Shown here: positions 1 through 51,510 of the stretch, piece after piece | How the letters are laid out: each line of letters opens with the position of its first letter | Position numbering within the stretch: the stretch's first letter is position 1 | IMG/VR virus record: IMGVR_UViG_3300005295_000004 | Span: 1 to 51,510 of that record | DNA: 51,510 nt | Direction: 5' to 3' (one strand) | From: a virus | The notes under the pieces: model-generated | What the model was told of the DNA's origin: nothing | Databases searched by the model: none | What the model saw: the letters and a program-made list of their open reading frames with translations, nothing else | Made by a program: the position numbers and the translations under genes

Positions 1-28
1 GGTGTCTCCCACGGCACCGCAAGCCCCT
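1..28. repeat. 28-bp terminal overlap showing circular closure
   Basis: Bases 1-28 are identical to bases 51483-51510, the last bases of the window. The repeat lies inside a protein-coding frame that is open at both ends and joins in phase. The simplest reading is an assembly overlap of a circular or circularly permuted phage genome of about 51,482 unique bases. A packaged direct terminal repeat of only 28 bp would be unusual. Confidence 0.9.
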
Positions 29-247
29 AACGCTGCGCCAGCGCCAGACGCGGCCGCACTTGATCCGTTCCGCGCGTTAGTGCGTAAAATCTCAGCGGCA
101 AAAGACAAAGGCTTTATAACGATGGAGCAAGTAACAAAAGCCGTTTCCGATGCCGGCGCGCCATCGCTAAATCTGCTTAGCAACATGCAACATCTGATAC
201 CGGCTGTTGAAGCCAATATCGATTTGCTCATTGCAATGGCAGTATGA
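2..247 (+). CDS. C-terminal part of junction-spanning Ala/Pro-rich phage protein (continues from 50854)
   Basis: This open frame is the end of the gene that starts at 50854. The reading frame is continuous across the 28-bp overlap, giving a 291-aa protein. The GTG at position 2 is therefore an internal valine codon, not a true start. After an Ala/Pro stretch, the C-terminal ~60 residues look like a folded helical domain (LDPFRALVRKISAAKDKG, then a segment ending IDLLIAMAV). The stop overlaps the next ATG (ATGA at 244-247), so it is probably translationally coupled to the DUF1643 gene. Function unknown. Confidence 0.85.
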   Translation: MSPTAPQAPNAAPAPDAAALDPFRALVRKISAAKDKGFITMEQVTKAVSDAGAPSLNLLSNMQHLIPAVEANIDLLIAMAV

Positions 248-771
248 AGCGCGAAGCGACATTAAGCCCGTGCGGGTCGTATCGTTTTGATATGACCCGC
301 ACTGTTGAGCGCGACTGTACGTGCGAGCGGTGTTTAGTCAATCGGGCTAGATACTCTCTGCGTGATCCTTTCCCGTTCGTCCTGTGGGTGTTGTGCAATC
401 CATCTATTGCAAATGCAGAGATTGATGACCCAACCGAGCGGCGTTGCTGGGGCTTCACTTCTTCGTGGGGCTATTCAAAAATGGTAATGGTGAACACAAA
501 CCCACATCGCAGCACAGACCCGAAGCTGCAGCGCATGCCTGATGAATTGACAGCAGTTAAAAACCACGCGGTGTTAGCCCTTTACGCCAGCAATGCAGCT
601 TTAATCGTTTGCGCATGGGGCGGCGGCGCTAATCACATCCTCGGAAATCAAACGCGGTGCTTGTTGGAACGCTGGGGTGATCTTCATCACCTTGGGCTTA
701 CGAAAGCCGGCACGCCGAAGCATCCGCTATATTTATCAAAGGAAACCAAGCCGCAACTATGGACACGTTAG
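244..771 (+). CDS. DUF1643 family protein
   Basis: A 175-aa protein with the family hallmarks: FVLWVLCNPSIANAEIDDPT early on, a central RRCWGF...WGYSKMVMVNTNPHRSTDP segment, a CAWGGG stretch, and a C-terminal Lx2TKxGxPKHPLYL motif. DUF1643 proteins are common in phages and mobile elements and have no firmly established activity. The N-terminal CxCxxC (near residues 25-30) could bind metal. The ATG overlaps the preceding stop and the 3' end overlaps the next gene by 13 nt, placing it inside the replication operon. Confidence 0.85.
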   Translation: MKREATLSPCGSYRFDMTRTVERDCTCERCLVNRARYSLRDPFPFVLWVLCNPSIANAEIDDPTERRCWGFTSSWGYSKMVMVNTNPHRSTDPKLQRMPDELTAVKNHAVLALYASNAALIVCAWGGGANHILGNQTRCLLERWGDLHHLGLTKAGTPKHPLYLSKETKPQLWTR

Positions 772-1028
772 AATTAGAAGACGCTTACCCGTTGCGCGGC
801 GTCGATCCGTTTATAGAAACGCAGAAGCTTGTGCGAGCGCGTCAAGCTTTAGTGCTTGCAGATGGCCGACAGATTCGGCTATTGTCTGAAACATCGTTTC
901 AACTGACGACCTCGTCAGGCCGTCACATTCAATACGGCAACATAGAGCACATCGAATACGAACCGCATCTAATAAACGAGTATCGCAAACAACAGCCGCA
1001 ACGCATCGCCCTTGTGAGTAACAAATGA
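759..1028 (+). CDS. hypothetical protein in replication operon
   Basis: An 89-aa protein with no family I recognise. The middle looks like a small beta-rich fold (alternating ADGRQIRLL, SFQLTTSSGRHIQYG, IEHIEYE). It overlaps the DUF1643 gene by 13 nt and its stop overlaps the start of the DUF2800 gene (ATGA), so it is tightly embedded in the operon. No strong Shine-Dalgarno is visible, which suggests coupling. It carries a perfect 16-bp copy of the phage palindrome at 903-918, read here as the codons for LTTSS. Confidence 0.7.
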   Translation: MDTLELEDAYPLRGVDPFIETQKLVRARQALVLADGRQIRLLSETSFQLTTSSGRHIQYGNIEHIEYEPHLINEYRKQQPQRIALVSNK

Positions 1029-2236
1029 GTCACGCACTTATCGCACCCTCTGCTATGGATTTAACCGTTAAATGCAACGCCTCTGTGAAGTTGCAACAAC
1101 AGGTTGCGCCGCTTCCTGATACCGACGAAGAAGCCGAAGGCAAAGCAGCCCATTGGGTTGCGATGATGTACGCCGCCGGCAAAAATCACGGCTTAGAAGT
1201 AGGCTCAAAATTCTTTCATGAAAACCGCGAATGGACGTTAGACGCCGACATGATGGCCGGCGCGATCATGTACAAACGCGCAATCGGCGGCTTTCATTCC
1301 GACTTGCGTTTAGAAGACCCCGTAAGAGTTTCACGCGTACACCCGCAACATTGTTGGGGCACGCCTGATGCTTGGCGCTTCTTCCCTGATGCTCGCAACG
1401 CGTGGTTAGAATGCCCGCCCGAGATTTCGCCCGATCTGTTTGCGCGCGGCATGATTAAAATACTGCGCGTGGCCGATTACAAATACGGGCACCGCTATGT
1501 TGAGGTTTACGAAAATTATCAAGTTGGTGCGTGCTACGCGCCGGGCGTGATGGAACGCTTGAACCTTGACGACTTGGACCCGAATTTGTGGATTGAAATG
1601 TGTATCGTGCAACCTCGTTGTTATCAAGCAGAGGGGCCGGTTAGATGGTGGCGTGTGCAAGCGCATGAATTGCGCGGCGTCGTCAACATCGCATCGAACG
1701 CAGCACATGCAGCACTCGGTGAAAATCCAATCGCAAAAACAAATGATTCGTGCATTGATTGCCGCGCGCGTCATGTGTGCAAGACGTTACAATACGCAAC
1801 CGGTGCCCTTGTTGATTTTTCATCGACTGGTGAAATCGTGGAAATGCCGCACGATGCGATAGGCACTGAACTTGTAATCATACAAGATGCAATCAAACGT
1901 TTGAAGGCGCGCGAAACGGGCTTAGCGGCACAAGCCGAGGCGTTGATGATGCAGGGCAAACCTGTTTCATTCTTCCATATGGAACGCGGCGAATCGCGTC
2001 TGACTTATTTTGATAATGTCAACGTTGACGAGGTCGTCACACTTGGCGAACTATTAAACATTGATCTACGGAAGAAGCTCGAACGAAAGGACTTGCTAGT
2101 TACTCCCACGCAAGCAGTGCAAAGGGGGGTTGACCCGGACACCATGAAGCTTTACGCTCATAGACCTAAAGCAGCCTTAAAGCTGGTTCGCGATAATTCT
2201 ATGGTTGCACGCAAGGTGTTCGGTGCCTCTAAGTAA
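1025..2236 (+). CDS. DUF2800 PD-(D/E)XK (Cas4-like) exonuclease
   Basis: A 403-aa protein. It shows a HxAxGKAAHW-type N-terminal region, GTPDAWR, then VADYKYGHRYVEVYENYQVGA, which fits the D...(E/D)xK and Q motif of RecB/Cas4-type nucleases. It also has a Cys cluster CIDCRARHVCKTL near residue 245, as in iron-sulfur Cas4-like members. DUF2800 genes typically sit beside a gp2.5-like SSB and a family A polymerase in phages, exactly as here. A role in phage DNA recombination or end processing is likely. The start overlaps the previous stop (ATGA). Confidence 0.88.
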   Translation: MSHALIAPSAMDLTVKCNASVKLQQQVAPLPDTDEEAEGKAAHWVAMMYAAGKNHGLEVGSKFFHENREWTLDADMMAGAIMYKRAIGGFHSDLRLEDPVRVSRVHPQHCWGTPDAWRFFPDARNAWLECPPEISPDLFARGMIKILRVADYKYGHRYVEVYENYQVGACYAPGVMERLNLDDLDPNLWIEMCIVQPRCYQAEGPVRWWRVQAHELRGVVNIASNAAHAALGENPIAKTNDSCIDCRARHVCKTLQYATGALVDFSSTGEIVEMPHDAIGTELVIIQDAIKRLKARETGLAAQAEALMMQGKPVSFFHMERGESRLTYFDNVNVDEVVTLGELLNIDLRKKLERKDLLVTPTQAVQRGVDPDTMKLYAHRPKAALKLVRDNSMVARKVFGASK

Positions 2237-2759
2237 CGCGCAAAAGCAGAAAGCCTATCGAATGCGGCGTAAGGCTGATGTCGAAAAGTATGCTGCGTAT
2301 TTAGAAGCTCGCAAGCCTTCACATCGAGAATGGACACGAAGAAAACGCGCGCAGCTTAAAAAAGATCAACCTAAAAAATGGTCTAAATTATTAGCTGCGC
2401 GCAGATTACAGGCTAAACAAAAACATCGAGCGGACCCACGACACGCATTACTGCATTGGGCTCGTAAACGTGCGCGAGATAAAAATATAATTTGTACGCT
2501 AACGCTCGCAGACATTGTTGTTCCTAAGCGTTGCCCTGCTCTTGGAATTGTTTTGAAAATTGGTGATGGCAAGCTACACGCAGCATCACCGACGTTAGAT
2601 AGGCGCAACCCAAAGAAAGGTTATACGCCTAACAATATTGCAGTCATTTCGCATAGAGCGAATGCAATTAAAACTGATGCAACGATTAAAGAAATTTTGG
2701 CCGTTGCTGCTTGGCTTCAAACCGTCACACCATCACCACGAAAGGTATTCAACCGATGA
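2223..2759 (+). CDS. HNH/treble-clef-like phage endonuclease
   Basis: About 178 aa from a GTG start at 2223, chosen because AAGG lies 6 nt upstream and the product then begins PLSNAQKQKAYRMRRK, a common start in this group. The N-terminal half is strongly basic and helical (DNA binding). The C-terminal part has LTLADIV, CPALGIVL, SPTLDRRNPKKGYTPNNI and AVISHRANAIKTDAT, characteristic of a phage endonuclease family related to HNH/recombination endonuclease VII folds. Few of the usual zinc cysteines are present. It overlaps both neighbours (ATGA with the SSB gene). Confidence 0.78.
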   Translation: MPLSNAQKQKAYRMRRKADVEKYAAYLEARKPSHREWTRRKRAQLKKDQPKKWSKLLAARRLQAKQKHRADPRHALLHWARKRARDKNIICTLTLADIVVPKRCPALGIVLKIGDGKLHAASPTLDRRNPKKGYTPNNIAVISHRANAIKTDATIKEILAVAAWLQTVTPSPRKVFNR

Positions 2760-3856
2760 ACGCACCCGCCACACAACCCAACACTATTTTGTTCCCGCCC
2801 GGTCGCATCGTTCAGGGCGATCTATACAACGGCCAAGACAAAGACCAAGCCGGCAACCCGCTAACTGTTAAGACTGGTGCCAACGCCGGCAAAGCAACTG
2901 TGCGCTACTTCTTCGCCGTTGCGATTCCGAAGACGCAACAGAATTGGTGGCACGAAGTGTGGGGGCAAAAGATTTTCGCTATTGCTGCCGCTGCATGGCC
3001 CCAAGGTCAAACAGCAAACCCAAACTTTGCATGGAAGATTGAAGACGGCGACAGCCAAATACCCAACCAGAACGGCCGCAAGAATGCTGACCGCGAAGGG
3101 CACGCACGTTGCTGGATTATTAAATTTAGCTCGTCATTCCCTGCGAAGGTATTCGACGCGCAAAGCAACCCGCTTGTGCAACCCGGTCTTGTGAAACCCG
3201 GCTTTTGGGTTGAAGTGCTCGGCACGGTTGAAGGCAACGGCCAACCACAAAAACCCGGTGTGTACATGAATCACAACATGGTTGCATTCCGCGCGCCTGA
3301 CAAGGAAATCGTGAGCGGTCCCGATCCGCGTTCGGTCGGCTTTGGTCAGGCAGCATTGCCGGCCGGCGTCAGCGCCGCCCCGATGCCTAGCATGGCACCC
3401 GGCGCACCAATGCCCGGCGCAGCGGCTCCGGGTGCCATGTACCCGCCTGCAGCAGCACCCGGCGCGTACCCACCGTCAGCGGCCGCCCCAGCGCCTGCAG
3501 CAGCGTACCCAACACCGGGCGCAGCACCTGCCGCCTATCCAACGCCCGGCGCAATGCCCGGCCCTGTGGCGACGCCTGCGGCCGTTCCGGGTGCATACCC
3601 AGCCCCGGGCGCAATGCCTGTGTCTGTAGCGCCCAATCCATCGTTTATTGCACCGCCCGGCGCGGCACCGGCACCAATGGCAGCCCCAGCGGCACCGATG
3701 GCCCCTGCGCCCGCTCCGGCGGTCGCTGCTGACCCATTGGGTGCACCGGCTGGCTTCCGTATGGCAAACCCACAGGGTGCGAACTACACGGCCCACCTGC
3801 AACAAGGTTGGAACAATGAAACCTTGCTTGCCGCCGGTCACATGGTGCGCCTTTGA
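2756..3856 (+). CDS. ssb: T7 gp2.5-like (DUF2815-type) single-stranded DNA-binding protein, zero-frame product
   Basis: 366 aa in the zero frame. The N-terminal ~190 residues (GRIVQGDLYNGQDKD, VRYFFAVAIPK, FAWKIEDGDSQIPNQNGRK, HARCWIIKFSSSFPAKVFD, GFWVEVLGTVEGN) match the phage OB-fold SSB family usually encoded between DUF2800 and the polymerase. Residues ~205-330 are a low-complexity Ala/Pro/Gly linker, typical before an SSB acidic tip, yet the zero frame ends HMVRL without one. The +1 frame supplies such a tip immediately downstream (see 3855-3950). The ATG at 2756 has GAAAGG upstream and overlaps the endonuclease stop. Confidence 0.85.
   Translation: MNAPATQPNTILFPPGRIVQGDLYNGQDKDQAGNPLTVKTGANAGKATVRYFFAVAIPKTQQNWWHEVWGQKIFAIAAAAWPQGQTANPNFAWKIEDGDSQIPNQNGRKNADREGHARCWIIKFSSSFPAKVFDAQSNPLVQPGLVKPGFWVEVLGTVEGNGQPQKPGVYMNHNMVAFRAPDKEIVSGPDPRSVGFGQAALPAGVSAAPMPSMAPGAPMPGAAAPGAMYPPAAAPGAYPPSAAAPAPAAAYPTPGAAPAAYPTPGAMPGPVATPAAVPGAYPAPGAMPVSVAPNPSFIAPPGAAPAPMAAPAAPMAPAPAPAVAADPLGAPAGFRMANPQGANYTAHLQQGWNNETLLAAGHMVRL
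3845..3856 (+). promoter_or_regulatory. candidate programmed +1 frameshift site (CTT TGA, prfB-like)
   Basis: The SSB zero frame ends GTG CGC CTT TGA. CTT followed by in-frame TGA is the slip site of bacterial prfB, where peptidyl-tRNA-Leu moves from CUU to UUU. GGTG lies 3 nt before CTT, the same spacing as the prfB internal Shine-Dalgarno, though the pairing is weak (4 bases). A +1 shift enters an open frame that ends in an SSB-type acidic tip. The base after TGA is G, not the C of prfB. Confidence 0.65.
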
Positions 3857-3950
3857 GCGAATCGTAAACGGTAGGTTGCCGGGGTCGATGTACCCCGGCG
3901 CGATGTACCCTTACGACCCGCAATTTTCTGATGATGAAATACCGTTCTAA
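3855..3950 (+). CDS. +1-frame extension of SSB carrying acidic C-terminal tip
   Basis: Reading on from a +1 shift at 3851-3856 adds 31 residues: ERIVNGRLPG, then SMYPGAMYPYDPQFSDDEIPF-like sequence ending at TAA 3948-3950. The last residues DDEIPF closely match the conserved C-terminal peptide of bacterial SSB (DDDIPF) that recruits replication and repair partners. The GAMYP segments echo the zero-frame linker (GAMYPPAAAPGAYPP), which supports one continuous protein of 397 aa. It could instead be a natural frameshift mutation or a sequencing error, but the exact CTT-TGA context argues for programming. Confidence 0.65.
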   Translation, partial: ERIVNGRLPGSMYPGAMYPYDPQFSDDEIPF

Positions 3951-3960
3951 CTGAGTCCCG

Positions 3961-4012
3961 CCCCGCTGTTGTAAACGCGCTATGCCTGTGCACGGGAAGC
4001 CCAACAGCGGGG
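3961..4012. repeat. 11-bp perfect inverted repeat upstream of the exonuclease gene
   Basis: CCCCGCTGTTG at 3961-3971 pairs with CAACAGCGGGG at 4002-4012 across a 30-nt loop. It occupies most of the 81-nt gap between the frameshifted SSB end and the next ATG (4032, with GAGGG upstream). There is no T-run, so it is not a simple terminator. It could be an RNA structure setting polymerase operon expression or an mRNA-processing site. Confidence 0.7.
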
Positions 4013-4031
4013 AAATGGGCGAGGGCTCACA

Positions 4032-4514
4032 ATGATTGAATACGCACGTGCCGGCACTCAGTATCGCGCCGGCATCGGCCTCGCGACTGTGCTTCCCGAT
4101 TTTGACTTCGAGACGTACAGCGAAGCGGGCCTAACGTGGAATTCAGAGTTGCAGAAGTGGGGCTCACTGCCGGGCCTATCCGATCAAAACCGAGGCTTGA
4201 AAGCTGTGGGCACTCGCAACTATGTTGAGCATCACAGCTTTGAAGTCTTGTCACTCGCTTACAACTTGAAAGATGGCAACGGCGTGCAATGGTGGCGGCC
4301 CGATCCTTACACGCCATACAAGCAATATCCGCGTTATATGCCGGGCTCGCGTGATGTAATGCACCCGTGGCCGTTGCTCGAACACATTGCATCAGCTCAA
4401 CCGCTTGAAGCACACAACGTAAATTTTGAATGGGTCGTGTGGAATGTTCATTGCGTGCCGGTGTTAGGTTGGCCGCCATTCCATTGCGACGAACAAGGGT
4501 TGCCGCCACTATGA
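4032..4514 (+). CDS. family A DNA polymerase, N-terminal 3'-5' exonuclease fragment (Exo I and Exo II)
   Basis: A 160-aa protein containing DFDFETYS (Exo I, Dx(E) with D25/E27) and LEAHNVNFEW near residue 125 (Exo II, Nx2FE). It ends WPPF plus ten residues. In related phage polymerases the GWPPL segment is followed directly by a CSxAKARAxxxPGSL helix. Here that helix begins a separate protein at 4705. So this is the front of a polymerase exonuclease domain encoded as its own polypeptide. Exo III lies on the downstream protein, so an active exonuclease would need the two to assemble. RBS GAGGG precedes the ATG and the stop overlaps the next start (ATGA). Confidence 0.85.
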   Translation: MIEYARAGTQYRAGIGLATVLPDFDFETYSEAGLTWNSELQKWGSLPGLSDQNRGLKAVGTRNYVEHHSFEVLSLAYNLKDGNGVQWWRPDPYTPYKQYPRYMPGSRDVMHPWPLLEHIASAQPLEAHNVNFEWVVWNVHCVPVLGWPPFHCDEQGLPPL

Positions 4515-4708
4515 ACGAAGAAGTACGCAACGGCATCGTGCATAAATTCGTTCTACAGCGCGACGGCGAACCGATCAACATACAAGTTACAGTCGATATG
4601 CGCGATATCTTGCTGTTGTTCACTCGGTTGGCGCTGCGCAATAAATCGAAGCGCACAAAGTTCGCCAATGGTTGCATTGAATTAAAAATAATCGAGCCTA
4701 AAAAATGA
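4511..4708 (+). CDS. 65-aa protein inserted between the two polymerase fragments
   Basis: From ATG 4511 this encodes 65 residues (MNEEVRNGIVHKFVLQRDGE..., ending IELKIIEPKK). Its start overlaps the exonuclease stop and its stop overlaps the polymerase start, both by ATGA, so three cistrons are chained. The sequence looks like a genuine small alpha/beta protein with a basic middle (RLALRNKSKRTK). No family recognised. The insert is too short for a typical homing-endonuclease intron and is in a different frame from both neighbours. It may bridge the two polymerase parts or be an unrelated insertion. Confidence 0.7.
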   Translation: MNEEVRNGIVHKFVLQRDGEPINIQVTVDMRDILLLFTRLALRNKSKRTKFANGCIELKIIEPKK

Positions 4709-6567
4709 GTGACCAAGCACATTGCAGCGCCGCGAAGGCCCGCGCATCTGCGTACCCGGGCTCACTGGCTGAACTTGGCGCAGTGTTGAATCTAACGCAG
4801 CAAAAGGATAAAGCCGGCGGCGATTTAATTCGCAAGCTGACGATGCCTAAAAAGCCCACGAAAGCAAACCAGTCATTGCGCTGGACGCCGTTCACCGCCG
4901 CTGACGACTTCGTCAGGTTCTACGAATACAACAAGCAAGACATTGTCACCGAAGCACATGCAAGCGCTCGGGTTCCTGATTTAACCCCACGGGAACACGA
5001 CATCTGGAAGTTAGATTTGCGTATTAACATGCGCGGCATGCAAGTAGACCGCGCGGCAGTAGAAGACTGCATCGTTATCATTGAACAAGCCGAGTTGCGC
5101 TACAACGGTGAACTACGCGAGATAACAAACGGCGTAGTGCAGAAGTCAACCGAAGTTGCAAAAATGCTTGAATGGATGCGCACGCAAGGTGTGTACCTTT
5201 ACGAACTTGACGAAGACACACTTGCGGACGCATTGAAGCGAACCGATTACCCACGCGCAGTGTTGCGCGTGCTGCGCATTCGGCAAATCCTCGCCTTTGG
5301 TAGTTGTAAGAAGTATTACGCGTTTCGCGCGCAGACGAGCGCCAGCGGTCGCCTATACGATCAATACACCTACTACGGCGCTCACACATCGCTATGGAAT
5401 GGTCGCGGCGTACAACCTGCCAATCTCTACAAGGGGGTGTTCTCAAAACCCGAGCAAGTAGAACACGCGCTGTCAATTATCAAATGCCGATCGATTGAAT
5501 TGTTAGAGCTGGAATACGGCGAGGGTTCAGCGTGGGCATTGGACCCAAAGAACAACGGCGCACTTGATGCGCTTGAAGTCGTCGCCAGTTGTTTGCGTTC
5601 AATGATCATTGCAAAGCAAGGGCACCGTTTGCTGTCTGCCGACTTCACAGCAATACAAGCTGTTGCAACATCATGCATGGCTAACGAGCAATGGCGCATT
5701 GATGTGTTCAGAGGTCACGGCAAAATCTACGAAGCGCAAGCATCAGCGTTAACAGGTAAGCCGCTACAAGCGTATCTCGATTTTAAAAAACAATACGGCA
5801 AACACCACGACGACCGACAGCTAGGCAAGCTCGCAATCTTGTCCGGAGATTTCGGCGCATGGGTGAACGGCTGGAAACGTTTCGGCGCTGATGAAATCAT
5901 GGGCAGTGACGAAGCAATTAAACAGTTGATATTGAAGACGCGCGACGCCATGCCCAACATCGTTAATTTTTGGGGCGGTCAAACGGTCAACAAATTTAAG
6001 CACGACGAACAGCAACTGTTGTATGGGCTTGAAGGCGCGGCAGTCTCTGCAATCCTGCAACCCGGTGATTGCTTCAGTTCTCGCCCGGGCTCACGTCTTG
6101 GTGTGTTGTACCAAATGCACGAGGATGTTTTATATTGCCGGCCACCTTCGGGGGGCTTCATTCGCTACCACGCGCCACGCTTGCAGCCATCATCACGACC
6201 TTACGCAAGCCCGTGGGAGTATGAAATCTCTTACGAAGGCAACAACAGCAACGCAACGAAGGGAAAAATAGGTTGGGTGCGAATGTCGCTTTATGGTGGC
6301 GTTCAAACACAGAACGTCATCAGTCATATGTGTAGAGAGATTCAAGCAGACGCGTTATACAGACTTGAGCGCAACGGCTACCCGATTGTGATGCACACCC
6401 ACGATGAAGGTGTAGCAGAAGTCCCGAACGGTTACGGCAGCATTCCCGGTTACATGGAGTGCGTGCGCCAGTTGCCGGCATGGGCTGTATGCGAAGATGG
6501 TCAGCCGTGGCCTATCAAGGTGCCTGACGCGTGGGAAGCACAACGCTACGGCAAATGGGAAGATTAA
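4705..6567 (+). CDS. family A DNA polymerase, Exo III plus polymerase domain fragment
   Basis: A 620-aa protein beginning MSDQAHCSAAKARASAYPGS, the sequence that normally follows the Exo II region in one-piece phage polymerases. It has Exo III (Y75NKQD79), motif A (SAD313FTAIQAV), motif B (R371QLGK375LAILSGDF383G) and motif C (MHTHD567E568G). The catalytic aspartates D313 and D567 and motif B Arg/Lys are present. Two positions are unusual: the motif A glutamate that normally follows Ile is Gln318, and the motif B tyrosine is Phe383. The start overlaps the 65-aa gene (ATGA). It is the last gene of the replication operon and is followed by a terminator. Confidence 0.92.
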   Translation: MSDQAHCSAAKARASAYPGSLAELGAVLNLTQQKDKAGGDLIRKLTMPKKPTKANQSLRWTPFTAADDFVRFYEYNKQDIVTEAHASARVPDLTPREHDIWKLDLRINMRGMQVDRAAVEDCIVIIEQAELRYNGELREITNGVVQKSTEVAKMLEWMRTQGVYLYELDEDTLADALKRTDYPRAVLRVLRIRQILAFGSCKKYYAFRAQTSASGRLYDQYTYYGAHTSLWNGRGVQPANLYKGVFSKPEQVEHALSIIKCRSIELLELEYGEGSAWALDPKNNGALDALEVVASCLRSMIIAKQGHRLLSADFTAIQAVATSCMANEQWRIDVFRGHGKIYEAQASALTGKPLQAYLDFKKQYGKHHDDRQLGKLAILSGDFGAWVNGWKRFGADEIMGSDEAIKQLILKTRDAMPNIVNFWGGQTVNKFKHDEQQLLYGLEGAAVSAILQPGDCFSSRPGSRLGVLYQMHEDVLYCRPPSGGFIRYHAPRLQPSSRPYASPWEYEISYEGNNSNATKGKIGWVRMSLYGGVQTQNVISHMCREIQADALYRLERNGYPIVMHTHDEGVAEVPNGYGSIPGYMECVRQLPAWAVCEDGQPWPIKVPDAWEAQRYGKWED

Positions 6568-6595
6568 AAAAAAACGCCCCAGTTACGGGGCGTTT
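6566..6595. terminator. bidirectional rho-independent terminator
   Basis: AAACGCCCC (6572-6580), a 6-nt loop and GGGGCGTTT (6587-6595) form a 9-bp stem between the convergent polymerase (+) and late/lysis (-) operons. On the minus strand the stem is followed by nine T residues, a strong signal. On the plus strand only TTT follows, a weaker one. Confidence 0.93.
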
Positions 6596-6631
6596 CAATT
6601 GGAGATCACTCACCATCACTAGCGCGATTGA

Positions 6632-6874
6632 TTATGCGCCCGGGGGTGGGTCACTATCAAGCGGCGGGGCTGGGGTTTCATCGTCAAGCGAATCGATAGC
6701 CGCAACCAGATTGGCGCGCGACGTATCAACACCGGCACGAATAGCGGCAAGCTGTGCATCTGTGATGCCTTCGCCTGATTCCTGACCGGCCTTTACTTGC
6801 TCGGTGATATCCCGCACGCGCTCAGCGAGCAAGGATGCGATTTGCAAAGCTGCAATAACGTTTGCGGTGTTCAT
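6632..6874 (-). CDS. small hypothetical protein, end of lysis module
   Basis: An 80-aa protein with helical heptad-like N-terminal two thirds (ALQIASLLAERVRDITEQV) and a Pro/Asp-rich tail (TPAPPLDSDPPPGA). Proteins of this kind often occur next to phage holins and endolysins but have no assigned function. The start overlaps the stop of the lipoprotein gene (ATGA). Last gene of the late operon, just before the shared terminator. Confidence 0.75.
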   Translation of the reverse strand: MNTANVIAALQIASLLAERVRDITEQVKAGQESGEGITDAQLAAIRAGVDTSRANLVAAIDSLDDETPAPPLDSDPPPGA

Positions 6875-7203
6875 TGATGTGACGCCAAGTAGGTTTGTAG
6901 AGCGTTGAGGGTTGCGATAGCGGTCGCAAGCTTGTCATTTGCTGCCGCATCTTTCGCGGTGTACAAATCACGAGCAATGTCTAACGCATCGCGCACGTTG
7001 TCGGCCTGCGCCAAAATGTTCTTTGCGTCGGGTGCGGTCAGCTTGTGGGCGCGCACAGCGACCGCCGTCACATCATAGATTGCGGACACCGTGGTGTAGG
7101 CCACTGCCAGCTTGTCGTTAAACGATCTGACAGGGAACGAGGCGCACGCAGTGATTGCCAGCGCAATCAGCAATGTTAGAAACGAATAAAAATACCGCGT
7201 CAT
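6871..7203 (-). CDS. small phage lipoprotein
   Basis: A 110-aa protein with a type II signal peptide: short basic start MTRYFYS, hydrophobic FLTLLIALAI and lipobox ITAC, predicting lipidation at Cys20. The mature part is helical and Asp/Ala-rich, without the proline-rich look of Rz1-type o-spanins. Its place between a membrane protein and the end of the lysis cassette suggests a role in the host envelope at lysis. A spanin function is possible but unsupported, since no clear partner i-spanin is seen. ATGA overlap upstream. Confidence 0.8.
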   Translation of the reverse strand: MTRYFYSFLTLLIALAITACASFPVRSFNDKLAVAYTTVSAIYDVTAVAVRAHKLTAPDAKNILAQADNVRDALDIARDLYTAKDAAANDKLATAIATLNALQTYLASHQ

Positions 7204-7577
7204 GTGGTGGGCTCCGTAGGGGTTGGGGGTTTCTTGCGTGGGTCTGCATCTAACAGCGGCGGGTTAGCCACTGTCAAGGCATCAGCACCTTTGCGCGTCA
7301 TCGTGAGTGGCGCAATGGTTGAGGTCTGACGGCTGTACATCGCCCACAAGCCTGCGCCAATCGTGACGAGCTGCAACGCGTCGGCGCTGTAGCCCTGCAA
7401 CTGTTCGTCAGTGATGCCGAGGTGAAACCAGCGAATCAGAATAGACGCGATTTGCGATAGGCCCGCAATGACGCCGGCCACCTGTGCAGGCGACGTATAC
7501 CAAGGGGCTGCAGGAATGATCGGTTGCGTGGGGGCAACCGCACTTGCAGGAATGTTGTTGTAAATTTCGCCGGTCAT
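7200..7577 (-). CDS. putative holin or lysis-associated membrane protein
   Basis: About 125 aa from ATG 7577, chosen because it overlaps the endolysin stop as ATGA. It contains two hydrophobic segments (AQVAGVIAGLSQIASILI and ALQLVTIGAGLWAMY) separated by a short loop (HLGITDEQ) and a charged, proline-rich C-terminus (DADPRKKPPTPTEPTT). Two short membrane helices with a charged tail fit a class II holin, and it directly follows the lysis-enzyme candidate. No holin family signature is recognised, so the assignment rests on topology and context. Confidence 0.65.
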   Translation of the reverse strand: MTGEIYNNIPASAVAPTQPIIPAAPWYTSPAQVAGVIAGLSQIASILIRWFHLGITDEQLQGYSADALQLVTIGAGLWAMYSRQTSTIAPLTMTRKGADALTVANPPLLDADPRKKPPTPTEPTT

Positions 7578-8056
7578 GTCGTAGGCTCCGGTAGTGGCGC
7601 GCGTTGGATGGTGAGAGTATGCCCCAATTCCCACGGGACAAGGTCAGAAAAATGCGCCATAGCCGCCTTAGAACTCGTTAAGCGCCATTGGCTCGTAGCG
7701 GTTGGGTCTGCGACCCGTGCGAGGCCGAGCGCAATGCAGCCGCGTAGCTCGCGCGCCCAGTTCGCTGGATGGATCAAGACCGCCGACCGGAAGCCCGGCA
7801 CCGGCCAGTGTGTCACGTCAAGCTCGCGATTCACGAGCGCGAACGTGTGAGGGTGTGCCGGCGTATCGTGCAACACAAGTTCATAGGTGCCGTATGGCAC
7901 GCATGACACACCGGGCTCGCCGCCATCTTCGCCGGGCTCATTGCCGGCAACCCAAGGGCGCTCTATGGTATGCAGCCGGTTGTTAGTGCCGGCGATTTCC
8001 ATTACGCCCAACGTTTCAAACTTCGTGAACGTGTCACGCGTAAGAATAAGTTTCAT
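7574..8056 (-). CDS. DUF5675 family protein, putative cell-wall lysis enzyme
   Basis: 160 aa from ATG 8056 (MKLILTRDTF), chosen over a longer frame because the upstream gene stops at 8059. Hallmarks are TIERPW, GVSCVPYGTYELVLHDTPAHP and HPANWARELRGCIALG. The HP...GCI arrangement resembles the His/Cys active-site layout of L,D-transpeptidase-like folds. DUF5675 proteins recur in phage lysis cassettes and are often proposed as endolysins, though the activity is not established here. No other muralytic gene is seen in the lysis block. The tape measure carries a separate transglycosylase domain. Confidence 0.75.
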   Translation of the reverse strand: MKLILTRDTFTKFETLGVMEIAGTNNRLHTIERPWVAGNEPGEDGGEPGVSCVPYGTYELVLHDTPAHPHTFALVNRELDVTHWPVPGFRSAVLIHPANWARELRGCIALGLARVADPTATSQWRLTSSKAAMAHFSDLVPWELGHTLTIQRAPLPEPTT

Positions 8057-8058
8057 GG

Positions 8059-8286
8059 TTAAGGATGCATGTGGGATAAGGCCCATTGTGCAACAGCAAC
8101 GACGGTGCCGCCGATTGCAGCCGAGCCCGAGCACAACGCCAGCAACACGCGCATACCGCCTTTGTTCTGATTCATGTGATCGTTTAACGTGGCAACAGTC
8201 ACCTGCATGGCTGACACATCGTTAGCCAACGTTTCAAGCTTCGCTGTAATTTGCCCTAGCATGAATGGGACGTTATCAGTTTCCAT
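8059..8286 (-). CDS. small coiled-coil plus transmembrane protein (lysis-associated)
   Basis: A 75-aa protein with an N-terminal amphipathic/coiled-coil stretch (GQITAKLETLANDVSAMQVTVATLNDHMNQ) and one C-terminal membrane helix (VLLALCSGSAAIGGTVVAVAQW). This matches the architecture of haemolysin XhlA/DUF1515-like proteins encoded beside phage endolysins. It may help the holin or anchor at the inner membrane. The 2-nt spacing to the DUF5675 gene indicates co-translation. Confidence 0.75.
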   Translation of the reverse strand: METDNVPFMLGQITAKLETLANDVSAMQVTVATLNDHMNQNKGGMRVLLALCSGSAAIGGTVVAVAQWALSHMHP

Positions 8287-8332
8287 AGTAATTTCTAGTA
8301 GATGTTGGTTAATGGATGAATGAGGCGGCGCA

Positions 8333-10606
8333 CTAATGCACTTTCTTTTTAAGGGCGTTCAGTTCTTCGCGCAAGGCTTTGATTTGCTCTTGCTGTTCCT
8401 GCACAACGCTAAGTAACAACACACCTACACGGTCGTATTGAACGCCATCAGGGCGACCATCTTTGTCATACACCACAAGCCGAGGTTCAACCGCTGCTAC
8501 ATCTTCAGCGATCAAGCCGTAATACCAATCGGTTTTTGAATCGGCTTCTGCTTTCGAGTGGTAACGCACGGCCTGCAACTTCATCACTTCACCATTCAAG
8601 CTGTTGCCTAGTGGCGTGATGTCTTTCTTGTAACGACGCGATGAAGTAGAGCGCAACAAGCGGTTGCCGTTGCCGTTGTCAATCACGGCATTGGCGGCGG
8701 TTGCTGTGGTGCCCACGACAGGGAACGCAACACGGTCGGATGTATCAAACGTGATTAGATCGTTGCCGCTGTTGACGTTGCGAAACCATGCGTAATTTAG
8801 CGAGTCGTCAGAACCCAACGACCATGCATCCGAACCGTCAGTTAATTTAATACTTGCATTGTCAGTGCTTGAGCATGCGCCGCAAGTGATGACGAGGCCG
8901 TTAGTGCTGGCTTGTGTTATCTGCACACCGTCAGATGATGCGGCAGCGGTCACAGTCAACGCGGTGCCGCTACTTGGCGCATTGATCGTGACGTTACCTG
9001 CGGCAGCTACGCGCAGGCGTTCAGCGCCATTACTGCCTAACGCCATCGGGGTATTAGATTGAGTGCCGATTACACCTGAATATGCGGCAAGACCAGTGAA
9101 TAAAGTGTTACCTCCTGAATTTTCAACACCTGTCCACAACGTAGCTCCGGTATTAGTAAATCGATCAAACATAGCCGCTGTAGTTGTGCCTGCACGATCA
9201 ACAGGAATCGACTGCGTAGCCGCAGGCATGTTAATGACACTGGCGATATTATTCGCAGCATTAACAATTAAAGGCGAACTGCCAGCCACACCGTTGACTG
9301 TTAAAGCAACTCCACTTGTAGGCGCGTTGATTACAAAATTACCCGTAGAATTTAAAGTCGTGCGTGCAACACCTGCACCTGTGTATTGCGTGATTGTTCC
9401 GACGTTGCCTGCACTGCGGCCAACTGTCAGCCAAGGGTTTACATTCGATGCAGTATCGTCTGCAACATCAAATTGCATCGTGCTTGAAGATATCAACGAA
9501 CGCCATAAACGTGAGCCTGACGCCGCCGCGCTTTCGTTCCATGTAAGAATTGGTACAGTTGTATTTATCTGCAACGCGCCGGTTGCGTTAGTCAACCCGA
9601 AAATGTGTTGCGCACTCCATGTGGGCGCAATCGCTTGTGACAGCGCCGGAGCGCCATCGCTACGTAAGAATGTGCCGGCGCTACCATTGACCGCAGTCAA
9701 ACCGATGGTTGCAGTAGGATTCGCAGAGGTGCCGCCGGTTGGCGGTGTGGCGCAAGTGCCATCACCACGTAGATAAGTGCCGCTGTTACAAGTGCCGCCC
9801 CATAAGCCGGTTACATCGCCAGACGCCGCAACGCTAAACGCGCTCGTGCCGTTGCCCTTGGCAATACCCGTCAACGTTGCAACACCAGTGCCGCCGGCCG
9901 CAGGGTTCAGCGTACCGGATATCGCAAGGGTGCCCGAAGTTGTGACAGGCGAGCCGGTGACGCTGAAGCCTGACGGCACCGTCAGTGCAACACTCGTTAC
10001 AGTGCCCGTGCCAGTCGCGGGAGTTTGGCAGCTACCATCGCCGCGCAAGAATGTTGACGATGAGCAAGTGCCCGACCATGTGGCGATCACATCAGAAGAA
10101 CCTGCGACGCTAAAGGCACTCGTGCCGTTGCCTTTAGCGATGCCGGTCAGCGTTGTTACACCTGTGCCGCCATGCGCAGCGTTGACCGTAGGTAAGTCAC
10201 CATTGACGACAGTACGAAGCGACAGCGCGCCCGTGGTGCCGTCTGGCGTGGCAAGGAATGAGTTTGCAGTCTGACCCGTTGCGAAGTTAAGCGTTAGTGT
10301 GCCGGTGTTGGTGATCGGTGAACCGGTCACGCTGAACACTGACGGGGCCGACAGGCCCACGCTGTTGACGGTGCCGCCGCCGGCACCGGGCGGTGTCTGG
10401 CAGCTACCATCGCCGCGCATGAACGTTGTGCTGTTGCACGTACCGCTGAACGTCGCAAGGATGTCCGACGATACCGCCGCAGTCGTCACATAGGTGGACG
10501 GATTACCCTTTAGGATACCGGCTGCAGGGTTAAAGTATTGAAACGTTGCACCCAGCGCCGTAGCGCTAAGCAACAATGAAGCAACAAGCGTATAAAACTT
10601 TTTCAT
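8333..10606 (-). CDS. tail fibre with tandem repeats and C-terminal S74 (endosialidase-type) chaperone
   Basis: 757 aa from ATG 10606, which overlaps the preceding stop (ATGA). The N-terminus (MKKFYTLVASLLLSATALGA) looks like a Sec signal peptide, odd for a virion part. Residues ~50-300 hold three repeats built around GTCxSxTxLRGDGxCxTP, FSVTGSP and GGTGVxTLTGIAKGNGTSAFSV. The C-terminal ~100 residues (RRYKKDITPL, YGLIAEDVAAVEPRLV, then a coiled coil) are a Peptidase_S74 intramolecular chaperone that trims itself after trimerisation. Likely the host-recognition fibre or its outer part. Confidence 0.88.
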   Translation of the reverse strand: MKKFYTLVASLLLSATALGATFQYFNPAAGILKGNPSTYVTTAAVSSDILATFSGTCNSTTFMRGDGSCQTPPGAGGGTVNSVGLSAPSVFSVTGSPITNTGTLTLNFATGQTANSFLATPDGTTGALSLRTVVNGDLPTVNAAHGGTGVTTLTGIAKGNGTSAFSVAGSSDVIATWSGTCSSSTFLRGDGSCQTPATGTGTVTSVALTVPSGFSVTGSPVTTSGTLAISGTLNPAAGGTGVATLTGIAKGNGTSAFSVAASGDVTGLWGGTCNSGTYLRGDGTCATPPTGGTSANPTATIGLTAVNGSAGTFLRSDGAPALSQAIAPTWSAQHIFGLTNATGALQINTTVPILTWNESAAASGSRLWRSLISSSTMQFDVADDTASNVNPWLTVGRSAGNVGTITQYTGAGVARTTLNSTGNFVINAPTSGVALTVNGVAGSSPLIVNAANNIASVINMPAATQSIPVDRAGTTTAAMFDRFTNTGATLWTGVENSGGNTLFTGLAAYSGVIGTQSNTPMALGSNGAERLRVAAAGNVTINAPSSGTALTVTAAASSDGVQITQASTNGLVITCGACSSTDNASIKLTDGSDAWSLGSDDSLNYAWFRNVNSGNDLITFDTSDRVAFPVVGTTATAANAVIDNGNGNRLLRSTSSRRYKKDITPLGNSLNGEVMKLQAVRYHSKAEADSKTDWYYGLIAEDVAAVEPRLVVYDKDGRPDGVQYDRVGVLLLSVVQEQQEQIKALREELNALKKKVH

Positions 10607-11322
10607 GATACTGGCACCCACAGACCGATTCCGGTTGAATACTTCAAAGTCATATTTGCATATTGCGGTAAAGTAATATCCGCAATCAATCGAAATTGAT
10701 TTAGCGGGTTTGAACTACCGTCTAATGCGCCAAGCGTTACAGCGTTTAAGCCGTTCAAATTGGTGATGATCAACTCTTGCCCGTTGATCACGTTGGTGCG
10801 CGATATACCAGTGATACGCGCTGCACCTAACGTGGGGTTGACTTCCCAAAATCCGATTCCTCGCTGTAGCGCAAAATCACTCGTGACGCCCGCAGGGATA
10901 TTAGTCGATTGTACCCCCACCGCGCCACCTATGGGGCTGTACGCGAACCATCCAGTAATAACACTGTCAGGGTCGTTAGTGTTGTCCGCAACCATGTTCA
11001 TAAAGAACGTTGTAGGTGTTACAGCGCTTTGCACAACTTGGCCGATGCCGTAGCCGCCTTGATACGTCACCACATCAGGATTAAACGGGTAGCAGCCGCC
11101 GGCAGCGATCCACGCAATGTGTGCGGTGATCATCTTCAGAATGCCGTTCATGTCTTCGCCGTCAGGCGGAATCGCGCCCGGGTCAAGTGTCATCGTGATA
11201 GGCGGGAAACCTAACGCAAACGATGCTTGCCCCGGCGTGGGTGTCGGCGTGTATGGGATTGGATTTGCTGCGCCCGCATTCGCAAACGCAACTACAAGGC
11301 TGGGGGGTACTGCTGTAGACAT
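10603..11322 (-). CDS. tail fibre-like protein, paralogue of the gene at 11324
   Basis: 239 aa from ATG 11322 (MSTAVPPSLV), chosen because the preceding gene ends at 11324. The N-terminal ~120 residues share FELGFPPxTM, PDGEDMNGILKMITAHxxW and YPFNPDVVTYQGGYGIGQVV with the upstream fibre gene. A tandem duplication of the attachment domain with a different C-terminal half is the likely history. The C-terminal part (ITNLNGLNAVTLGAL, ending GLWVPVS) is beta-rich. It probably forms part of the fibre/adhesin set. Confidence 0.78.
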   Translation of the reverse strand: MSTAVPPSLVVAFANAGAANPIPYTPTPTPGQASFALGFPPITMTLDPGAIPPDGEDMNGILKMITAHIAWIAAGGCYPFNPDVVTYQGGYGIGQVVQSAVTPTTFFMNMVADNTNDPDSVITGWFAYSPIGGAVGVQSTNIPAGVTSDFALQRGIGFWEVNPTLGAARITGISRTNVINGQELIITNLNGLNAVTLGALDGSSNPLNQFRLIADITLPQYANMTLKYSTGIGLWVPVS

Positions 11323-11323
11323 T

Positions 11324-12454
11324 TTAAGAAAGCTCCGCCCATAAAACGATACCGGCACCGCCGGAGACATCCACCCTATAGGTCTGCCCTGCAGGCACGA
11401 TAAACGATAGCGCGATAATGTCGGCCCCGTCATCGCTTGCGCGGTACATCACGTCAACACCGCCCACCCGTGCCACAGCAAAACCAACGCTATTGCATGA
11501 AACGTTGACCATGATCGGCCGGCCTGTAGAGTTCACGTATGTAGTGAACGCGCCGCGCGCTGGGTTTGACCATGTTTGTATTACGCTGCCCAACATCAGC
11601 AGCAACGTTGCCGCGATGGTGTTCGCTGAGACTGCTTGTACAAAGGCAGTTGTTGCAACGCGTGTGGTGTTATCGGTCGCGCCCGCAATCGTAGCTGCAT
11701 ACAAGTAGCCGAGGTTGTCACGCTTCGCGATGGTGTTCGCTGTGGGGCTAACATCAATCGGCAACGCTGCAGGCGCGAACGTCAGAAAAATATCGGTGCC
11801 GTTTCCGTACACTGCAGTAGGTGATGCGAAACCACCTTGAGGAACAACCACACCCACACCGCCGGCAGTGCGCACAGTCGTAACGAATGCACCTGTAGTG
11901 TTGTTGACAATCAACCAGCTTTGCACGTTGTTAGGCAAAACGATTTGTTGATTACCTACAAGCGCGCCTGACAAAACCAAGATACTTCGCGCAGCCTCTT
12001 GAGGCGTAAGCGTACGCGTGGCTCCGGTCAATGTGTTAACAGGCGTCAAGCCGTATGAATACAGCGGCACCCAACCCGTACTTGCAGGGTCGTTAGGATC
12101 GTCAAGGTTGCCCGCCGAAAGGTTATACCAAACAGTCAGGCCGTCAGTTGAACCTAACAGCGTGCCGACTTCATAGCCGCCGATTGCTACTGCCACGTCA
12201 GCGCTGTATGGGTAAAGCTTGCCGCTTTGTGCATACACCTGATGCGTGCTGATCATGTACAAAATGCCGTTCATGTCAGGGCCAAGCATAGGCTTACCGC
12301 CGGCAATCACAGGTAGCATCGTTAGAGGCGGAAAGCCTAACTCGAACGATGCCCGCTGCGTTGTTAGTGGTGTAGCCGGAATCGTATTACGATCACCGGG
12401 CGCAGCGCTGATTGCAAACGCTTCGGGGATAAATTGCGGTAATGGTGCGCCCAT
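11324..12454 (-). CDS. tail fibre protein
   Basis: A 376-aa protein. Residues 1-120 carry the shared module FELGFPPLTM, PDMNGILYMISTH and YPYSADVAVAIGGYEVG. The middle is beta-rich, and ATDNTTRVATTAFV near residue 265 is a classic phage tail-fibre repeat motif. The C-terminal ~90 residues (FTTYVNSTGRPIMVNVSC..., ending GGAGIVLWAELS) look like a receptor-binding tip domain seen on many fibres. It follows the DUF2612 (gpI-like) gene, the usual place for fibre genes in contractile-tail operons. Confidence 0.85.
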   Translation of the reverse strand: MGAPLPQFIPEAFAISAAPGDRNTIPATPLTTQRASFELGFPPLTMLPVIAGGKPMLGPDMNGILYMISTHQVYAQSGKLYPYSADVAVAIGGYEVGTLLGSTDGLTVWYNLSAGNLDDPNDPASTGWVPLYSYGLTPVNTLTGATRTLTPQEAARSILVLSGALVGNQQIVLPNNVQSWLIVNNTTGAFVTTVRTAGGVGVVVPQGGFASPTAVYGNGTDIFLTFAPAALPIDVSPTANTIAKRDNLGYLYAATIAGATDNTTRVATTAFVQAVSANTIAATLLLMLGSVIQTWSNPARGAFTTYVNSTGRPIMVNVSCNSVGFAVARVGGVDVMYRASDDGADIIALSFIVPAGQTYRVDVSGGAGIVLWAELS

Positions 12455-12457
12455 CGG

Positions 12458-13108
12458 TTACGGCCTCTTGTAGAACACGCCCTGATTAAACGGCAGGGCT
12501 CCGGGGGCTCCTTTGAAGCCGAAATAAACATCAATCGGGATAACTGTCACCGAGTAGAATACACCTGCAGGGTGAGGCATCGCGTTCGATTGCGTAAGGA
12601 TAGCGAACTCAACCGGCGTGAGTACGAAATTAAAAACGAACTCCATCGCCATGTTGCCGAGGTCGCGAACAAATGCGCGCCCACGATGCGGGAACAAATT
12701 ACGCAGCAACTGATTGATGCCCGGCGCTGTGGTGCTTGTGATGTTCGCCAATGCTTTTACAAGCACGAGCACGCGATAGGCATCGTCGGGTAACTCATAG
12801 CTTGTTGTGACTTCATTCTCACGTGCAAAACGACCTTGGGACATCGGTGTCCAATCGTCGGGATTGCTCGCATTATCAAAACCTACAATCGGGTCATTGC
12901 CGGGTATTTGCAGCAAGCGCGAAACGCCTACTATCTTGCCCCATATATCAAGGCCGAAACCTTCGGCAGTGTTCACATTCCATACAGCATTGTAGAACGC
13001 TTCCATGTTCGCGCGCGGGTCGATGTACTCATTCATATTTTGAACAAGTTGCACCAACGTGGGCGAGTTGGCGTACTGCGAAATGATGGTGCGTTCTACA
13101 TCAATCAC
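12458..13108 (-). CDS. DUF2612 baseplate/tail protein (gpI-like)
   Basis: A 216-aa protein starting MIDVERTIISQYANSPTLVQL, with AVWNVNTAEGFGLDIWGKIVGVSRLLQI and a YRVLVLVKALANITSTTAPGINQLLRNLF stretch, the hallmark layout of DUF2612. These proteins occupy the P2 gpI/Mu gp48 position, linking the baseplate wedge to the fibres. The C-terminus ends in a PGALPFNQGVFYKRP tail. ATGA-type overlap with baseplate J and a short gap to the fibre gene. Confidence 0.88.
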   Translation of the reverse strand: MIDVERTIISQYANSPTLVQLVQNMNEYIDPRANMEAFYNAVWNVNTAEGFGLDIWGKIVGVSRLLQIPGNDPIVGFDNASNPDDWTPMSQGRFARENEVTTSYELPDDAYRVLVLVKALANITSTTAPGINQLLRNLFPHRGRAFVRDLGNMAMEFVFNFVLTPVEFAILTQSNAMPHPAGVFYSVTVIPIDVYFGFKGAPGALPFNQGVFYKRP

Positions 13109-14316
13109 GTGAGCACCACAGTGATGTTTGCAGGGTCTACGGTCGGCGCTTGATCAATGCCGGCAATGATCGAATTCAACGCACCGGGGCCGCTCGTGCC
13201 GATCAAGATTGACAAGATAGAAACTTCAGGGCCGATGCGTGACACAGGGCCAACGAATTTCGATGCAAGGATAGTCCCGCCAATGCGGATGCGTTGCGAA
13301 CCATCAAGACCGTTGAAAGCTGCAACAATCGCAGCTTTGACAAGTGCGTCGATGTTTGAAGGCAACGAACTAGAGTCCGTCAATTCCACACGAAAGAAAA
13401 TCGGCAGCGGCGCAGGGCGTTCAAACGTGATCGTATAAGTTGGGTAAGGCGGCGTGTAACTGGTATCAGGAACGATCACAGTTGTGTTGCCATTCATGTT
13501 GCAACCTAAATCCTTTTTGATATAGATCGCATTGCCAATCGCTTGACCTTCACCACCAACAACAGCGACATAAACAGAGTGGGGCAATAATGGGTAATTG
13601 GTTGCGCCATAAGGCAACGTCGCATCAGTAACGTTTTCAGTCACGAACACATCAAGCACGTCAGGCACGTTGAACACGTTCGCGTAAATCGATTCTTTGG
13701 ACCCGTGGGCATTCAGTGCAACACTGTTGTAACGCCGGAATTCAAACTCTGCGCGCGATTCAACAAAGCGACCAAGCACGCCCGGCGCTGGGTTGTTGAT
13801 AGAATCCCAACCGGGAATTGCTTTGTAAATCGTCGTCAGTGTATTTGCAGGGCATGGTACAGGGCCATCAACAACGTTAGCAAAACTCAAAGTGATGGTG
13901 CCTGACAACGGAATCTGACCGCCATCTATGCACACGTAACGATTGCCGCTTGTGTCTTGCGCTTGAGCGCCAACCGGTATGTTGGTGCCGAAATTGCCAG
14001 TGCATTGACACGCAACAACAGTCGGCGCACCGGGCGAGCGATCAAGGAAATAGATTCGCGCAATGCCGTCTTGGTAGATGCCGTCAGCCGTATCGGGGTT
14101 CACTTGATTAACGATGTTGGCAAACACCGCGTTGGCATCAGCCACAATCGCAGCCGTGCTTGATGCAAGCTGACCTTGCGGCGTGTTTAACGCTGGGTTG
14201 AGATTGCCGCCAAACGCTTCGTTGTAATCCTGTTGAACGCCGGCAAGAATAGCGGCCTCTTGGGGCACTTCTAAGCCTTCAGGCGTGAAAACAACCGATG
14301 GAACGTTAGTAGTCAT
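13105..14316 (-). CDS. baseplate J-like protein
   Basis: A 403-aa protein with the Baseplate_J pattern. The N-terminus MTTNVPSVVFTPEGLEVPQEAAILAGVQQDYNEAFGGNLNP is followed by TPQGQLASSTAAIVADANAVFANIVNQVNPDTADGIYQDGIARI, a central SLNAHGSKESIYANVFNVPDVLDVFVTENVTD region and a C-terminal IDALVKAAIVAAFNG segment. It forms the wedge that hooks the baseplate around the tail tube. Overlaps both neighbours by 1-4 nt. Confidence 0.92.
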   Translation of the reverse strand: MTTNVPSVVFTPEGLEVPQEAAILAGVQQDYNEAFGGNLNPALNTPQGQLASSTAAIVADANAVFANIVNQVNPDTADGIYQDGIARIYFLDRSPGAPTVVACQCTGNFGTNIPVGAQAQDTSGNRYVCIDGGQIPLSGTITLSFANVVDGPVPCPANTLTTIYKAIPGWDSINNPAPGVLGRFVESRAEFEFRRYNSVALNAHGSKESIYANVFNVPDVLDVFVTENVTDATLPYGATNYPLLPHSVYVAVVGGEGQAIGNAIYIKKDLGCNMNGNTTVIVPDTSYTPPYPTYTITFERPAPLPIFFRVELTDSSSLPSNIDALVKAAIVAAFNGLDGSQRIRIGGTILASKFVGPVSRIGPEVSILSILIGTSGPGALNSIIAGIDQAPTVDPANITVVLT

Positions 14317-14669
14317 TATGCAAGGCTCACTGTGCCGGTTTGCCCGTCTTCGGTTGTGAATGTCACTTGCCCTGTGACGTCACGCCCTTGAAATGCTTGG
14401 ATTGTACACTGCGCGTTGACGACCGTGGGCACCGTCAGTGCAGCCGCCTGCATGTACTCTTGGAACAACGTCACGGGTGGCGCTTCGCCTAAAATCTCGG
14501 TGAAATAGGGGATGCCGATAGTGACGTCATACCAGCATTCACCAAGGAAGGTGCGCAGCGCGCTCGCGACGTCCTGCGAAACCTGATAGGGCGCTTGTGC
14601 AAACGCGATGTTGCCGGCCGCGTCTACGACTAAATCCCACAGGGTCAAATCGAGTAGTAGGGTTTTCAT
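14316..14669 (-). CDS. gp25/GpW-like baseplate wedge protein
   Basis: A 117-aa protein: LLLDLTLWDLVVDAAGNIAFAQAPYQVSQDVASALRTFLGECWYDVTIGIPYFTEILGE. The QDVASALRTFxGECWYDxxxGIPYF signature is that of gp25-like/DUF2634-type wedge proteins, always found just before baseplate J in such operons. It probably contacts the inner tube end and the sheath. It overlaps the spike gene by 4 nt and shares one base with baseplate J. Confidence 0.85.
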   Translation of the reverse strand: MKTLLLDLTLWDLVVDAAGNIAFAQAPYQVSQDVASALRTFLGECWYDVTIGIPYFTEILGEAPPVTLFQEYMQAAALTVPTVVNAQCTIQAFQGRDVTGQVTFTTEDGQTGTVSLA

Positions 14670-15346
14670 GTCGGCGGGTCCGATGGAACTGTAGCGCCAC
14701 CGGGTTGCACGCCCGGCACCAAATGCGTGTGAGTATGCACACTCGTGCCCTCGGCTACCACATCGTCAGTAAACACCGCGCCCTGCGTGCCTATAACGTC
14801 GCCGTCAAGGGTGATCGTAGGGGCTTGCAACGTAATCGCCGTGGGCGACACCACCTTGACGCCTGCAGCGCTCAACTGCACGTACTGCATGATGTCTGCG
14901 CCATTGTGCCAGCCCCCGACGTAGAGGGCGTCAGCGTAGTTAAACGACCGGGCAGACCCCGGAGGTGCGCCCGGCGATGGCTGACGGGTCAGCGCCGCGT
15001 CAGGGGCTTTACGGATGGCCGAGATATCACGCGACGCGAACACACATATGCCGAGGTCGCCCGGCTCCGGGTCAAGGATGACGGCGTTAGAGCCGCCCAT
15101 GAGGCGAACGTACGGCGCTTTAAAAACGGTGCCAGCGGGCACCGTCGTGTTATCGCCCGCGACTTGATCAACCAGCAACTGCAAATCGACAGTGCCGGCT
15201 TGAGTGATACCGCCGGCATTCGTGCAAGCCTTCACACGCACAAGCGTGCAAGTAGCCATGCGCCCCATGAGCTGCTGAACGATGAACACAAGCGCCGAAT
15301 AATCATCGGCAACATCAGCGGGGGTTTGTAGCGGTGATGAACTCAT
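14666..15346 (-). CDS. central spike/baseplate V-like protein (Gp138 type)
   Basis: 226 aa from ATG 15346, which overlaps the hub stop as ATGA. The N-terminal OB-like region (CTLVRVKACTNAGGITQAGTVDLQLLVDQVAGD...VPYVRLMGGSNAVILDPEPGDLGICVFASRDIS) matches Gp138/gpV-like spikes. A repetitive beta-helix-like stretch follows (ITLQAPTITLDGDVIGTQG). The tip region has HTHTHLVPGVQPGG, whose HxHxH resembles the metal-binding apex of P2 gpV-type needles. It would form the membrane-piercing tip under the tail tube. Confidence 0.85.
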   Translation of the reverse strand: MSSSPLQTPADVADDYSALVFIVQQLMGRMATCTLVRVKACTNAGGITQAGTVDLQLLVDQVAGDNTTVPAGTVFKAPYVRLMGGSNAVILDPEPGDLGICVFASRDISAIRKAPDAALTRQPSPGAPPGSARSFNYADALYVGGWHNGADIMQYVQLSAAGVKVVSPTAITLQAPTITLDGDVIGTQGAVFTDDVVAEGTSVHTHTHLVPGVQPGGATVPSDPPT

Positions 15347-16224
15347 GCGAGCACCCGCGTACATTTCATGCTGGTAAGCCATGCGCCGTTAGGGACGCGA
15401 CTTTCTAAGCGATGCGTTAGTGCATAGGGAAACCATCGGCCGGTTGCATTCGGGACAACGCTGACGATGTCTAACGCGAAGCCACACAAAAACGCCGGGT
15501 CATACAACGCAGTCACTGATAGCCCGGCTTGCTCATACATCGGATAACCAACTAAGCCGGAATACGCAGCGAGCACAACAGCGGGTTGCGTGTTGCGTGG
15601 TTGCTGATAGCGAGTCACTAAAATTTGATCGCCTTGCACATAGAAATCACACTTAACCGCTGCACATGCTTCCGCTAGTTGATCCCACAACGTGCCGTTG
15701 AAATGTGGGCTTGACAATGTACCTTCGACGCCGTCGCCTATAACAAGCGTCCAAGGGTCGCCCATGATCGCAACCATATCTTGCACAACAGTGGAGATAT
15801 CAACCTCGTCAGTGTATGAAATCGGTTCAACGGGATTGATCTTTAAATGGTAGCCAGTAACAGCGAGTAGAGTAAACGCAACGTCAGGCATCGACTGATA
15901 ATCCGGCTGTGCTTCTTTAATCGTACCCTTGAACACTTGCACCCAGCCATCAGCCTTGCCGGTGCTGTTGCTTTCAAGAATCATGATATTGTTTAACACA
16001 ACAGGCGGTTGCGACCACAACACAGAGAATGCGTTCATGTCAGCAACGCGCATGCCGTGGATTGCAACCTCTGCTTGCGTTGCTAAACGCGCGACAGCTT
16101 GAACACTCGCACGGATGCGCAAGTTTTCAATTATCAGCGTGTTGCTATTGGTGCCGGGGAACACTGCGCCCGGCGCTGCCATGATGAGCGTTACACGCAA
16201 GCGTTTTTCAGTAAAGCTATTCAT
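15343..16224 (-). CDS. baseplate hub protein (gpD/gp27-like)
   Basis: A 293-aa protein beginning MNSFTEKRLRVTLIMA. Features such as LRIRASVQAVARLATQAEVAIHGM, VQVFKGTIKEAQPDYQSMPDVAFTLLAVTGYHLKI and TLWDQLAEACAAVKCDFYVQGDQILV are typical of tail hub proteins that cap the tube and hold the spike. The gene order plug-hub-spike-wedge-J supports this. It overlaps the neighbouring genes by 4 nt on both sides. Confidence 0.82.
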   Translation of the reverse strand: MNSFTEKRLRVTLIMAAPGAVFPGTNSNTLIIENLRIRASVQAVARLATQAEVAIHGMRVADMNAFSVLWSQPPVVLNNIMILESNSTGKADGWVQVFKGTIKEAQPDYQSMPDVAFTLLAVTGYHLKINPVEPISYTDEVDISTVVQDMVAIMGDPWTLVIGDGVEGTLSSPHFNGTLWDQLAEACAAVKCDFYVQGDQILVTRYQQPRNTQPAVVLAAYSGLVGYPMYEQAGLSVTALYDPAFLCGFALDIVSVVPNATGRWFPYALTHRLESRVPNGAWLTSMKCTRVLA

Positions 16225-16529
16225 TCACCGGACGCCAAGTAGATGAGCTGGAAGCGTGAGCCCACACCGCCAAGGCCCGTAAATACCGGGTCGTCAGTGC
16301 CTTGCGTATCAATGAAAATAAAATCACCAACGAAGCCTTTATAACGAACGTCAAGCAACAAGCGCTGCACGTTGCGACAGATGCGAGTGCGCACCACATA
16401 CACGCCGTTTGAAATCAAATCAAAATATAGATTGCCGCCGTTCTGGCGCAATGCGATTTGCGCTTGTTGACGTGCAAGCGTTACCGCTAACGTTTGATTC
16501 GGCACAGTCTGCAAGGGAATTTGCTTCAT
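16221..16529 (-). CDS. baseplate plug family protein
   Basis: A 102-aa protein (MKQIPLQTVPNQTLAVTL...LRQNGGNLYFDLISNGVYVVRTRICRNVQRLL, ending GSRFQLIYLASG). The pattern IPLxxxPNQTL...VxLxxxxxYFDL...G matches the small phage baseplate plug family (DUF6983). It sits between the Dit-like gene and the hub, the usual order in these myoviruses. ATGA overlaps at both ends. Confidence 0.8.
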   Translation of the reverse strand: MKQIPLQTVPNQTLAVTLARQQAQIALRQNGGNLYFDLISNGVYVVRTRICRNVQRLLLDVRYKGFVGDFIFIDTQGTDDPVFTGLGGVGSRFQLIYLASGE

Positions 16530-17287
16530 GGTGTTGCGCCCCCAACTGCACCGGTTGCCGCCGTGGTTACATCCTTATTTGTCACATCTGTAGGTTGCAC
16601 CGATCCGGTGTTAGTCACTGAAACCGCAGAGGCGCTTTGCGCATCTTGTGTGACAACAGCCGTTGTGGTGTAAACGGAACTCACTTGGCGTATCTCTCTG
16701 AATGACAAATCGACTTCAGAGAAGAAGTACGCACCGCCGGCGCCGCGTCGTGACAACTCGAAACGAATCAGATTCACATTCAAATAGGAACGCTCTGGCG
16801 TGACAACGTCGTATAAATCAAGCGTGCCGATAATCGCTTCTATGCTTTCCAAAAACTTTTTGCGTGCGTTGACACTGCCGCCTTTCGACAATCGCACAGT
16901 TGTTTCAAATGGGTTTGCTACTTTGTTGTAGCTGGCAAATGCTCCATCCTGCACAGGGAAATCAGACACGTCATACTCGTTGCGGTACGTCAGCTCAAGG
17001 AATGAATCAGGCACAACAACAGGCTTGCGTTTTGCAGCGATGACGACTTCGTCAAGCTGACCATCTTTGTTCGCCGGCCTTGCTGCAACAGATGAATTCG
17101 GGTTGAGACTCTTGTATATGCCCCAACCACTATTGGCGAAAATAGATTTCCACAAGGCACCCGCTGCAGCGCCCAACGCAATCAAAGGCACTAGCGCGTT
17201 TGGTGCTTGCAATGGGTTACGCGGAAGCTGGGGCACGCCCGGCAGCTTCGGCACATTGGGAAACGGCGGCTTAGGTATGAGCGCCAT
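16526..17287 (-). CDS. Dit-like baseplate/tail protein
   Basis: A 253-aa protein. The central region DSFLELTYRNEYDVSDFPVQDGAFASYNKVANPFETTVRLSKGG and FLESIEAIIGTLDLYDVVTPERSYLNVNLIRF matches the Dit-like N-terminal domain of phage baseplate proteins. A Pro-rich start and a hydrophobic stretch (LVPLIALGAAAGALW) precede it. A Ser/Thr-rich tail follows. It lies directly after the tape measure, as Dit proteins do, and would link tail tube and hub. Confidence 0.82.
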   Translation of the reverse strand: MALIPKPPFPNVPKLPGVPQLPRNPLQAPNALVPLIALGAAAGALWKSIFANSGWGIYKSLNPNSSVAARPANKDGQLDEVVIAAKRKPVVVPDSFLELTYRNEYDVSDFPVQDGAFASYNKVANPFETTVRLSKGGSVNARKKFLESIEAIIGTLDLYDVVTPERSYLNVNLIRFELSRRGAGGAYFFSEVDLSFREIRQVSSVYTTTAVVTQDAQSASAVSVTNTGSVQPTDVTNKDVTTAATGAVGGATP

Positions 17288-17289
17288 AG

Positions 17290-18765
17290 TTAACGCATCC
17301 CCGAATCAGCTTGACCCGTTTGAAGCTTGCGGCGCGTTGCATTCACGAAATCATTCGCAAGCTGTTTACCGTCTGTTGCGTTCGTGTTCACGTTAACGTT
17401 TTCAAAGGTGATCGTTGCGCCCGCGCTTTGCGATGCGTAACTAAGCACCTTGCCGGGATAGTCGCGTGTTTCGTCAGTATAAGGCCGAGTGCCTGCACGC
17501 ATCTGTGACGCGCCGTGATGGCCCGCGTTGTAATCTTCCAACGCTTCAACCATTGCGCCCTGTTCGTCGTCATCAGAATGCAGCGCCTTCAAACGTGCAA
17601 GCTCTTGTGCAGCAGTGTAGATGTCGTTGCGTGGGTTATTACCAGCGCCCGGAAAGTATTTCGGCGTCAACTGTGCAATGCCGACGCGACCGGTAGGGCT
17701 CGTTGCGTTGGGATTAAAGTTACTTTCTGTTTTCAAAATGCCGGCTAATACTTCAGGGTCTAAGCCGAACTTGCGTGCAGCGCCTTGTATGTCCGCTTCA
17801 TATGCAGCGCGGCCGTGTGGGAGATTCTTGCGGCGATCCGCTTCGACACGTTCACCGATGCCCTGCAGGAAATTGTGTGCAGCTTCTTTAAAGTCTTTCG
17901 CACCTTCAACAATGGCATCGCCTGCAGCGCCTACAGCTTTGCCAATACCGCCGTTGCCGGCAAAATCAGCAGTTGCGGCAACGCCGTTGTTTGCCATCGC
18001 TTGCACGTGCGCTGTGGCTGCCATAGCGCCCACAGCAGCGGCGTCAATCGCTTGGCTACGGTTGTCTGCACTGGTTGCCAGCTCACGCCCTGCAGCGATG
18101 TCTGATGCGCCTATCTGACGATGACGGCCTTGCGCCTTGAGTTGTTCGCCAAGATTGCCGGCGAGCATCGCATTAGCTAAGCCCGGGTCAAATCCCGCTT
18201 GCATCAACTCTTGATATGCGTTCGCGCGTGATGTGCCGTTGCGCATTGATGCTTGAATAGCGGTTTGTGCATCCATTGCGATGCTTTCAAAATCGCGCAT
18301 ATTGCCGGTCGTGTCTTGGAACTGCACGCCCAAGCGACTCAGCATAATCAGTGAATCGGACATCGAACCGTTGTAGGCAAGATCGTAAACAGCTTTCGAT
18401 AGGTTGCCGATGGTCTTTGTTGCGTCTGCAGCTTTGCCGCCGTTTATCTCTGCGACGTTGCCAAAGTTGCGCAGTGATCGAGCACTAACGTTGTAGTTGT
18501 CGGCATCGTTGCCAAGCTGGCGAATCGAGTCGGCCAATTCTTCGTTTGCACCAACAAGCTTTTTAATCACAACAGCAGCAGAACCAATGCCAAGCAGCTT
18601 CGCGCCGAACTTCAGCCACGAGCTGCCCATGTCGTCAGTGTCTTTTTTAACCTGATTTTTCAGGGCGACACTGGCCGCTGCTGCTTGCTTCTCGCCCTTG
18701 GTGAAATCCTTGGGGTCCAAGCCTAGCTTGACAATCAACGTATCAATTACAGTTGTGCTTGCCAT
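17290..18765 (-). CDS. tape measure protein with lytic transglycosylase domain
   Basis: 491 aa. The N-terminal half is a helical tape-measure region (VIDTLIVKLGLDPKDFTKGEKQ..., ELADSIRQLGNDADNYNVSARSLRNFG). Residues ~310-420 form an SLT domain: KFGLDPEVLAGILKTESNFNPNA with the catalytic Glu in ESNFN, then GRVGIAQLTPKYF and LEDYNAGHHGA. It sets tail length and helps cross peptidoglycan during injection. The short length predicts a short tail, roughly 75 nm at 1.5 angstrom per residue. The start shares one base with the GT frame stop (TAATG). Confidence 0.9.
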   Translation of the reverse strand: MASTTVIDTLIVKLGLDPKDFTKGEKQAAAASVALKNQVKKDTDDMGSSWLKFGAKLLGIGSAAVVIKKLVGANEELADSIRQLGNDADNYNVSARSLRNFGNVAEINGGKAADATKTIGNLSKAVYDLAYNGSMSDSLIMLSRLGVQFQDTTGNMRDFESIAMDAQTAIQASMRNGTSRANAYQELMQAGFDPGLANAMLAGNLGEQLKAQGRHRQIGASDIAAGRELATSADNRSQAIDAAAVGAMAATAHVQAMANNGVAATADFAGNGGIGKAVGAAGDAIVEGAKDFKEAAHNFLQGIGERVEADRRKNLPHGRAAYEADIQGAARKFGLDPEVLAGILKTESNFNPNATSPTGRVGIAQLTPKYFPGAGNNPRNDIYTAAQELARLKALHSDDDEQGAMVEALEDYNAGHHGASQMRAGTRPYTDETRDYPGKVLSYASQSAGATITFENVNVNTNATDGKQLANDFVNATRRKLQTGQADSGMR

Positions 18766-19001
18766 TATTTCGGCGGCCTGTTGCGTGCGATGTTTTCATT
18801 GTGCATGTCAACTCGCAGAACTTCCAGCAAGTTGTACGCATCCTCAACACTGTAGACAGTATCAAGCTCGTGCAACGTGGCGAGGCGTGCAGAAACTAAC
18901 GTTCCGATGACTGGCGGAACGTTCGCGTAATGAACTAGGCCGGCGTCGTTTCCTGCGGGGCGTTTGGTTCCCCGGTAGTCGATGCGACGTCGGCCAACGA
19001 A
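18765..19001 (-). CDS. T extension of the tail assembly chaperone (reached by -1 frameshift)
   Basis: This -1 frame has no convincing start of its own. It continues from the slip at 19001-19007 and adds 78 residues (FVGRRRIDYRGTKRPAGNDAG...YNLLEVLRVDMHNENIARNRPPK). The fusion G-T product is 221 aa. As in lambda gpGT, the extended form would contact tape-measure and tube proteins during assembly. It ends exactly at the tape-measure start. Confidence 0.85.
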   Translation of the reverse strand, partial: FVGRRRIDYRGTKRPAGNDAGLVHYANVPPVIGTLVSARLATLHELDTVYSVEDAYNLLEVLRVDMHNENIARNRPPK

Positions 19002-19429
19002 AAACCCACGTGTAGCTGTACCAAGTCGTAGCGCAACTTTATCCACGTGGACACTTCTTCGATTTGGCACGCGTCGCCTTCAAACAAGGTTTGCTCGGGC
19101 GGCAACACTGCAGCGTCTGCAGTAGGTTGGAACTTGATAAACGGCGACATTTCATCAAGCAATGATTTAACGTCGCGACTATCAAGCCCTTGTATTGCTC
19201 GAATCGCTACAATCAGCGAGTTGCGCAACGTGGTTTGCATTTCAGCAAACGCAGCGGCACCACCAAACAAAGTATCCTCGGGTAAGCGTGCGCCGGCATT
19301 CGCTAACGCAATGACAAGCCGAATGAACCACCACTCAGCTTGTTTACTTGGCATTTCATGAAGCACAAAGGTTTTGCCCTTGTCGCGACCGTCAGCCGTG
19401 ATCAACACCCGTTGTTCTTTGCGCGCCAT
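18935..19429 (-). CDS. tail assembly chaperone, G product
   Basis: A 164-aa protein (MARKEQRVLITADGRDKGKTFVLHEMPSKQAEWWFIRLVIALANAG...) placed between the tail tube and the tape measure. Phages nearly always encode G/GT chaperones in that position. The MPSKQAEWWFIRL stretch is typical of these chaperones in related myoviruses. Near its 3' end it contains a perfect -1 slippery heptamer. The remainder after the slip site reads SLADVASTTGEPNAPQETTPA. Confidence 0.85.
   Translation of the reverse strand: MARKEQRVLITADGRDKGKTFVLHEMPSKQAEWWFIRLVIALANAGARLPEDTLFGGAAAFAEMQTTLRNSLIVAIRAIQGLDSRDVKSLLDEMSPFIKFQPTADAAVLPPEQTLFEGDACQIEEVSTWIKLRYDLVQLHVGFSLADVASTTGEPNAPQETTPA
19001..19007 (-). promoter_or_regulatory. 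programmed -1 frameshift site GGGTTTT
   Basis: On the minus strand the zero frame reads GTG GGT TTT TCG, so G-GGT-TTT is a perfect X-XXY-YYZ heptamer. A -1 slip continues as TTC GTT GGC, exactly the T frame. Position, direction and product arrangement match the conserved tail-chaperone frameshift of long-tailed phages. A downstream RNA structure was not resolved by eye. Confidence 0.9.
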
Positions 19430-19432
19430 AAC

Positions 19433-19888
19433 TTACACCGTCACGGGTGCAGGCGTTGCGGATTCAAAGGTGAATTCAAACACCTGTGCTTGTGAAAACG
19501 TCTTGCCGGCGGCAGGGATAGGCGTCAACCGCGTCATGAAGCCTTTCACAAGCGCGTAGGCTTTGCCAAGCGAAGGGGCTGACACGAAGCCGTCCGCAAT
19601 CAGAACATCGCCCAGCGCCTTCTGTGCGCCGTTCCATGCGTCGAATAAATCAACGCTTGGGCTGTTCGGCATCAACGAAATGCTAAACTTGACAGGCTGG
19701 GGCAGGAAGCCGCCCGACAGCTTGCCATCTGCGCCCATGACGGCCTGTGCAGAGTCCACGGCTTCAACGCCAAACATTGCATCCTCTGCATACCCTTCGA
19801 CGGTGAACGGGCCTACGACGATGCCTGCAGGGCTACGCGCAGTCAAAGTCAACTTTGCGTTTGCGCTGGTGATTGTTGGTGATGCCAC
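19433..19888 (-). CDS. tail tube protein (DUF3277)
   Basis: A 151-aa protein: MASPTITSANAKLTLTARSPAGIVVGPFTVEGYAEDAMFGVEAVDSAQAVMGADGKLSGGFLPQPVKFSISLMPNSPSVDLFDAW. It matches the DUF3277 pattern (VEGYAEDxMF, MGxDGxLSGG, LxPNSPSxxxFD). DUF3277 proteins occupy the tube slot immediately after DUF3383 sheaths. It would form the inner tube through which DNA passes. Confidence 0.88.
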   Translation of the reverse strand: MASPTITSANAKLTLTARSPAGIVVGPFTVEGYAEDAMFGVEAVDSAQAVMGADGKLSGGFLPQPVKFSISLMPNSPSVDLFDAWNGAQKALGDVLIADGFVSAPSLGKAYALVKGFMTRLTPIPAAGKTFSQAQVFEFTFESATPAPVTV

Positions 19889-19915
19889 GGCTTAAACTCC
19901 CAAGGTGAATGCGAA

Positions 19916-21430
19916 TTACTGAACGTTGATGCTTGCCAGTTCAATGTTCTGGATGCTGCCGCCGCTGGTATACCACAGCGTCATAGGTGGCGACTGACGA
20001 CCCGCACGCGTTGTGGGCGATGCAGCTTTAATCTGCAGGTAGTAACCCACGGATTGCAGCGTGTCGGCAATGTTCACACCGGCCGCAGTGTTCACCTGTG
20101 CGCGCTGTGAGTTAGACAACGCAACGCCGGGCTGAATTACGCCGTTGTTCAAACCTGCTTGGATTGGATCAAGCGCGGCCGCACGCAACAGGTTATAACC
20201 GGTCGCGTTGTACGGCAGTTGGTTAACGCTCGTCAGCAGCTCCATGAATGCAAGTTGCAGCGCGTTGTTCAACCAAATCTGATTTACGTATTCATCAATG
20301 AACGCCCACGCGCCCGGCATGACGCCGCGCTGCAGATTCACAAAGCGATCATTTGCAGTTGCATACGCGCCGTAAAAATTCGACTCATTGGCGATCAAGT
20401 TCAACGCTTGCGTTGCGTCAGTGATGTCCGCTACAAGGCCGGCTTGGCCCTTGTATGCAAACGACAGTGCGCCGGCCGTTGCTTCGTAATCGATTGATGC
20501 GGTAATGCCGCAAATCAACGCAGCCTTACGGCCATTGCCGGCATCGGTTGCAGGTTCATAGATCGGCACAACGCCATCCATGTTTGCAGCAACCACAAGG
20601 CCCGGGAATGAATCAGGGGCGGGGCCGTTCAATGGGTCGGTGTCTGAGTACCAACCGACGTACATATAACGTTCGTTGGTCGTCTGCACCCATTGTGCAA
20701 ATTCAATCATGACGTCAGTCGTAGGCTCGAACGTGGTCATGAACGAAGCCCAATTTTGGACAACGTTCACAATTGCGTTCATTGCTTCGTTTGGCACGCC
20801 TGCATCAGCACCTTGCGACAACACAGCGCCAGTGGCTGACGTGAGTTTCAAACCAGCCGAAAGGGTGTTAGTTGCAAACGCGATGGTTGATGCGTCGCCA
20901 GTGGTTGCCGAATGAATCACAAACGCATTCAATTGCGAGTCATAGGTGACTGTAGCGGTGCTGGTTGGTGTGCCACCTTGGATGCCGGTTTGAATCAACG
21001 CGGCAGCGTTCGAGAAGCTGGTAGCGCTCGCAAGGTTGATGGCAAGCGACACTGAAGACACGCCGTTGACTACGGTTGTGAGTGTGCCTGACAAAGCTTG
21101 CAGCTCGGCCAGCGTCATACCAGACAGCGAGCCCGAGCGTAGATACGCGCCGACCGCTGCCGTGTTGTACTGTGAAAAATACAACGTGCTTGGCAACGAT
21201 TGCGCCCGGTCAAAGCCGTTGAAGTACACAGCAGCAAGCGTTGCTTCAATCGAAGACAAGCCGAAGAACGCGCCGACATCATCAGCCGTTGCAAAAGCCT
21301 GCACGGTGCCGATTGGCACGCGGGTGCTACTGGTCAACATGACCCCATTCAATGATAGAGGGTTGCCGCCTGCACTCAGCACTGAAGGCAGAACGTTAAC
21401 CAATTGACTTGCGGGGATTGAATTCGTCAT
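19916..21430 (-). CDS. contractile tail sheath protein (DUF3383)
   Basis: A 504-aa protein. DUF3383 hallmarks are IPASQLVNVLPSVLSAGGNPLSLNG at the N-terminus, VGAFFGLSSIEATLAAVYFNGFDRAQSLPSTLYFSQ, a variable mid-domain, and a conserved C-terminal assembly domain (FVNLQRGVMPGAWAFIDEYVNQIWLNNALQLAFMELLTSVNQLPYN...GYYLQI). Its presence defines the phage as contractile-tailed. The start overlaps the terminator-like neck gene by 4 nt. Confidence 0.93.
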   Translation of the reverse strand: MTNSIPASQLVNVLPSVLSAGGNPLSLNGVMLTSSTRVPIGTVQAFATADDVGAFFGLSSIEATLAAVYFNGFDRAQSLPSTLYFSQYNTAAVGAYLRSGSLSGMTLAELQALSGTLTTVVNGVSSVSLAINLASATSFSNAAALIQTGIQGGTPTSTATVTYDSQLNAFVIHSATTGDASTIAFATNTLSAGLKLTSATGAVLSQGADAGVPNEAMNAIVNVVQNWASFMTTFEPTTDVMIEFAQWVQTTNERYMYVGWYSDTDPLNGPAPDSFPGLVVAANMDGVVPIYEPATDAGNGRKAALICGITASIDYEATAGALSFAYKGQAGLVADITDATQALNLIANESNFYGAYATANDRFVNLQRGVMPGAWAFIDEYVNQIWLNNALQLAFMELLTSVNQLPYNATGYNLLRAAALDPIQAGLNNGVIQPGVALSNSQRAQVNTAAGVNIADTLQSVGYYLQIKAASPTTRAGRQSPPMTLWYTSGGSIQNIELASINVQ

Positions 21431-21960
21431 GGTGGGTAGCTCACGTCAACGTTGATAAGATCGGCTGCCGCCGCATCCATGAATTGCATGGGCGTGGTTA
21501 TAACCGGATTGTACTGGAATTGGGCTAAAACAATCCATCGCTTTTCGTACTGCGCCTCGCCGTCAGTCAGCGCCATAAAACGCGGGTCGTCAGTGTAGAG
21601 CGGGGCCATCGTTGGAGCCAACGCAGTGACCGCGTATTCATCGCGCAACAGCGTGGACAACATCGTAGCCCAATCGAAAGAATCCGCACCGTAACAGTCT
21701 AGTTTTACCGAGAATTTCACGGCTTGTTCAATGTCGATCGATGCCGGCGCGGGGTCGTTTTGGTCCCACCGATCAAGGTTCGTCATGATGCGTTTTTGCA
21801 TGCTCGTGGAGATACCCACGAAGCCCGGCACCGGGGCGGGCATAGGCGCACGATTGATCGGTAGTTGAACCGTCACCACACCGGCCGGCAGCACCGTAGC
21901 TAAAAATGCACTTAGCGCGGTGTATAAATCTTGCTCAGTGATGGAAACGGTAAACGGCAT
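21427..21960 (-). CDS. neck/tail terminator protein (LIC_12616 type)
   Basis: A 177-aa protein with DLYTALSAFLATVLPAGVVTVQLPINRAPMPAPVPGFVGISTSMQKRIMTNLDRWD and DIEQAVKFSVKLDCYGADSFDWATMLSTLLRDEYAV. This is typical of the LIC_12616/gp12-like phage neck terminator family. It sits between the connector genes and the sheath, where the tail-terminator is expected. Confidence 0.82.
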   Translation of the reverse strand: MPFTVSITEQDLYTALSAFLATVLPAGVVTVQLPINRAPMPAPVPGFVGISTSMQKRIMTNLDRWDQNDPAPASIDIEQAVKFSVKLDCYGADSFDWATMLSTLLRDEYAVTALAPTMAPLYTDDPRFMALTDGEAQYEKRWIVLAQFQYNPVITTPMQFMDAAAADLINVDVSYPP

Positions 21961-21964
21961 TTGT

Positions 21965-22372
21965 TCAGCTCGGCACAGCAGTATCAGTCTGCAGATTCAC
22001 AATTACGTGTGACCAATCGGACCACGTTTCGAGCACCTTGACAACAAGCCAGATGCGAGACGTACCGCCGGGCACTTCGGGGAAGTAGAGCAAGTCGCCA
22101 CCCTTGGCGGCGATGCGTACCACGCCTTGAGTATTGCCGCGCATATGCACCGAACGCAACACGCCTTGAATGTTCAAGCCTTCCAAGTGCTTCAAATCCT
22201 GCGCGGTCACAGCTTGCAACTGCAACGCCATAGCGACGCCGGTCGCATAGGCGGGAATCTGCTTTGATGCCGCGTTGATTGTGTAGCCGTTAGACGCGTA
22301 GTACGTGCCCGTCAAATCCGGGTTGACCACTTGTATTGCGGCATTCGCTGCAGCTCGAACGTTAATCGTCAT
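21965..22372 (-). CDS. head-tail connector/minor tail hypothetical
   Basis: 135 aa from ATG 22372, preferred to an upstream ATG because GAG lies just upstream and overlap with the previous gene is then small. Beta-rich sequence (YYASNGYTINAASKQIPAYATGVAMALQLQAVTAQDLKHLEGLNIQGVLRSVHM) with a KGGDLLYFPEV turn resembles small head-closure or adaptor proteins in related phages. Placement supports a neck role. No confident family. Confidence 0.75.
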   Translation of the reverse strand: MTINVRAAANAAIQVVNPDLTGTYYASNGYTINAASKQIPAYATGVAMALQLQAVTAQDLKHLEGLNIQGVLRSVHMRGNTQGVVRIAAKGGDLLYFPEVPGGTSRIWLVVKVLETWSDWSHVIVNLQTDTAVPS

Positions 22373-22922
22373 CGCTTGAGTTCTCACCATCGAGCACTTG
22401 ATAGTCAACGCTCGTTTTCATGAAACCGGTATCTATCAGCGGCTTGTTGAAACCTTTGCGTTTCACCGTAGCGTCAGCGTTCGGCGGGTTGGTCCAGTTC
22501 TCTATAGAATCACGCATCTGACCTTGCATGATTTCGCCCATGATCGCCAAGCCTTTCATTGCATCGTAGTTTGACTTCTTCAATGCAACGCCCAACTGCT
22601 GACCCCAGCGCGGCGACTTCTTCGCAACCATCGTGCGAATAAAGGGGCGCTCGGGTATACCTTTCGGTGTTTCGCCTTGGTTGTTTTCTTCGTTGGCATC
22701 GGGGGCAATCGTGCCGAACTCATTCCATGCGGCAACCTGTGCTACTTGTTTGCCTACATCTTTGCCGGCGGGATACGTCGCACTGCCGAGAAAACCTACG
22801 CGCACGTGCGCGCCTTGGCCTAAACTTTTCTCGATTGAACGTAGGTGGCGCTCTAAGGCCGAGCCACCTTTAACCGTTGCGGTGATGGCCCTGAACGCCA
22901 TATCAGCAACATCCGCCACCAT
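22362..22922 (-). CDS. tail completion/HK97 gp10-like protein
   Basis: About 186 aa from ATG 22922. ATG 22901, with GGCGGA upstream, is an alternative start. The motif HVRVGFLGSATYPAGKDVGKQVAQVAAWNEFGT...PERPFIRTMVAKKSPRW is characteristic of gp10-like/minor tail completion proteins (VRVGF...VAxxNEFG...PxRPF.R). The C-terminus ends with an acidic GENSSDDD tail. It acts at the head-tail joint. Confidence 0.82.
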   Translation of the reverse strand: MVADVADMAFRAITATVKGGSALERHLRSIEKSLGQGAHVRVGFLGSATYPAGKDVGKQVAQVAAWNEFGTIAPDANEENNQGETPKGIPERPFIRTMVAKKSPRWGQQLGVALKKSNYDAMKGLAIMGEIMQGQMRDSIENWTNPPNADATVKRKGFNKPLIDTGFMKTSVDYQVLDGENSSDDD

Positions 22923-23403
22923 TGAAAGAGCCGGGGCCGAAGAAGCCCGGGCCACGACCAACGCAACCGTTGACCGGTGCCGGCACGTAGTGAAACGCGC
23001 GGAAACCAGCGGTTGCAGTCCAGAACATCACGCCGTAGGGAGTCTGCGCAAAATAAGCTTCCGACATGCTCATGTCGTTAACGTATGAAGCTGACACCGA
23101 CACGGTGCCCTCGCTGGCTTTATCCACACGGCCGACGATGCCTGCAGGCGGCTTGCCGTTCTCGCCTTGCAACAACGCAGCAATGTGGGCAACCAGCATA
23201 TTCAACAGGCGTTCGCGTATGTTGGCGTCTTTGACAACGCTGCAACATGAGTTGTTTAAAAACAGCGTTGCGATATCGAAATCAACCTGCAACACCGCGT
23301 CGTCGATTGTTGCAAACTGCGGGTACTGAGTCTTAAACGCAGCCGCGTCGAAAACTACAATGCCGCGAGTGACAACAACCGGCGCGCACGGTATTACAGA
23401 CAT
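22903..23403 (-). CDS. head-tail connector protein (DUF4054)
   Basis: A 166-aa protein with FDAAAFKTQYPQFATIDDAVLQVDFDIATLFLNNSCCSVVKDANIRERLLNMLVAHIAALLQ and a C-terminal YGVMFWTATAGFRAFHYVPAP. These are the DUF4054 pattern (F...YP.F......V...F..A...L.N...R...L..L.AHI..L). The family is an adaptor binding the portal. It ends in a Gly/Cys-rich tail (FNGGGCC). Confidence 0.88.
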   Translation of the reverse strand: MSVIPCAPVVVTRGIVVFDAAAFKTQYPQFATIDDAVLQVDFDIATLFLNNSCCSVVKDANIRERLLNMLVAHIAALLQGENGKPPAGIVGRVDKASEGTVSVSASYVNDMSMSEAYFAQTPYGVMFWTATAGFRAFHYVPAPVNGCVGRGPGFFGPGSFNGGGCC

Positions 23404-23409
23404 GATTGC

Positions 23410-23853
23410 TTATTCCTCAATCTGGCGATTGCGGTCGGGGTTCTTCGCCTGCATTTCGCGGAACTTCTTCAGTTCCTTTTTATCAACTTCGTCATTCTCG
23501 TTGTTGAGCATGCCGGCTTTGACAGGGTCAATCGCTTGCAGACCGGTTGTAACTTCGGCTTGCTCTTTTGCGATTGCACGGGCGCTTGCTTCTTCAGCGT
23601 GAATGAAAATACTTCTATTCAACACTGCAGGGTGCTTGTGGTTGCGCTTAAACCAATCAGTCATGAACTCAGCATCGACGTCATGCGTTAAGCCATAGCC
23701 GCCAACGATGCGCGCAGAGTTCGCGCCGTTGATGGTCACGCGGCGCACTTCGCCGCTCTTGTCTTTCAAGTCAAGGTGCAAGCCGTTGGGCAGTTTGCAA
23801 CCGACAATAACGCGCGATGCTTTCGTGTCTGTCAGTACGTTAGGTGCATTCAT
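23410..23853 (-). CDS. hypothetical head/neck-associated protein
   Basis: 147 aa from ATG 23853, which overlaps the stop of the preceding gene as ATGA. Starts MNAPNVLTDTKASRVIVGCKLPNGLHLDL. It has a beta-rich front half, then DAEFMTDWFKRNHKHPAVLNRSIFIH, and a charged, Lys/Glu-rich C-terminal helix (VDKKELKKFREMQAKNPDRNRQIEE). Counterparts occur at this place in related phages without assigned function. Confidence 0.75.
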   Translation of the reverse strand: MNAPNVLTDTKASRVIVGCKLPNGLHLDLKDKSGEVRRVTINGANSARIVGGYGLTHDVDAEFMTDWFKRNHKHPAVLNRSIFIHAEEASARAIAKEQAEVTTGLQAIDPVKAGMLNNENDEVDKKELKKFREMQAKNPDRNRQIEE

Positions 23854-24347
23854 GTGAGTGGATTCCAAGTAGTGAGTAGTGAAAGTCCGCCCGGGGTGTG
23901 AGGCTTGCCCACAGCCCACCGGGTCGGCTCAAGGTCAACAGCGTACCCGGCGACGGGTATCCCGTCCAGCGGGCTTGTATATACGCGTTGATTCCACTGC
24001 GCACCGTTAGGGATATGCACCAAAATACCGGGCGCGGCTGACAACATCGTCAGGTTGAGCCCTTCGCGAATGCGCCAAGTGTGGGTTGTTCCGTCCCAAT
24101 ACACGCGACGCCAATCACCCGATTGAATCACTACCAAACCAATCACGCCGGCATCAGACACGCGCGCGTTGCTGACGGTGCCGTCAGGCTCGGCCCAACC
24201 AAAGCGCCCGATAGCGACGCCCCCAGCGCCAGCGCGCAAGCCTACCTCGCTGCCGGAGACGACCGAAGACGCGCGATTGTAGTAAACCCCTGATATGGGA
24301 ACGCCCTCGGCATGTGGGTACACACCGAGGGCGTTGTTATCGTACAT
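23850..24347 (-). CDS. putative second capsid cement/decoration-like protein
   Basis: 165 aa from ATG 24347 (MYDNNALGVYPHAEGVPISGV). The beta-rich sequence (VGLRAGAGGVAIGRFGWAEPDG, VSDAGVIGLVVIQSG, LNLTMLSAAPGILVHI) resembles phage cement proteins of the kind also encoded at 25561. It follows the major capsid gene by 20 nt without a clear Shine-Dalgarno. A strong hairpin starts 12 nt inside the gene. The start could lie elsewhere. Confidence 0.65.
   Translation of the reverse strand: MYDNNALGVYPHAEGVPISGVYYNRASSVVSGSEVGLRAGAGGVAIGRFGWAEPDGTVSNARVSDAGVIGLVVIQSGDWRRVYWDGTTHTWRIREGLNLTMLSAAPGILVHIPNGAQWNQRVYTSPLDGIPVAGYAVDLEPTRWAVGKPHTPGGLSLLTTWNPLT
24300..24335 (-). promoter_or_regulatory. 11-bp hairpin at the start of the gene after the major capsid gene
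   Basis: AACGCCCTCGG (24300-24310) and CCGAGGGCGTT (24325-24335) form a perfect 11-bp stem with a 14-nt loop. It begins about 12 nt into the downstream coding region and 30 nt after the capsid stop. No T-run follows, so it is probably a translational brake, pause or 3'-end stabiliser for capsid mRNA rather than a full terminator. Confidence 0.6.
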
Positions 24348-24367
24348 AGCGGATGCAGTCGTGTACG

Positions 24368-25495
24368 TTAACCGAGCGACGAGGCAATCATGACAGGGCG
24401 GAAAACGATGGTGCCCCAAGTGCCCTGCGATTTCTTCTGCGAGAAGTTTGACGAACCGATGACGATTGCATGTGCGCGCATCTTCTCGGTGAACGCAGCG
24501 GTGCAAGTTTCTTGGCCGTCCATTTCGTCAACAATCAACTGCATCAGTTCGCCCGAAGACGTAGCGTACTCAGGCGCAACCTTAATGGTCAGGTTGGGCA
24601 GCGTTTCGCTGATCATCTTCAGCACAGTCAGGCCGAAAGAGTTGATGCGGTGCAAGGCGGCCTCACGACCGGGCGACATCGCCAAGGTCATGCGGGTTGC
24701 AGCATCGACTAAACCGCCGGTCTGGTTGATGAGCTGGGTGTACAGGTCAACGATGTTGTTGCAAGCCTGTTCAGCAGTTGCGGTTGACCATGCGTTAGTT
24801 GGCACAATCGAAGGCAACAGGTTCGGGTCATTCAACAGACCGTAGTTCTGCAAACCAGCGATGCCGAAGAAATACGACTTGTTTTGAAACTTGTTCAACA
24901 CAAGGGCAGAGGCAACGTTCTTACGGCTTGCAGAGTCCAAGCCAGCAAGGCCGCTGTATGCAATTTCCTTTTCGCCCCATTGGGTAAAGGTCTGGTAATG
25001 GAACGACTGACGTTGCGGGAAATTCGAGTTGAAGTCAGCGTTACCGGCATTCGAGAAATCGCCGTAAGCGCTGACTTGGCCGTCAGATTCCACAACGATG
25101 AACGTTGCAACAGTAGTGACCCAATCACCTTTTTTCATTTCGCCCGCAATCTCTGCGGCGCGCATTGGGGTGACAAGTACCTCAATCAACTGCGGGTCAA
25201 GGTAGTTTGACAAGAATGCAGGAATGCCGGCGTTGGCAACGGTTACAAGCTCGGGCTGAGCGTCGAAGGCGATCTTGTCAGCATCACCGAACGCCTTACC
25301 GTTTACGTTGCCCTTGCCGTCGTAGGTATCCACGACAACACGCGGCAGAACGCCTTTAAACGCTGCGTCGCTTGCCAAGGCAAGGCCGTACGTCTTGTTG
25401 AGGCTGTCGATTAGCGCGGCGGCATGACCGCCCTTGATCGCAGCCGCAAACGCTGCATGGTCGGTGCCTCGGCGGCTGGCGTTCTGGATACGCAT
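24368..25495 (-). CDS. major capsid protein (DUF2184)
   Basis: A 375-aa protein. DUF2184 features include PELVTVANAGIPAFLSNYLDPQLIEVLVTPMRAAEIAGEMKKGDWVT, VSAYGDFSNAGNADFNSNFPQRQSFHYQTFTQWGEKEIAYSGLAGLD, then NKFQNKSYFFGIAGLQNYGLLNDPNLL. This HK97-fold family is the shell protein in many myoviruses with a DUF1073 portal and DUF2213 scaffold. It lies downstream of the scaffold and cement genes, with hairpins on both sides that may isolate its expression. Confidence 0.92.
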   Translation of the reverse strand: MRIQNASRRGTDHAAFAAAIKGGHAAALIDSLNKTYGLALASDAAFKGVLPRVVVDTYDGKGNVNGKAFGDADKIAFDAQPELVTVANAGIPAFLSNYLDPQLIEVLVTPMRAAEIAGEMKKGDWVTTVATFIVVESDGQVSAYGDFSNAGNADFNSNFPQRQSFHYQTFTQWGEKEIAYSGLAGLDSASRKNVASALVLNKFQNKSYFFGIAGLQNYGLLNDPNLLPSIVPTNAWSTATAEQACNNIVDLYTQLINQTGGLVDAATRMTLAMSPGREAALHRINSFGLTVLKMISETLPNLTIKVAPEYATSSGELMQLIVDEMDGQETCTAAFTEKMRAHAIVIGSSNFSQKKSQGTWGTIVFRPVMIASSLG

Positions 25496-25551
25496 TTGTT
25501 TACTACCTCAACCTGTGGGATTTAAAAAATCAGTTACTCAAGTGAAACCGA

Positions 25552-25571
25552 AGGGCGCTGTTATGCGCCCT
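25552..25571 (-). terminator. hairpin between cement and major capsid genes (weak terminator or attenuator)
   Basis: AGGGCGC and GCGCCCT form a 7-bp stem with a 6-nt loop at the stop codon of the cement gene. On the minus strand it is followed by TTCGGTTTC, only moderately T-rich. It could partly terminate, or protect mRNA, so that head genes are expressed at different levels. Confidence 0.5.
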
Positions 25572-26289
25572 GTTTGGAAATGATAGCCAAGTCGCCTTGC
25601 ACCATCGTTGCCGCGAAGGCCGCAACCGCTGCACGGTTGTAGCTGTCGGTTTGATAGGTGCCCGCGCCGCCGGGGGTGCCGCCGATCTGGTAAAGGATTC
25701 GCACGCCGTAGGGCACGCCTGTACCTGTGACGCGCTGGCCGGCCTCTACGACGCCTGACGACACAGTCGCAATGGTCATGATGCCGGTTGTAACCGCAAT
25801 GGTCGTGGTGGCTGCAGTGACGGCGTTAACCTTCGACTGCGAAGCGCCTGCAAAGCCGGTAGGCTCCGTGGTGGCGTCATCCACGAGGGACGGTGCGCCA
25901 GTGGTAGCGAGCGCGAAAATACCATCGCCCGGGTCAATCGCAGCAAGGTCTACCCAGTAATCACCCGAGGTCTGCAGCGTGACAGGCAAGCCGATTTGCA
26001 GAGTCATGACGGACTCACCAAGGAACGCCGTAATCAGTGCCGAAGGAATGTTAGGTTGGCGCGCAACGAAACCGATGGTTGCACCACCGACAGCGGCAGC
26101 AGCAGCGAGCGAGCTGTATACCTTGCCATCATTTGCAGCCCATGCGAAGTAACCAACGCGCACATTGGCGTCGCCAGCTACTAGACCGGAATCAACAGCC
26201 GGCACCAACGACGTGCGAGGGTTGTTACTTGCAAAATCACCAGCGACGGCAGGGGCGGGTTGCTGGTTGATGATTCGTTGAAAGCCCAT
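25561..26289 (-). CDS. structural cement/decoration protein (Gp24 type)
   Basis: A 242-aa protein. It has an N-terminal arm (MGFQRIINQQPAPAVAGDFASNNPR) and a core with VRVGYFAWAANDGKVYSSL, IGFVARQPNIPSALITAFLGESVMTLQIGLPVTL and a C-terminal MVQGDLAIISKQGA. This arrangement is characteristic of phage structural cement proteins located between scaffold and major capsid. A central Thr/Ala-rich insertion of ~60 residues looks Ig-like or low-complexity. Confidence 0.8.
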   Translation of the reverse strand: MGFQRIINQQPAPAVAGDFASNNPRTSLVPAVDSGLVAGDANVRVGYFAWAANDGKVYSSLAAAAAVGGATIGFVARQPNIPSALITAFLGESVMTLQIGLPVTLQTSGDYWVDLAAIDPGDGIFALATTGAPSLVDDATTEPTGFAGASQSKVNAVTAATTTIAVTTGIMTIATVSSGVVEAGQRVTGTGVPYGVRILYQIGGTPGGAGTYQTDSYNRAAVAAFAATMVQGDLAIISKQGA

Positions 26290-26343
26290 GATTAAAGCCT
26301 CGCGTTTACTTGGTGTGCAATGAGAAAGGTTGAAGGGTGTGGG

Positions 26344-27552
26344 TTAGCTTGCTACGACGATGCGACCAAGGCCCGGCAATGCTGCGAGTACAGCACTGTC
26401 AGCGGCCATCACTGGTGTTGCAACTGGCGCTGCAGGCGTTGCCGATTTACGGGCAACAATCTGAGCAATCAAGGCAGGGAACGCCGACGCGTGGACGCCG
26501 TCGTATGAAACCTTTTCTTGATCCAAGGCGAATTTGTAGACGGCTTCGGCCGAGTCCATAGCGATGACACCAACCAGCGGTTTCACAGCTTCGCGAGCTG
26601 CGTGCAATGCGTTGACACTGGCGATTGCGTCGGCAGTTGCGCGGCTCGCTGCGTCTTCGGCCAGCACCTTCGCATCGTCAAGCGTTACATAGCCCTTGGC
26701 AATGATAGCGGCCTCAATTGCAGCATCGCTTGCAAGCGCGCCGCCGGGCTCGCCGGGTTCACCTTTGCCGGGGTTGGCTTTCTTTTTGCGCTTCGCGCCG
26801 GGGTTCTCGGGGTCGTCTTCCATTTCTGCAGCTTCGCCGTCTTTCGCAGTCATTTCGGCAAGCTTGGAATCAAGCGCAAGTTTCTGTTCTTCGGTGCCGC
26901 CGACAATTAAACCGGAGGCGATCAACTGAGCCAGCAACATGGGACGCTTCATTGTGGGAGACTCCAAAGGGGGTAATTCATCATTGACGTACACGTCAGG
27001 ACCAGCGCGACCGTGTTTAACTAAAGCCACATGGTTTCCCATAATATCGCGCATTCGTCCATCATATGCAACACCGTCGTGCGATACGCCCGGTGTCATG
27101 TCCACGGTAAAGCGATAGCTACTCGAAAGCTCTTTTGCATCTTCCGATTCAATCAGGCCAATTCCATCGTTGGCCCACACCGTCAGTTGATCGGCAACAA
27201 GGTAATTACCGTCAAAAGTCACGTTGCCCACGGTGCCGACAGTAACGTCAGGCTTCGGGTCACTCGCGTTGACCTTCGTGTGAGTCATCAGCAACTGCAG
27301 GTTGCGGAATGACGGCGCAGCTTTCTGCAGCTCCACCGGGTCGCGGTAAAGCATATAAACTTTGTTGGGATTCAGGCCGAGTTGCGCAGCGTTCGGGATT
27401 TCGCGGCCGTAGTAGGGGCAAACGTTCGCCTTTGAGATTCGGCAACCAGCAACGTGCATGCGGCCATCAGCATCGTATGTACGTGCGCTAACTGTGGCCC
27501 GGTCGAAGGCTACACAATCGCGTTCAAATATTGCTCGGTCGAATGCAAGCAC
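26344..27552 (-). CDS. DUF2213 prohead protease/scaffold fusion
   Basis: 402 aa from a GTG start at 27552, with GGAG 8 nt upstream inside a hairpin arm. The N-terminal ~190 residues match DUF2213 (ANVCPYYGREIPNA, LLMTHTKVNASDP, VGTVGNVTFDGNYLVADQLTVW, ELSSSYRFTVDMTPGVSHDGVAYD, MGNHVALVKHGRAGPDV), a capsid maturation protease family. Residues ~200-400 are charged and Ala-rich (EDDPENPGAKRKKKANPGKGEPGEPGG, then helices), as in a scaffolding domain. The protease probably cleaves this scaffold during head maturation. Confidence 0.85.
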   Translation of the reverse strand: MLAFDRAIFERDCVAFDRATVSARTYDADGRMHVAGCRISKANVCPYYGREIPNAAQLGLNPNKVYMLYRDPVELQKAAPSFRNLQLLMTHTKVNASDPKPDVTVGTVGNVTFDGNYLVADQLTVWANDGIGLIESEDAKELSSSYRFTVDMTPGVSHDGVAYDGRMRDIMGNHVALVKHGRAGPDVYVNDELPPLESPTMKRPMLLAQLIASGLIVGGTEEQKLALDSKLAEMTAKDGEAAEMEDDPENPGAKRKKKANPGKGEPGEPGGALASDAAIEAAIIAKGYVTLDDAKVLAEDAASRATADAIASVNALHAAREAVKPLVGVIAMDSAEAVYKFALDQEKVSYDGVHASAFPALIAQIVARKSATPAAPVATPVMAADSAVLAALPGLGRIVVAS

Positions 27553-27559
27553 GGGGCGA

Positions 27560-27581
27560 ACTCCGGTTATTTGGCCGGAGT
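27560..27581 (-). promoter_or_regulatory. hairpin sequestering the Shine-Dalgarno of the protease/scaffold gene
   Basis: ACTCCGG and CCGGAGT pair as a 7-bp stem with an 8-nt loop. On the minus strand the 3' arm contains the GGAG used for the GTG start at 27552. When folded, the ribosome site would be closed, so translation may depend on upstream ribosomes or stay deliberately low. Confidence 0.6.
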
Positions 27582-27617
27582 GTATCGCGTGCTTATGGTT
27601 AACGCTAGAGGCTTATG

Positions 27618-27803
27618 TTAGTTGCCGCCGCTCGTGTCATCGATTGGTTGCGCGGGCGCTTCGATATTCTGTTCAACCCACTTGATGAGGTCACAGCGCG
27701 CGTTGTGTTCGTTGTGGTGATGGTGGATATACTCGCCGCTTGTACGGCGGCGCACGTACTCGGCAAGCTGCCGTTCAAACTCTGCGCGCTGCTGTAGGTT
27801 CAT
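27618..27803 (-). CDS. small hypothetical protein with native His cluster
   Basis: 61 aa from ATG 27803, which overlaps the previous stop (ATGA). Sequence MNLQQRAEFERQLAEYVRRR is helical and basic, followed by HHHHNEHNARCDLIKWVEQNIEAP. The HHHHxxH plus Cys could bind metal. The four-His run is phage-encoded within a natural frame, not a vector tag. No family recognised. Confidence 0.7.
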   Translation of the reverse strand: MNLQQRAEFERQLAEYVRRRTSGEYIHHHHNEHNARCDLIKWVEQNIEAPAQPIDDTSGGN

Positions 27804-28045
27804 GACCGAGGCGGTGCCTCTGTTATTTGCCATTCGTAGAAGAACGCCCATGTAGCCGGGATAACTGCCTCACACACAGCGTTTGAATCGCCCCATGTTG
27901 GCGACTCCGGTTTTTCTTTGCAGTCATAGATAGCAATCATTTCTGCGCCTTCAATTGGCCTGACTTCTAAGCCGTGTTCGCCGTGGGCTTCAATATCGAA
28001 TGTCACGCCGCTGGGGCCAACACATTTCACTTTCGATAGTCTCAT
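27800..28045 (-). CDS. hypothetical protein in head operon
   Basis: 81 aa from ATG 28045, whose last base is shared with the MuF stop (TGATG arrangement on the minus strand). MRLSKVKCVGPSGVTFDIEAHGEHGLEVRPIEGAEMIAIYDC followed by a Pro/Trp-containing second half. Beta-rich, no family recognised. Its coupling to the MuF gene suggests a head or injection-related role. Confidence 0.7.
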   Translation of the reverse strand: MRLSKVKCVGPSGVTFDIEAHGEHGLEVRPIEGAEMIAIYDCKEKPESPTWGDSNAVCEAVIPATWAFFYEWQITEAPPRS

Positions 28046-29484
28046 CACTGCCTCGTCTTCAATAGAAATTGATCGATGTCGCGGCGTAGCTGTATGTCTT
28101 CGGTGCCGAACCATGTCACGCGGCTACGTCGCAAGCCTTCAAGAGTTAACCGCATTTCTGCGCCGCGCGCTGTGCCTTCATAACGTAACGCGTTGCGCAG
28201 TGCTGCTTGCAGTTCGATGTTGACAGGTTCGTCAGTGTCCGCGTAATCCTCTGCGCCTTCGATAACAGGGCGGTCTGAGCATCGGCAATAAATCAGCGTA
28301 CCGGGCCAAACGTATTCGCCCTCGTCAGCGTCCCACATGCCTTGCGCAATTTCATAGATTGCGCCTTCCTCACCCCATTTGACGTGCAGCCGGCGCGGCT
28401 TCTCCCCAGCGTGCGAGTGTTTCCACAGGGCGCGCGTGATGCCTAACTCAAGCCGGCGCGTGCGTTCCATGACTGATTTCGCTTTCGCGTTTTGGTCGCG
28501 TGCGATCAATGCAGCGCGACGTTGTGTAGAGCCATACAATTGCTGCAGCTCAAGCGATAGCGTGCTCAAGTCTGAGCCATTGCGTACAGCGTTCCACACC
28601 TTTTGTTCTACTTGCTCATGCCACTTGCGCGGGATAGATCGAATTAAGCCGACGTTCTCTGCAGCTACTGCGCGATAAACTTCGATGCTCTTAGCTGTGG
28701 GTTTGAACTGCACAATAAAACCCGACTCTTTAAGCTGTGCAACCATGCCTGTTTGTGTGGCGCTACCAGCACGTGCGCTGAAATCTAGCGCCAGCTTAGG
28801 CGCTGCAAGGTCAAAACGTTTGATCGATTGTTGACCCCATTTAGCGAGCAACGCTTGCAGCTTCTTCACTGAACTAGGCGCATCTTGTGCGAGCACTGCA
28901 CGCCCGTAGTTCTCCAACGTTTCACGCACGCCCGGGTGTAAGTAGTGCGCATTCACAAGACCCACTGACGCCTTGATGACTGCGATTGCGTCAACCGGTT
29001 TCATCCACGCGTATTGATCGTGCTCGCTATTCATTGCCGGCGCGAATTCTTCCAACACTTCGCACTTGTAGGTTGCGAAGCGGATGCGGCCGTAGGGTTG
29101 TATGCCGATGAACTCAAGCAGGCCGTTGCAAGGGTGTAGTGTTTCTTCAAACGCTTCACGACGTGCGCCGGCTTCTGCAGTTTCGTCAGGTTCAACCATG
29201 CCGCCCGGGAACGCCCAGCCTTCACCGTCAGTGCGATGCATCAACAACACACGATCATTGCAAGTGAAGATGACGCCGGCAGCATTCGCGATGCCGGTCG
29301 CTTCGTCTTGTGCCAGCAATAGCGGTGCGTCTTGCCATGCACTGCGGATGACTTTGCGTAGCTCAACCTCTGATATGTCAATCATCATTTGCAGTTGCTT
29401 GGTGTACCAAGCTTGCACGCCAGCGTTAGGCCACAACGGCCGACACACGACAGGCTTTTTACTAGGGGCGCGTAGCTTCTTCAT
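28045..29484 (-). CDS. MuF-like head morphogenesis protein with embedded Nudix hydrolase domain
   Basis: A 479-aa protein. Residues ~65-190 carry a complete Nudix box at 95-117 (GGMVEPDETAEAGARREAFEET, fitting GX5EX7REUXEE), preceded by AAGVIFTCNDRVLLMHR. Residues ~250-420 match the Phage_Mu_F domain (WNAVRNGSDLSTLSLELQQLYG, RRAALIARDQNAKAKSVMERTRRLELGITRALW, GTLIYCRC). MuF proteins are minor head components beside the portal, often fused to enzymatic cargo. Here the Nudix activity (hydrolysing a nucleoside diphosphate derivative) may be packaged and delivered. The substrate is unknown. Confidence 0.9.
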   Translation of the reverse strand: MKKLRAPSKKPVVCRPLWPNAGVQAWYTKQLQMMIDISEVELRKVIRSAWQDAPLLLAQDEATGIANAAGVIFTCNDRVLLMHRTDGEGWAFPGGMVEPDETAEAGARREAFEETLHPCNGLLEFIGIQPYGRIRFATYKCEVLEEFAPAMNSEHDQYAWMKPVDAIAVIKASVGLVNAHYLHPGVRETLENYGRAVLAQDAPSSVKKLQALLAKWGQQSIKRFDLAAPKLALDFSARAGSATQTGMVAQLKESGFIVQFKPTAKSIEVYRAVAAENVGLIRSIPRKWHEQVEQKVWNAVRNGSDLSTLSLELQQLYGSTQRRAALIARDQNAKAKSVMERTRRLELGITRALWKHSHAGEKPRRLHVKWGEEGAIYEIAQGMWDADEGEYVWPGTLIYCRCSDRPVIEGAEDYADTDEPVNIELQAALRNALRYEGTARGAEMRLTLEGLRRSRVTWFGTEDIQLRRDIDQFLLKTRQ

Positions 29485-29714
29485 TGCACACCATGCGCAT
29501 ACTTAGTGAACGTCAATACTGTGGTGTCTTTGGTGAGCCCCTTCGCAGTGCTAACCATCACCGACACTTTGCAACGTTCAAAGATGAGTTTTTTAAATCG
29601 TTCTATCTTGTAATCATCCACGATGACGCCGGTTTTTAAACCGCCTTCGATAGCCGTGCATATCTGCGCTATCTGTTCGGCTTCAGTGTTACAACCCATT
29701 TCAACGTATTTCAT
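29481..29714 (-). CDS. hypothetical protein between portal and MuF genes
   Basis: A 77-aa protein (MKYVEMGCNTEAEQIAQICTAIEGGLKTGVIVDDYKIERFKKLIFERCKVSVMVSTAKG...). The alternating helical/beta look suggests a compact globular fold. ATGA overlaps join it to the genes on both sides, so it is made together with the head morphogenesis proteins. No family recognised. Confidence 0.75.
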   Translation of the reverse strand: MKYVEMGCNTEAEQIAQICTAIEGGLKTGVIVDDYKIERFKKLIFERCKVSVMVSTAKGLTKDTTVLTFTKYAHGVQ

Positions 29715-30001
29715 TGCAAGCTCGGGTGTTCGGGCACTTCGGTAGGTGTGATGCGCTGACCATGCAAGTCAACACCGTTAAGCCATCGCATGTAACGGCC
29801 GTATGCGTCTTTCTCTTTATCGGTGATAGTGCCGCTAAGCCACAAAGGCCAGATGCAATACCACATGCCGTGCATGCGTGCGATGTGTGGTTTAAGGTTG
29901 GGGAAATGAAAGCCCGGGGGAACATGGATTTGCCCCTGCGGTGCACGCACCATCTGCAAGGGCTCATCAGCGCCGAAGGGGTCATCGTCTTCTGTGATCA
30001 T
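29711..30001 (-). CDS. hypothetical protein downstream of portal
   Basis: 96 aa from ATG 30001, preferred because AGGGTG lies 7 nt upstream and the longer frame would overlap the portal gene. MITEDDDPFGADEPLQMVRAPQGQIHVPPGFHFPNLKPHIARMHGMWYCIWPLWLSGTITDKEKDAYGRYMRWL: acidic front and aromatic-rich middle. No family recognised. A diverged palindrome copy (30021-30036) straddles the gap before it. Confidence 0.75.
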   Translation of the reverse strand: MITEDDDPFGADEPLQMVRAPQGQIHVPPGFHFPNLKPHIARMHGMWYCIWPLWLSGTITDKEKDAYGRYMRWLNGVDLHGQRITPTEVPEHPSLQ

Positions 30002-30032
30002 GCGGCACCCTAGCGCACGACTGACGACCCCG

Positions 30033-32102
30033 TCAACCTCGCCCGTACCCCGGGTTTGCCTTGCGGTAAGCTTTCGCTTCTTTAGCAAAAGATTGATTGA
30101 CCCACTTGTTAAAATTCTGCAGCGTTGCAAACGCAACATCTACTTTACGCTTAGCGGCTTGAAACTGCGGGTTAGACTTTGTTTCATCTGAGCGCAAGCC
30201 CATATTGCCGGCAGGGAATGCGGCATCTAGTTCTTGCGTTGCAGTTTTAACGGCAGCATTTAATTCATCTTGCTTTTTACGCGCTTCCAAATAACTGGAC
30301 ATATTACCGCCGCCAAACTTACCGCCGGCACCGCGTGGGTGGTCGGCTTCGTTCCACCCATCATTTGTCAGCGTATCTTTTTCGGCCAACTCTAACGCAC
30401 GTTGGTGCGCTTCTTCCGCCGTTTCCTTGTTGCGTTCGTGGTCCGCTTCCGCACCTTGTTGGCCTAGATTGTGCTCGGTTTCCATCAACCCAGCTTCAGG
30501 CGGGCCGGGCGCATCGCCTGATAGGTTGTTGTAGCCGCTGTCTGGATCACTGCCCACGCGTTCGCGTACTTCGTCAGGACTGATTGCGCCCATGTCAACG
30601 TAGGTTTTGTCAGTTTCTGCATTGCTCTTGCGAATCTCGGCCAGCTCTTTAACGGTTGGCGAATTCATTGACGGCCACGCGTAGCCAATAGCTGCATCAA
30701 TGCTGCCGAACAAGTGCAACTGTAGAATGTCAATGATGTGTTGCATGTGGGGGCCGTAGAACGATGTCTTGCGCGCGTTTACATGATCGTACCAAACCTT
30801 AATTTCACCCTCGCTGTCAGCGTTCAAGCCTGCAGGCGTGATGCCCGTCAGCTTCACTAGCGGCATGTGCGAAGGGGCCGCCATGTGCTCTTGTGATTGC
30901 GCTTGCAACTTATCGAGCCCGGCTAGACTCGATTCAACAACCTGCATTTCCTCGCGATTCTTATCGATCAAGGTCAAGCCTTGATTGTCACGCGTGTTAA
31001 CGAAGAACTTCGCGCGATCTAGCAAACCCATGCCAGCCTCTGCGCCGCCGGGGCCGCCGGCCAACACTGCATTCATATCGGTTTTAAGCACCATCACCGA
31101 GAAGTTATGCACGAGGTCTGACACGCTGTTACGCGTGCGCAGCCACTGGAATACATACGGCTCCATCAGTTGCGACATTGACAGCCCGCCGAAGTTGTAG
31201 GCAGGCTTGAGGATGTCGGGCACCTCACGCGATATGAACGTCAGCAAGCGTGACGAGTGTATGCGCTTGCCAATCACAAACCATGCGACCGGCTTGTAGA
31301 AGTCGCCGCGTGTTGGGTCGGTAGCGTTGTAGCTATAGGGCGTTGTCCATATCGGTTCAATCACCTTGAATCCTTTCAACGAACCTTTTCTAATCGTCTT
31401 GTCACTCACAACAAGCGGCAGTTGGCGCACCTCGTCTTGATCTTTGTTGCCGGTGTCCATGTCAATAAACAACTGACCACGGCCGAAGTATCCATCCAAC
31501 TCAACCAGATGGTGAAAGTGTGCAGCTATCTGAAAATCCTTAAACGCCTGTTCGAGTTTTTCGATTTTATCCTCTGCGCCGTTATCATCTAAGCCGTTGC
31601 CATCTTCGTCTTTGATTTGCCCACGGGCCTTGCGCTTCTTCTTACTCGCTTTGCCATCTACGGTAATGTCGATAAATTCGCGCGTCATTTCATCGGCCAA
31701 CGTTTCAACCGGTGAGCGATATTCGCTACGTTGCGATAGCTCACTCAGATAGCCGTAGCCGGGAAATCCCATGCCGCAATTCGCTTGGTTGAGATACGCC
31801 CATGCCGGCGCGTTCTGCGCATCATCCATCGCCAACACAGGCGGCCCAAGTTGTGCCGGGTCTTTCTCAGCATCGTAGACAAAGCCGCCGCGCACGTTGT
31901 CAGGCAACTGCGGCGGTTCAACCTTGCGATACATGATGTAATTTTCGCCAGCTTTCACTAGCGTTTTAGCCATCAACGAAGGGTGAATGTTGATGTGCTT
32001 GGGGTCGTCTACTTCTTCCGTGGGCGCTTCAGTCGGCAGCGTGGGCACATCGAGCCACACGCGCAGCGTATGCCGTAACCAGTTCAAAGGGCGTGTGAAC
32101 AT
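30033..32102 (-). CDS. portal protein (DUF1073/anti-CBASS-Acb1-unrelated portal family)
   Basis: A 689-aa protein. The DUF1073-type portal core spans roughly residues 95-520: FPGYGYLSELSQRSEYRSPVETLADEMTREF, VELDGYFGRGQLFIDMD, VIEPIWTTPYSYNATDPTRGDFYKP, WFVIGKRIHSSRLLTFISREVPDILKPAYNFGGLSMSQLMEPYV, LVKLTGITPAGLNADSEGEIKVWYDHV. The C-terminal ~130 residues are extra: acidic/Lys-rich coiled coil and WNEADHPRGAGGKFGGG, a short motif also seen on portal- or MuF-linked modules. The RBS AGGAG precedes the ATG. It forms the dodecameric DNA gate. Confidence 0.9.
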   Translation of the reverse strand: MFTRPLNWLRHTLRVWLDVPTLPTEAPTEEVDDPKHINIHPSLMAKTLVKAGENYIMYRKVEPPQLPDNVRGGFVYDAEKDPAQLGPPVLAMDDAQNAPAWAYLNQANCGMGFPGYGYLSELSQRSEYRSPVETLADEMTREFIDITVDGKASKKKRKARGQIKDEDGNGLDDNGAEDKIEKLEQAFKDFQIAAHFHHLVELDGYFGRGQLFIDMDTGNKDQDEVRQLPLVVSDKTIRKGSLKGFKVIEPIWTTPYSYNATDPTRGDFYKPVAWFVIGKRIHSSRLLTFISREVPDILKPAYNFGGLSMSQLMEPYVFQWLRTRNSVSDLVHNFSVMVLKTDMNAVLAGGPGGAEAGMGLLDRAKFFVNTRDNQGLTLIDKNREEMQVVESSLAGLDKLQAQSQEHMAAPSHMPLVKLTGITPAGLNADSEGEIKVWYDHVNARKTSFYGPHMQHIIDILQLHLFGSIDAAIGYAWPSMNSPTVKELAEIRKSNAETDKTYVDMGAISPDEVRERVGSDPDSGYNNLSGDAPGPPEAGLMETEHNLGQQGAEADHERNKETAEEAHQRALELAEKDTLTNDGWNEADHPRGAGGKFGGGNMSSYLEARKKQDELNAAVKTATQELDAAFPAGNMGLRSDETKSNPQFQAAKRKVDVAFATLQNFNKWVNQSFAKEAKAYRKANPGYGRG

Positions 32103-32114
32103 TGCAAGCGCTCC

Positions 32115-33863
32115 TTAGCGTCGCAGAGATTGGGGGGAAGCACTCAGCGCCAATAGTGCCGGATTGATCGACAGGACGCCATAGCGGGGCGCTCGCAGCA
32201 TCATGACGGCATCGGCAAGGTTGGGCGACGGCAGGGCGGCGCGTATCTCGGTTTTTGTGCCCGGCGGGCATTTATCAACCATCACCTTACCGTTTTTGCT
32301 GAGCGCCCACACGGGCTGTGACAGCTCAATCACAAGGCGTGCGCGCTTCTCGAAATCCTTAGCTATGCTGATGAACTGCGCGACGTCGATCACTGGACGC
32401 TCGCCGCGCTTGTAAGCTTCGACGGCACGATAGGTGTACTGAAAATAACTACGCAGCATCCACCATGCTTGCGCCTTGGCATTCTCGAAAAAGTCCAACG
32501 CAGTGCGCTCGGTGCCGGGCACGATCACATCAGGCTCGTGCACTTCACCCGAACCACGGAAGGGCAACACGGTGATGACCTTGCTACCCTTGGCGATGCG
32601 TGCTTCATTGATCTTGCGAGCATCACCGCGCACACCAGCGCCCAAGCCGTCAGCGTCGTAGTAGAACTCGTTGACGCCGTTGGTATCGCACAACATGAAC
32701 GTGTTCTCTACGCTGTGGTAGATATCAAGGTCAGCGGTGCCACGCCATGACGTGACCGATTCAATCAGGAACGATTGACCGATAGCCAACGCGTTTGCAT
32801 CCTTGCCACTATCTGCAACGTCCAACGTGGCGCGCTTCTGGCCCTGTGGTTTCAAGCCAAACAATAGATGCGCGTCGATAGCAGCGGCAACCCATTCGGT
32901 CGGAATGACTTGACCCTCAATCGATGCTGTGAAATTGCGGTCGTACTCTTGCGCAAATATGACGGGGTCAAGCGTTGCACGTTTCCTGCGTTCCCATTCA
33001 GCATCCTTGCGCGGGTCATCCTGCCAAGCAAAGTCAATGCGTGGTATGTCGGCATTGTGTGCACGTTCCGCGAAGCTGTTCGCCATACCGTTGACGCTAG
33101 ACATATCAATACGGCTGTTTGTGTTGGCCGATAGTGACGCGTCGATAGCCTTGGGGTTTGGAATGTGCGCCGATTCATCAACGAGGTAAACAGACTTACG
33201 GCCGCCGCGTCCGATGTTGTTGCCAGCTTCACCAGTGATTGACGACCCTGTCAGCGGGAACGCAAGGCGCATGTGGGCGCTGTGCTTTTGGATGGTCCAG
33301 CCGCCGCGAAAGATGTCAGGCAAATACGATAAGAACAAACGGCCTTTATAAAACAGCGTGTCGGGGTCGCCGCTACGGTCTACCTTATCCTCTTTTTCGC
33401 TGCCGAACCCTACGGTTACATCGTTGTAGAAGATGCACAGCGATGATGCGAAGCCCATCGCAAGCCATGAGATACCCACATCGCGCGACTTTACGCACGT
33501 GCCATCTTCACCATTGCGCCAGCGTAGGTATAGCCAGTCAATGAACTCGCGTTGCTTGGGCCACAACACCATAGGCATCATCGTAGGGCGACCGATCACA
33601 CGCGGGTCAATCGTTACGCCCCAATCATTGATGAAGTCTGCAAAGTGCCCGTTGCGGTAATAAACCTTGATCCTGTTTAACAAGTCAGGATCGGCGCGCA
33701 GCTTCGCAAGACGTGCGGCGCGTGCCTTCCATATCGGCAAGTAATCAGGGTTTCGCCAGTTGAAGCCGGGCGGCATGATGCACGTTGCACCATCAACAAT
33801 TTCGGTCGGCGGCTTAATAAGCTGCTGTGATTCAACGATGATTGACGAAGGCACGGCAGACAT
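32115..33863 (-). CDS. terminase large subunit
   Basis: 582 aa from ATG 33863. A TTG at 33869 overlapping the small-subunit stop is a possible alternative start. ATPase: QREFIDWLY (adenine-binding region), CVKSRDVGISW (Walker A-like), SVYLVDESAH (Walker B with catalytic Glu) and SSVNG (motif III region). Nuclease: KRATLDVADSGKDANALAIGQ and NEFYYDADGLGAGVRGDARK carry RNase H-like acidic residues. It drives headful or cos packaging, which cannot be distinguished by eye. A diverged palindrome sits at 33239-33254. Confidence 0.93.
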   Translation of the reverse strand: MSAVPSSIIVESQQLIKPPTEIVDGATCIMPPGFNWRNPDYLPIWKARAARLAKLRADPDLLNRIKVYYRNGHFADFINDWGVTIDPRVIGRPTMMPMVLWPKQREFIDWLYLRWRNGEDGTCVKSRDVGISWLAMGFASSLCIFYNDVTVGFGSEKEDKVDRSGDPDTLFYKGRLFLSYLPDIFRGGWTIQKHSAHMRLAFPLTGSSITGEAGNNIGRGGRKSVYLVDESAHIPNPKAIDASLSANTNSRIDMSSVNGMANSFAERAHNADIPRIDFAWQDDPRKDAEWERRKRATLDPVIFAQEYDRNFTASIEGQVIPTEWVAAAIDAHLLFGLKPQGQKRATLDVADSGKDANALAIGQSFLIESVTSWRGTADLDIYHSVENTFMLCDTNGVNEFYYDADGLGAGVRGDARKINEARIAKGSKVITVLPFRGSGEVHEPDVIVPGTERTALDFFENAKAQAWWMLRSYFQYTYRAVEAYKRGERPVIDVAQFISIAKDFEKRARLVIELSQPVWALSKNGKVMVDKCPPGTKTEIRAALPSPNLADAVMMLRAPRYGVLSINPALLALSASPQSLRR

Positions 33864-33865
33864 TG

Positions 33866-34720
33866 TCAACCCAACAAATCAAGATAGGCTTTCTGTGCAT
33901 CTTCGATGCTGATGTTATCAGGCAACGTTTGTTTCGCTGTTTCGGCTGCGCGTTGTTCTGGTGTGCGTAAGTCTAACTTGTCGTTGTACGCACCACGCAT
34001 ACGCAGAATTTTATCCCATGCCGCTGACTGGTCGTGCATCTTGATTTCGATGCAACCATAGCGATCTTCTTTAGCGCCTGCATACAGCTTGCGCGCTTTG
34101 CCTGTTAGCTTCGACGTATCAGCAACGATGGTGTGCACAACGCCTTGACCGTAACAATGTGGGCAACCCGGTGCAGGCGCTGCATTACCTACGAAGCCGT
34201 AGCCGCCGGCCTCACTGGGTATCGTGATTTTTTTCTTGTCTTTGATTTTGCTTACAAGGTTGAACGCCTCTTGTTCGGCAAGGGCATCGGTTGCAGCAAC
34301 GAATGCGCTCATGAACTCGTCAAAGTCTTTCCACTGGTAGCCGTACTTGTCGCCGTTGCAATGGCGGCAGTTGTAGCGCTCGGTGCGCACCAACTCGTTG
34401 GGGTCTGCAGTAGCGATATCAATCTGCCATTGCAACGCCTCACGCAACGACATCAACACCTCGTTGGCGGCCTCCTCATGCAACACCTGATATCGGGCGC
34501 GCACCTTGGGCAGATTGGCAACGCGTGACGCCATCGCCCACACGCTCGCCGGGGTCGTCTTCGGGCCGACTTCGTAAGCCTCGCGATAGGCTGCAGATTG
34601 ATTGTCATACTTTGCCCACAGTTGGGCGAATCGCTCTTGCTTAGGCGTCAGCGCTTCACCGTCGATGTAATCAACATCGTCAGTTGTACAGGTTGCAAGT
34701 TGTTGCCTTGTCGTTTCCAT
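33866..34720 (-). CDS. terminase small subunit with zinc-finger insert
   Basis: 284 aa. N-terminal HTH region GEALTPKQERFAQLWAKYDNQSAAYREAYEVGPKTTPASVWAMASRVANLPKVRARYQVL matches Terminase_2-type DNA recognition. A middle zinc-binding insert uses CRHCNG and CPHCYGQG. The C-terminal DQSAAWDKILRMRGAYNDK region is typical of these subunits. First gene of the late operon, with RBS AAGGTGGAG. It recognises the packaging site, probably nearby. Confidence 0.88.
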   Translation of the reverse strand: METTRQQLATCTTDDVDYIDGEALTPKQERFAQLWAKYDNQSAAYREAYEVGPKTTPASVWAMASRVANLPKVRARYQVLHEEAANEVLMSLREALQWQIDIATADPNELVRTERYNCRHCNGDKYGYQWKDFDEFMSAFVAATDALAEQEAFNLVSKIKDKKKITIPSEAGGYGFVGNAAPAPGCPHCYGQGVVHTIVADTSKLTGKARKLYAGAKEDRYGCIEIKMHDQSAAWDKILRMRGAYNDKLDLRTPEQRAAETAKQTLPDNISIEDAQKAYLDLLG

Positions 34721-34808
34721 GACTCCACCTTAAAACACCCTCGGCACCGTTTGCAACATTATTCAATAGAAATAAGTAGATACGATTGGCACCCACACGC
34801 AACGCTCT

Positions 34809-34891
34809 TGCAAGGCTGCAACGCTTGCAACGTGTGATTCCCACCGCTACGCACCTTGCAAGGTGCAACGCTAAATTTACAAGATGCAAGG
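34809..34891 (+). repeat. iterated TGCAA(G/C)G motifs
   Basis: Exact copies lie at 34809 (TGCAAGG), 34817 and 34826 (TGCAACG), 34857 (TGCAAGG), 34864 (TGCAACG) and 34885 (TGCAAGG). A related TTGCAAC is at 34751. The 34852-34865 stretch CACCTTGCAAGGTG is a perfect 14-bp palindrome. Clustered short direct repeats in a single intergenic region beside an AT-rich tract are typical of replication-initiator or regulator binding sites. Confidence 0.65.
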
Positions 34892-34942
34892 CGCAACAGA
34901 GTTTGTCTTTAGAAACCCTTATACCCCCGGTTGAGAAATAAT

Positions 34943-34989
34943 AGATTGTAGATAGTAGAAGTAACGTGTTAATCTATCTTCTACAATCT
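34943..34989. repeat. 10-bp inverted repeat in AT-rich leader of the early operon
   Basis: AGATTGTAGA (34943-34952) and TCTACAATCT (34980-34989) are perfect inverted copies separated by 27 nt and followed by TTTTATTTTATA on the plus strand. The arrangement could be an AT-rich terminator/attenuator 28 nt before the ATG at 35018, or a protein-binding site in the origin region. Confidence 0.6.
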
Positions 34990-35017
34990 TTTATTTTATA
35001 AACAAGGTAACAAGGCC

Positions 35018-35650
35018 ATGTTTAAAGTGACCCCGACCGTTATGACTCGTGCGGAAGCGCACAGCCAAGGCTTGCGCACCTACTACACGGGCGTGCCGTG
35101 CAGGCGCGGCCATCTGTCCGCTAGAACCGTTGCGCAAGGTGCGTGCATGGAATGTATGGGAGCGTTTAAAACGCAAGCTGCAAAAAATGCTTTTGACAGC
35201 AACTTGGTGCCTTACGCATCGCAAGGCGTGTGGCGTCCTAAGTATTGGGATTTTGAAACGTTGAAGCGATTCAACGAAGCGGTGCAAAAACTCGTGCACA
35301 CTTGGGAGGATGCGCCGCCGGTCGTGCCTGTTGTAGAGGCTCGCAAGTTCCGTAAAATTTATGGCGAGAATTACTACAGCGCGAACGCGATCACCGGCAA
35401 AGATGGTGAGCAATACGATTTATGGTTTACACAAAAGGAAGGGCCGCGACCGCAAGCATGCGTCAGGGAACACGGCGGCCCCAATGCTCAATACTTTGAA
35501 ATCCTCACAGATGCAGGGTTGTTAGAACTGCCTTGGGTCTTTATGAATAACCGATGGTATGCGTTGGACGGTAAAACAGGCCAAGTGCATCCGGTCGTTA
35601 AAGATGAGCAACTAGATAACGCGCTGAGCACTTACGGCGTTGATGGCTGA
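35018..35650 (+). CDS. zinc-finger-containing hypothetical early protein
   Basis: A 210-aa protein. The first ~45 residues (TRAEAHSQGLRTYYTGVPCRRGHLSARTVAQGACMECM) match a zinc-binding module (C-x3-GH...C-x2-C) that in many phage proteins precedes an HNH or VSR-like nuclease. Here no nuclease motif follows. The remainder (DLWFTQKEGPRPQACVREHGGPN..., WVFMNNRWYALDGKTGQVHPV) is unrecognised. First gene after the divergent region, preceded by AAGG. Possibly a DNA-binding early protein. Confidence 0.75.
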   Translation: MFKVTPTVMTRAEAHSQGLRTYYTGVPCRRGHLSARTVAQGACMECMGAFKTQAAKNAFDSNLVPYASQGVWRPKYWDFETLKRFNEAVQKLVHTWEDAPPVVPVVEARKFRKIYGENYYSANAITGKDGEQYDLWFTQKEGPRPQACVREHGGPNAQYFEILTDAGLLELPWVFMNNRWYALDGKTGQVHPVVKDEQLDNALSTYGVDG

Positions 35651-35662
35651 TAGCCTACTAGA

Positions 35663-35678
35663 CTGACGACCCTGTCAG
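35663..35678 (+). promoter_or_regulatory. palindromic operator before gene 35728
   Basis: CTGACGACCCTGTCAG, a member of the 16-bp palindrome family (arms CTGAC/GTCAG). It lies 13 nt after the stop of the first early gene and 50 nt before the next ATG. A -35-like TAGACT overlaps it, but no strong -10 is visible. Confidence 0.7.
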
Positions 35679-35727
35679 CGTGTAGGCTGCATCTGCTTAT
35701 CTTTTCATCCTACATGGAGTCACTACA

Positions 35728-36183
35728 ATGTCTGAACGTAAACAAGCGGCCCGCGCGTCACTGCTAACACTCATCAAGCGCTACGTTAACCCGGTGAAGC
35801 TGGGTCAAGAATCAATGCAGCGGCTACAAGACGCCGTCAACGAAATCGAAGCGGCAGCGATTGAAGCCCACACAGCACTACACAATCCTAACCCGGCCGA
35901 AGCGTTTGCCGGCGGTGTGCATCCTGAGAACGAAGTCGTTAAGGAAGAAGGCACACACGATGCACCCGTGCTCACTGTTGATGCTACAAGCGGCGAGCCG
36001 ATAGAGGGCGGCGGCATTAGTATTTACAAAGACGGCGTGGAGCGCCTGAGCGTGCCTAACGGTCAACCCGCTATTGTCAACGCTCCTGCGCATGATGAAT
36101 CGCACACGCAACGTGAGGAAGCAATTAAAAAGCCTGATGAATCTGAAGCCGATCACCCCGGCGACGGTCAGCCGCACGCCTAA
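35728..36183 (+). CDS. acidic hypothetical early protein
   Basis: A 151-aa, strongly acidic protein. Helical basic start (MSERKQAARASLLTLIKRYVNP), coiled-coil stretch (RLQDAVNEIEAAAIEAHTAL), a beta-rich centre, then a disordered acidic tail (DESHTQREEAIKKPDESEADHPGDG). RBS GGAG upstream. Its own operator precedes it and a strong terminator follows, so it forms a single-gene unit. Acidic small early proteins are sometimes DNA mimics, but nothing specific supports that here. Confidence 0.75.
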   Translation: MSERKQAARASLLTLIKRYVNPVKLGQESMQRLQDAVNEIEAAAIEAHTALHNPNPAEAFAGGVHPENEVVKEEGTHDAPVLTVDATSGEPIEGGGISIYKDGVERLSVPNGQPAIVNAPAHDESHTQREEAIKKPDESEADHPGDGQPHA

Positions 36184-36218
36184 ACGTTTTAAGTTCCCGG
36201 CAAATCCCCCTCCGGTAC

Positions 36219-36247
36219 GCCCCTGCTAATCACAGGGGCTTTTTTTA
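36219..36247 (+). terminator. strong rho-independent terminator
   Basis: GCCCCTG (36219-36225), a 7-nt loop and CAGGGGC (36233-36239) followed by seven T residues. It ends the unit at 35728-36183 and separates it from the next operator-promoter at 36273. Confidence 0.93.
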
Positions 36248-36272
36248 TTGTGTGACGCAGTTCTCTAGCATC

Positions 36273-36294
36273 CTGACGACCTCGTCAGTATGAT
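36273..36294 (+). promoter_or_regulatory. early promoter with palindromic operator
   Basis: CTGACGACCTCGTCAG (36273-36288) is followed directly by TATGAT (36289-36294), a -10-like hexamer. Downstream comes the shared leader CACCCACACTGAACGCAACGG and then the ATG at 36327. The upstream TCTAGCATC, shared with the 38023 promoter, fills the weak -35 region. Confidence 0.75.
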
Positions 36295-36326
36295 GCACCC
36301 ACACTGAACGCAACGGAGCTACTACG

Positions 36327-36554
36327 ATGAACACCAGCGCACCACACCAAACCCGCGCGATTCGCAAGATACTGGCCGGCATGCCCGTAGAAGTGAACAC
36401 TATGCGTCAGTTCCCTGACACGCGCATCGCCTCTAATGAATTGGAAGTGATCACACAAGCCTCTGTGTTGTTGACCGCTGCGGGCTTCAAGTGCACACCG
36501 GTAAGCGATTGCGCCGGCATGTTCAACATTTATGCAACGAAGGTGCAAGCATGA
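36327..36554 (+). CDS. hypothetical early protein
   Basis: 75 aa (MNTSAPHQTRAIRKILAGMPVEVNTMRQFPDTRIASNELEVITQASVLLTAAGFKCTP...). Compact alpha/beta appearance with two cysteines near the C-terminus. RBS CGGAG upstream. First gene of a two-gene unit driven by the 36273 promoter. No family recognised. Confidence 0.75.
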   Translation: MNTSAPHQTRAIRKILAGMPVEVNTMRQFPDTRIASNELEVITQASVLLTAAGFKCTPVSDCAGMFNIYATKVQA

Positions 36555-36769
36555 ACTACCCGCCGCACGTTAAGGATGTGTACAGCTTTTTTATCGGCCT
36601 GCGTTTGTACATATTGGACTGCATCACCTATACGGCAACGTATCAATTCTCATGGATGCCGCTTTTGCAAGTGTGGCGCGGCGGTGATGTATTGAGGCCG
36701 TTCGCCTCGTGGGTGACAGACGATTACGGCACACTTGTGCAAATTGTGAAGCCCGTCACTTTACACTGA
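36551..36769 (+). CDS. aromatic-rich hypothetical early protein
   Basis: 72 aa from ATG 36551, overlapping the preceding stop (ATGA). Rich in Tyr/Trp/Phe (YSFFIGLRLYILDCITYTATYQFSWMPLLQVW), so it is possibly membrane-associated through one hydrophobic stretch. The next promoter starts at its very end. No family recognised. Confidence 0.7.
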   Translation: MNYPPHVKDVYSFFIGLRLYILDCITYTATYQFSWMPLLQVWRGGDVLRPFASWVTDDYGTLVQIVKPVTLH

Positions 36770-36787
36770 CGACCTCGTCAGTATACT
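36760..36787 (+). promoter_or_regulatory. early sigma70-type promoter with operator in the spacer
   Basis: TTTACA (36760-36765), the perfect palindrome CTGACGACCTCGTCAG filling the entire 16-bp spacer (36766-36781), then TATACT (36782-36787). This is the clearest example of the family. A bound protein would sit between -35 and -10 and block RNA polymerase. The shared leader CACCCACACTGAA follows. Confidence 0.85.
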
Positions 36788-36820
36788 GCACCCACACTGA
36801 AACGAAACGAGGGCCGCAAC

Positions 36821-37264
36821 ATGAAAATGACCATTAACGACATCCGCAAAGTTATCCGCCGCGCAGCTTGGGTGCGTAACGATTTTTCAGGCATCCGTGA
36901 AGAATTCATCGCGCAGCCTGTTGATACCATCATGCAAGAGAAGATTGCAGAACTGCAGGCGCTGGTGATTCCTGCACGCTTCGCACGTGACATCGCAGAA
37001 CGCGACGAAGAAATCACCTACTGCCTGCGCACCATTGGCCGTTGGCTGGCTGCTAAAGCGGGCCTCGCCCCTTGCAGCGTATCGCGCGAAGCATACGAAG
37101 CCGCAGGACGTGCCACGCTGGCTGTTGTTGTCGATGATGTGCAGGCCATCTACGACCGCATGAAACCTGAATTCGATTACATCGCGCCGGAACTATTGAA
37201 GCCTGCAAAACAAGTGTTGAATCGTCGCCCTGCATTGCGCGTGATTCAAGGGGGTAAGCAATGA
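36821..37264 (+). CDS. hypothetical early protein, helical
   Basis: 147 aa, predominantly helical (MTINDIRKVIRRAAWVRNDFSG, IMQEKIAELQALVIPARFARDIAERDEEITYCLRTIGRWLAAKAG). Ends RVIQGGKQ with its stop overlapping the next start (ATGA). Preceded by CGAGGG as RBS and by the 36760 promoter. No family recognised. Confidence 0.75.
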   Translation: MKMTINDIRKVIRRAAWVRNDFSGIREEFIAQPVDTIMQEKIAELQALVIPARFARDIAERDEEITYCLRTIGRWLAAKAGLAPCSVSREAYEAAGRATLAVVVDDVQAIYDRMKPEFDYIAPELLKPAKQVLNRRPALRVIQGGKQ

Positions 37265-37758
37265 GCGGCCTTTGGTATGAATGGGATTGTGAACTTGTTG
37301 CGATCTATCGCGATGAGAACGGCGACGAGATAGACAACGACATTATAGAGCACGATCACCGCGACACCTTTAAAGAAGTGCGAGCGCTGGCCGCTACAGG
37401 CGCACCGGCAGGCCATGAACACCACATCGTGTTAGTGCGCACTGACGACAACAGCCGGTCGTGGGCGTACTTGGGTGACGATGGCAAGCTGCCTGAATAC
37501 TTTGAGGATGCTTACGGTAAGCACACATCGAAGGTGCCCCAGCGATATCACGATGAAGTGTTCAGGGCCGGCCCGTCTGTTGTGTCGTTTGTGATGTCTC
37601 TTGTACCCATTACAATGGGCAACTATCGGATGTATAGCTGTGCGGTCGACTATGCGTTCCACGGCGTTATTCGTTATTCAGATGACACACAGAAAGGCGT
37701 GTATTCATCTGACCGGACTGATGTGATTCGATTTGTCGCTAAGGAGTTGCACGCATGA
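37261..37758 (+). CDS. hypothetical early protein
   Basis: 165 aa, acidic, His/Asp-rich near residues 20-60 (DNDIIEHDHRDTFKEVRAL...GHEHHIVLVRTDD). Aromatic-rich C-terminal half (YRMYSCAVDYAFHGVIRYSDD). ATGA overlaps with both neighbours. No family recognised. The His/Asp pattern might bind metal. Confidence 0.72.
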   Translation: MSGLWYEWDCELVAIYRDENGDEIDNDIIEHDHRDTFKEVRALAATGAPAGHEHHIVLVRTDDNSRSWAYLGDDGKLPEYFEDAYGKHTSKVPQRYHDEVFRAGPSVVSFVMSLVPITMGNYRMYSCAVDYAFHGVIRYSDDTQKGVYSSDRTDVIRFVAKELHA

Positions 37759-37997
37759 GCGGCGGTACAGTATGCAAGTGCGCTGAAAGTAAGAAGCCAA
37801 TGGCGCAGCGTGCATGGGTTGTAACGCAGCGTAAGTGCAATCATTCAGCGTTTAACGGATATCACTATCAATACAGCCAGTGGTCAGCAATCGTTTGCCT
37901 TGGCGTTGGATGTCCTGCCGCATGGCGCACGAAAGCTGCTTATGTTGCACAACTCGCTGATGCGAAGCATACGCCGTCGGGGTACGTGAAAGCGTAA
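37755..37997 (+). CDS. small Cys-rich hypothetical protein
   Basis: 80 aa (MSGGTVCKCAESKKPMAQRAWVVTQRKCNHSAFNGYHYQYSQWSAIVCLGVGCPAAWRTK...). The CxC, CNH and CLGVGC pattern suggests a zinc ribbon. Related small proteins with W.V..R.CNHSAF...S.WS...C..C..W.RT are widespread in phages without assigned role. Third gene of its unit. Confidence 0.75.
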   Translation: MSGGTVCKCAESKKPMAQRAWVVTQRKCNHSAFNGYHYQYSQWSAIVCLGVGCPAAWRTKAAYVAQLADAKHTPSGYVKA

Positions 37998-38022
37998 AAC
38001 TGTGACGTGTGTCTCTAGCATC

Positions 38023-38044
38023 CTGACGAGGTCGTCAGTATAGT
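38023..38044 (+). promoter_or_regulatory. early promoter with palindromic operator
   Basis: CTGACGAGGTCGTCAG (38023-38038) then TATAGT (38039-38044), followed by ACACCCACACTGAAC leader. The upstream TCTCTAGCATC is identical to that at 36263, showing that the promoters arose by duplication. Confidence 0.78.
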
Positions 38045-38074
38045 GACACCCACACTGAACAACGAGGCAAGACG

Positions 38075-38236
38075 ATGTCACATTACACGCGGTTTGATTC
38101 TTATACCAAAATGGGCCTTTCGCACCGGCTGGCATTCGATTTGTGCGTAGGGGTGTTAATGGGCGAATTCGTAGGCATGCAACGCACGCTTGCTGCAACG
38201 CTCGTTTCCAGCTCCATCACAATGGGTTATAAATAA
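38075..38236 (+). CDS. 53-aa hypothetical early protein
   Basis: Starts at ATG 38075 with GAGG upstream, directly under the 38023 promoter: MSHYTRFDSYTKMGLSHRLAF, then DLCVGVLMGEFVGMQRTLAATLV, ending ITMGYK. Its stop shares a base with the ATG of the next gene (TAATG). The promoter, RBS and coupling make it credible despite its size. No family recognised. Confidence 0.7.
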   Translation: MSHYTRFDSYTKMGLSHRLAFDLCVGVLMGEFVGMQRTLAATLVSSSITMGYK

Positions 38237-39036
38237 TGAGCACACATACACATCGCGGGCACTGCCAAGTTTGCCTGCGCATCCAAGCAATCGACACGGC
38301 AACCGGTCGCGTTGCTGTTCACGGCTACCGAGTTAAACACGGTTTTTTCTCAGGCCGTTGCCCCGGTAGTGAATCGCTGTCATTACATGTTGAGCGCACT
38401 ATCACTGACGGCTGCATAGCGCATTATCAAGCCGACGCGAAAGACCACGCAATAAAGGCGCAAGAATACAAAGACGGCAAGCGCCTGCCCGAGCAAGTGC
38501 GCATCGGGGAGCGCCGTATCCCTGACCCCAACAACCGGGGCCGCGTGCATTACGAAGATATCATCGTACCTTATGCTGAAGCGGCCGAGCTGTACCAATT
38601 GAACGCGGTTCGCGTGGCGATCTACAAGCATGAGTCAGCAGCAACGGAAGCGTTGCGCATGAAAAACATGATGCAGGAATGGGCCGCGCGCGTGTTCGAT
38701 AACAAAACGCCAGCCTATCGCGTTGAAGATTTAGAGGTACGCGACTGGAAGGTAGGCGATACCGTTCGTATCGGCGGCAAGAAAGGTTTTACCGCCACCA
38801 TCGAAGCCATCGAAGACAAGCCCTATAAAACGCGCGGCTTCGGTCGTGGTTCTGAAACGATCATGTGCCCACACGCACGCATCACACAGCCCGGCTTGCC
38901 TGAGATTCGCACAGCACGTACAGGCATCATCACACGTGAAGCGCGCCCAGCTAAACAGTATTGGGAGCCACTGCGCCACATCAAGCGGCCCAAGTCGGCA
39001 TTGATTGAATCACTAAAAAAGGCGAATTTACTATGA
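38236..39036 (+). CDS. hypothetical early protein with N-terminal zinc-binding module
   Basis: 266 aa. N-terminus HRGHCQVCLRIQAIDTATGRVAVHGYRVKHGFFSGRCPGS matches a small CxxC...HGY...GxCPGS module frequent in phage and plasmid proteins. A helical middle (YQADAKDHAIKAQEYKDG) and an SH3-like stretch (WKVGDTVRIGGKKGFTATIEAIEDKPYKTRGFGRGSETIMCPHARI) follow. Probably nucleic-acid associated. Function unknown. Confidence 0.75.
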   Translation: MSTHTHRGHCQVCLRIQAIDTATGRVAVHGYRVKHGFFSGRCPGSESLSLHVERTITDGCIAHYQADAKDHAIKAQEYKDGKRLPEQVRIGERRIPDPNNRGRVHYEDIIVPYAEAAELYQLNAVRVAIYKHESAATEALRMKNMMQEWAARVFDNKTPAYRVEDLEVRDWKVGDTVRIGGKKGFTATIEAIEDKPYKTRGFGRGSETIMCPHARITQPGLPEIRTARTGIITREARPAKQYWEPLRHIKRPKSALIESLKKANLL

Positions 39037-39449
39037 GCAACACCGATCACCGCTGCCCACGTAACGGCATGTCATGCGGCACCGACTCGAAACTATGGTG
39101 CCGTGATTGCCCGCAGTTGAAAGACGCAACCACACCGGTTGCAATCGTAGGTACGGCACCGCCGGTCGTCAGTGATTACCCGCCTGTGCCTTCGGGTGCG
39201 CATGGTGCGCCGCTCGCGTATCAAGTCGGCGTCAATCAGTTGTTTGATGTGCTCATTGATTGGCAGCACCCTGTGAGACACGTTGCGTTGACACCTGCGC
39301 AAGCGGTCGCACTCGCCGGCAGTCTCAAGCGCGTGGCGAACCTCGCTATTACGCAGAAGAAGAAAGCACAGCGGGCCGAGTTGTTAGGCGGCCAACTGCG
39401 CGCGAAGCTTCAAGAGAGATTGAAAGGAGGTGCAGCAACAGACGAATAA
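39033..39449 (+). CDS. hypothetical early protein, Cys-rich start
   Basis: 138 aa. N-terminus MSNTDHRCPRNGMSCGTDSKLWCRDCPQ suggests a zinc site. The C-terminal half is helical and basic (LTPAQAVALAGSLKRVANLAITQKKKAQRAELLGGQLRAKLQERLKGG). ATGA overlap with the preceding gene. A strong AAAGGAGGTG sequence lies at its 3' end, but no open frame follows it. Confidence 0.72.
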   Translation: MSNTDHRCPRNGMSCGTDSKLWCRDCPQLKDATTPVAIVGTAPPVVSDYPPVPSGAHGAPLAYQVGVNQLFDVLIDWQHPVRHVALTPAQAVALAGSLKRVANLAITQKKKAQRAELLGGQLRAKLQERLKGGAATDE

Positions 39450-39472
39450 AACAAGCTCTTGTTACAGTGTCG

Positions 39473-39497
39473 CACCGGGCGTTCGTCCCGCCCGGTG
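39473..39497 (+). terminator. GC-rich hairpin, probable terminator
   Basis: CACCGGGCG (39473-39481) and CGCCCGGTG (39489-39497) form a 9-bp stem with a 7-nt loop, 24 nt after the stop of the preceding gene and 30 nt before the next operator. The trailing sequence (TGTTGAAAG) lacks a T-run, so termination may be incomplete. Confidence 0.6.
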
Positions 39498-39527
39498 TGT
39501 TGAAAGTGTGACGCGCAACACAGACGC

Positions 39528-39549
39528 CTGACGACCTCGTCAGTACAGT
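39528..39549 (+). promoter_or_regulatory. early promoter with operator, no leader
   Basis: CTGACGACCTCGTCAG (39528-39543) followed by TACAGT (39544-39549). The next ATG is at 39557, only 7 nt beyond the -10, so transcription would start at or next to the start codon. The CACCCACACTGAA leader of the sister promoters is missing. Confidence 0.65.
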
Positions 39550-39556
39550 AGAGCCC

Positions 39557-39811
39557 ATGAACACCGCAGTTAAATTTTTCCAAGTGCAACCACGCCGCCG
39601 CCATGACAGCCCGACTATGAAGCTGTGGGCGTGCGTTGTAGATGGAAAAATAATTGCGTACACCGATGAGCCCGAAACACTGGCCGCCGATCTACCCCGC
39701 GTCAACGAGCTGGCTTATGTGTCGCACCCTGTGAAAAATATTCGCTATCACGAGTTGTTAAATTACCGCCCGTCACTTCGCGGGCTTGAGGGTCTTGTAT
39801 GTTCTCGGTAA
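39557..39811 (+). CDS. hypothetical early protein, possibly from a leaderless mRNA
   Basis: 84 aa (MNTAVKFFQVQPRRRHDSPTMKLWACVVDGKIIAYTDEPETLAADLPRVNELAYV...). A beta-hairpin followed by a helical part, resembling small phage proteins of unknown role. The ATG lies too close to the -10 for a Shine-Dalgarno to be transcribed. An internal ATG at 39617 (MKLWACVVDG) lacks an RBS too. Overlaps the next gene by 13 nt. Confidence 0.68.
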   Translation: MNTAVKFFQVQPRRRHDSPTMKLWACVVDGKIIAYTDEPETLAADLPRVNELAYVSHPVKNIRYHELLNYRPSLRGLEGLVCSR

Positions 39812-40044
39812 TCGTTTGGTTGCACATCGGCGCAATGCATCAGCTTTCAGTCATCCCCGCAACGCCGGAAATGTGCGGCGCGACGCGTAAGTATGCGATG
39901 ACGCAGCCAGCGGTTGAGCATGCAATATGCGCCGGCAGTTCCGACACGATCCTGAAAGCAATGATTGACGGCGGCTGCGTCACATCACACAACGGCCGCG
40001 ATTTTTACTGCCAACGCGGTTACAACCCGGAGTTTTTAAAATGA
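39799..40044 (+). CDS. hypothetical early protein
   Basis: 81 aa (MFSVIVWLHIGAMHQLSVIPATPEMCGATRKYAMTQPAVEHAICAGSSDTILKAMIDGGCVTSHNGRDFYCQRGYNPEFLK). A hydrophobic start and a C-terminal Cys/His-containing segment. Starts inside the previous gene and overlaps the next by ATGA, so it is coupled. No family recognised. Confidence 0.68.
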   Translation: MFSVIVWLHIGAMHQLSVIPATPEMCGATRKYAMTQPAVEHAICAGSSDTILKAMIDGGCVTSHNGRDFYCQRGYNPEFLK

Positions 40045-40574
40045 GATTATCGCCTGTTCAATTTGAATCGTTGATGGAAATTATTCAAGCTTCTAATGTG
40101 CACGCGCGCGTTGTGTCTGGCGCTATTGTGTACAGTTCAAAAGAGGGTGAAACAGTTCGCCTAAATCCGATTGAAGCTTATAAACGTTTAGAAGCTGCTA
40201 AGGCTCGGGCATTCAAGTTGTGTACTGTTGAACCTGCACCGCCTGCGCATGATTTTAAGGAACGCGTCATATTTGAGGCTCGCAACATCCCCGGCGTCAC
40301 AATGTCGATGATGCACGATCAAGTAGAATTATGTCAGCGTCGAATTGCTGAACTTGAAAAATCAATCGAGCACTACAAAGCACAACAGAACACTGTGCAC
40401 GATGTAATTCAGCAATGGAAATCCCGCAAGGAATGTGAAGAACGCCAAGCCGATGCGGCGAAGTCGTGGGCACACAGCCACCTGCGCGGCAGTCTGCTTG
40501 TTGAATTCCTTAACACTGTGAGGGCCGCACGTGATGGAAAACCTAGAGAAACCTCCGGGCCTGACGCCGGATGA
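40041..40574 (+). CDS. coiled-coil hypothetical early protein
   Basis: 177 aa. Helical throughout, with a coiled coil near residues 90-150 (DQVELCQRRIAELEKSIEHYKAQQNTVHDVIQQWKSRKECEERQ). The C-terminal HSHLRGSLLVEFLNTVRAARDG region precedes an unstructured end. Coupled to its neighbour by ATGA. No function inferred. Confidence 0.72.
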   Translation: MRLSPVQFESLMEIIQASNVHARVVSGAIVYSSKEGETVRLNPIEAYKRLEAAKARAFKLCTVEPAPPAHDFKERVIFEARNIPGVTMSMMHDQVELCQRRIAELEKSIEHYKAQQNTVHDVIQQWKSRKECEERQADAAKSWAHSHLRGSLLVEFLNTVRAARDGKPRETSGPDAG

Positions 40575-40692
40575 CCCGCACGCGCCGCGCCGTTATCCGC
40601 GTGACCCTTTAGCGGATGACGACCGGCGCTACTTCTGCAACGAACCTTATTGTAAAGGTCACATAATAGAGGATGACGTGTGCAATGTGTGA
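40534..40692 (+). CDS. 52-aa hypothetical protein overlapping the coiled-coil gene
   Basis: ATG 40534 with GAGGG 9 nt upstream encodes MENLEKPPGLTPDDPHAPRR followed by a charged stretch and a Cys-containing end (YFCNEPYCKGHIIEDDVCNV). Overlaps the end of the previous gene by 41 nt and stops 17 nt before the next operator. The four cysteines (CNEPYC...C) could bind zinc. Size and overlap leave some doubt. Confidence 0.5.
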   Translation: MENLEKPPGLTPDDPHAPRRYPRDPLADDDRRYFCNEPYCKGHIIEDDVCNV

Positions 40693-40702
40693 TGTGGTTC
40701 AC

Positions 40703-40731
40703 TAGACGACTGACGACCTCGTCAGTAAGAT
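40703..40731 (+). promoter_or_regulatory. early promoter with palindromic operator
   Basis: TAGACG (40703-40708), 17-bp spacer containing CTGACGACCTCGTCAG (40710-40725), then TAAGAT (40726-40731). The leader GCCCACACTGAAACGCAACGGAG with its Shine-Dalgarno precedes the ATG at 40766. Confidence 0.82.
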
Positions 40732-40765
40732 AGAGCCCACACTGAAACGCAACGGAGCCCGGACC

Positions 40766-41077
40766 ATGACTAACCTTACTGTAGCAAACACCATCCTTGC
40801 CCAACTTGGCGGCAACCGTTTTATTGCAATGACTGGTTGCAAGAATTTTGGCGGTATGACTAACGGTTTAAGCTTCCACATTCCACGCGCTACCAACAAG
40901 GCGAAGTTCTGCACCGTCACCCTTGACGCCGGCACCGACACCTACGCCGTGAAGTTTCAAAAGCAAATCGGCGGCAAGTTTGGCGAAGTCGTCACAGTGA
41001 GCGAACACGCCATGATCTACGCTGACCGCCTCGCCTCACTGTTCAGCGAACAAACCGGCCTTGCGGTGTCGCTATGA
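40766..41077 (+). CDS. conserved phage hypothetical protein
   Basis: 103 aa. ANTILAQLGGNRFIAMTGCKNFGG is a widely conserved phage/mobile-element signature (TIxxQLGGxRFxxMTGxKNF), followed by beta strands (GLSFHIPRATNKAKFCTVTLDAGTDTYAVKFQK) and HAMIYADRLASLFSEQTGL. Members of this family have no assigned function. RBS ACGGAG. First gene of a four-gene unit; overlaps the next by ATGA. Confidence 0.85.
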   Translation: MTNLTVANTILAQLGGNRFIAMTGCKNFGGMTNGLSFHIPRATNKAKFCTVTLDAGTDTYAVKFQKQIGGKFGEVVTVSEHAMIYADRLASLFSEQTGLAVSL

Positions 41078-41385
41078 ACAAGCAGCGACGTGCAGCGCTC
41101 GGCGGTCTCATGGACCGCTTGAGTACAACCCTTGAATTACTCAGCGAGAACGGCGCGGCATTGGAAGACATCGCGAACGAACTCGAAACCCTACGCGACG
41201 AGGAACAAGAGTATTACGACAACATGCCAGACGGCCCACGCGAGGGCGACAAGGGCAGTACAGCAGAGGCCGCAGTGTCAAGCCTTGATTCAGCGATTGA
41301 CACCATACGCGAACTTATAAGCGCGATTGAAGCGGCCAACGCTGACGACATCAACAGCAACATAGATGATGCAAGAGGTTCTTAA
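41074..41385 (+). CDS. conserved acidic coiled-coil phage protein
   Basis: 103 aa: MNKQRRAALGGLMDRLSTTLELL, then LEDIANELETLRDEEQEYYDNMPDGPREGDKG and a helical C-terminal half. The LRDEEQEYxDNMP motif recurs in phage and plasmid small proteins that often accompany the preceding family. Acidic and helical, probably dimeric. Function not established. Confidence 0.82.
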   Translation: MNKQRRAALGGLMDRLSTTLELLSENGAALEDIANELETLRDEEQEYYDNMPDGPREGDKGSTAEAAVSSLDSAIDTIRELISAIEAANADDINSNIDDARGS

Positions 41386-41387
41386 AC

Positions 41388-41975
41388 ATGATTGATAACG
41401 ACACGCTACCCGTAATCGTCGCGATATGTGACGAGCGCGATAGACAGCTCAAGGTGAAGGGCTGGACCCGCGCACATGACGACACGCACAACGCGGGCGA
41501 GATTGCTTTAGCCGCTGCCGCCTTCGCGTTTTGGGGCGCTGGTTTTCACAGCTTCGCATGGCAACATTACCCGTGGCCGCATTCTGGCGAAGTGCTTGCC
41601 AAACAAGGTGCCGAAGAAGCATTGATAAAAGCGGCAGCGCTTTGCGTGGCTGAAATCGAACGCTTGCGCCGACTGCGCGCGGGTGCATCTGGCGTGCAGC
41701 AAGTGTTGAGTGGCTGCGCAGTGCGTGCGGCGATTCAACGCGACACGCTAAGCCCTCCGACTATCCCGCCGAACCCTGCAGAACAGTTAGAAGAACAGCG
41801 CCGGCAATTCATGGCTGCAATTGATTATTGTATTGAGTTATCAGAAGCCGGCGACTCACACGGCGCTGTTAGTTTCTTGCAAGACTGGCGCGAGGGTGAT
41901 GTGACTGATTGGGTAAGCGGTCCCGATGGTTTCAAAGGGCCGTTCCCCGCCACCATGAAGCGCACAGGACAATAA
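41388..41975 (+). CDS. MazG-like/EaA-type protein
   Basis: 195 aa. The N-terminal ~100 residues carry ERDRQLKVKGWTRAHDDTHNAGEIALAAAAFA and AKQGAEEALIKAAALCVAEIERLRR, the pattern ERxRQxxxxGWTxxHDDxHxxGE(I/L)xxAAxxYA of a phage family related to all-alpha NTP pyrophosphatases. The acidic E/D residues could bind Mg and a nucleotide. The C-terminal half (EEQRRQFMAAIDYCIELSEAGDSHGAVSFLQDWREGD) is helical. Activity is inferred only. Confidence 0.72.
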   Translation: MIDNDTLPVIVAICDERDRQLKVKGWTRAHDDTHNAGEIALAAAAFAFWGAGFHSFAWQHYPWPHSGEVLAKQGAEEALIKAAALCVAEIERLRRLRAGASGVQQVLSGCAVRAAIQRDTLSPPTIPPNPAEQLEEQRRQFMAAIDYCIELSEAGDSHGAVSFLQDWREGDVTDWVSGPDGFKGPFPATMKRTGQ

Positions 41976-41979
41976 CACC

Positions 41980-42186
41980 ATGACGCGCGACGAATGCGGC
42001 GGCACCCTATGGTTCACGGGTGAAACGTTTTATGCCTATGAACTACGCAAGCGTCGGCGCGGTGCGCCTGACTACGCTGAATGGCGGCCGCGCCGGTCGC
42101 AATGGTCTACCGATCATGGCGGCCGGGCGTTTGTAACTGACGACTTCGGCAGCCTTGTAGAAGTACCTCGCAAAACTGTGATGTAG
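41980..42186 (+). CDS. basic hypothetical early protein
   Basis: 68 aa (MTRDECGGTLWFTGETFYAYELRKRRRGAPDYAEWRPRRSQWSTDHGGRAFVTDDFGSLVEVPRKTVM). Arg/Trp-rich, probably nucleic-acid interacting. AGGA upstream; last gene of the unit from 40703. No family recognised. Confidence 0.72.
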   Translation: MTRDECGGTLWFTGETFYAYELRKRRRGAPDYAEWRPRRSQWSTDHGGRAFVTDDFGSLVEVPRKTVM

Positions 42187-42190
42187 TTCC

Positions 42191-42219
42191 TAACACTCTG
42201 ACGAGGTCGTCAGTAAGAT
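42191..42219 (+). promoter_or_regulatory. early promoter with palindromic operator
   Basis: TAACAC (42191-42196), 17-bp spacer containing CTGACGAGGTCGTCAG (42198-42213), then TAAGAT (42214-42219). A slightly altered leader (ACACCCACACGAACACACAACCGGAG) precedes the ATG at 42256. Confidence 0.8.
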
Positions 42220-42255
42220 AACACCCACACGAACACACAACCGGAGTTTAAAGCC

Positions 42256-42357
42256 ATGTTGACCACTACCCTGACCATCGTTGCCATCCTTGCTGTTGTT
42301 GCTGTTGCCTTCATCGTAGGCAACGACTACGCCACAGACGGCAAGTTGTTCGCATGA
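42256..42357 (+). CDS. 33-aa single-pass membrane peptide
   Basis: Directly under the 42191 promoter with CGGAG upstream. MLTTTLTIVAILAVVAVAFIV forms one membrane helix, followed by a short acidic end (GNDYATDGKLFA). The stop overlaps the next ATG (ATGA). Very small membrane peptides are common early phage products that alter the host envelope, but the role here is unknown. Confidence 0.7.
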   Translation: MLTTTLTIVAILAVVAVAFIVGNDYATDGKLFA

Positions 42358-42524
42358 AGCGCCGAACAATTCGGTGGATGGCATCGAATTACGACAAGCG
42401 ATACCTGACACCAATTACCCAATTGAAAGGCGAAGACGCCGAAACCCGCGTAATGCTGGCGTTTTGGGCTGGCTTTGAAGCCGGCCAGCGCCGCGAACGC
42501 CAACGAGTCAAGAGGAAGAAATGA
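42354..42524 (+). CDS. 56-aa basic hypothetical protein
   Basis: ATGA-coupled on both sides. MKRRTIRWMASNYDKRYLTP..., with MLAFWAGFEAGQRRERQRVKRKK at the C-terminus, strongly basic. The WxGFxAG-type segment appears in several small phage proteins. The chain of overlaps and codon use support it as a gene. Confidence 0.68.
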   Translation: MKRRTIRWMASNYDKRYLTPITQLKGEDAETRVMLAFWAGFEAGQRRERQRVKRKK

Positions 42525-42835
42525 ACCAGCAAGACATGCTCGCAATAGTCGGCACTATCGCCGTGTGCGTTTTCGTTCTAGGTGCTCGTTTTGTAGCGTC
42601 TGTCATAATTCTAGCAGTGCTCGTCATCGCGGCGTTGCGTTACATGCCAGCCGTCCATGCAGATGAATCACCCCTCTACGCGAAGCCGCTGCCGAACGAA
42701 GCGCTACGCTTAAAAATGAGCGTTGCTCCGTTGATCACTTGCAACGAACGCCCGACGCGTTGGGTGTGCACGACACGCGACGGGCGACGCTTCGACATCA
42801 TCAAAACCGCTGACGAATTAAAGGTGCAGAAATGA
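42521..42835 (+). CDS. membrane-anchored hypothetical protein
   Basis: 104 aa. Hydrophobic segment MLAIVGTIAVCVFVLGARFVASVIILAVLVIAAL gives one long or two short membrane helices, ending in an AVHADESP sequence that could be a signal-peptidase site. The C-terminal domain (ITCNERPTRWVCTTRDGRRFDIIK) has two cysteines that could form a disulfide in the periplasm. Coupled by ATGA to both neighbours. Confidence 0.72.
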   Translation: MNQQDMLAIVGTIAVCVFVLGARFVASVIILAVLVIAALRYMPAVHADESPLYAKPLPNEALRLKMSVAPLITCNERPTRWVCTTRDGRRFDIIKTADELKVQK

Positions 42836-43284
42836 TTAACTATTTTATTGTTGTTGCCTGTTTGTTTTTCGTTCTATGTTTTATCGCGCGTAGCTTTCCG
42901 GGCTTGCTGATAGCGTTCGCAATCATCGTTGTATTGATCGGCTTAGGCGGCTGCGCAGCAATGCCGAATACGTGGACAAAAGAAAATCAACGCTTAGAGA
43001 TTGCCTACCAAGTCGTGCATGTGGTGGACCTTGGGCAAACGCTGGACATCAAGAATCATCCGGGCATCAAAGAAGACAATTGGTTTTTAGGCGAGCACCC
43101 CAGCGACGGCAAAATAGCCGTGTGGTATGTCGGCACCGCTTACGGCCATGCATTCGTGACGTCTGCGTTAGAGCGTGAGAACGCGCCGCGTTGGTTGTGC
43201 CGCACATGGCAAGCCTTGACGATTGGCGATGCGTTAAACAACATCCACGGTAATTACAAGCTCGGCTTGCGAATGGGGTTTTAA
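42832..43284 (+). CDS. phage membrane/lipoprotein-like protein
   Basis: 150 aa. Two hydrophobic segments (FIVVACLFFVLCFIA and LLIAFAIIVVLIGLGGCAA); the latter ends in a lipobox-like GLGGC. The mature domain (ENQRLEIAYQVVHVVDLGQTLDIKNHPGIKEDNWFLGEHPS...AYGHAFVT, WQALTIGDALNNIHGNYKLGLRMGF) matches a conserved phage family with E..YQ..H..D..QT and a GLR.GF end. Likely envelope-located. Confidence 0.78.
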   Translation: MINYFIVVACLFFVLCFIARSFPGLLIAFAIIVVLIGLGGCAAMPNTWTKENQRLEIAYQVVHVVDLGQTLDIKNHPGIKEDNWFLGEHPSDGKIAVWYVGTAYGHAFVTSALERENAPRWLCRTWQALTIGDALNNIHGNYKLGLRMGF

Positions 43285-43285
43285 A

Positions 43286-43489
43286 ATGAGGCGCTTTGTA
43301 TTTGCGGGATTCATCAGCGGAACGGGCGCACCGTTATTTTATGATGTGCTGCGCCCGTCGTCATGGTCTTGCGCGATGTGCCACAACTTTGTACACCGTT
43401 CGGATTATTCTTTTGAAGATTGGCAAGCAGTCACTGCGTGGATGAATGAGCGCGAACAGGGATACCCTGAAATAAAGAAAATTTGTTGA
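43286..43489 (+). CDS. small Cys-containing hypothetical protein
   Basis: 67 aa (MRRFVFAGFISGTGAPLFYDVLRPSSWSCAMCHNFVHRSDYSFEDWQAVTAWMNEREQGYPEIKKIC). CAMCH followed by H gives a possible metal site. Weak Shine-Dalgarno. The next operator begins at its stop codon. No family recognised. Confidence 0.65.
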   Translation: MRRFVFAGFISGTGAPLFYDVLRPSSWSCAMCHNFVHRSDYSFEDWQAVTAWMNEREQGYPEIKKIC

Positions 43490-43554
43490 CTGACGACCCT
43501 GTCAGGGGTGAAAATCGTGACCGGTTTCACACTTCACACTGACAAGGGCGTCAA
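43490..43554 (+). promoter_or_regulatory. operator region before gene 43557
   Basis: CTGACGACCCTGTCAG at 43490-43505 overlaps the previous stop, with TTGACT (43485-43490) as a -35-like hexamer. A second, diverged site CTGACAAGGGCGTCAA (43539-43554) contains the AAGGG Shine-Dalgarno of the gene at 43557. GTGAAA/TTTCAC is a small inverted repeat between them. No good -10 is seen. Confidence 0.6.
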
Positions 43555-43556
43555 TC

Positions 43557-43769
43557 ATGAAAGCGCTGTTTTTAATTCTCGCGTGCCTAGTATCGTTTTC
43601 GTTAATTGGTTATGGCTTTTACAGCGGCCATGCGTTTTTAACCGTCTTGCTGATCGTTGTTGTTTTTGTAGCAGTTCTTTTTATATCGTTCGCGATGTGG
43701 CTTGAAGATGAACACGAGCGCGACGGCAACGACCCTTTCAAGAATCCGTACAATCAACCCGAGGATTGA
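43557..43769 (+). CDS. small two-helix membrane protein
   Basis: 70 aa with two hydrophobic segments (ALFLILACLVSFSLIGYGFY and AFLTVLLIVVVFVAVLFISFAMW) and a charged acidic tail (EDEHERDGNDPFKNP). Chosen over an overlapping frame at 43508 because AAGGG precedes this ATG and the protein is coherent. Envelope location expected, function unknown. Confidence 0.75.
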   Translation: MKALFLILACLVSFSLIGYGFYSGHAFLTVLLIVVVFVAVLFISFAMWLEDEHERDGNDPFKNPYNQPED

Positions 43770-44138
43770 ATGAGCATACACCGTTACTGCCGGCCACGAC
43801 TTCGCGAGAAGCTACTAGCCGGCATAACACCCGAGTGGTTGCGCAAGCACTGCCGTTGCTCTTACATCACGCGCGCCGTTATCGCTTCGCCCCCGTGGAT
43901 AAGCGAACACGATTTTAAACTGAAGGTTAGCAGCCGCGACCGACTCACCCAAACCACTGGCATAAAACACGTACTTGCCCACATCGTGCCGCTGACCCAC
44001 CATAATGTTTGTGGGCTTAACGTGCCTTGGAACATCAAGGTAATTACGTGGCATGCAAACGCCGTTGAATCAAACGTGTGGTATGACGAACCTGAAACCA
44101 TGTTGCCGGCACATGAACAGTTGAGGCTGTTTGCATGA
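43770..44138 (+). CDS. HNH-like endonuclease family protein
   Basis: 122 aa. The C-terminal half HVLAHIVPLTHHNVCGLNVPWNIKVITWHANAVESNVWYDE follows the phage HNH pattern H-x3-PL...VCGLNVPWN(L/I)xV...N-x3-N. The first His and Asn-rich end could form the beta-beta-alpha metal site. The N-terminal part is basic with CRC. Starts immediately after the preceding stop. Confidence 0.78.
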   Translation: MSIHRYCRPRLREKLLAGITPEWLRKHCRCSYITRAVIASPPWISEHDFKLKVSSRDRLTQTTGIKHVLAHIVPLTHHNVCGLNVPWNIKVITWHANAVESNVWYDEPETMLPAHEQLRLFA

Positions 44139-44323
44139 GTGAACCTTGCAAGCGATGCGACGGCACCGGACGCGCTCACGATCCGTGCGACACGTGCGAC
44201 TCTGACGGGTGGGTAGATGATCCCGAAGACGGCGGCACAATGGATTGCCCGGACTGTCTCGGTGAATCCGCAATGATGTGCCCTGAGTGCGAGGGCGACG
44301 GCGTAGAGCTGCCGCCACCATGA
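44135..44323 (+). CDS. DnaJ-type zinc-finger small protein
   Basis: 62 aa with CKRCDGTGRAHDPCDTCDSDGW and CPDCLGE...CPECEGDG, four CxxC pairs of the DnaJ CxxCxGxG type. This would bind two zinc ions. Acidic overall. ATGA overlaps on both sides. Probably a protein- or RNA-binding adaptor, role unknown. Confidence 0.8.
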   Translation: MSEPCKRCDGTGRAHDPCDTCDSDGWVDDPEDGGTMDCPDCLGESAMMCPECEGDGVELPPP

Positions 44324-44691
44324 GCACTGGCCCCAATCGCAACTATAAAAACGACAAGCGCAAATCATATAAAAAATATCGTTGCCGCTGTCGATTCTGC
44401 AAAGCCCGGCGCACGCTCAGTAAGCTGCCGGAGTTCTACACCCGGCAACCGCGCTGCACGTGCTCAGGCGCATGCAAAGCCCGTAGGCAAGGGGTCAGCG
44501 AGTGGTGGGTAGATTGGCACCGCACAGCGCGCTATGAGAACCGCGCGAACGTCTGCCGGTGTGATGGCATTATCCACAGGCACCGACGCGGTAGCACGTG
44601 GCTGGGGCTCGCTGCAATCACGCAAAGCCACTACCCGAGGCCGCCGGTAATCAGTCGCCGCCTTATAGCGACGTCCCATTTTAACGCATAG
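44320..44691 (+). CDS. basic Cys-rich hypothetical protein
   Basis: 123 aa from ATG 44320 (overlap ATGA). Basic start (NYKNDKRKSYKKYRCRCRFCKARRTLSKLPEFYTRQPRCTCSGACKARR) with many Cys and the stretch VDWHRTARYENRANVCRCDGIIHRHRRGS, a motif common to small phage zinc-binding proteins (VC.CDG..F.HR.GS). Probable nucleic-acid binding. Confidence 0.72.
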   Translation: MSTGPNRNYKNDKRKSYKKYRCRCRFCKARRTLSKLPEFYTRQPRCTCSGACKARRQGVSEWWVDWHRTARYENRANVCRCDGIIHRHRRGSTWLGLAAITQSHYPRPPVISRRLIATSHFNA

Positions 44692-44721
44692 CTTGTAAGC
44701 ACCGACCGACGAGGTGCAACC

Positions 44722-44919
44722 ATGCGTTTTTCATTGAATGGCGATGGCTCAATTCATGATGCGGCGTTCCCGCGCAACGTGGTGATTACCATCACGACCA
44801 AGTCCCACCCATCGACTACCGAGCGGGAATACGCAGAACACATTTGCAGGGTGCTGAACGCTGGCGCACCGGCAAGGGCGGCTACCCCCGCTGTGCAGCC
44901 TGAAACGCGCCAAGGATAA
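44722..44919 (+). CDS. small hypothetical protein
   Basis: 65 aa (MRFSLNGDGSIHDAAFPRNVVITITTKSHPSTTEREYAEHICRVLNAGAPARAATPAVQPETRQG). GAGGTG precedes the ATG. REYAEHICRVLN resembles the C-terminal helix of several small phage proteins. Last gene of the early arm; its 3' end overlaps the convergent primase gene by 38 nt. Confidence 0.7.
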   Translation: MRFSLNGDGSIHDAAFPRNVVITITTKSHPSTTEREYAEHICRVLNAGAPARAATPAVQPETRQG

Positions 44920-47482
44920 CTTGTACGTTGCGCTCGTGGGCTCCGGGCGTGTCCTGCTTGACATAGAGAAACGGCCGGGTGCCGTCAGTGTCATTGATTG
45001 GCAAACGACCATCAGGCAGCCCGGCGTGTGGGAAGTAGCCGAGCCCTTCCAACATTTCCCGGCGCTTGTTCCGGGGTATGCTCGCACCCTTGCCGATGGT
45101 CAATAGGAGGCGATCTAACGCGGTCGATGATATCCACCCGCCACGGAAGCCCGCCACACTCTGCGCAATTGATTCTATGACTTCCTGCTCAGCCAGACCG
45201 AGCCCGGCGCTGATAGCTTCCTCGGTCGCTGATGTCTTCGGGCAGCGTATGCAATCTTTCGCCGGGTTCCATTCGTTTGGAATCTGGAAACTCTGCAGAT
45301 AGTCAGCAACAATGAATTTGCCCTCACCCATGCGCCAGTCACGAAGCTGTTGCATGTATCGCATGCCCATGCCGTCGCGCTCTAGGTCATCTTCATTTTG
45401 TTGAGCACAGAAGAACGGGCCTATGCGTCGATCATTCTTTGTTTTGCGGATTGCGTTTTTGTGGTTGGTGTTCATCACACCGTTAAAGCAAACCTCGCGT
45501 GTCACCTTGTCTACGCCCTTGCCTTCGATTTCAAGCTTCACACCGGTAATCATCGGCTTGAGTGCTTCCCACAACGAGCCGCGCGACTCGCTAATATAAA
45601 CGTCTTCGCAACATATCAGCAGCTTGCCATAGAACGCGCTATTGAATTTTGAACCGAGTTCTGCAGCCTTGGGCCAGTGGGTGTAACGTTCACCGATTGC
45701 GTATTCAAGTAAATAACTCAGCGTTGTTTTGCCGTTACCTTCGACGCCTTGAATCAACGGCCACCATTGAAATTTTTCACCAGCGTATTGCACACAGGCT
45801 GCGAAGTACGAAAGCAATATTTGTGCGTCGTTGCCTTTGGGTAACAGCTTGTATAGATGCGTGAGGAATGGCGACACATCACCCTTTTTGCGCACGATGA
45901 TTGACGGCACATAAGAGTTAATCAACGTCATGTTGTCGCGGTTGATGATGGTACGCGGCGCTATGCGTGGATCAAAGAACATCCCTTTAACTTTTGGGAA
46001 GTGATGAATCTCTGAGAACACGAACGCATCCCAAGCTTTTTTTGATGGTCGCTGACCGTCAGCCGTGGTGATGAATGTGTAGCCAGAAAATTCCGCGTCG
46101 AATTTCTCAGGGCTCAGCGTGTGACCTTGGGGCATCAGCACTTGGTGTATGTCTTGCACGTACACGCAGCCATCAAACATTGCAACTTGTTGGGCTTGTA
46201 TTAGTGTGTCACCAATCGGCGGGCGTGTGCCGGGTGCAATAGGCTTGTTAGGATCGTAGGGAAGAAAGGGGGTTGTTTCTTGTTCCGGCTTACGCTCATC
46301 CGTCACCAACCCCACAGTTGGAACCGCTGCGCCTGCGTTAACAGGGGTAGTCGCGATTGGTGCCAATACTGACAGGGTCGTCGGTAGATGTAAAGCAACG
46401 CTCGCCCCTGTGGTCGTGACGGTCGGCTGAAGCGTTGCCGGCATCGACTGGACAGGGGCGACGGTAGGCGCTGCGTCTGACGCCGCAGAGGTACTACGCG
46501 GGTCTTTATACCACTGGCGTTGCGAGCCGCAAGCGCGTTGTATGGTATCGTGAAGATAGCCTACACGGTCCCACTTCGGGCGAACCAAGGCAGACCGCCA
46601 TAGCAATCGTTGCATGCGTTCCCCGTGGTTGCCGGTCCAGAACGCAAGATGATTGGCAAGAGCGAGGTCTGCGGCGCTGGCGTCATAGCTGCCGTGTTGT
46701 TGAGGTGGGAAAGCGCGGGCCAACGCGTTGGGGGTTGCATGCCATAAATCAGCGAACGCAGCTTTGCCACCGAACACAGCAGCACCACTTTGTGACCGCA
46801 TGGCACGGCGTAGTAACTCGTCGTCATCTTGGGGGCCGCTCCATTCTTTAACCGGTGCCGTCGTCAACTCGTCGCCGTACTCGGTGTCATCGTGAGGTGG
46901 GAAATAAGCTACAAGCGCATGCAGTTCCGCCGTCAAGTCTTTGAGAGGGTCGCCCATAGCACCTAGCCCGGTGCATGCGATAAAACGTAACCGTGTGTAC
47001 AGCTCTAAACCATACGTCTTGTTGCGCGTGCCATGATCCGGCCGGGCTCCATGATAAGAGCCATAAACGTGGAGCCCGTTTTGAGATACGCTGACCTCAA
47101 CACCACCGCCCGGCAACTTATCGAGAAAGGCACGCGCGTGCGGTGCCCACTGGTTGCCGTCGCGGCATTTATCGATATCAAGTGCAAACAACCTGCGCCC
47201 GTTGGGCAACACGATGTTTTCAGAAATGATTACGCCTGTACCGTACCCCATGACGCCCGGCGCAAGCGGTTGGGCATTCCACATTTCCGCCCACATGACT
47301 GCCTCGTCAGGCGTAAGCCACCCGGCAGGATCATGCGGGCTTGTATCGTAGCCCGTGATTGGATCGGTCGGCACCTTGTCAAGCTTCGGATTGCCTTTAG
47401 CATCCACCGCAGAAACTAATCTGTAGAGAATGAAGGCACGAATGCCTTGTAACGCCCCGCGTATATCGCTAGAGTCCGCCAT
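44882..47482 (-). CDS. bifunctional primase (AEP) - SF3 helicase
   Basis: 866 aa. The N-terminal archaeo-eukaryotic primase-like domain has LFALDIDKCRD (DxD), SVSQNGLHVYGSY (sxH motif) and LELYTRLRFIACTG. Then ADLALANHLAFWTGNHGERMQRLLWRSALVRPKWDR is the small helical domain seen in NrS-1-type polymerases. After an Ala/Pro/Thr-rich linker (~330-410), the SF3/DUF5906 ATPase has GVEGNGKTT (Walker A), LLICCEDVYIS (Walker B) and NGVMNTNHKNAIRK. It primes and unwinds at the phage fork alongside the split polymerase. Last gene of its operon. Confidence 0.9.
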   Translation of the reverse strand: MADSSDIRGALQGIRAFILYRLVSAVDAKGNPKLDKVPTDPITGYDTSPHDPAGWLTPDEAVMWAEMWNAQPLAPGVMGYGTGVIISENIVLPNGRRLFALDIDKCRDGNQWAPHARAFLDKLPGGGVEVSVSQNGLHVYGSYHGARPDHGTRNKTYGLELYTRLRFIACTGLGAMGDPLKDLTAELHALVAYFPPHDDTEYGDELTTAPVKEWSGPQDDDELLRRAMRSQSGAAVFGGKAAFADLWHATPNALARAFPPQQHGSYDASAADLALANHLAFWTGNHGERMQRLLWRSALVRPKWDRVGYLHDTIQRACGSQRQWYKDPRSTSAASDAAPTVAPVQSMPATLQPTVTTTGASVALHLPTTLSVLAPIATTPVNAGAAVPTVGLVTDERKPEQETTPFLPYDPNKPIAPGTRPPIGDTLIQAQQVAMFDGCVYVQDIHQVLMPQGHTLSPEKFDAEFSGYTFITTADGQRPSKKAWDAFVFSEIHHFPKVKGMFFDPRIAPRTIINRDNMTLINSYVPSIIVRKKGDVSPFLTHLYKLLPKGNDAQILLSYFAACVQYAGEKFQWWPLIQGVEGNGKTTLSYLLEYAIGERYTHWPKAAELGSKFNSAFYGKLLICCEDVYISESRGSLWEALKPMITGVKLEIEGKGVDKVTREVCFNGVMNTNHKNAIRKTKNDRRIGPFFCAQQNEDDLERDGMGMRYMQQLRDWRMGEGKFIVADYLQSFQIPNEWNPAKDCIRCPKTSATEEAISAGLGLAEQEVIESIAQSVAGFRGGWISSTALDRLLLTIGKGASIPRNKRREMLEGLGYFPHAGLPDGRLPINDTDGTRPFLYVKQDTPGAHERNVQVILGAFQAAQRG

Positions 47483-47553
47483 GTGTGCAGTGTCACCAGT
47501 GTGGGCCGGTGTGGGTGTGAACTACCCCGCCGGTCCGTTTGTTTAAGGGCGGA
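47483..47553 (-). other. spacer between regulator and primase genes
   Basis: A 71-nt gap on the minus strand. It contains CACCCACAC and CCCACACTGG sequences reminiscent of the early leader box, then GGTGA about 10 nt before the primase ATG as a weak Shine-Dalgarno. No palindromic operator is present. Confidence 0.5.
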
Positions 47554-47850
47554 TTACGCGGCGATGTACTTCGCTACTTTCTTCCTTAAAGCGGCACTCA
47601 TGGGCACCCCGATTTTTTCGCGACATGAACGCGCATCTGCAAGTATCTTCAACATTTCATGTTCAACCGCGTGTTTGACAATCGCGGTGCGTACTTCAGG
47701 CATCGTGCCGAAGTGATAAGACACCGTTGATTGCCCAACGCCTGCAGCGTTTGCAATATCAATACGCGAGAACTGAAGCAAGCCCACGTCATTCGCAAGC
47801 TTGACGGCTGCGGTAAGAATGGCTTGGCGTGAATTGTCGTTTGGTTTCAT
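47554..47850 (-). CDS. mini-TetR DNA-binding regulator
   Basis: 98 aa. RQAILTAAVKLANDVGLLQFSRIDIANAAGVGQSTVSYHFGTMPEVRTAIVKHAVEHE is a full TetR_N helix-turn-helix with the recognition helix GQSTVSYHFG. The ~100-residue ligand-binding domain of normal TetR proteins is absent; only a short basic helical tail (ALRKKVAKYIAA) follows. TetR proteins bind palindromes as dimers, and the phage has one palindrome family before most early units and at this operon's own promoter. It is the only clear transcription-factor candidate found. Confidence 0.85.
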   Translation of the reverse strand: MKPNDNSRQAILTAAVKLANDVGLLQFSRIDIANAAGVGQSTVSYHFGTMPEVRTAIVKHAVEHEMLKILADARSCREKIGVPMSAALRKKVAKYIAA

Positions 47851-47862
47851 AGTCTGGTGATC

Positions 47863-48372
47863 CTATAGTGAGCCTACAGCTTTGACAATGGCTGCATTCC
47901 CGCCAAGTGAATTTATTAAAGTGCTCCATGCAAGTTGTGCGTTTTCCTCAAGCGTTCCGCTATAACTCCAGTCTGCGCGCTTGCACTCACGCGATACAAA
48001 CTGACCGATGACACTGCCGACCATGTCAGGCGCGATGCGTACCGGCTTAACGCCGATCAAATCCGCTGACTTCATAACTTCGTTGACCTTTTTACTATCG
48101 TTACCGAGCCCCCAGCGTATCGGCCTGCGGGCGTTCTTTGCACATTCAGGGCAAAGGTCACGTGCGTTTGCGACAATGCCTGCCCCTGAGTTATTGCGCC
48201 ACAAGTAAACACCCCGTTGCGGCGCTTCAAGCCTGATTGCCGATTGTACATATGCTTCAGTCTTACCACTGACGAGGGCGTCAGGCTCAGGGTCAACAAT
48301 ACTACACGCGACGAGTTCTGCAAATGCTTGTTGAGAGATTCCCCAACGTGCGGCCCATTCATGCAAGGTCAT
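47863..48372 (-). CDS. VRR-NUC domain nuclease
   Basis: 169 aa from ATG 48372 (ACGGAG upstream and ATGA overlap). N-terminal HTH-like LHEWAARWGISQQAFAEL, then the VRR-NUC pattern: EAPQRGVYLWRNNSGAG, RWGLGNDSKKVNEVMKSADLIGV, FVSRECKRADW (ExK) and TLEENAQLAWSTLINSLGGNAAIV. E..., D of SADLIG and ECK form the PD-(D/E)XK centre. A four-Cys insert (CPECAKNAR) is present. Such nucleases pair with phage SF2 helicases, perhaps for recombination or Holliday-junction processing. Confidence 0.88.
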   Translation of the reverse strand: MTLHEWAARWGISQQAFAELVACSIVDPEPDALVSGKTEAYVQSAIRLEAPQRGVYLWRNNSGAGIVANARDLCPECAKNARRPIRWGLGNDSKKVNEVMKSADLIGVKPVRIAPDMVGSVIGQFVSRECKRADWSYSGTLEENAQLAWSTLINSLGGNAAIVKAVGSL

Positions 48373-48593
48373 AGCGTAGTAACTCCGTTGATCGTGTCGG
48401 TTTTGCGGTGCACCCAATCGTGATTTATGGGTGCGTGAGATGGCGCATAAACGTGTTGTACAGCGCATCGAGCGCTGCACTTTGCGCATTGCTTGTAATC
48501 AATCGTTGCAACATGCGTGATCACAACCCAGCGATGAAACCAACAAGGATGTTGTGGGACGCTCAGGGAAATGATTTGATGTGTAACGATCAT
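48369..48593 (-). CDS. small Cys/His-rich protein
   Basis: 74 aa (MIVTHQIISLSVPQHPCWFHRWVVITHVATIDYKQCAKCSARCAVQHVYAPSHAPINHDWVHRK...). CAKCSARC plus several His residues suggest a zinc finger. The start overlaps the MazG-like stop and its stop overlaps the VRR-NUC start, both as ATGA, so it is a genuine member of the operon. No family recognised. Confidence 0.75.
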   Translation of the reverse strand: MIVTHQIISLSVPQHPCWFHRWVVITHVATIDYKQCAKCSARCAVQHVYAPSHAPINHDWVHRKTDTINGVTTL

Positions 48594-49021
48594 TCAGGGC
48601 AACCCCACTCAACAGGATGCGAGCGCCCGCATGATTCGCAGTCGTTACGTGTGGGTGATAGGTTCGCGGTGCCGTCGTGCACTTTCTCTGCATGCTTGCG
48701 TTGCCAATACTCTTTAGGCAACGACGCGACGCGCTCCCATTCGCGGTTTATCTCGTGTGCAAAATCATGGCCGACAGCTTCAGAGAAACCTAGTAATGTA
48801 ATCCCGCAACCGCCAATCTCTTGGCCGATGTCTTTGCTAACCGGGCGCGAATAAGTGCGGCGCGCGATCTTGTCCACAGTTTCAAGCTTGACGCCGGCAG
48901 CCTGTGCAATCTCGATTGCTTCTTCAAGTAATCGTGCGGCGCGTTCGTCAATGTTGGTTGCCACAAGGCCGAAGCGATCAACGGCCCATTCTAAAACTTG
49001 CTCTTGATCAACAATATTCAT
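48590..49021 (-). CDS. MazG-like NTP pyrophosphohydrolase
   Basis: 143 aa. ERAARLLEEAIEIAQAAGV (EExxE-like helix), SKDIGQEIGGCGITLLGFSEAVGHDFAHEINREWERVASLP (ExxD-type helix) and EYWQRKHAEK are typical of phage MazG-like all-alpha nucleotide hydrolases, which clean or reshape the dNTP/NTP or ppGpp pool. The extra C-terminus CESCGRSHPVEWGCPE may bind zinc. ATGA overlaps on both sides. Confidence 0.82.
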   Translation of the reverse strand: MNIVDQEQVLEWAVDRFGLVATNIDERAARLLEEAIEIAQAAGVKLETVDKIARRTYSRPVSKDIGQEIGGCGITLLGFSEAVGHDFAHEINREWERVASLPKEYWQRKHAEKVHDGTANLSPTRNDCESCGRSHPVEWGCPE

Positions 49022-50730
49022 GCTTGCACCTCTTGCACGTTGTAGCGTTGTAAATCTGCGGCGATACGCGCCTCAAGTTCTGTTGCTGGTGTCAACGGCA
49101 ACGCTTGAGCGCTTAAATAGTCGATGCCGTAACGAATGAAAAATAACTTTTGTGATTCGCGTTCGTTCAAACCTAAATGCTTTTGATAGCCACCCCACAA
49201 CATCATAGTGTGGCGCAGTGTTGTCTGACCTCTGAACCTGTCGTGATGGTGGCGTAGCTGTGCTTTGACGATGTAGCCCGGCATGCCTTGCGGTGCCACA
49301 TATGGTCCCATGATTTTTTCAGTCTCGCCACGCAATGCGCGCAACACATCAGGATCAAGCTCTATCAAATCGCCTTGCACAAGCTCGGGTGTTGAGCGTC
49401 CCGCCGGCTCCGGTTCGGTGCCGCAGTATCTGCACTTCACTAGATATGCTTCGTATGGTTGTTTGCAGTTCAAGCAAGTGCGCAGTGGGATTGCATCAGA
49501 TTTGCGCGAATTACGCTCCCCGCTTAACAGGCTGTATTCTTGGCGTGAATCAAACAAACCGCGAAACTTCGCATGCCAAATGATGTTTCCCACGTGGTCG
49601 ATAATGATCGCCTTCGGCTTGTTTGAATTCGCTATGAGTGCGAGCCGTTCAACGTCACTGTATTGCGGCCAGTAACGCGCGTATTGATCGTCAACCATTA
49701 CACGCAACGCACGACCGACTTGCTGACACAATAACTGCCAAGATGCAGTGCGGCGGACAAGGCTGACAACTTCGATTGCGGGAACGTCAACACCTTCGCC
49801 CAAGCAATCAACCGACACAAGTTGCAGTATCTGACGTGCTTTAAATTTGCGCATCAGTTGGCCGCGTATGGTTATCGGTGTTTCATCGGTGATGACTTCA
49901 GCCGGCACACCTGCAGCAACATAGGCGTTGCGCAGTTTCACCGCTTCCTCTTTATCAACTGCGAATGTTACACCCAGCTTGCCGGCGGCATACTGCAAGT
50001 AAGTTTTAACCACATCGCCAACGATATGGTTATCTGCATGCGTTGCGGCGCGCAGCTTGGGCATGTTGTATTCGCCCGAGGGTCCGATAGGCACGTCAGC
50101 GAGTGCAATATCACTACCAACACATACAAGCCGGTAATCAGTTAGAAACCCACGGTTGATAAGCTGCCGACCATAAGGGCCAACTACAAGACGATCTACA
50201 AACCCCTCGCCACCTTCACGCCCTAACCCTTTACCATCTGCGCGCAATGCGTGCGCTGTGGGGAACAACCAACGTGCGTTAGGAAACTTGCCAACCTCGC
50301 GGCCCCATTTATTTTCACGAAGGACGTGATGCCCCTCGTCAATCACACCATATCCGACTTGTGAAAACCAACGGTCGTTTGTGTCATAGTTGCGCAGTGT
50401 GTCCACGCCGGCCACACGTGTGCGGGCTCGTGAGTTGTACGTAGAGTGACCTTGCAAGTCATGCTCAAGCGCAATGATTTGTTGCACAACTGCTTTAGGC
50501 GCAATGATGGAGTGCGGCACGCGTTCACGATTCAATGATAGGGCCGCTTGACTTACCAGCTCTTGCCGGTGCGCAATCACGATTGAAGGGCAGTCAAATT
50601 TCGTGAGCGTATCACAGAACAACACAGTCTTGCCGCCGCCCGTAGGCATAACCGGCATAACAACTATTGCCCCCTCTTGGTAGGCTTGAAAGGTTGTGTT
50701 TTGTACTGTGCTTTGGAAGTCGTAGAGCAT
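49018..50730 (-). CDS. SF2 (DEAD/DEAH-like) helicase with zinc ribbon
   Basis: 570 aa. Motif I PTGGGKT, Ia IAHRQEL, II IDEGHH, III region FPTAHALRADGKGLG, IV-V region LVSVDCLGEGVDVPAI, VI QQVGRALR. Residues ~410-440 have CLNCKQPYEAYLVKCRYCG, a zinc ribbon. It resembles RecG/Rad25-like phage helicases used for replication restart, recombination or late transcription. First gene of the regulator operon, transcribed from the double-operator divergent promoter. Confidence 0.9.
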   Translation of the reverse strand: MLYDFQSTVQNTTFQAYQEGAIVVMPVMPTGGGKTVLFCDTLTKFDCPSIVIAHRQELVSQAALSLNRERVPHSIIAPKAVVQQIIALEHDLQGHSTYNSRARTRVAGVDTLRNYDTNDRWFSQVGYGVIDEGHHVLRENKWGREVGKFPNARWLFPTAHALRADGKGLGREGGEGFVDRLVVGPYGRQLINRGFLTDYRLVCVGSDIALADVPIGPSGEYNMPKLRAATHADNHIVGDVVKTYLQYAAGKLGVTFAVDKEEAVKLRNAYVAAGVPAEVITDETPITIRGQLMRKFKARQILQLVSVDCLGEGVDVPAIEVVSLVRRTASWQLLCQQVGRALRVMVDDQYARYWPQYSDVERLALIANSNKPKAIIIDHVGNIIWHAKFRGLFDSRQEYSLLSGERNSRKSDAIPLRTCLNCKQPYEAYLVKCRYCGTEPEPAGRSTPELVQGDLIELDPDVLRALRGETEKIMGPYVAPQGMPGYIVKAQLRHHHDRFRGQTTLRHTMMLWGGYQKHLGLNERESQKLFFIRYGIDYLSAQALPLTPATELEARIAADLQRYNVQEVQA

Positions 50731-50751
50731 CGTGCTACAGTATCCGGCCTG

Positions 50752-50825
50752 ATTATATTTTGCAAACAGTTGACAGGGTCGTCAGTCTAGCTTTATCGTC
50801 CGACTGACGACCCTGTCAGTATCCC
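50752..50825. promoter_or_regulatory. divergent promoter with two palindromic operators
   Basis: Two members of the 16-bp family, 34 bp apart centre to centre: TTGACAGGGTCGTCAG (50770-50785) and CTGACGACCCTGTCAG (50804-50819). On the plus strand TTGACA overlaps the first site, and TATCCC (50820-50825) follows the second just as -10 hexamers follow the early operators. On the minus strand TATAAT (50757-50752) serves the helicase operon. So both replication operons, including the mini-TetR gene, appear to share this control region. Confidence 0.75.
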
Positions 50826-50853
50826 TACACAATTTTACGGAATCACCTACACC

Positions 50854-51510
50854 ATGCAACTAATGTTAAACGTTAAAGAGGAAACCCCGGCAGCGTTGCG
50901 TTTATGCGCTAACTACCTGCTTGAACAAGCCGCCCTTGCTGAACGCGAAGCCGGCACAACCCCTGCAGCGCCTGTTGTACCGATTGCACCTGCAGCACCC
51001 GTCGCCCCTGTTGCCCCATTGGCACCCGCTGCACAGGATGCGAACAGCTCCAGCCCTTTAGTCCCGCCTGCCCCTATTGTGACGGTTCCCGCTTCTTCTA
51101 CAGTGAACCCGACCTTGGCCCCTGCGCCTGCGTCAGCCCCCGCTGCACCTTCCGCACCGATTGCACCTGCAGCACCTGTTGCGGATGAATTCGACGCCTC
51201 GGGCGTTCCGTTCGATGGCCGCATACATCAGAAAACCAAAGGCAAGAAAAAAGACGGCACTTGGAAATTGCAAAAAGGTATTGCTGACGACCTTGTCAGT
51301 GCGGTGATGAAAGAACTAACGCCGCGTATTCAACGCCCAACCCCCGCCGCACCCGTTGCACCTGCAGCCCCAGCGGCACCGACTGCGCACTACATCAACG
51401 GCGTGTTACAGCCTGCAGTGCCTGCCGTTGCCCCGCCGATCTTTGGACAAACGCCGTTGCCTGTGGGTGTTGATCCTGCCCCGGTGTCTCCCACGGCACC
51501 GCAAGCCCCT
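50854..51510 (+). CDS. Ala/Pro-rich phage protein with conserved RIH...DGTW motif (continues at 2-247)
   Basis: 219 codons to the window end, 291 aa when joined to the left end. A helical N-terminus (ETPAALRLCANYLLEQAALAERE) is followed by long Ala/Pro repeats (PAAPVAPVAPLAP type). At residues ~117-142 is a conserved core: SGVPFDGRIHQKTK, then KKKDGTWKLQKG. That core (xxFDxRIHxxxKxxxxDGTWxxxKG) recurs in replication operons of many phages without known activity. First gene under the divergent double-operator promoter. A palindrome copy (51284-51299) lies inside it. Confidence 0.82.
   Translation, partial: MQLMLNVKEETPAALRLCANYLLEQAALAEREAGTTPAAPVVPIAPAAPVAPVAPLAPAAQDANSSSPLVPPAPIVTVPASSTVNPTLAPAPASAPAAPSAPIAPAAPVADEFDASGVPFDGRIHQKTKGKKKDGTWKLQKGIADDLVSAVMKELTPRIQRPTPAAPVAPAAPAAPTAHYINGVLQPAVPAVAPPIFGQTPLPVGVDPAPVSPTAPQAP

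Follow-up and report, generated by a model that had tools for sequence, protein, structure and literature searches.

The gene for the single-stranded DNA-binding protein (SSB) in the 51,510-nucleotide stretch of viral DNA analysed here (the window, IMG/VR record IMGVR_UViG_3300005295_000004) ends on a TGA stop codon, and an acidic tip resembling that of bacterial SSB is encoded behind that stop in the +1 reading frame. Many host repair and replication proteins dock on the bacterial version of this peptide, DDDIPF. The locus raises the question of whether one gene supplies an SSB both with and without an interaction tip. Based on the sequence comparisons described below, a programmed +1 ribosomal frameshift most likely makes two forms of the phage SSB from this one gene (probability of about 0.86).

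The SSB gene and its two reading frames

The zero-frame product was matched by PHROG 7011 in a sequence profile search (E = 1e-59), and a Pfam search gave no match. An AlphaFold model of residues 1 to 215 (pLDDT 87) matched the SSB of phage Enc34 (5odl; E = 4e-10), a DUF2815 protein of E. faecalis (4klk) and T7 gp2.5 (1je5; E = 3e-6). By profile and predicted fold, the protein is a gp2.5/DUF2815-type OB-fold phage SSB, which bears out the initial annotation. A DUF2800 exonuclease and an endonuclease gene lie upstream, and a family A DNA polymerase lies downstream. The 51.5-kb record also contains a tail sheath gene, and the virus is therefore a myovirus. The polymerase is split in the window (4032-6567) into an exo part (4032-4514), a small open reading frame (about 4511-4708) and a main part (4705-6567), which are connected by ATGA overlaps. 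At the same break L001 has about 740 nt, the polymerase is continuous in L101, L102, L004 and L103, and an Rfam intron search at the break gave no match.

No acidic C-terminal tail is present in the zero frame, which ends GHMVRL directly before the TGA; the tail lies in +1 behind this stop (Table 1). The upstream GGTG is separated from CTT by 3 nt (CGC), and the +1 frame from position 3855 reads ERIVNGRLPGSMYPGAMYPYDPQFSDDEIPF up to its own stop, so that a shifted product would have 366 + 31 = 397 residues. In the -1 frame a stop follows after 4 codons, and ribosomes reading through the TGA in the zero frame would meet another within 6 codons. The positions of the CTT TGA ending, of GGTG and of the 31-codon tail to DDEIPF were all confirmed as first described.

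Table 1. Features of the SSB gene ending in the window and of the corresponding tails in Rhizobium phages
Feature	Position	Strand	Basis
Zero-frame gp2.5/DUF2815-like ssDNA-binding protein, 366 aa (ATG at 2756, 366 codons, last codon CTT 3851-3853, stop TGA 3854-3856)	2756..3856	+	PHROG 7011 and AlphaFold model
Internal Shine-Dalgarno-like GGTG	3844..3847	+	GGTGA in 8/10 clade members
Slip site CTT and stop TGA; putative +1 re-pairing CUU to UUU	3851..3856	+	CTT in 10/10 clade genes
+1-frame tail, 31 aa, ending SDDEIPF (stop TAA 3948-3950)	3855..3950	+	Tips in relatives and third-position bias
Hairpin GCCGGGG/CCCCGGC within the tail	3878..3899	+	z -3.5 for the tail region
Acidic tip DDEIPF, resembling the bacterial SSB C-terminal peptide DDDIPF	3930..3947	+	Sequence
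Rhizobium phage SSB +1 tails, CxxC...CxxC and DDDIPF	L342:2440-2553; L343:2137-2245

Conservation of the ending and selection on the +1 frame

Scans of IMG/VR with the SSB protein, an SSB alignment, the C-terminal motif and a DNA pattern retrieved nine more distinct genes that end in this way (L025, L001, L003, L004, L022, L024/L106, L032/L101, L102 and L105), which form clade 1 together with the window gene. CTT stood directly 5' of the zero-frame stop in all ten. The +1 frames were open for 17 to 32 codons and ended without exception in IPF or IPY, the acidic residues before this ending giving DDDIPF in most relatives, DDEIPF in the window, and DDPIPF and DADIPY as variants. Linkers varied in length and sequence, and the tail always stayed in the +1 frame. 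The stop codon was TGA in seven genes, TAG in two (L032 and L102) and TAA in one (L105), and the first +1 residue changed among E, D, S and N with the zero-frame stop always kept. What is required is thus a stop, not a particular one. Conservation of CTT-TGA and the tail, which had been proposed as a check, was therefore found for CTT and the +1 tail in 10/10 genes and not for TGA, which is replaced in three.

CTT and GTG are both invariant at the site across the clade despite accounting for 19% of Leu codons in the window's genes and 36% of Val codons in the window, respectively. The tailless outgroup (L108-L111) encodes the same GHMV residues with GTT or GTC, as opposed to GTG in 10/10 clade members, and we count this as support for GTG having been retained for its Shine-Dalgarno (SD)-like GGTG(A). 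No in-frame tail occurred in any homologue examined, and the break recurs in ten genes and is therefore not a base-calling error; two of the objections raised in the initial annotation are thereby removed. The combination of CTT, a stop and a tip-bearing +1 tail is common to distantly related phages and so looks like a deliberate two-form design. Judged from these alignments, the hidden SSB tip behind CTT-stop is not an accident.

No relatives were found among genome contigs or plasmids, and known phages gave no near DNA match. Two IMG/VR pattern scans for CTTTGA followed by DDIPF in +1 returned at least 217 matches; beyond clade 1, none among the matches listed had a long zero frame ending at the site, the true frame in those listed being that of the tip. 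In L024/L106, the clade-1 ending, CTT TGA included, is joined to an OB domain that clusters with the tailless L062/L070 (100/97), so the C-terminal ending may be exchanged as a module.

The pattern of substitutions in the tails points to translation in the +1 frame. All five differences between the L025 and L001 tails fell at +1 third positions and were synonymous, with at most 1/5 in the other frames. Between L003 and L001, 16/24 differing codons were synonymous in +1, compared with 2/23 and 2/24 in the other frames. Over three independent clade pairs, +1 third positions held 23 of the 38 tail differences (p = 5e-4). This concentration demonstrates, at the level of nucleotide substitutions, coding selection on the +1 tail, which is therefore taken to be translated. 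A tip motif occurred within about 160 nt in 0.42% of random frames, which is an upper bound because the control includes real tips.

Hidden tips in other SSB groups

Among 78 distinct gp2.5-like genes, a tip followed the stop in 21 and was missing in 57. Twenty of the 21 tips were in the +1 frame, one (L076) was located behind an in-frame TAG, and none was in the zero frame. As tailless relatives are common, neither the tip nor a zero-frame acidic tail is required for the gp2.5/DUF2815-like family. A single origin of the tip was rejected on the OB-domain tree (p-AU 1.7e-9), on which at least 4 to 5 changes are needed. None of the database records examined carried a frameshift annotation.

A second group accounts for 11/20 of the +1-tip genes (twelve with the fragment L087) and consists mostly of cultured phages, including Salmonella phages 9NA and Sasha, E. 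coli phage Bas82, Klebsiella phages BU9, e270.1 and Carvaje, Proteus phages RS10pmA and 2207-N35, Morganella phage Henu15 and Flyfo Tbat2_2, as well as IMG contigs. Its zero frame ends FL.GNG(Q)Y(A), and its +1 tails include DSYWNWDDIPL, DITNWDNIPL, DWDDIPLI and NEWDDIPLF. Within the tip, most change was synonymous when read in +1, and synonymous change in the zero frame continued up to the stop. The codon before the stop was TAC, TAT or GCA, not CTT; SSB groups other than clade 1 use TAA or TGA freely. Near the zero-frame stop (L018, L080, L081, L016 and L093), GGTAACGG and TTTCT are invariant upstream of the stop in this group, and most members have an Asn codon before the tip in +1. Two other routes were considered for this group, a UUU_C slip within the invariant TTT CTN and a hop from Asn to Asn; both appear less likely, as the zero-frame synonymous changes up to the stop favor a shift near the stop.

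The third group consists of Rhizobium phages RHph_X2_24 and P106B, in which CGA TAA is followed by NRAV..CVKCG....GRP..NGLCF.CE.DDDIPF, a four-cysteine motif joined to the tip. Third positions accounted for 20 of the 31 differences between the two (p = 4e-4). The tail lies inside a long hairpin that begins 2 nt past the stop and has been retained although the sequence has changed. P106B (L343) has an annotated tRNA-Leu gene at 1099-1174, directly upstream of the SSB gene. By normal rules, UAC, UAU, GCA and CGA cannot re-pair in +1, and the mechanism may thus differ in the 9NA and Rhizobium groups. That two more SSB groups repeat the design, with +1 tails under selection, nevertheless counts for programmed recoding. 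In the distant gp2.5-like singleton L076, PTSGFNDLDDEIPF directly follows the in-frame TAG (3919-3966), and stop-codon readthrough giving the same tip is possible there.

Proposed recoding mechanism, alternatives and possible role of the tip

The ending had initially been described as prfB-like. This holds for the slip tetramer CTT-T before the stop; an SD-like element also lies just upstream, but as a stimulator it agrees only loosely. In prfB, the SD-like sequence approaches AGGGGG 3 nt 5' of CTTT (PMC12421855), whereas GGTG(A) occupies another register, pairing 2 nt further from CUU in our own alignment to the anti-SD. The predicted anti-SD duplex was -5.2 kcal/mol in the window and L003 and -7.4 in the eight other clade genes, compared with -10.7 kcal/mol in E. 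coli prfB. In the tailless outgroup the corresponding duplex was -2.7 to -4.2 kcal/mol; within the window SSB gene, -5 is attained at 15% of same-phase positions. As the duplex is weak and lies 2 nt off the prfB register, and spacing is important in prfB, the strength of the stimulator is uncertain and frameshifting in the clade could be of low efficiency; in B. subtilis prfB, 52.7% has been reported (PMC12421855). The two systems also differ in that the prfB shift occurs early in its gene and autoregulates release factor 2 (RF2), whereas the shift here lies at the end of an SSB gene. Strong tail hairpins were predicted in the window, L025, L001, L004, L032 and L105. A downstream hairpin was rejected as a universal stimulator; strong in these genes and in both Rhizobium phages, it is missing in L003, L022 and L024. 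Decoding of CUUU as a four-base codon by a phage tRNA was likewise rejected, as the window contains no tRNA gene.

In E. coli systems, +1 shifting has been described at CUU placed before UGA, UAA or UAG (PMC6321510, PMC12421855), and in vitro without RF2, CUU before UAA or UAG also shifts to +1, with stimulation by an upstream SD duplex (PMC6321510). The putative clade-1 recoding mechanism is of a known kind; according to PRFect, every CUU-stop case in the RECODE set is prfB.

The initial annotation had further suggested that the phage may sense RF2 levels. Low RF2 would then raise frameshifting and report host termination capacity as in prfB. CTT TGA in 7/10 genes, with the TGAC context of prfB in L022 and L024, is compatible with such a switch. 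However, the prfB stop is RF2-readable in 100% of the genomes surveyed (PMC12421855), unlike that of the SSB clade, in which the tail is still under selection behind CTT TAG and CTT TAA. TAG is read by RF1 only, and so RF2 sensing is not the conserved function; the free use of TAA or TGA in other SSB groups adds to this, and we consider the idea unlikely. Even less probable is a restart after the stop that yields the tip as a separate small peptide unfused to SSB. ATG, GTG or TTG codons do occur in some tails (the window, L004 and L024, with GTG in X2_24), yet there are none in the +1 tails of L032, L102, P106B and the 9NA-type phages. L032 and L102 therefore do not make the tip by restarting at an ordinary start codon, and it is hard to see what purpose a free tip of 20 residues would serve.

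It appears highly improbable that the tail is what remains of an ancestral in-frame tail after decay, or that it is noise downstream of the gene. A single old indel would shift a tail out of frame, and tips are missing from many relatives, but the synonymous bias in +1, seen in three separate groups, is strong evidence that the tail is neither decayed nor random, and the tip is kept through changes in linker length behind an invariant CTT and stop. Fusion of the frames by transcriptional slippage or an overlooked sequencing error would also yield the long product; the site has no homopolymer longer than three, however, and the break recurs in ten genes that come from separate assemblies and differ in their codons, leaving this the least credible explanation of all. 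Overall, clade conservation and coding selection support the original proposal that a +1 frameshift at CTT-stop would add a bacterial-type tip and give two SSB forms.

Under programmed frameshifting, ribosomes, probably most of them, would end at the zero-frame stop and release tip-less SSB. With the stop in the A site and CUU in the P site, some peptidyl-tRNA-Leu would slip from CUU to UUU, and +1 translation would then add a short variable linker and an acidic tip copying the bacterial SSB C terminus. Any stop codon would work as the pause, so the frameshift would set a ratio and would not act as an RF2 sensor. The bacterial DDDIPF peptide is a docking site for many host repair and replication proteins (PMC5872125), and tipped SSB could recruit these or the phage's own replication proteins. 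Removal of the acidic tail from Enc34 SSB left ssDNA binding unchanged and allowed dsDNA to be bound as well (PMC5686142), and the tail of T7 gp2.5 competes with ssDNA for the binding surface, according to work cited in PMC5686142. Tip-less SSB would accordingly coat ssDNA free of a tail competing for the DNA site, while a set tipped fraction could recruit partners without occupying the DNA site on every subunit. We infer both frameshifting as the route to the tail and partner binding by the tipped form.

A broader reading, to which we give even odds, is that several separate phage SSB lineages each hid a host-mimicking tip behind a recoded stop, by +1 shifting in three groups and in one by readthrough of TAG. 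The reason would be that tipped protein is needed as a set minority, sufficient to engage host SSB partners yet too scarce to impair ssDNA binding. On this view recoding is a general dosing device for an interaction peptide on a replication protein, and at least one of the +1 mechanisms, that with the stop after UAC, UAU, GCA or CGA, would fall outside the known P-site slippage rules.

Recoding in phage structural genes (lambda G/GT, the +1 shifts in the coat and tail genes of Listeria phage PSA, T7/T3 gene 10) similarly gives a minor, C-terminally extended product in a set ratio, with direction and signal varying between lineages. The known cases are virion or tail-assembly proteins (PMC5009743), in contrast to a replication protein that would gain a host-type interaction peptide, and SSB is not mentioned in the 300,000 characters searched of this large 2016 frameshifting review. 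Enc34 SSB and T7 gp2.5 share the OB-fold family and an acidic C-terminal tail with the window SSB; their tails are in frame (PMC5686142), whereas the window tip is separated from the gene by a stop and is closer in type to bacterial DDDIPF. The SSBs of bacteria likewise carry a terminal DDDIPF-type peptide on a variable linker, but the phage tip is placed on a gp2.5-like fold and would be reached only via recoding. In agreement with the initial annotation, which knew of no such phage SSB, no description was found in open-access literature on SSB, C-terminal tip, phage and frameshift, on DUF2815 and frameshift, or on 9NA, SSB and frameshift; as only open-access sources were covered, one may exist elsewhere.

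In tailed phages, the programmed frameshifts known so far are those of head and tail genes. Here, frameshifting appears to control a replication protein, adding a peptide that copies the host hub for assembling DNA repair and replication proteins. If this is true, a single gene can yield both an SSB that has an autoinhibitory, partner-binding tail and one that lacks it, and many annotated phage SSBs are truncated in databases, including those of cultured 9NA and of Bas82 from the BASEL collection. The 9NA and Rhizobium groups would additionally represent +1 shifting at a stop without the usual slippery codon. Annotations have overlooked this arrangement, and the two-form design can be tested directly in laboratory phages.

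Follow-up and report, generated by a model that had tools for sequence, protein, structure and literature searches.

A family-A phage DNA polymerase is encoded as two separate open reading frames (ORFs), and the break, which lies inside the proofreading domain, is conserved in a clade of related phages. Small accessory genes have probably split the polymerase between the Exo II and Exo III motifs, and the two halves, designated P1 and P3, would reassemble non-covalently, working exonuclease included. This interpretation is based on the conserved split, purifying selection, intact motifs, the position of the break in a predicted loop, turnover of the cargo genes found in the gap and recurrence of such splits in the wider family. 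The window, namely the whole stretch of DNA analysed, corresponds to an IMG/VR virus record (51,510 bases) and carries terminase, portal, capsid, tail-sheath, primase and helicase genes. The locus spans positions 4032–6567, where P1, P2 and P3 are three overlapping ORFs in three different frames. A sequence-only reading had placed Exo I and Exo II on a 160-aa protein and Exo III with the polymerase motifs on a 620-aa protein, separated by a 65-aa gene in a third frame with exact ATGA overlaps at both joints. The ORFs and the sequence agree with this layout, and the motifs were located by alignment. The features are listed below.

2205..2759, plus strand: HNH-type endonuclease gene near the locus (phrog_3322, E 1.4e-30)
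2756..3856, plus strand: Gp2.5-like SSB gene, upstream context (phrog_7011, E 1.2e-59); ATG 2756 is taken as the start, the ORF list having TTG 2711
4032..4514, plus strand: P1, N-terminal half of the family-A DNA polymerase with Exo I and Exo II, 160 aa (ORF; phrog_17 positions 675–754, E 6.6e-5)
4104..4112, plus strand: Exo I, D25-x-E27 (alignment A2; D and E in 23/23 covering rows)
4416..4430, plus strand: Exo II, N129...F132-E133 (alignment A2; E in 24/24 covering rows)
4479..4514, plus strand: new tail of P1, FHCDEQGLPPL-stop, conserved among the four split records compared
4511..4514, plus strand: ATGA overlap of P1 and P2 (sequence)
4511..4708, plus strand: P2, cargo ORF, 65 aa (sequence; no detectable relatives)
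4705..4708, plus strand: ATGA overlap of P2 and P3 (sequence)
4705..6567, plus strand: P3, Exo III and polymerase domain, 620 aa (phrog_17 positions 758–1232, E 3.4e-50)
4927..4941, plus strand: Exo III, Y75-xxx-D79 of P3 (alignments A1 and A2)
5641..5643, plus strand: polymerase motif A aspartate, D313 of P3 (alignment)
5815..5829, plus strand: polymerase motif B, R371...K375 of P3 (alignment)
6400..6408, plus strand: polymerase motif C, H566-D567-E568 of P3 (alignment)

Since the matches of P1 and P3 adjoin in the DNA polymerase profile of PHROG (phrog_17), hardly any of the family profile is missing at the joint. The match to Pfam PF00476 lies below the cut-off (14 versus 34.3 bits), and a PHROG scan of 26 window proteins (7 + 10 + 9, a subset of the window genes) revealed no second polymerase. 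The polymerase motif residues (D, R/K and HDE) are kept in P3 of all four split records that were aligned, and those of Exo I and Exo III are kept as well. The usual DEDD consensus comprises DxE in Exo I, N...D in Exo II and Y...D in Exo III, the Exo II acid thus being D. Here this acid is E in 24 of 24 rows, split and one-piece alike, so that weak proofreading, if any, would be a trait of the family and not a consequence of the split; for the same reason, exonuclease activity must be considered unproven even in one-piece members.

The place of the break is well delimited. In one-piece relatives, GWPP and CxxAKARA are separated by some five residues (e.g. GWPPLRPEQCRDSMAKARA), and most of the nearest one-ORF relatives (L006–L010 and L029) read GWPxLxxEQCxxxMAKARA or similar. 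In the window, GWPP of P1 is followed by the new tail of 11 residues, and P3 starts with MSDQ, about six residues ahead of the conserved CSAAKARA. The earlier statement that one-piece homologues run directly from GWPP to CSxAKARA needs refinement in this respect. The structure of L007, a relative in one piece, was predicted with an alignment of 28 rows as input (20 one-piece, 4 P1 and 4 P3). The model is Klenow-like with a mean pLDDT of 87.6; its best VIA superposition on Bst pol I (4dsj) has Z 28.9 and rmsd 4.0 over 528 aligned residues, these values referring to the one-piece relative and not to the split chains, and its top Foldseek match is the Pol I of phage G20c (E 9e-15). The break corresponds to L007 residues ~166–175, predicted to form the loop between the Exo II helix (149–165) and a short strand (175–177). 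On this model, the break would leave the Exo II helix with the first strands in P1 and assign the Exo III helix, together with the last strand, to P3.

Among viral contigs, a protein scan detected 38 relatives, and the same split, which the sequence-only reading had proposed to look for in related phages, was found in three further distinct phage records, L002 (of which L003 is a near-copy), L004 and L005. In these sisters, P1 ends GWPPFHCD[DE]QGLPPL-stop and P3 starts M[ST]DQAHCSAAKARASAYPG, as compared with MSDQ in the window. The codons at the joints have diverged while the protein has been retained: 8 of the last 12 codons of P1 (stop counted) vary among the four split records, seven of them synonymously and one as D/E, and 12 of the first 20 codons of P3 vary, 10 of them synonymously. 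The four split records form one clade nested among one-piece genes in the tree (support 100/100), and every split member is an IMG/VR virus record, with no cultured phage among them. In a phage collection, the P1 and P3 matches lie just 36–102 nt apart in 34 records (among the matches listed, read by hand), which implies that no insert is present at the site, and a search of genome contigs with alignment A1 gave two distant relatives only. That the polymerase is encoded as two separate ORFs, with the break conserved in the clade, is confirmed.

What lies between the halves differs from record to record. From the P1 stop to the P3 start, the insert measures 190 nt in the window, 187 nt in L005, 738 nt in L002 and 1308 nt in L004, with one ORF in each of the first two, about four in L002 and about five in L004. 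Comparison of the four inserts by blastn and tblastx gave only self and chance-level matches, and the last cargo ORF nonetheless overlaps P3 by ATGA in all four records. The cargo of L004 includes a helix-turn-helix protein (phrog_3865, E 7.7e-8). Another of its cargo ORFs (4971–5270) has a paralogue just upstream of P1 (25649–26038 of oriented G003, 53% over 75 codons), so that the same small gene stands on both sides of P1. No endonuclease family was recognized within the cargo ORFs scanned (those of L002 in part), and no recoding signal was found at the split.

As a gene, P2 rests on weaker evidence than P1 and P3. When the insert was dinucleotide-shuffled 20,000 times with the ATGA at either end kept in place, this frame stayed open in 767 cases, and the single-sequence model of P2 has a pLDDT of 62 and a pTM of 0.31. 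No relatives of P2 were found in the phage collection, in plasmids or in 12 related records (a search run without positive control), and none of 52 pattern matches in viral contigs was confirmed. The proposal that the small protein bridges the two chains is contradicted by these data: unrelated inserts occupy the same place in the three sister records, which speaks against P2 as a structural bridge, and since the four inserts have no common sequence, P2 is read as one of several exchangeable cargo genes, a replaceable passenger.

The wider family was surveyed by profile scans for polymerase loci (80, then 80 and 43, with many repeats of the same contigs). The resulting 239 loci, many of them repeats and 13 of them left out for want of an N-terminal half, contain 162 distinct polymerases with both halves in addition to the window, 151 of which are in one piece. 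The 11 broken genes consist of the three sisters of the window, five other two-piece genes (L093, L094, L106, L126 and L129) and three that were not counted as splits, since they look like plain single disruptions of the frame (L036, L091 and L265). All five other two-piece genes are broken between Exo II and Exo III, either at the VL/KD loop (L093, L094 and L106) or just ahead of the Exo III helix (L126 and L129); these sites lie near 195–208 and 228–240 in L007 numbering, in loops and loop edges of the model. In a tree of 84 rows, from which repeats and the most distant loci were omitted, the nine split rows (window included) need four label changes, three of which are forced by well supported branches. 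Cargo varies here too: L126 carries a DNA methyltransferase of the Dam type (PF05869, E 2.4e-12), L094 encodes a member of the RMF family (PF04957, E 3.8e-7) and L093 has four small ORFs without assigned family. L106 has no cargo, just a stop and a new start, and neither has L129, which could be a one-base indel instead of a real split. Since the same kind of cut recurs in related phages, the gap would seem to be a docking site at which cargo genes are tolerated, and not an accident.

Two further observations concern polymerase genes of other layouts. In Vibrio phage VP16C (AY328853), the polymerase is annotated as two ORFs (32857–33582 and 30737–32797) and the P1 match comes in two pieces; the break lies earlier than that of the window and is possibly an old sequencing error. 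In L258, L264, L267, KX196154, PP179306 and MT104474, the polymerase matches are far longer than the query; the first three had been scored as a single open frame or did not appear among the broken loci. All six may contain in-frame insertions such as inteins.

The new C-terminal ends of P1 in the other splits deserve attention. Escherichia coli SSB ends DDDIPF, and SSB-tip-like ends are found in four of the five other splits, namely CNECIPF in L093, DAEDKPF in L094, YDDDIPF in L106 and IEDDIPF in L126, L093 and L094 being sisters so that the four are not all independent. Among background ORFs, 10 of 1873 end in PF, a number that includes three of these P1s, L106 having been lost to a filter that demanded an M 60 or more residues ahead of the C-terminus. 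Behind the stop of the SSB genes in these four loci, no frame shows such a tip. In the clade of the window, P1 is devoid of an SSB-like tail and ends QGLPPL. We regard as rather doubtful the broader proposition that the Exo II–Exo III stretch is a recurrent fission point yielding a dockable exonuclease subunit, with an SSB tip in several lineages and the gap as a co-translated cargo slot. If it were true, the exonuclease half would have taken the DDxIPF tip that other members carry behind their SSB gene, in a +1 or readthrough frame, and could be recruited via the SSB-tip binding site of the replisome.

The SSB genes themselves have unusual ends. In the window (3851–3950) and in eight loci (L002, L004, L005, L006, L008, L010, L078 and L080), the SSB gene ends CTT followed by TGA, TAG or TAA, and the +1 frame behind the stop reaches an acidic IPF end (e.g. 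DPQFSDDEIPF; IPY in L010). CTT-TGA resembles the frameshift site of prfB, and a programmed +1 frameshift would possibly add a docking tip to SSB in the window and these eight loci. Out of 102 SSBs without a script-detected tip, one, that of L010 with its IPY tip, ends CTT TGA. In six other loci (L098, L099, L102, L105, L107 and L112), the SSB gene has GG[CT] TGA CTG at its end, and reading on past the stop in the same frame leads to an acidic CIPF, where stop-codon readthrough is a possible way of adding the same tip; L100 has this context with the tip in the +1 frame. Upstream of related polymerases, 29 of 147 regions have on the plus strand an ORF with the C-terminus acid-x-[ILVKM]PF, as against 1 of 147 on the minus strand. 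A literature search, thin on subscription journals, found no paper on SSB recoding of this type.

That a one-piece gene only appears broken through a sequencing or assembly error can hardly be maintained. Plain disruptions of the frame are indeed seen in the wider set (L036, L091 and L265), but three other distinct records share both joints exactly and hold unrelated, coding-like inserts, and identical break codons in these sisters exclude sequencing error and chance; a frame error, one of two objections foreseen in the sequence-only reading, is thereby ruled out. The other objection was RNA splicing, in which a group I or group II intron carrying the 65-aa ORF would be spliced out to give one full polymerase. 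Introns do occur in phage polymerase genes, according to the available text of PMC2993671, and one was proposed for a similar split by the authors of PMC10580990. In the present case an intron is very improbable: Rfam gave nothing relevant at gathering thresholds and, in the four split loci at E<=1, no intron and a single unrelated microRNA-like chance match, the 187 and 190 nt inserts share nothing with each other or with those of 738 and 1308 nt, and the P1 tail is conserved as protein up to its stop. Halves of a split intein are absent from the joints as well. Judged against the sizes of inteins, the 11 residues of P1 beyond GWPP and the approximately six of P3 before the conserved region leave no room for them, so that a split intein is rejected.

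The state of the exonuclease is a separate matter. Pairwise dN/dS among the four split records, measured by the Nei–Gojobori method, is 0.043–0.179 for P1 (the highest value, 0.179, for the pair L002/L005) and 0.053–0.088 for P3 over six pairs, values that are rough since dS is near saturation in several pairs; both halves are under purifying selection. It is unlikely that proofreading has been lost, P3 being an exonuclease-deficient polymerase and P1 a decaying remnant or a protein with another job. P3 indeed has neither Exo I nor Exo II, the family carries E and not D as the Exo II acid, and the ratio of dN in P1 to dN in P3 is 2.7–3.0 in two of the six split pairs, versus 1.5–1.8 for the N-part relative to the C-part in three one-piece pairs; given this ratio and the upper dN/dS of 0.179, P1 may be somewhat relaxed. 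Against this, the other four pairs have ratios of 1.4–1.8, like one-piece genes, P1 is under purifying selection and every motif residue is kept. The sequence lends no support to lost proofreading as suggested earlier, and an exonuclease rebuilt from two chains, the alternative suggested with it, is indirectly supported by low dN/dS in both halves, retained motifs and the predicted loop at the break. An exonuclease that is detachable or can be regulated, with P1 and P3 associating part-time so that the phage tunes proofreading, would account for splits recurring in the same stretch and for SSB-tip-like ends in four of five outside splits (versus the 10 in 1873 background); we hold it to be quite improbable, as P1 of the window's clade, ending QGLPPL, has no such tip.

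In the preferred interpretation of non-covalent reassembly, P1 would bind P3 to give one family-A polymerase, and an edge strand from P3 would complete the sheet of P1, as expected from the sheet arrangement of the DEDD fold. The overlapping starts and stops would keep P1, cargo and P3 co-translated, with ATGA translational coupling setting the P1:P3 ratio. New genes would be tolerated in the gap since each joint falls within a loop and the problem of reassembly has already been solved. The first break may have been made by endonuclease-driven insertion, and an endonuclease may have opened the gap or renewed it, the case for this origin being circumstantial. L005 (G004) has three endonuclease VII-like genes (981–1169, 3797–4021 and 13977–14141). 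Its split gene is flanked, not entered, by the first two, a situation found only in L005 and resembling the nuclease-bracketed islands described in the accessible part of PMC10448857. The HNH gene of the window differs from endonuclease VII, and its family was detected in the window and, of 10 records searched, in one other with a weak match.

Several known systems offer comparisons. In the T4-like Aeromonas phages 25 and 44RR, gene 43, encoding a family-B polymerase, is split into 43A and 43B, and the two proteins of phage 25 co-purify and are polymerase-active according to the review PMC2988022, from the available text of which the following points are also taken. There too a phage replicative polymerase consists of two chains with a variable insert in the gene (a seg endonuclease or an untranslated spacer), and by analogy P1 and P3 most likely assemble as reported for 43A/43B of phage 25. 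The present polymerase differs in belonging to family A, in splits that recur independently in one family and in scanned inserts of which none encodes a recognizable endonuclease. The nrdA gene of Aeh1, split by mobE (PMC2988022), likewise encodes an essential phage enzyme, is interrupted by another gene and still functions as two chains; its insert is a homing endonuclease, whereas here the inserts are unrelated small genes and reassembly is predicted. In MIJ3 PolB, discussed with split inteins and fractured genes in what could be consulted of PMC6892783, the polymerase is also in two ORFs with a gene between, but no intein halves are present here. The closest parallel is that of MEP401 and MEP402 (Zobellviridae), whose family-A polymerase is in two ORFs with a small ORF without assigned function between them, gp13 and gp14 of MEP402 overlapping by four bases in the annotation (PMC10580990, accessible text). 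Division of a family-A phage polymerase by a small ORF has therefore been published before; in MEP401/MEP402, however, the break is in the polymerase domain, after the exonuclease, and the authors suspected an intron, whereas the break described here is inside the exonuclease and turnover of cargo is shown. As far as searched, the exonuclease-internal break, its repeated origin in one family, cargo turnover at a fixed joint and tip-like P1 tails are new, no prior report of these four features having been found in a literature search on split polymerases that covered few subscription journals.

Until now, split phage polymerases have been known as single oddities. Here, one family has been cut several times within the same short stretch of its proofreading domain, and the gap is filled by interchangeable genes, a DNA methyltransferase among them. 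This raises the questions of whether a DEDD exonuclease whose metal ligands are divided between two chains can work, and whether a phage could adjust its replication fidelity by means of the split. Polymerase genes thus appear as hiding places for phage accessory genes, in loci that simple annotation would call broken.

Follow-up and report, generated by a model that had tools for sequence, protein, structure and literature searches.

Palindromic sites at the early promoters of a phage and a TetR-like mini-protein proposed as their repressor

The same palindrome precedes nearly all early genes of the uncultivated phage studied here, and its position at promoters raises the question of which regulator reads it and to what effect. 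We addressed this question on the window, the whole stretch of 51,510 nucleotides that was analysed (IMG/VR record IMGVR_UViG_3300005295_000004), for which a near-identity DNA search of GenBank phages gave no match.

Palindromic sites and early promoter units

The preliminary description of this DNA listed ten intergenic copies of a 16-bp palindrome, and all ten were found at their positions. Six of them (36273, 36766, 38023, 39528, 40710 and 42198) are exact copies of CTGACGANNTCGTCAG. The other four are variants: the site at 50770 reads TTGACAGGGTCGTCAG, and those at 35663, 43490 and 50804 read CTGACGACCCTGTCAG, with pairing limited to the outer five bases and part of the core. Random expectation, which had been named as a way in which the proposal could fail, leaves the copy number far from explained. 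CTGAC-N6-GTCAG with up to two mismatches has 57 matches in the window versus 17.4 +/- 4.2 in shuffles (0 of 100 shuffles reach 57), and TGACG-N4-CGTCA is present in 15 copies versus 0.30 expected; the same half-sites with any other gap from 0 to 20 occur 0 to 2 times. The list of ten was not complete, as a further eight exact copies of TGACG-N4-CGTCA sit within larger genes, where 150 synonymous-codon shuffles gave a mean of 0.17 (maximum 2). Chance is ruled out as the origin of the palindromes by the shuffles, the gap scan and the codon shuffles, and a by-product of coding constraint by the synonymous-codon shuffles.

The six exact copies define the early promoter units 1 to 6 (Table 1). As described beforehand, a -10 hexamer starts directly 3' of each copy, and the palindrome indeed fills the spacer where a -35 can be seen, a spacer of 16 bp after TTTACA at 36766 and of 17 bp after TAGCAT at both 36273 and 38023. 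The -35s of the window promoters are weak; relatives have clearer ones (TTGCAT, TTGTAT) at the same place, and the operator, -10 and leader of the promoter units are kept in four relatives. In unit 4 the next ATG after the -10 is at 39557, which suggests that this transcript is probably leaderless.

While the operator and -10 part of this layout holds, a conserved upstream TGTGA element had been missed. Across 5 genomes, 21 units have it at a distance of 36-38 bp upstream of their -10, its position relative to the operator being variable, and G5 is similar; at six offsets TGTGA was observed 26 times versus 0.8 expected. The centre of the CRP-like site falls about -41.5 from the predicted starts, the class II position, abutting the -35. 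Its left half is near invariant and its right half often degenerate, and four of the five best whole-site TGTGA-N6-TCACA matches in the window are at operator loci. Judged by sequence and position, the early promoters of the window's clade appear to receive a second input through a CRP-like element placed as in class II promoters; that a CRP-type activator acts there is our guess.

The site at 35663 lacks a recognisable -10 or -35 nearby and has no aligned counterpart in relatives; it sits within a flanking inverted repeat. At the 30021 copy a leftward promoter (TTGACG-18-TAGGGT) is possible.

Table 1. Operators, CRP-like sites and operon genes of the window (G1 to G4, relatives).
Feature	Position	Strand	Sequence	Remarks
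Exact operator inside gene 759-1028	903-918			counterpart CTGACGGACTCGTCAG in G1
Intragenic copy	2025-2040		TTGACGAGGTCGTCAC
Intragenic copy, DNA polymerase gene	4901-4916		CTGACGACTTCGTCAG	not conserved
Intragenic copy, tail gene	9970-9985		CTGACGGCACCGTCAG	conserved in G1
Intragenic copy	17040-17055		ATGACGACTTCGTCAA
Intragenic copy	24172-24187		CTGACGGTGCCGTCAG
Intragenic copy	26984-26999		TTGACGTACACGTCAG
Copy at portal gene end	30021-30036		CTGACGACCCCGTCAA	kept as CTGACGACCTCGTCAA in G1, G4
Asymmetric operator	35663-35678		CTGACGACCCTGTCAG	5' of gene 35728-36183
Unit 1 CRP-like site	36251-36266	+	TGTGACGCAGTTCTCT	class II position
Unit 1 operator, in spacer	36273-36288	+	CTGACGACCTCGTCAG	-35 TAGCAT 36266-36271, -10 TATGAT 36289-36294; conserved G1-G4
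Unit 2 CRP-like site	36745-36760	+	TGTGAAGCCCGTCACT
Unit 2 operator	36766-36781	+		-35 TTTACA 36760-36765, -10 TATACT 36782-36787; conserved G1-G4
Unit 3 CRP-like site	38001-38016	+	TGTGACGTGTGTCTCT
Unit 3 operator	38023-38038	+	CTGACGAGGTCGTCAG	-10 TATAGT 38039-38044; conserved G1, G2, G4
Unit 4 CRP-like site	39507-39522	+	TGTGACGCGCAACACA
Unit 4 operator	39528-39543	+		-10 TACAGT 39544-39549
Unit 5 CRP-like site	40688-40703	+	TGTGATGTGGTTCACT
Unit 5 operator	40710-40725	+		-10 TAAGAT 40726-40731
Unit 6 CRP-like site	42177-42192	+	TGTGATGTAGTTCCTA	right half weak
Unit 6 operator	42198-42213	+		-10 TAAGAT 42214-42219
Asymmetric operator	43490-43505			5' of gene 43557-43769
CRP-like site near 43490 operator	43516-43531		CGTGACCGGTTTCACA
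CRP-like site near 43490 operator	43539-43554		CTGACAAGGGCGTCAA
DNA primase	44882-47482	-		downstream of TetR-like gene; phrog_1829, 1.2e-100
TetR-like mini-protein, 98 aa, proposed repressor	47554-47850	-		phrog_8723; Pfam TetR_N, PHROG, AlphaFold2
Endonuclease-like protein	47863-48489	-		adjoins TetR-like gene; phrog_93
Intragenic copy, endonuclease gene of TetR operon	48269-48284		CTGACGAGGGCGTCAG
DNA helicase, first gene of operon	49018-50730	-		phrog_16, 1.8e-55
Operator, divergent region	50770-50785		TTGACAGGGTCGTCAG	between helicase (-) and rightward replication genes (+); counterpart in G1, G3
Second divergent-region operator	50804-50819		CTGACGACCCTGTCAG

A TetR-like mini-protein and its operator in related phages

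The preliminary description had stated that the genome lacks an integrase and a CI-like gene. Neither integrase nor CI/Cro-like nor partition families were found among the 54 proteins (Pfam) or the 25 of 44 PHROG families listed, and PHROG profiles gave no integrase or CI/Cro-like match among nine large proteins. The absence of a CI-like gene is nevertheless misleading, since the window encodes a TetR_N protein. This 98-aa protein matches TetR_N (Pfam PF00440) with an E value of 2.3e-7 (30.9 bits versus a gathering cut-off of 24) and the PHROG 8723 profile with an E value of 1.5e-20, and nearly all its PDB sequence matches belong to the TetR family; the KpV52 and CP-T1 proteins fall in PHROG 8723 as well. 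Its AlphaFold2 model (pLDDT 85) contains a three-helix DNA-binding fold then helix 4, with helices 5-22, 29-36, 40-47 and 50-64 at pLDDT of about 90 or more; the top PDB matches of the model in Foldseek are TetR proteins, with weak E values (best 0.014). With 98 aa and only two short further helices in the model, the C-terminal ligand-binding/dimerisation domain is absent, and the protein as modelled amounts to a TetR-type DNA-binding domain rather than a complete TetR. PHROG 8723, annotated 'unknown function' in the PHROG library, has members in dozens of phages of Klebsiella, Edwardsiella, Pantoea and Vibrio, among them phages studied for therapy, and the function that we propose for it is that of a master early-gene repressor. 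The operon has the order helicase-nuclease-TetR-primase and is preceded by two operators, 55 and 89 bp upstream of the helicase.

The TetR-like gene was found in 5 of 5 relatives. The motif search over the genome and its relatives, suggested earlier as a check, recovered the palindrome 8-15 times in relatives carrying the TetR-like family. Among gap-4 half-sites it ranks first in the window, G1, G3, G4, G5, KpV52, JD001 and AAM22 (8-15 copies each); near-copies of it are the most frequent near-palindrome of Vibrio phage CP-T1, and an Edwardsiella phage has the half-site in a shorter form. The half-site is common to Klebsiella, Pantoea and Vibrio phages and to metagenomic phages. IMG/VR records with the TetR-like family hold 13, 1 (a drifted form), 13, 9, 8, 10 and 8 palindrome copies, and those without it (n=14) hold 0-2. 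One genome, G025, was picked blind by its promoter pattern and then shown to have the TetR-like family and 8 copies. The operator lies directly 5' of the TetR gene in KpV52, JD001, AAM22, MSW-3, G5 and G025, and in 9 of 11 genomes one precedes the helicase-TetR operon.

Specificity appears to track the protein, because G2, whose TetR has diverged furthest within its clade, has a drifted operator, and Pseudoalteromonas phage PY6 has another recognition helix (SPPAVQHH) and another palindrome, GTAGCGC-N4-GCGCTAC, found five times in 17-bp promoter spacers; its sequence is different and its N4 geometry the same. The link between family and palindrome is not universal, since PD0307, AeroV_348 and Vibrio 367.14 carry the TetR-like family and show no clear repeated palindrome; a de novo operator motif search of these three, SppYZU01 and phiPLPE gave nothing convincing. 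In the literature searched, which left most subscription literature outside its scope, we found no published operator for the PHROG 8723 family. KpV52, JD001 and CP-T1 are among the cultured phages in which this readable operator code could be tested.

Early-gene shut-off and its alternatives

We propose, with a probability of about 0.78, that the phage's TetR-like protein has TGACG-N4-CGTCA as its operator in an autoregulated shut-off of early genes, with a CRP-like host activator helping the promoters to fire. A dimer of the DNA-binding domain, devoid of a ligand domain, would bind between the -35 and -10 of early promoters of host-sigma type, or, in related phages whose operator lies on the -35, over that element, and would block RNA polymerase. 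As the protein accumulates, the early genes would be shut off, its own operon included; it may repress itself because its early replication operon is preceded by two operators. In the window's clade a host CRP-family activator probably helps the initial firing, because the CRP-like site is centred near -41.5 in the same promoters, and the early promoters appear to bring together, within a single 60-bp unit, a host CRP-like input and a phage repressor. The TetR-like protein is probably the master repressor of these phages, because the Klebsiella, Pantoea, Edwardsiella and Vibrio phages bearing the switch share it.

Our default reading is a virulent phage that shuts off its early genes, with immunity as the alternative. 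The mini-protein could serve as the immunity repressor of an unintegrated, silenced (pseudo)lysogeny in these phages, which lack integrase and CI and usually pass for virulent; it would act jointly at promoters and intragenic sites, in the manner of stoperator repressors, and host CRP status would bias the choice. We regard this as unlikely. Simple promoter blocking does not account for the eight intragenic copies, some of which are in late genes. In the phiPLPE-group phages CP-T1 and 138 a tetR-like gene was noted and an osmotic-stress link suggested, with no operator or regulon proposed, and the temperate behaviour of CP-T1 without known lysogeny genes was left as a question (PMC3391216). 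CP-T1 carries the operator set, which offers a concrete candidate for how it could be temperate; if immunity were true, its reported temperate behaviour would be explained and the annotation of these phages as 'virulent' would have to be reconsidered. The long tandem repeats in Table 3 of the same study were rejected as operators. Primase searches of bacterial genomes turned up no relative, prophage or host, those of plasmids only weak primase-domain matches (the best placing less than half of the query), and E. coli genomes contained nothing near the KpV52 operon. The distributed operator set described earlier is upheld by position, conservation in relatives and co-occurrence with a phage-encoded regulator. 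Nothing here marks it as a prophage regulon, with no integrase found and no primase match in bacterial genomes or, convincingly, in plasmids.

Some TetR-family proteins (LuxR/HapR types among them) activate. With this precedent and the weak -35s of the window, the TetR-like protein might activate, or re-time early into middle transcription, instead of repressing, which we consider improbable: the site coincides with the spacer or with the -35, a position suited to a steric block, and the promoters of PY6, KpV52 and AAM22, with -35 and -10 near consensus, should need no activator. The activator slot in the window's clade is, moreover, already taken by the TGTGA element. A second binding mode of the TetR protein at TGTGA was rejected, because this element keeps a constant distance from the -10 but not from the operator.

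A slightly poorer prospect is that a host regulator binds the palindrome, the phages exploiting a host regulon and the TetR-like protein having other targets. CtrA is a documented case of a host regulator with sites in phage promoters, and such phages exploit its regulon (PMC9437464); the TGTGA element that accompanies the palindrome already points to one host input, but the half-site spans Klebsiella, Pantoea, Vibrio, Edwardsiella (in the shorter form) and metagenomic phages, tracking a phage-encoded gene that operators adjoin. That the palindromes are RNA or DNA hairpins or packaging or segregation marks, as the inverted repeat around 35663 and the intragenic copies might suggest, is very improbable, since those of the main units lie upstream of the predicted start and so outside the RNA, they keep constant distances from the -10 and -35, and the sequence itself is conserved beyond mere symmetry.

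Comparison with known systems

The proposed shut-off resembles TetR-family repression in the TetR_N helix-turn-helix, the palindromic site over the core promoter and the suggested autoregulation. It differs in that the protein is phage-encoded and, at only 98 aa, is too short for the usual ligand-binding domain, and in that many operators are spread across one genome instead of one or two. Lambdoid CI/Cro is similar in having a repressor, a role predicted here, that covers early promoters, and operators near the repressor operon; here the repressor family is another one, the operators are more scattered and no CI/Cro-like protein or integrase was found. As at class II CRP promoters, the window has a site about -41.5 from the predicted start and abutting the -35, which recalls TGTGA-N6-TCACA most clearly in its left half; here, however, the promoters belong to a phage, a phage operator occupies their spacer, and the activator is putative. 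The phiPLPE-group phages CP-T1 and 138 share a tetR-like gene with this phage, and CP-T1 also the same operator set (PMC3391216 for the gene). The repressor of cluster A mycobacteriophages, a monomeric protein of two domains, reads many asymmetric stoperators across the phage genome, at early promoters and within transcribed regions (PMC9283540, PMC6550527). The many sites across the genome, also within transcribed regions (8 intragenic versus 0.17), are alike in this phage; stoperators keep one orientation to transcription, whereas the sites described here are palindromic.

Proposed operators in the early promoters

The preliminary description had placed a 16-bp palindrome, here called the operator (core TGACG-N4-CGTCA), at ten intergenic sites of the window, six of them followed by a -10-like hexamer; all ten coordinates were correct and the six hexamers match the sequence exactly. 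Chance does not explain the palindrome: the core occurs 15 times versus 0.3 expected, and when the gap is set to each of the other lengths between 0 and 20, the same half-sites give 0-2 copies each. The six early-region copies share one plan, with TGTGA-N6-(TCNCT) upstream, a weak -35, the palindrome and a directly abutting -10, followed in most of these units by a CCACACTGAA leader. The other four copies are less symmetric and their surroundings are unlike those of the six. At the 84-aa gene the ATG stands only 7 bases past the -10, so that its mRNA would probably be leaderless.

The window, a single virus record of 51,510 bases, encodes portal, terminase, head, baseplate, primase, helicase and family A DNA polymerase proteins, and the identity of its 28-base ends suggests a complete, circularly permuted genome. 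No close DNA-level relative was found among the GenBank phages searched. We took into the comparison the full sequences of IMG/VR relatives, namely the close relatives G1-G4 (primase identity to the window 69-82%) and the more distant G5 (terminase identity 53%).

In 21 units from five genomes of the window's clade TGTGA begins 36-38 bp upstream of the -10, with the operator core a variable 19 to 24 bp after it; at six offsets TGTGA was found 26 times versus 0.8 expected. The resulting 16-bp TGTGA-N6-TCACA-like site is centred about -41.5 from the predicted start, which in E. coli is the class II CRP position. The right half of the site is often degenerate and poor. The fixed spacing is absent in the Klebsiella and Pantoea phages compared. 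Our best guess for the activator, and one rather more likely than not, is a host CRP-family protein.

The spacer is taken up by the palindrome in the window and G2; G3 has the palindrome 3-4 bp further upstream, and at many sites in Klebsiella phage KpV52, Pantoea phage AAM22 and G5 its TTGACG end is the -35, 17-18 bp from the -10. RNA polymerase would be obstructed at all these positions. By eye, 9 of the 10 exact copies in KpV52 and about 8 of 10 in AAM22 lie between annotated genes, upstream of early-type gene blocks.

Coordinates of operators and other features in the window and related genomes
Feature	Genome	Position	Strand	Remark
Identical ends	window	1-28, 51483-51510		28 bases
TetR-like gene	window	47554-47850	-	98 aa; Pfam TetR_N above gathering cut-off
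Operators, six standard units	window	36273, 36766, 38023, 39528, 40710, 42198
Operators, less symmetric	window	35663, 43490, 50804		CTGACGACCCTGTCAG
Operator, less symmetric	window	50770
Inverted repeat AGCCTAC...GTAGGCT	window	35652-35688		encloses operator 35663
CCACACTGAA element	window	36299-36308 and equivalents		predicted transcript start; kept across units of the window and G1-G4
84-aa gene region	window	39544-39811		ATG 39557 after -10 TACAGT; same arrangement in G1 (47379) and G4 (42344)
Row before gene 43557	window	43490-43554		operator, CRP-like CGTGACCGGTTTCACA, second degenerate operator; unlike the six standard units
Intragenic operators	window	903, 9970		kept at same place in G1
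Intragenic operator	window	30021		kept at same place in G1 and G4
Intragenic operator	window	4901		not conserved in relatives
Operators in tandem, separated by one base, ahead of helicase operon	G1	37769-37801
Tandem operators, as in G1	G4	32525-32557
GTAGCGC-N4-GCGCTAC	PY6 (L078)	7107, 8014, 12382, 19992, 28188
GTTCC-N4-GGAAC	G3	e.g. 7771		7 places
GTTCC-N4-GGAAC	G5	e.g. 4826		6 places
MutT/NUDIX and head-morphogenesis ORF	window	28045-29484		residues about 69-167 and 186-419

The TetR-like protein and its association with the palindrome

The candidate repressor is a TetR-like protein of PHROG 8723, a family annotated as unknown function. Its AlphaFold2 model (pLDDT 85) contains the four helices of the TetR DNA-binding domain and two short ones and lacks the ligand-binding domain; Foldseek places TetR-family proteins at the top among PDB entries, but with weak E-values, none better than 0.014. 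The gene is flanked by a nuclease-like gene and the primase and belongs to an operon whose first gene, the helicase, has operators 50770 and 50804 at 55 and 89 bp upstream. With tblastn (E 0.01), 85 GenBank phage records match the protein; most are Klebsiella phages (Jedunavirus where classified), and the rest include Edwardsiella, Pantoea, Shewanella, Vibrio, Iodobacter and other phages.

Of all gap-4 palindromes, TGACG-N4-CGTCA is the commonest in the window, G1, G3, G4, G5, KpV52, AAM22 and Klebsiella phage JD001 (8-15 copies per genome versus a mean of 0.04-0.09 per half-site). Nine near-copies are the most frequent palindrome of Vibrio phage CP-T1, and Edwardsiella phage MSW-3 has five copies of a shorter form, TTGAC-N6-GTCAA. 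Among 21 IMG/VR records, the seven family-positive ones hold 13, 1, 13, 9, 8, 10 and 8 exact copies, the single copy being that of G2, where drift has turned the sites into YGACGARYTCGTCR; the fourteen family-negative records hold 0-2. Because some of these negatives were picked for having a single copy, and fragments may be among them, we regard the co-occurrence of family and palindrome as an association and not as a formal test. One of the seven positives, G025, was first retrieved by a promoter pattern alone and turned out to carry the family. In KpV52, JD001, AAM22, MSW-3, G5 and G025 the TetR gene is immediately preceded by an operator; of 11 genomes, 9 have one or two operators ahead of the helicase operon.

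The recognition helix of the Pseudoalteromonas phage PY6 homologue reads SPPAVQHHF and is not of the xGT/STVS type. In place of TGACG-N4-CGTCA, PY6 has five copies of GTAGCGC-N4-GCGCTAC; every one is at a gene boundary and fills a 17-bp spacer between TTGACA/G/T and TACACT/TACGCT, reaching into the -10. A shift in specificity would be expected to leave such a pattern, the geometry kept and the sequence changed, though PY6 also encodes other DNA-binding proteins.

Proposed early-gene shut-off and lifestyle

From the observed sequence, geometry, conservation and linkage of the operators we infer a scheme of binding, repression, timing and activator identity. On entry, host RNA polymerase would fire the early promoters, aided by a CRP-like activator, with the helicase-TetR-primase operon counted among the early units. 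The accumulating TetR-like protein would then fill the spacer operators and turn off the early genes, its own included. Phage repressor networks are already known as a kind; new here is the combination of a proposed TetR repressor without ligand domain, spacer operators and a CRP-like co-input. No paper that assigns this family an operator or a regulon was found in the literature searched, which covered few subscription journals.

As had been claimed, no integrase or CI-like gene is among the families reported for the window (25 PHROG families listed of 44), and neither is a partition protein. No relative of the primase was found in the bacterial genomes searched, nor a plasmid form of the phage in a plasmid search. 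Lytic early-gene shut-off is therefore the reading preferred by default. An immunity role of the TetR-like protein is a serious and testable alternative, because CP-T1, reported to be temperate yet without genes of known lysogeny mechanisms (Comeau and co-authors, PMC3391216), carries a tetR-like gene, as do phage 138 and phiPLPE (PMC3391216), and possesses an operator set of the window type.

Intragenic copies and other repeats

Beyond the sites of the preliminary description, eight exact operators lie within larger window genes; 150 synonymous-codon shuffles gave 0.17 on average and never more than 2. They may be stoperator-like roadblocks or hidden promoters, both being possible. Another palindrome, GTTCC-N4-GGAAC, is repeated in G3 and G5, where it probably forms terminator hairpins. 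Finally, a single window ORF combines a MutT/NUDIX match with head-morphogenesis families.

Follow-up and report, generated by a model that had tools for sequence, protein, structure and literature searches.

The stretch of viral DNA analysed here (IMG/VR record IMGVR_UViG_3300005295_000004, positions 1 to 51,510; 51,510 nucleotides, hereafter the window) carries on its minus strand an operon with the order helicase, ORF 48590-49021, nuclease, regulator and primase, in which the regulator is a small TetR-like protein, here called mini-TetR. The operon and the two palindromes at its start are as follows.

44882 to 47482, minus strand: NrS-1-like primase, directly downstream of the regulator
47554 to 47850, minus strand: mini-TetR regulator gene (98 aa), ATG start; recognition helix at residues 40-47 (QSTVSYHF)
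47863 to 48489, minus strand: nuclease/resolvase-like gene immediately before the regulator, whose true start may lie further inside
48590 to 49021, minus strand: ORF between helicase and nuclease
49018 to 50730, minus strand: helicase, first gene of the operon
50770 to 50785, minus strand: putative operator palindrome CTGACGACCCTGTCAA upstream of the helicase/regulator operon, with TATAAT 12 bp downstream
50804 to 50819, plus strand: putative operator palindrome CTGACGACCCTGTCAG of the divergent recombination/replication operon

Residues 11-51 of the regulator match the Pfam family TetR_N (PF00440) with an E value of 2.3e-7 (30.9 bits against a gathering cut-off of 24), and the protein also matches PHROG 8723 (E = 1.5e-20). 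An earlier reading of this DNA, made from the sequence alone, had placed the ORF correctly and had described its product as a truncated TetR. The C-terminal ligand-binding domain of about 120 residues is indeed absent, only 35 residues following alpha4, and this holds across most homologues; however, the homologue alignment is conserved through to the C-terminus, indicating that mini-TetR is a complete and compact TetR family with 35 C-terminal residues of its own rather than a truncation. An AlphaFold model computed from an alignment of 24 homologues, and used in place of the single-sequence model (pLDDT 52), reached a pLDDT of 91 and contains six helices, with alpha5 at 67-75 and alpha6 at 86-97. 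Helices alpha1-alpha4 of this 24-row model match TetR HTH structures in the PDB (VIA-align Z 10-12), and alpha6 superposes at about residues 155-180 of TetR-family structures, near the dimer helix, which suggests, as one reading of the superposition, that the ligand-binding core was lost from inside the protein and not by cutting off its end. Full-length Foldseek matches among viral models were three small viral proteins (TM 0.85-0.86).

Mini-TetR resembles the TetR/AcrR repressors (TetR_N, PF00440; for example AmvR, EilR, QacR and RutR) in its alpha1-alpha4 with the HTH and, as judged by sequence, in a short palindromic operator over promoters and in autoregulation. Unlike them, it has 98 residues instead of about 190-220, lacks the ligand-binding core, has a short alpha5-alpha6 whose last helix superposes on the TetR dimer-helix region, and has about 20 sites scattered over the genome where they have one or two. 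Proteins of the same family lie at the same place beside the primase in Jedunavirus and Yokohamavirus, where they are annotated as "TetR family transcriptional regulator" (JD001 gp45, AAM22 gp73); these are annotations only, and no description of their operator or regulon was found in the literature searched, which omits most subscription papers. In PEAT2 the homologue (L032:14201-14479) carries no annotation, and in AAM22 (L027:19938-20276) the annotated start falls on the operator, the true start being probably at 19998. The regulators of Scuro (L031:21424-21924) and SppYZU01 (L030:38065-38565) have 167 residues, with an extra N-terminal HTH-like copy of the same domain that amounts to a tandem duplication; such a protein is possibly a single-chain dimer.

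The palindrome to which this regulator had been linked is far above chance in the window. Allowing up to 3 mismatches on both strands, CTGACGACCTCGTCAG has 43 matches where 0.28 are expected; CTGAC-N6-GTCAG occurs in 17 exact copies, against a maximum of 3 for any 5-mer palindrome in shuffled sequence, and the core TGAC-N6-GTCA in 26, against a shuffle mean of 1.1 and a maximum of 4. Selected copies, with the CRP-like sites beside them, are listed below.

903 to 918, plus strand: exact palindrome within ORF 759-1028; relative G001 has the arms at the aligned place too
35663 to 35678, plus strand: putative operator upstream of ORF 35728-36183, without a clear CRP-like site
36251 to 36266, plus strand: CRP-like TGTGA-N6-TCTCT, centred near -41.5, of presumed function
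36273 to 36288, plus strand: putative operator abutting the -10 TATGAT (36289-36294)
36766 to 36781, plus strand: putative operator abutting the -10 TATACT, conserved in two relatives; CRP-like site at 36745-36760 (TGTGA-N6-TCACT)
38023 to 38038, plus strand: putative operator abutting the -10 TATAGT; CRP-like site at 38001-38016
39528 to 39543, plus strand: putative operator abutting the -10 TACAGT; CRP-like site at 39507-39522
40710 to 40725, plus strand: putative operator abutting the -10 TAAGAT; CRP-like site at 40688-40703
42198 to 42213, plus strand: putative operator abutting the -10 TAAGAT; CRP-like site at 42177-42192
43490 to 43505, plus strand: first palindrome of a pair, upstream of ORF 43557-43769
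43539 to 43554, plus strand: second palindrome of the pair (CTGACAAGGGCGTCAA), beside the start of ORF 43557

When the relatives were aligned, palindromes at aligned places remained exact while their flanks fell to about 70-77%, and the conserved palindromes sit at promoters. About half of the cores in the window are intragenic, and most of these are not conserved in two relatives. Intragenic palindromes nevertheless exceed chance (903-918, 4901-4916, 24038-24053, 25071-25086 and 51284-51299).

Six copies (36273, 36766, 38023, 39528, 40710 and 42198) lie immediately next to a -10-like hexamer, and TGTGA stands 21-22 bp upstream of the palindrome in all six; counted from the -10, a CRP-like TGTGA-N6-TCACN thus lies near -41.5 in the window promoters. 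The same layout of operator, -10 and CRP-like site recurs in two relatives, IMGVR 3300009983 and 3300018059. CRP of the host may act as an activator at these sites. Most window-clade promoters also have a conserved element, CCCACACTGAA(C/A)G, after the -10 (36297-36307 in the window), near the expected transcript start. TAnnnT is most enriched 23 bp from the start of the palindrome in Jedunavirus-like phages (24 occurrences against 1.7 expected), so that their left arm is the -35 hexamer, with a 17-bp spacer; V. cholerae 138 (Vch138) and Scuro also peak at 23 (10 against 0.5). The window clade peaks at 16-17, and its operator lies in the spacer and reaches the edge of the -10. Judged from position, both placements, on the -35 hexamer and at the spacer/-10 edge, would block RNA polymerase, as classical repressor positions do.

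The sequence-only reading had taken two palindromes at the start of the regulator's operon as a sign of autoregulation. Both are present; however, they share a divergent intergenic region, one beside each operon, and the regulator gene itself has no palindrome immediately before it in the window or elsewhere in its clade; control of the window's regulator probably runs through the operon start at 50770. What supports autoregulation is the operator in the regulator's own promoter in many relatives. An exact palindrome stands 50-62 bp before the regulator start in JD001, PEAT2, KsaM-C1, AAM22, MSW-3, Scuro, L048, L049, L052 and L077 (the list spans L048-L053 when near-copies are included), and one with a single mismatch in Vch138 and L073; in Jedunavirus-like phages this operator reads TTGACCA-N3-CGTCAA. 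A palindromic operator overlapping a promoter, usually that of the regulator gene itself, is thus visible by sequence in many relatives, the window not among them.

By tblastn, 85-91 phage records carry a homologue of the regulator, many of them near a primase; they include phages of Klebsiella, Edwardsiella, Pantoea, Pectobacterium, Vibrio and Acinetobacter, with the gene in the helicase-resolvase-primase region. Counting every 4-mer palindrome with a spacer of 2-12 genome by genome, which covers more than 1,000 palindromes and does not presuppose the motif, we found TGAC-N6-GTCA at rank 1-2 in the window, JD001, PEAT2, KsaM-C1, AAM22, MSW-3, Vch138, Scuro and two UViG relatives, and homologues in phages that share the operator are often only 23-33% identical to the window protein. 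The top 5-mer palindrome is TGACG-N4-CGTCA in JD001, PEAT2 and AAM22, TTGAC-N6-GTCAA in MSW-3 and TGACA-N4-TGTCA in Scuro. Promoter sites in JD001 stand in front of the regulator, gp47, the recombination operon, the Gp2.5-like gene and small genes without a known function, encoded opposite to the structural genes. A baseplate gene also has one site in front of it in JD001 (the baseplate spike) and PEAT2, so that "early genes only" would be too strict a description. The dispersed palindrome is absent from PD0307, AeroV, B2, V1.009 and others despite their homologue, and the regulator gene alone therefore does not predict a regulon.

The motif accompanies recognition helices of the type (G/E)-(S/T/A)-(V/I/L)-(S/N)-(H/Y)-H, an association noticed after the fact, whereas phages with PPALTYHF-, GPAIQYHF- or SGQTINHYF-type helices have neither own-promoter nor dispersed sites. 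On the regulator tree the operator label falls into clusters and changes at least 4 times, but inner support is weak, and we do not regard covariation of helix and operator as statistically established. Four other palindromes were considered as alternative operators, in phages whose homologue comes without the TGAC motif, and rejected: TAGC-N6-GCTA in PD0307 is a single conserved site with no regulon, AACC-N8-GGTT in L072/L065 is a coding tandem repeat, GACG-N4-CGTC in SppYZU01 and V367.14 is intragenic, and ACAA-N3-TTGT in ep3 is mostly intragenic, with a different repressor at the same locus there. The divergent helicase/recombination promoter of homologue-bearing phages without the dispersed motif has TTGAC and GTCAA about 30 bp apart (L028:30990-31085, L029:12585-12680, L036:11010-11110, L038:31620-31725 and L039:17390-17475), a pair that represents two overlapping face-to-face -35 elements. 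Agrobacterium phage 7-7-1 (L039) has eight TACA-N7-TGTA palindromes at 25865-39122 (consensus TACAAATNNNTTGTA), mostly between a TTGAC -35 and the -10; this operator differs from TGAC-N6-GTCA, and a diverged regulator homologue lies between resolvase and primase. Since the phage also encodes an XRE regulator, the pairing of homologue and palindrome there is only a candidate.

Leaving out shadow ORFs, we compared eight palindrome-rich phages, all of which keep the helicase, nuclease, regulator, primase, exonuclease, Gp2.5-like protein and the 50836 ORF of the window. The regulator is the only recognised HTH protein common to all eight, and neither a set of 20 ORFs made up of the accessory region and ORF 50836 nor the further ORFs checked contained a recognised HTH family. 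These results agree with the earlier description of the TetR-like protein as the only evident DNA-binding regulator. Moreover, its proposed role over the palindrome regulon is supported by distant regulator-sharing phages that use the same operator and, in many cases, have it in the regulator's own promoter. The pairing of mini-TetR and palindrome, as far as genome comparison can tell, looks real.

Other explanations were weighed against this pairing. The consensus of RutR, TTGACCANNTGGTCAA, has the same outer arm and spacing as the phage palindrome, and the operators before the regulator in Jedunavirus-like phages read TTGACCA-N3-CGTCAA. RutR is itself a TetR-family regulator that binds a palindromic site of about 16 bp (PMC10891134), and a phage or host protein of this type could bind the repeats while mini-TetR has a different role. 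We consider this unlikely, because phages with very different hosts share the motif, because it goes with a single regulator clade and sits in that regulator's own promoter, and because no second recognised HTH protein is present in all palindrome-rich phages. It is less probable still that the repeats are strong sigma70 promoters with palindromy as a by-product, or hairpin or terminator elements. The left arm does resemble the -35 hexamer TTGACA, but it is not at -35 distance in the window clade, and the right arm GTCAA/GTCAG, unneeded by sigma70, is conserved as much as the left; sigma70 accounts for one arm only, whereas a dyad binder accounts for both. No T-run follows the palindromes, which speaks against terminators.

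A further alternative is that mini-TetR does bind the palindrome and activates, or acts in both directions depending on operator position. The TetR-family proteins LuxR and HapR can activate as well as repress (PMC2628434), and the operator position does differ between the window clade and the enterobacterial phages. Against activation, the operator lies on the -35 hexamer in enterobacterial and Vibrio phages and at the spacer/-10 edge in the window clade, whose promoters already have a CRP-like site at the usual activator position; we regard this possibility, too, as improbable.

We therefore favour, with a probability of about 0.76, mini-TetR as an autoregulated repressor that shuts off early promoters in lytic phages, with binding, dimerisation, repression and timing all inferred from genome sequence. 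In such a scheme, a dimer of the compact repressor would bind the 16-bp palindrome (C/T)TGACG-N4-CGTCA(G/A), with CTGACGACCTCGTCAG and TTGACGGACTCGTCAA as predicted targets, in promoters of the sigma70 type that serve the helicase/regulator/primase operon, the recombination operon divergent from it and the small accessory operons. Host RNA polymerase would use these promoters after entry, and the accumulating regulator would then occupy them and shut them off, its own promoter included in most relatives. As there is no ligand domain, the signal would be the regulator's concentration, together with operator copy number as the genome replicates. Dependence on concentration had been proposed before; the 98 residues and six helices support it by inference, and operator position points to repression and its presumed timing.

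The proposal of a compact phage switch fared less well. No match to PF00589, PF00239 or PF01381, that is, no integrase, serine recombinase or CI/Cro-type HTH_3, was found in the record, which is possibly incomplete, and no opposing regulator is present. The best-known relatives, those of Jedunavirus, are described as virulent. A shut-off of early promoters under autoregulation fits better than a CI/Cro-like switch. Like the dispersed-operator repressors of temperate phages (Cluster A mycobacteriophage stoperators (PMC9283540, PMC6550527), P1 C1 and SP-beta repeated elements), mini-TetR would be one repressor with many genome-wide sites. However, those systems keep prophages silent, and no lysogeny gene was found here. 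Stoperators are asymmetric, monomer-bound and inside operons, whereas the mini-TetR sites are symmetric and in promoters; a layout of asymmetric sites within operons, oriented with transcription, is not seen for the window palindromes.

More tentatively, and at somewhat less than even odds, a lytic myovirus lineage may have made a ligand-free minimal TetR, with the DNA-binding domain and one retained dimer helix, into a genome-wide early shut-off repressor whose operator and recognition helix diverged together, the window-clade promoter being rebuilt so that host CRP replaces the -35 role. The favoured reading offers a testable transcription programme for Jedunavirus-like phages, some of which are therapy candidates against Klebsiella, and a role for a gene so far known there only by name. 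If true, it would place a ligand-free TetR at the small end of the family and provide natural regulator/operator pairs for studying the evolution of TetR specificity.
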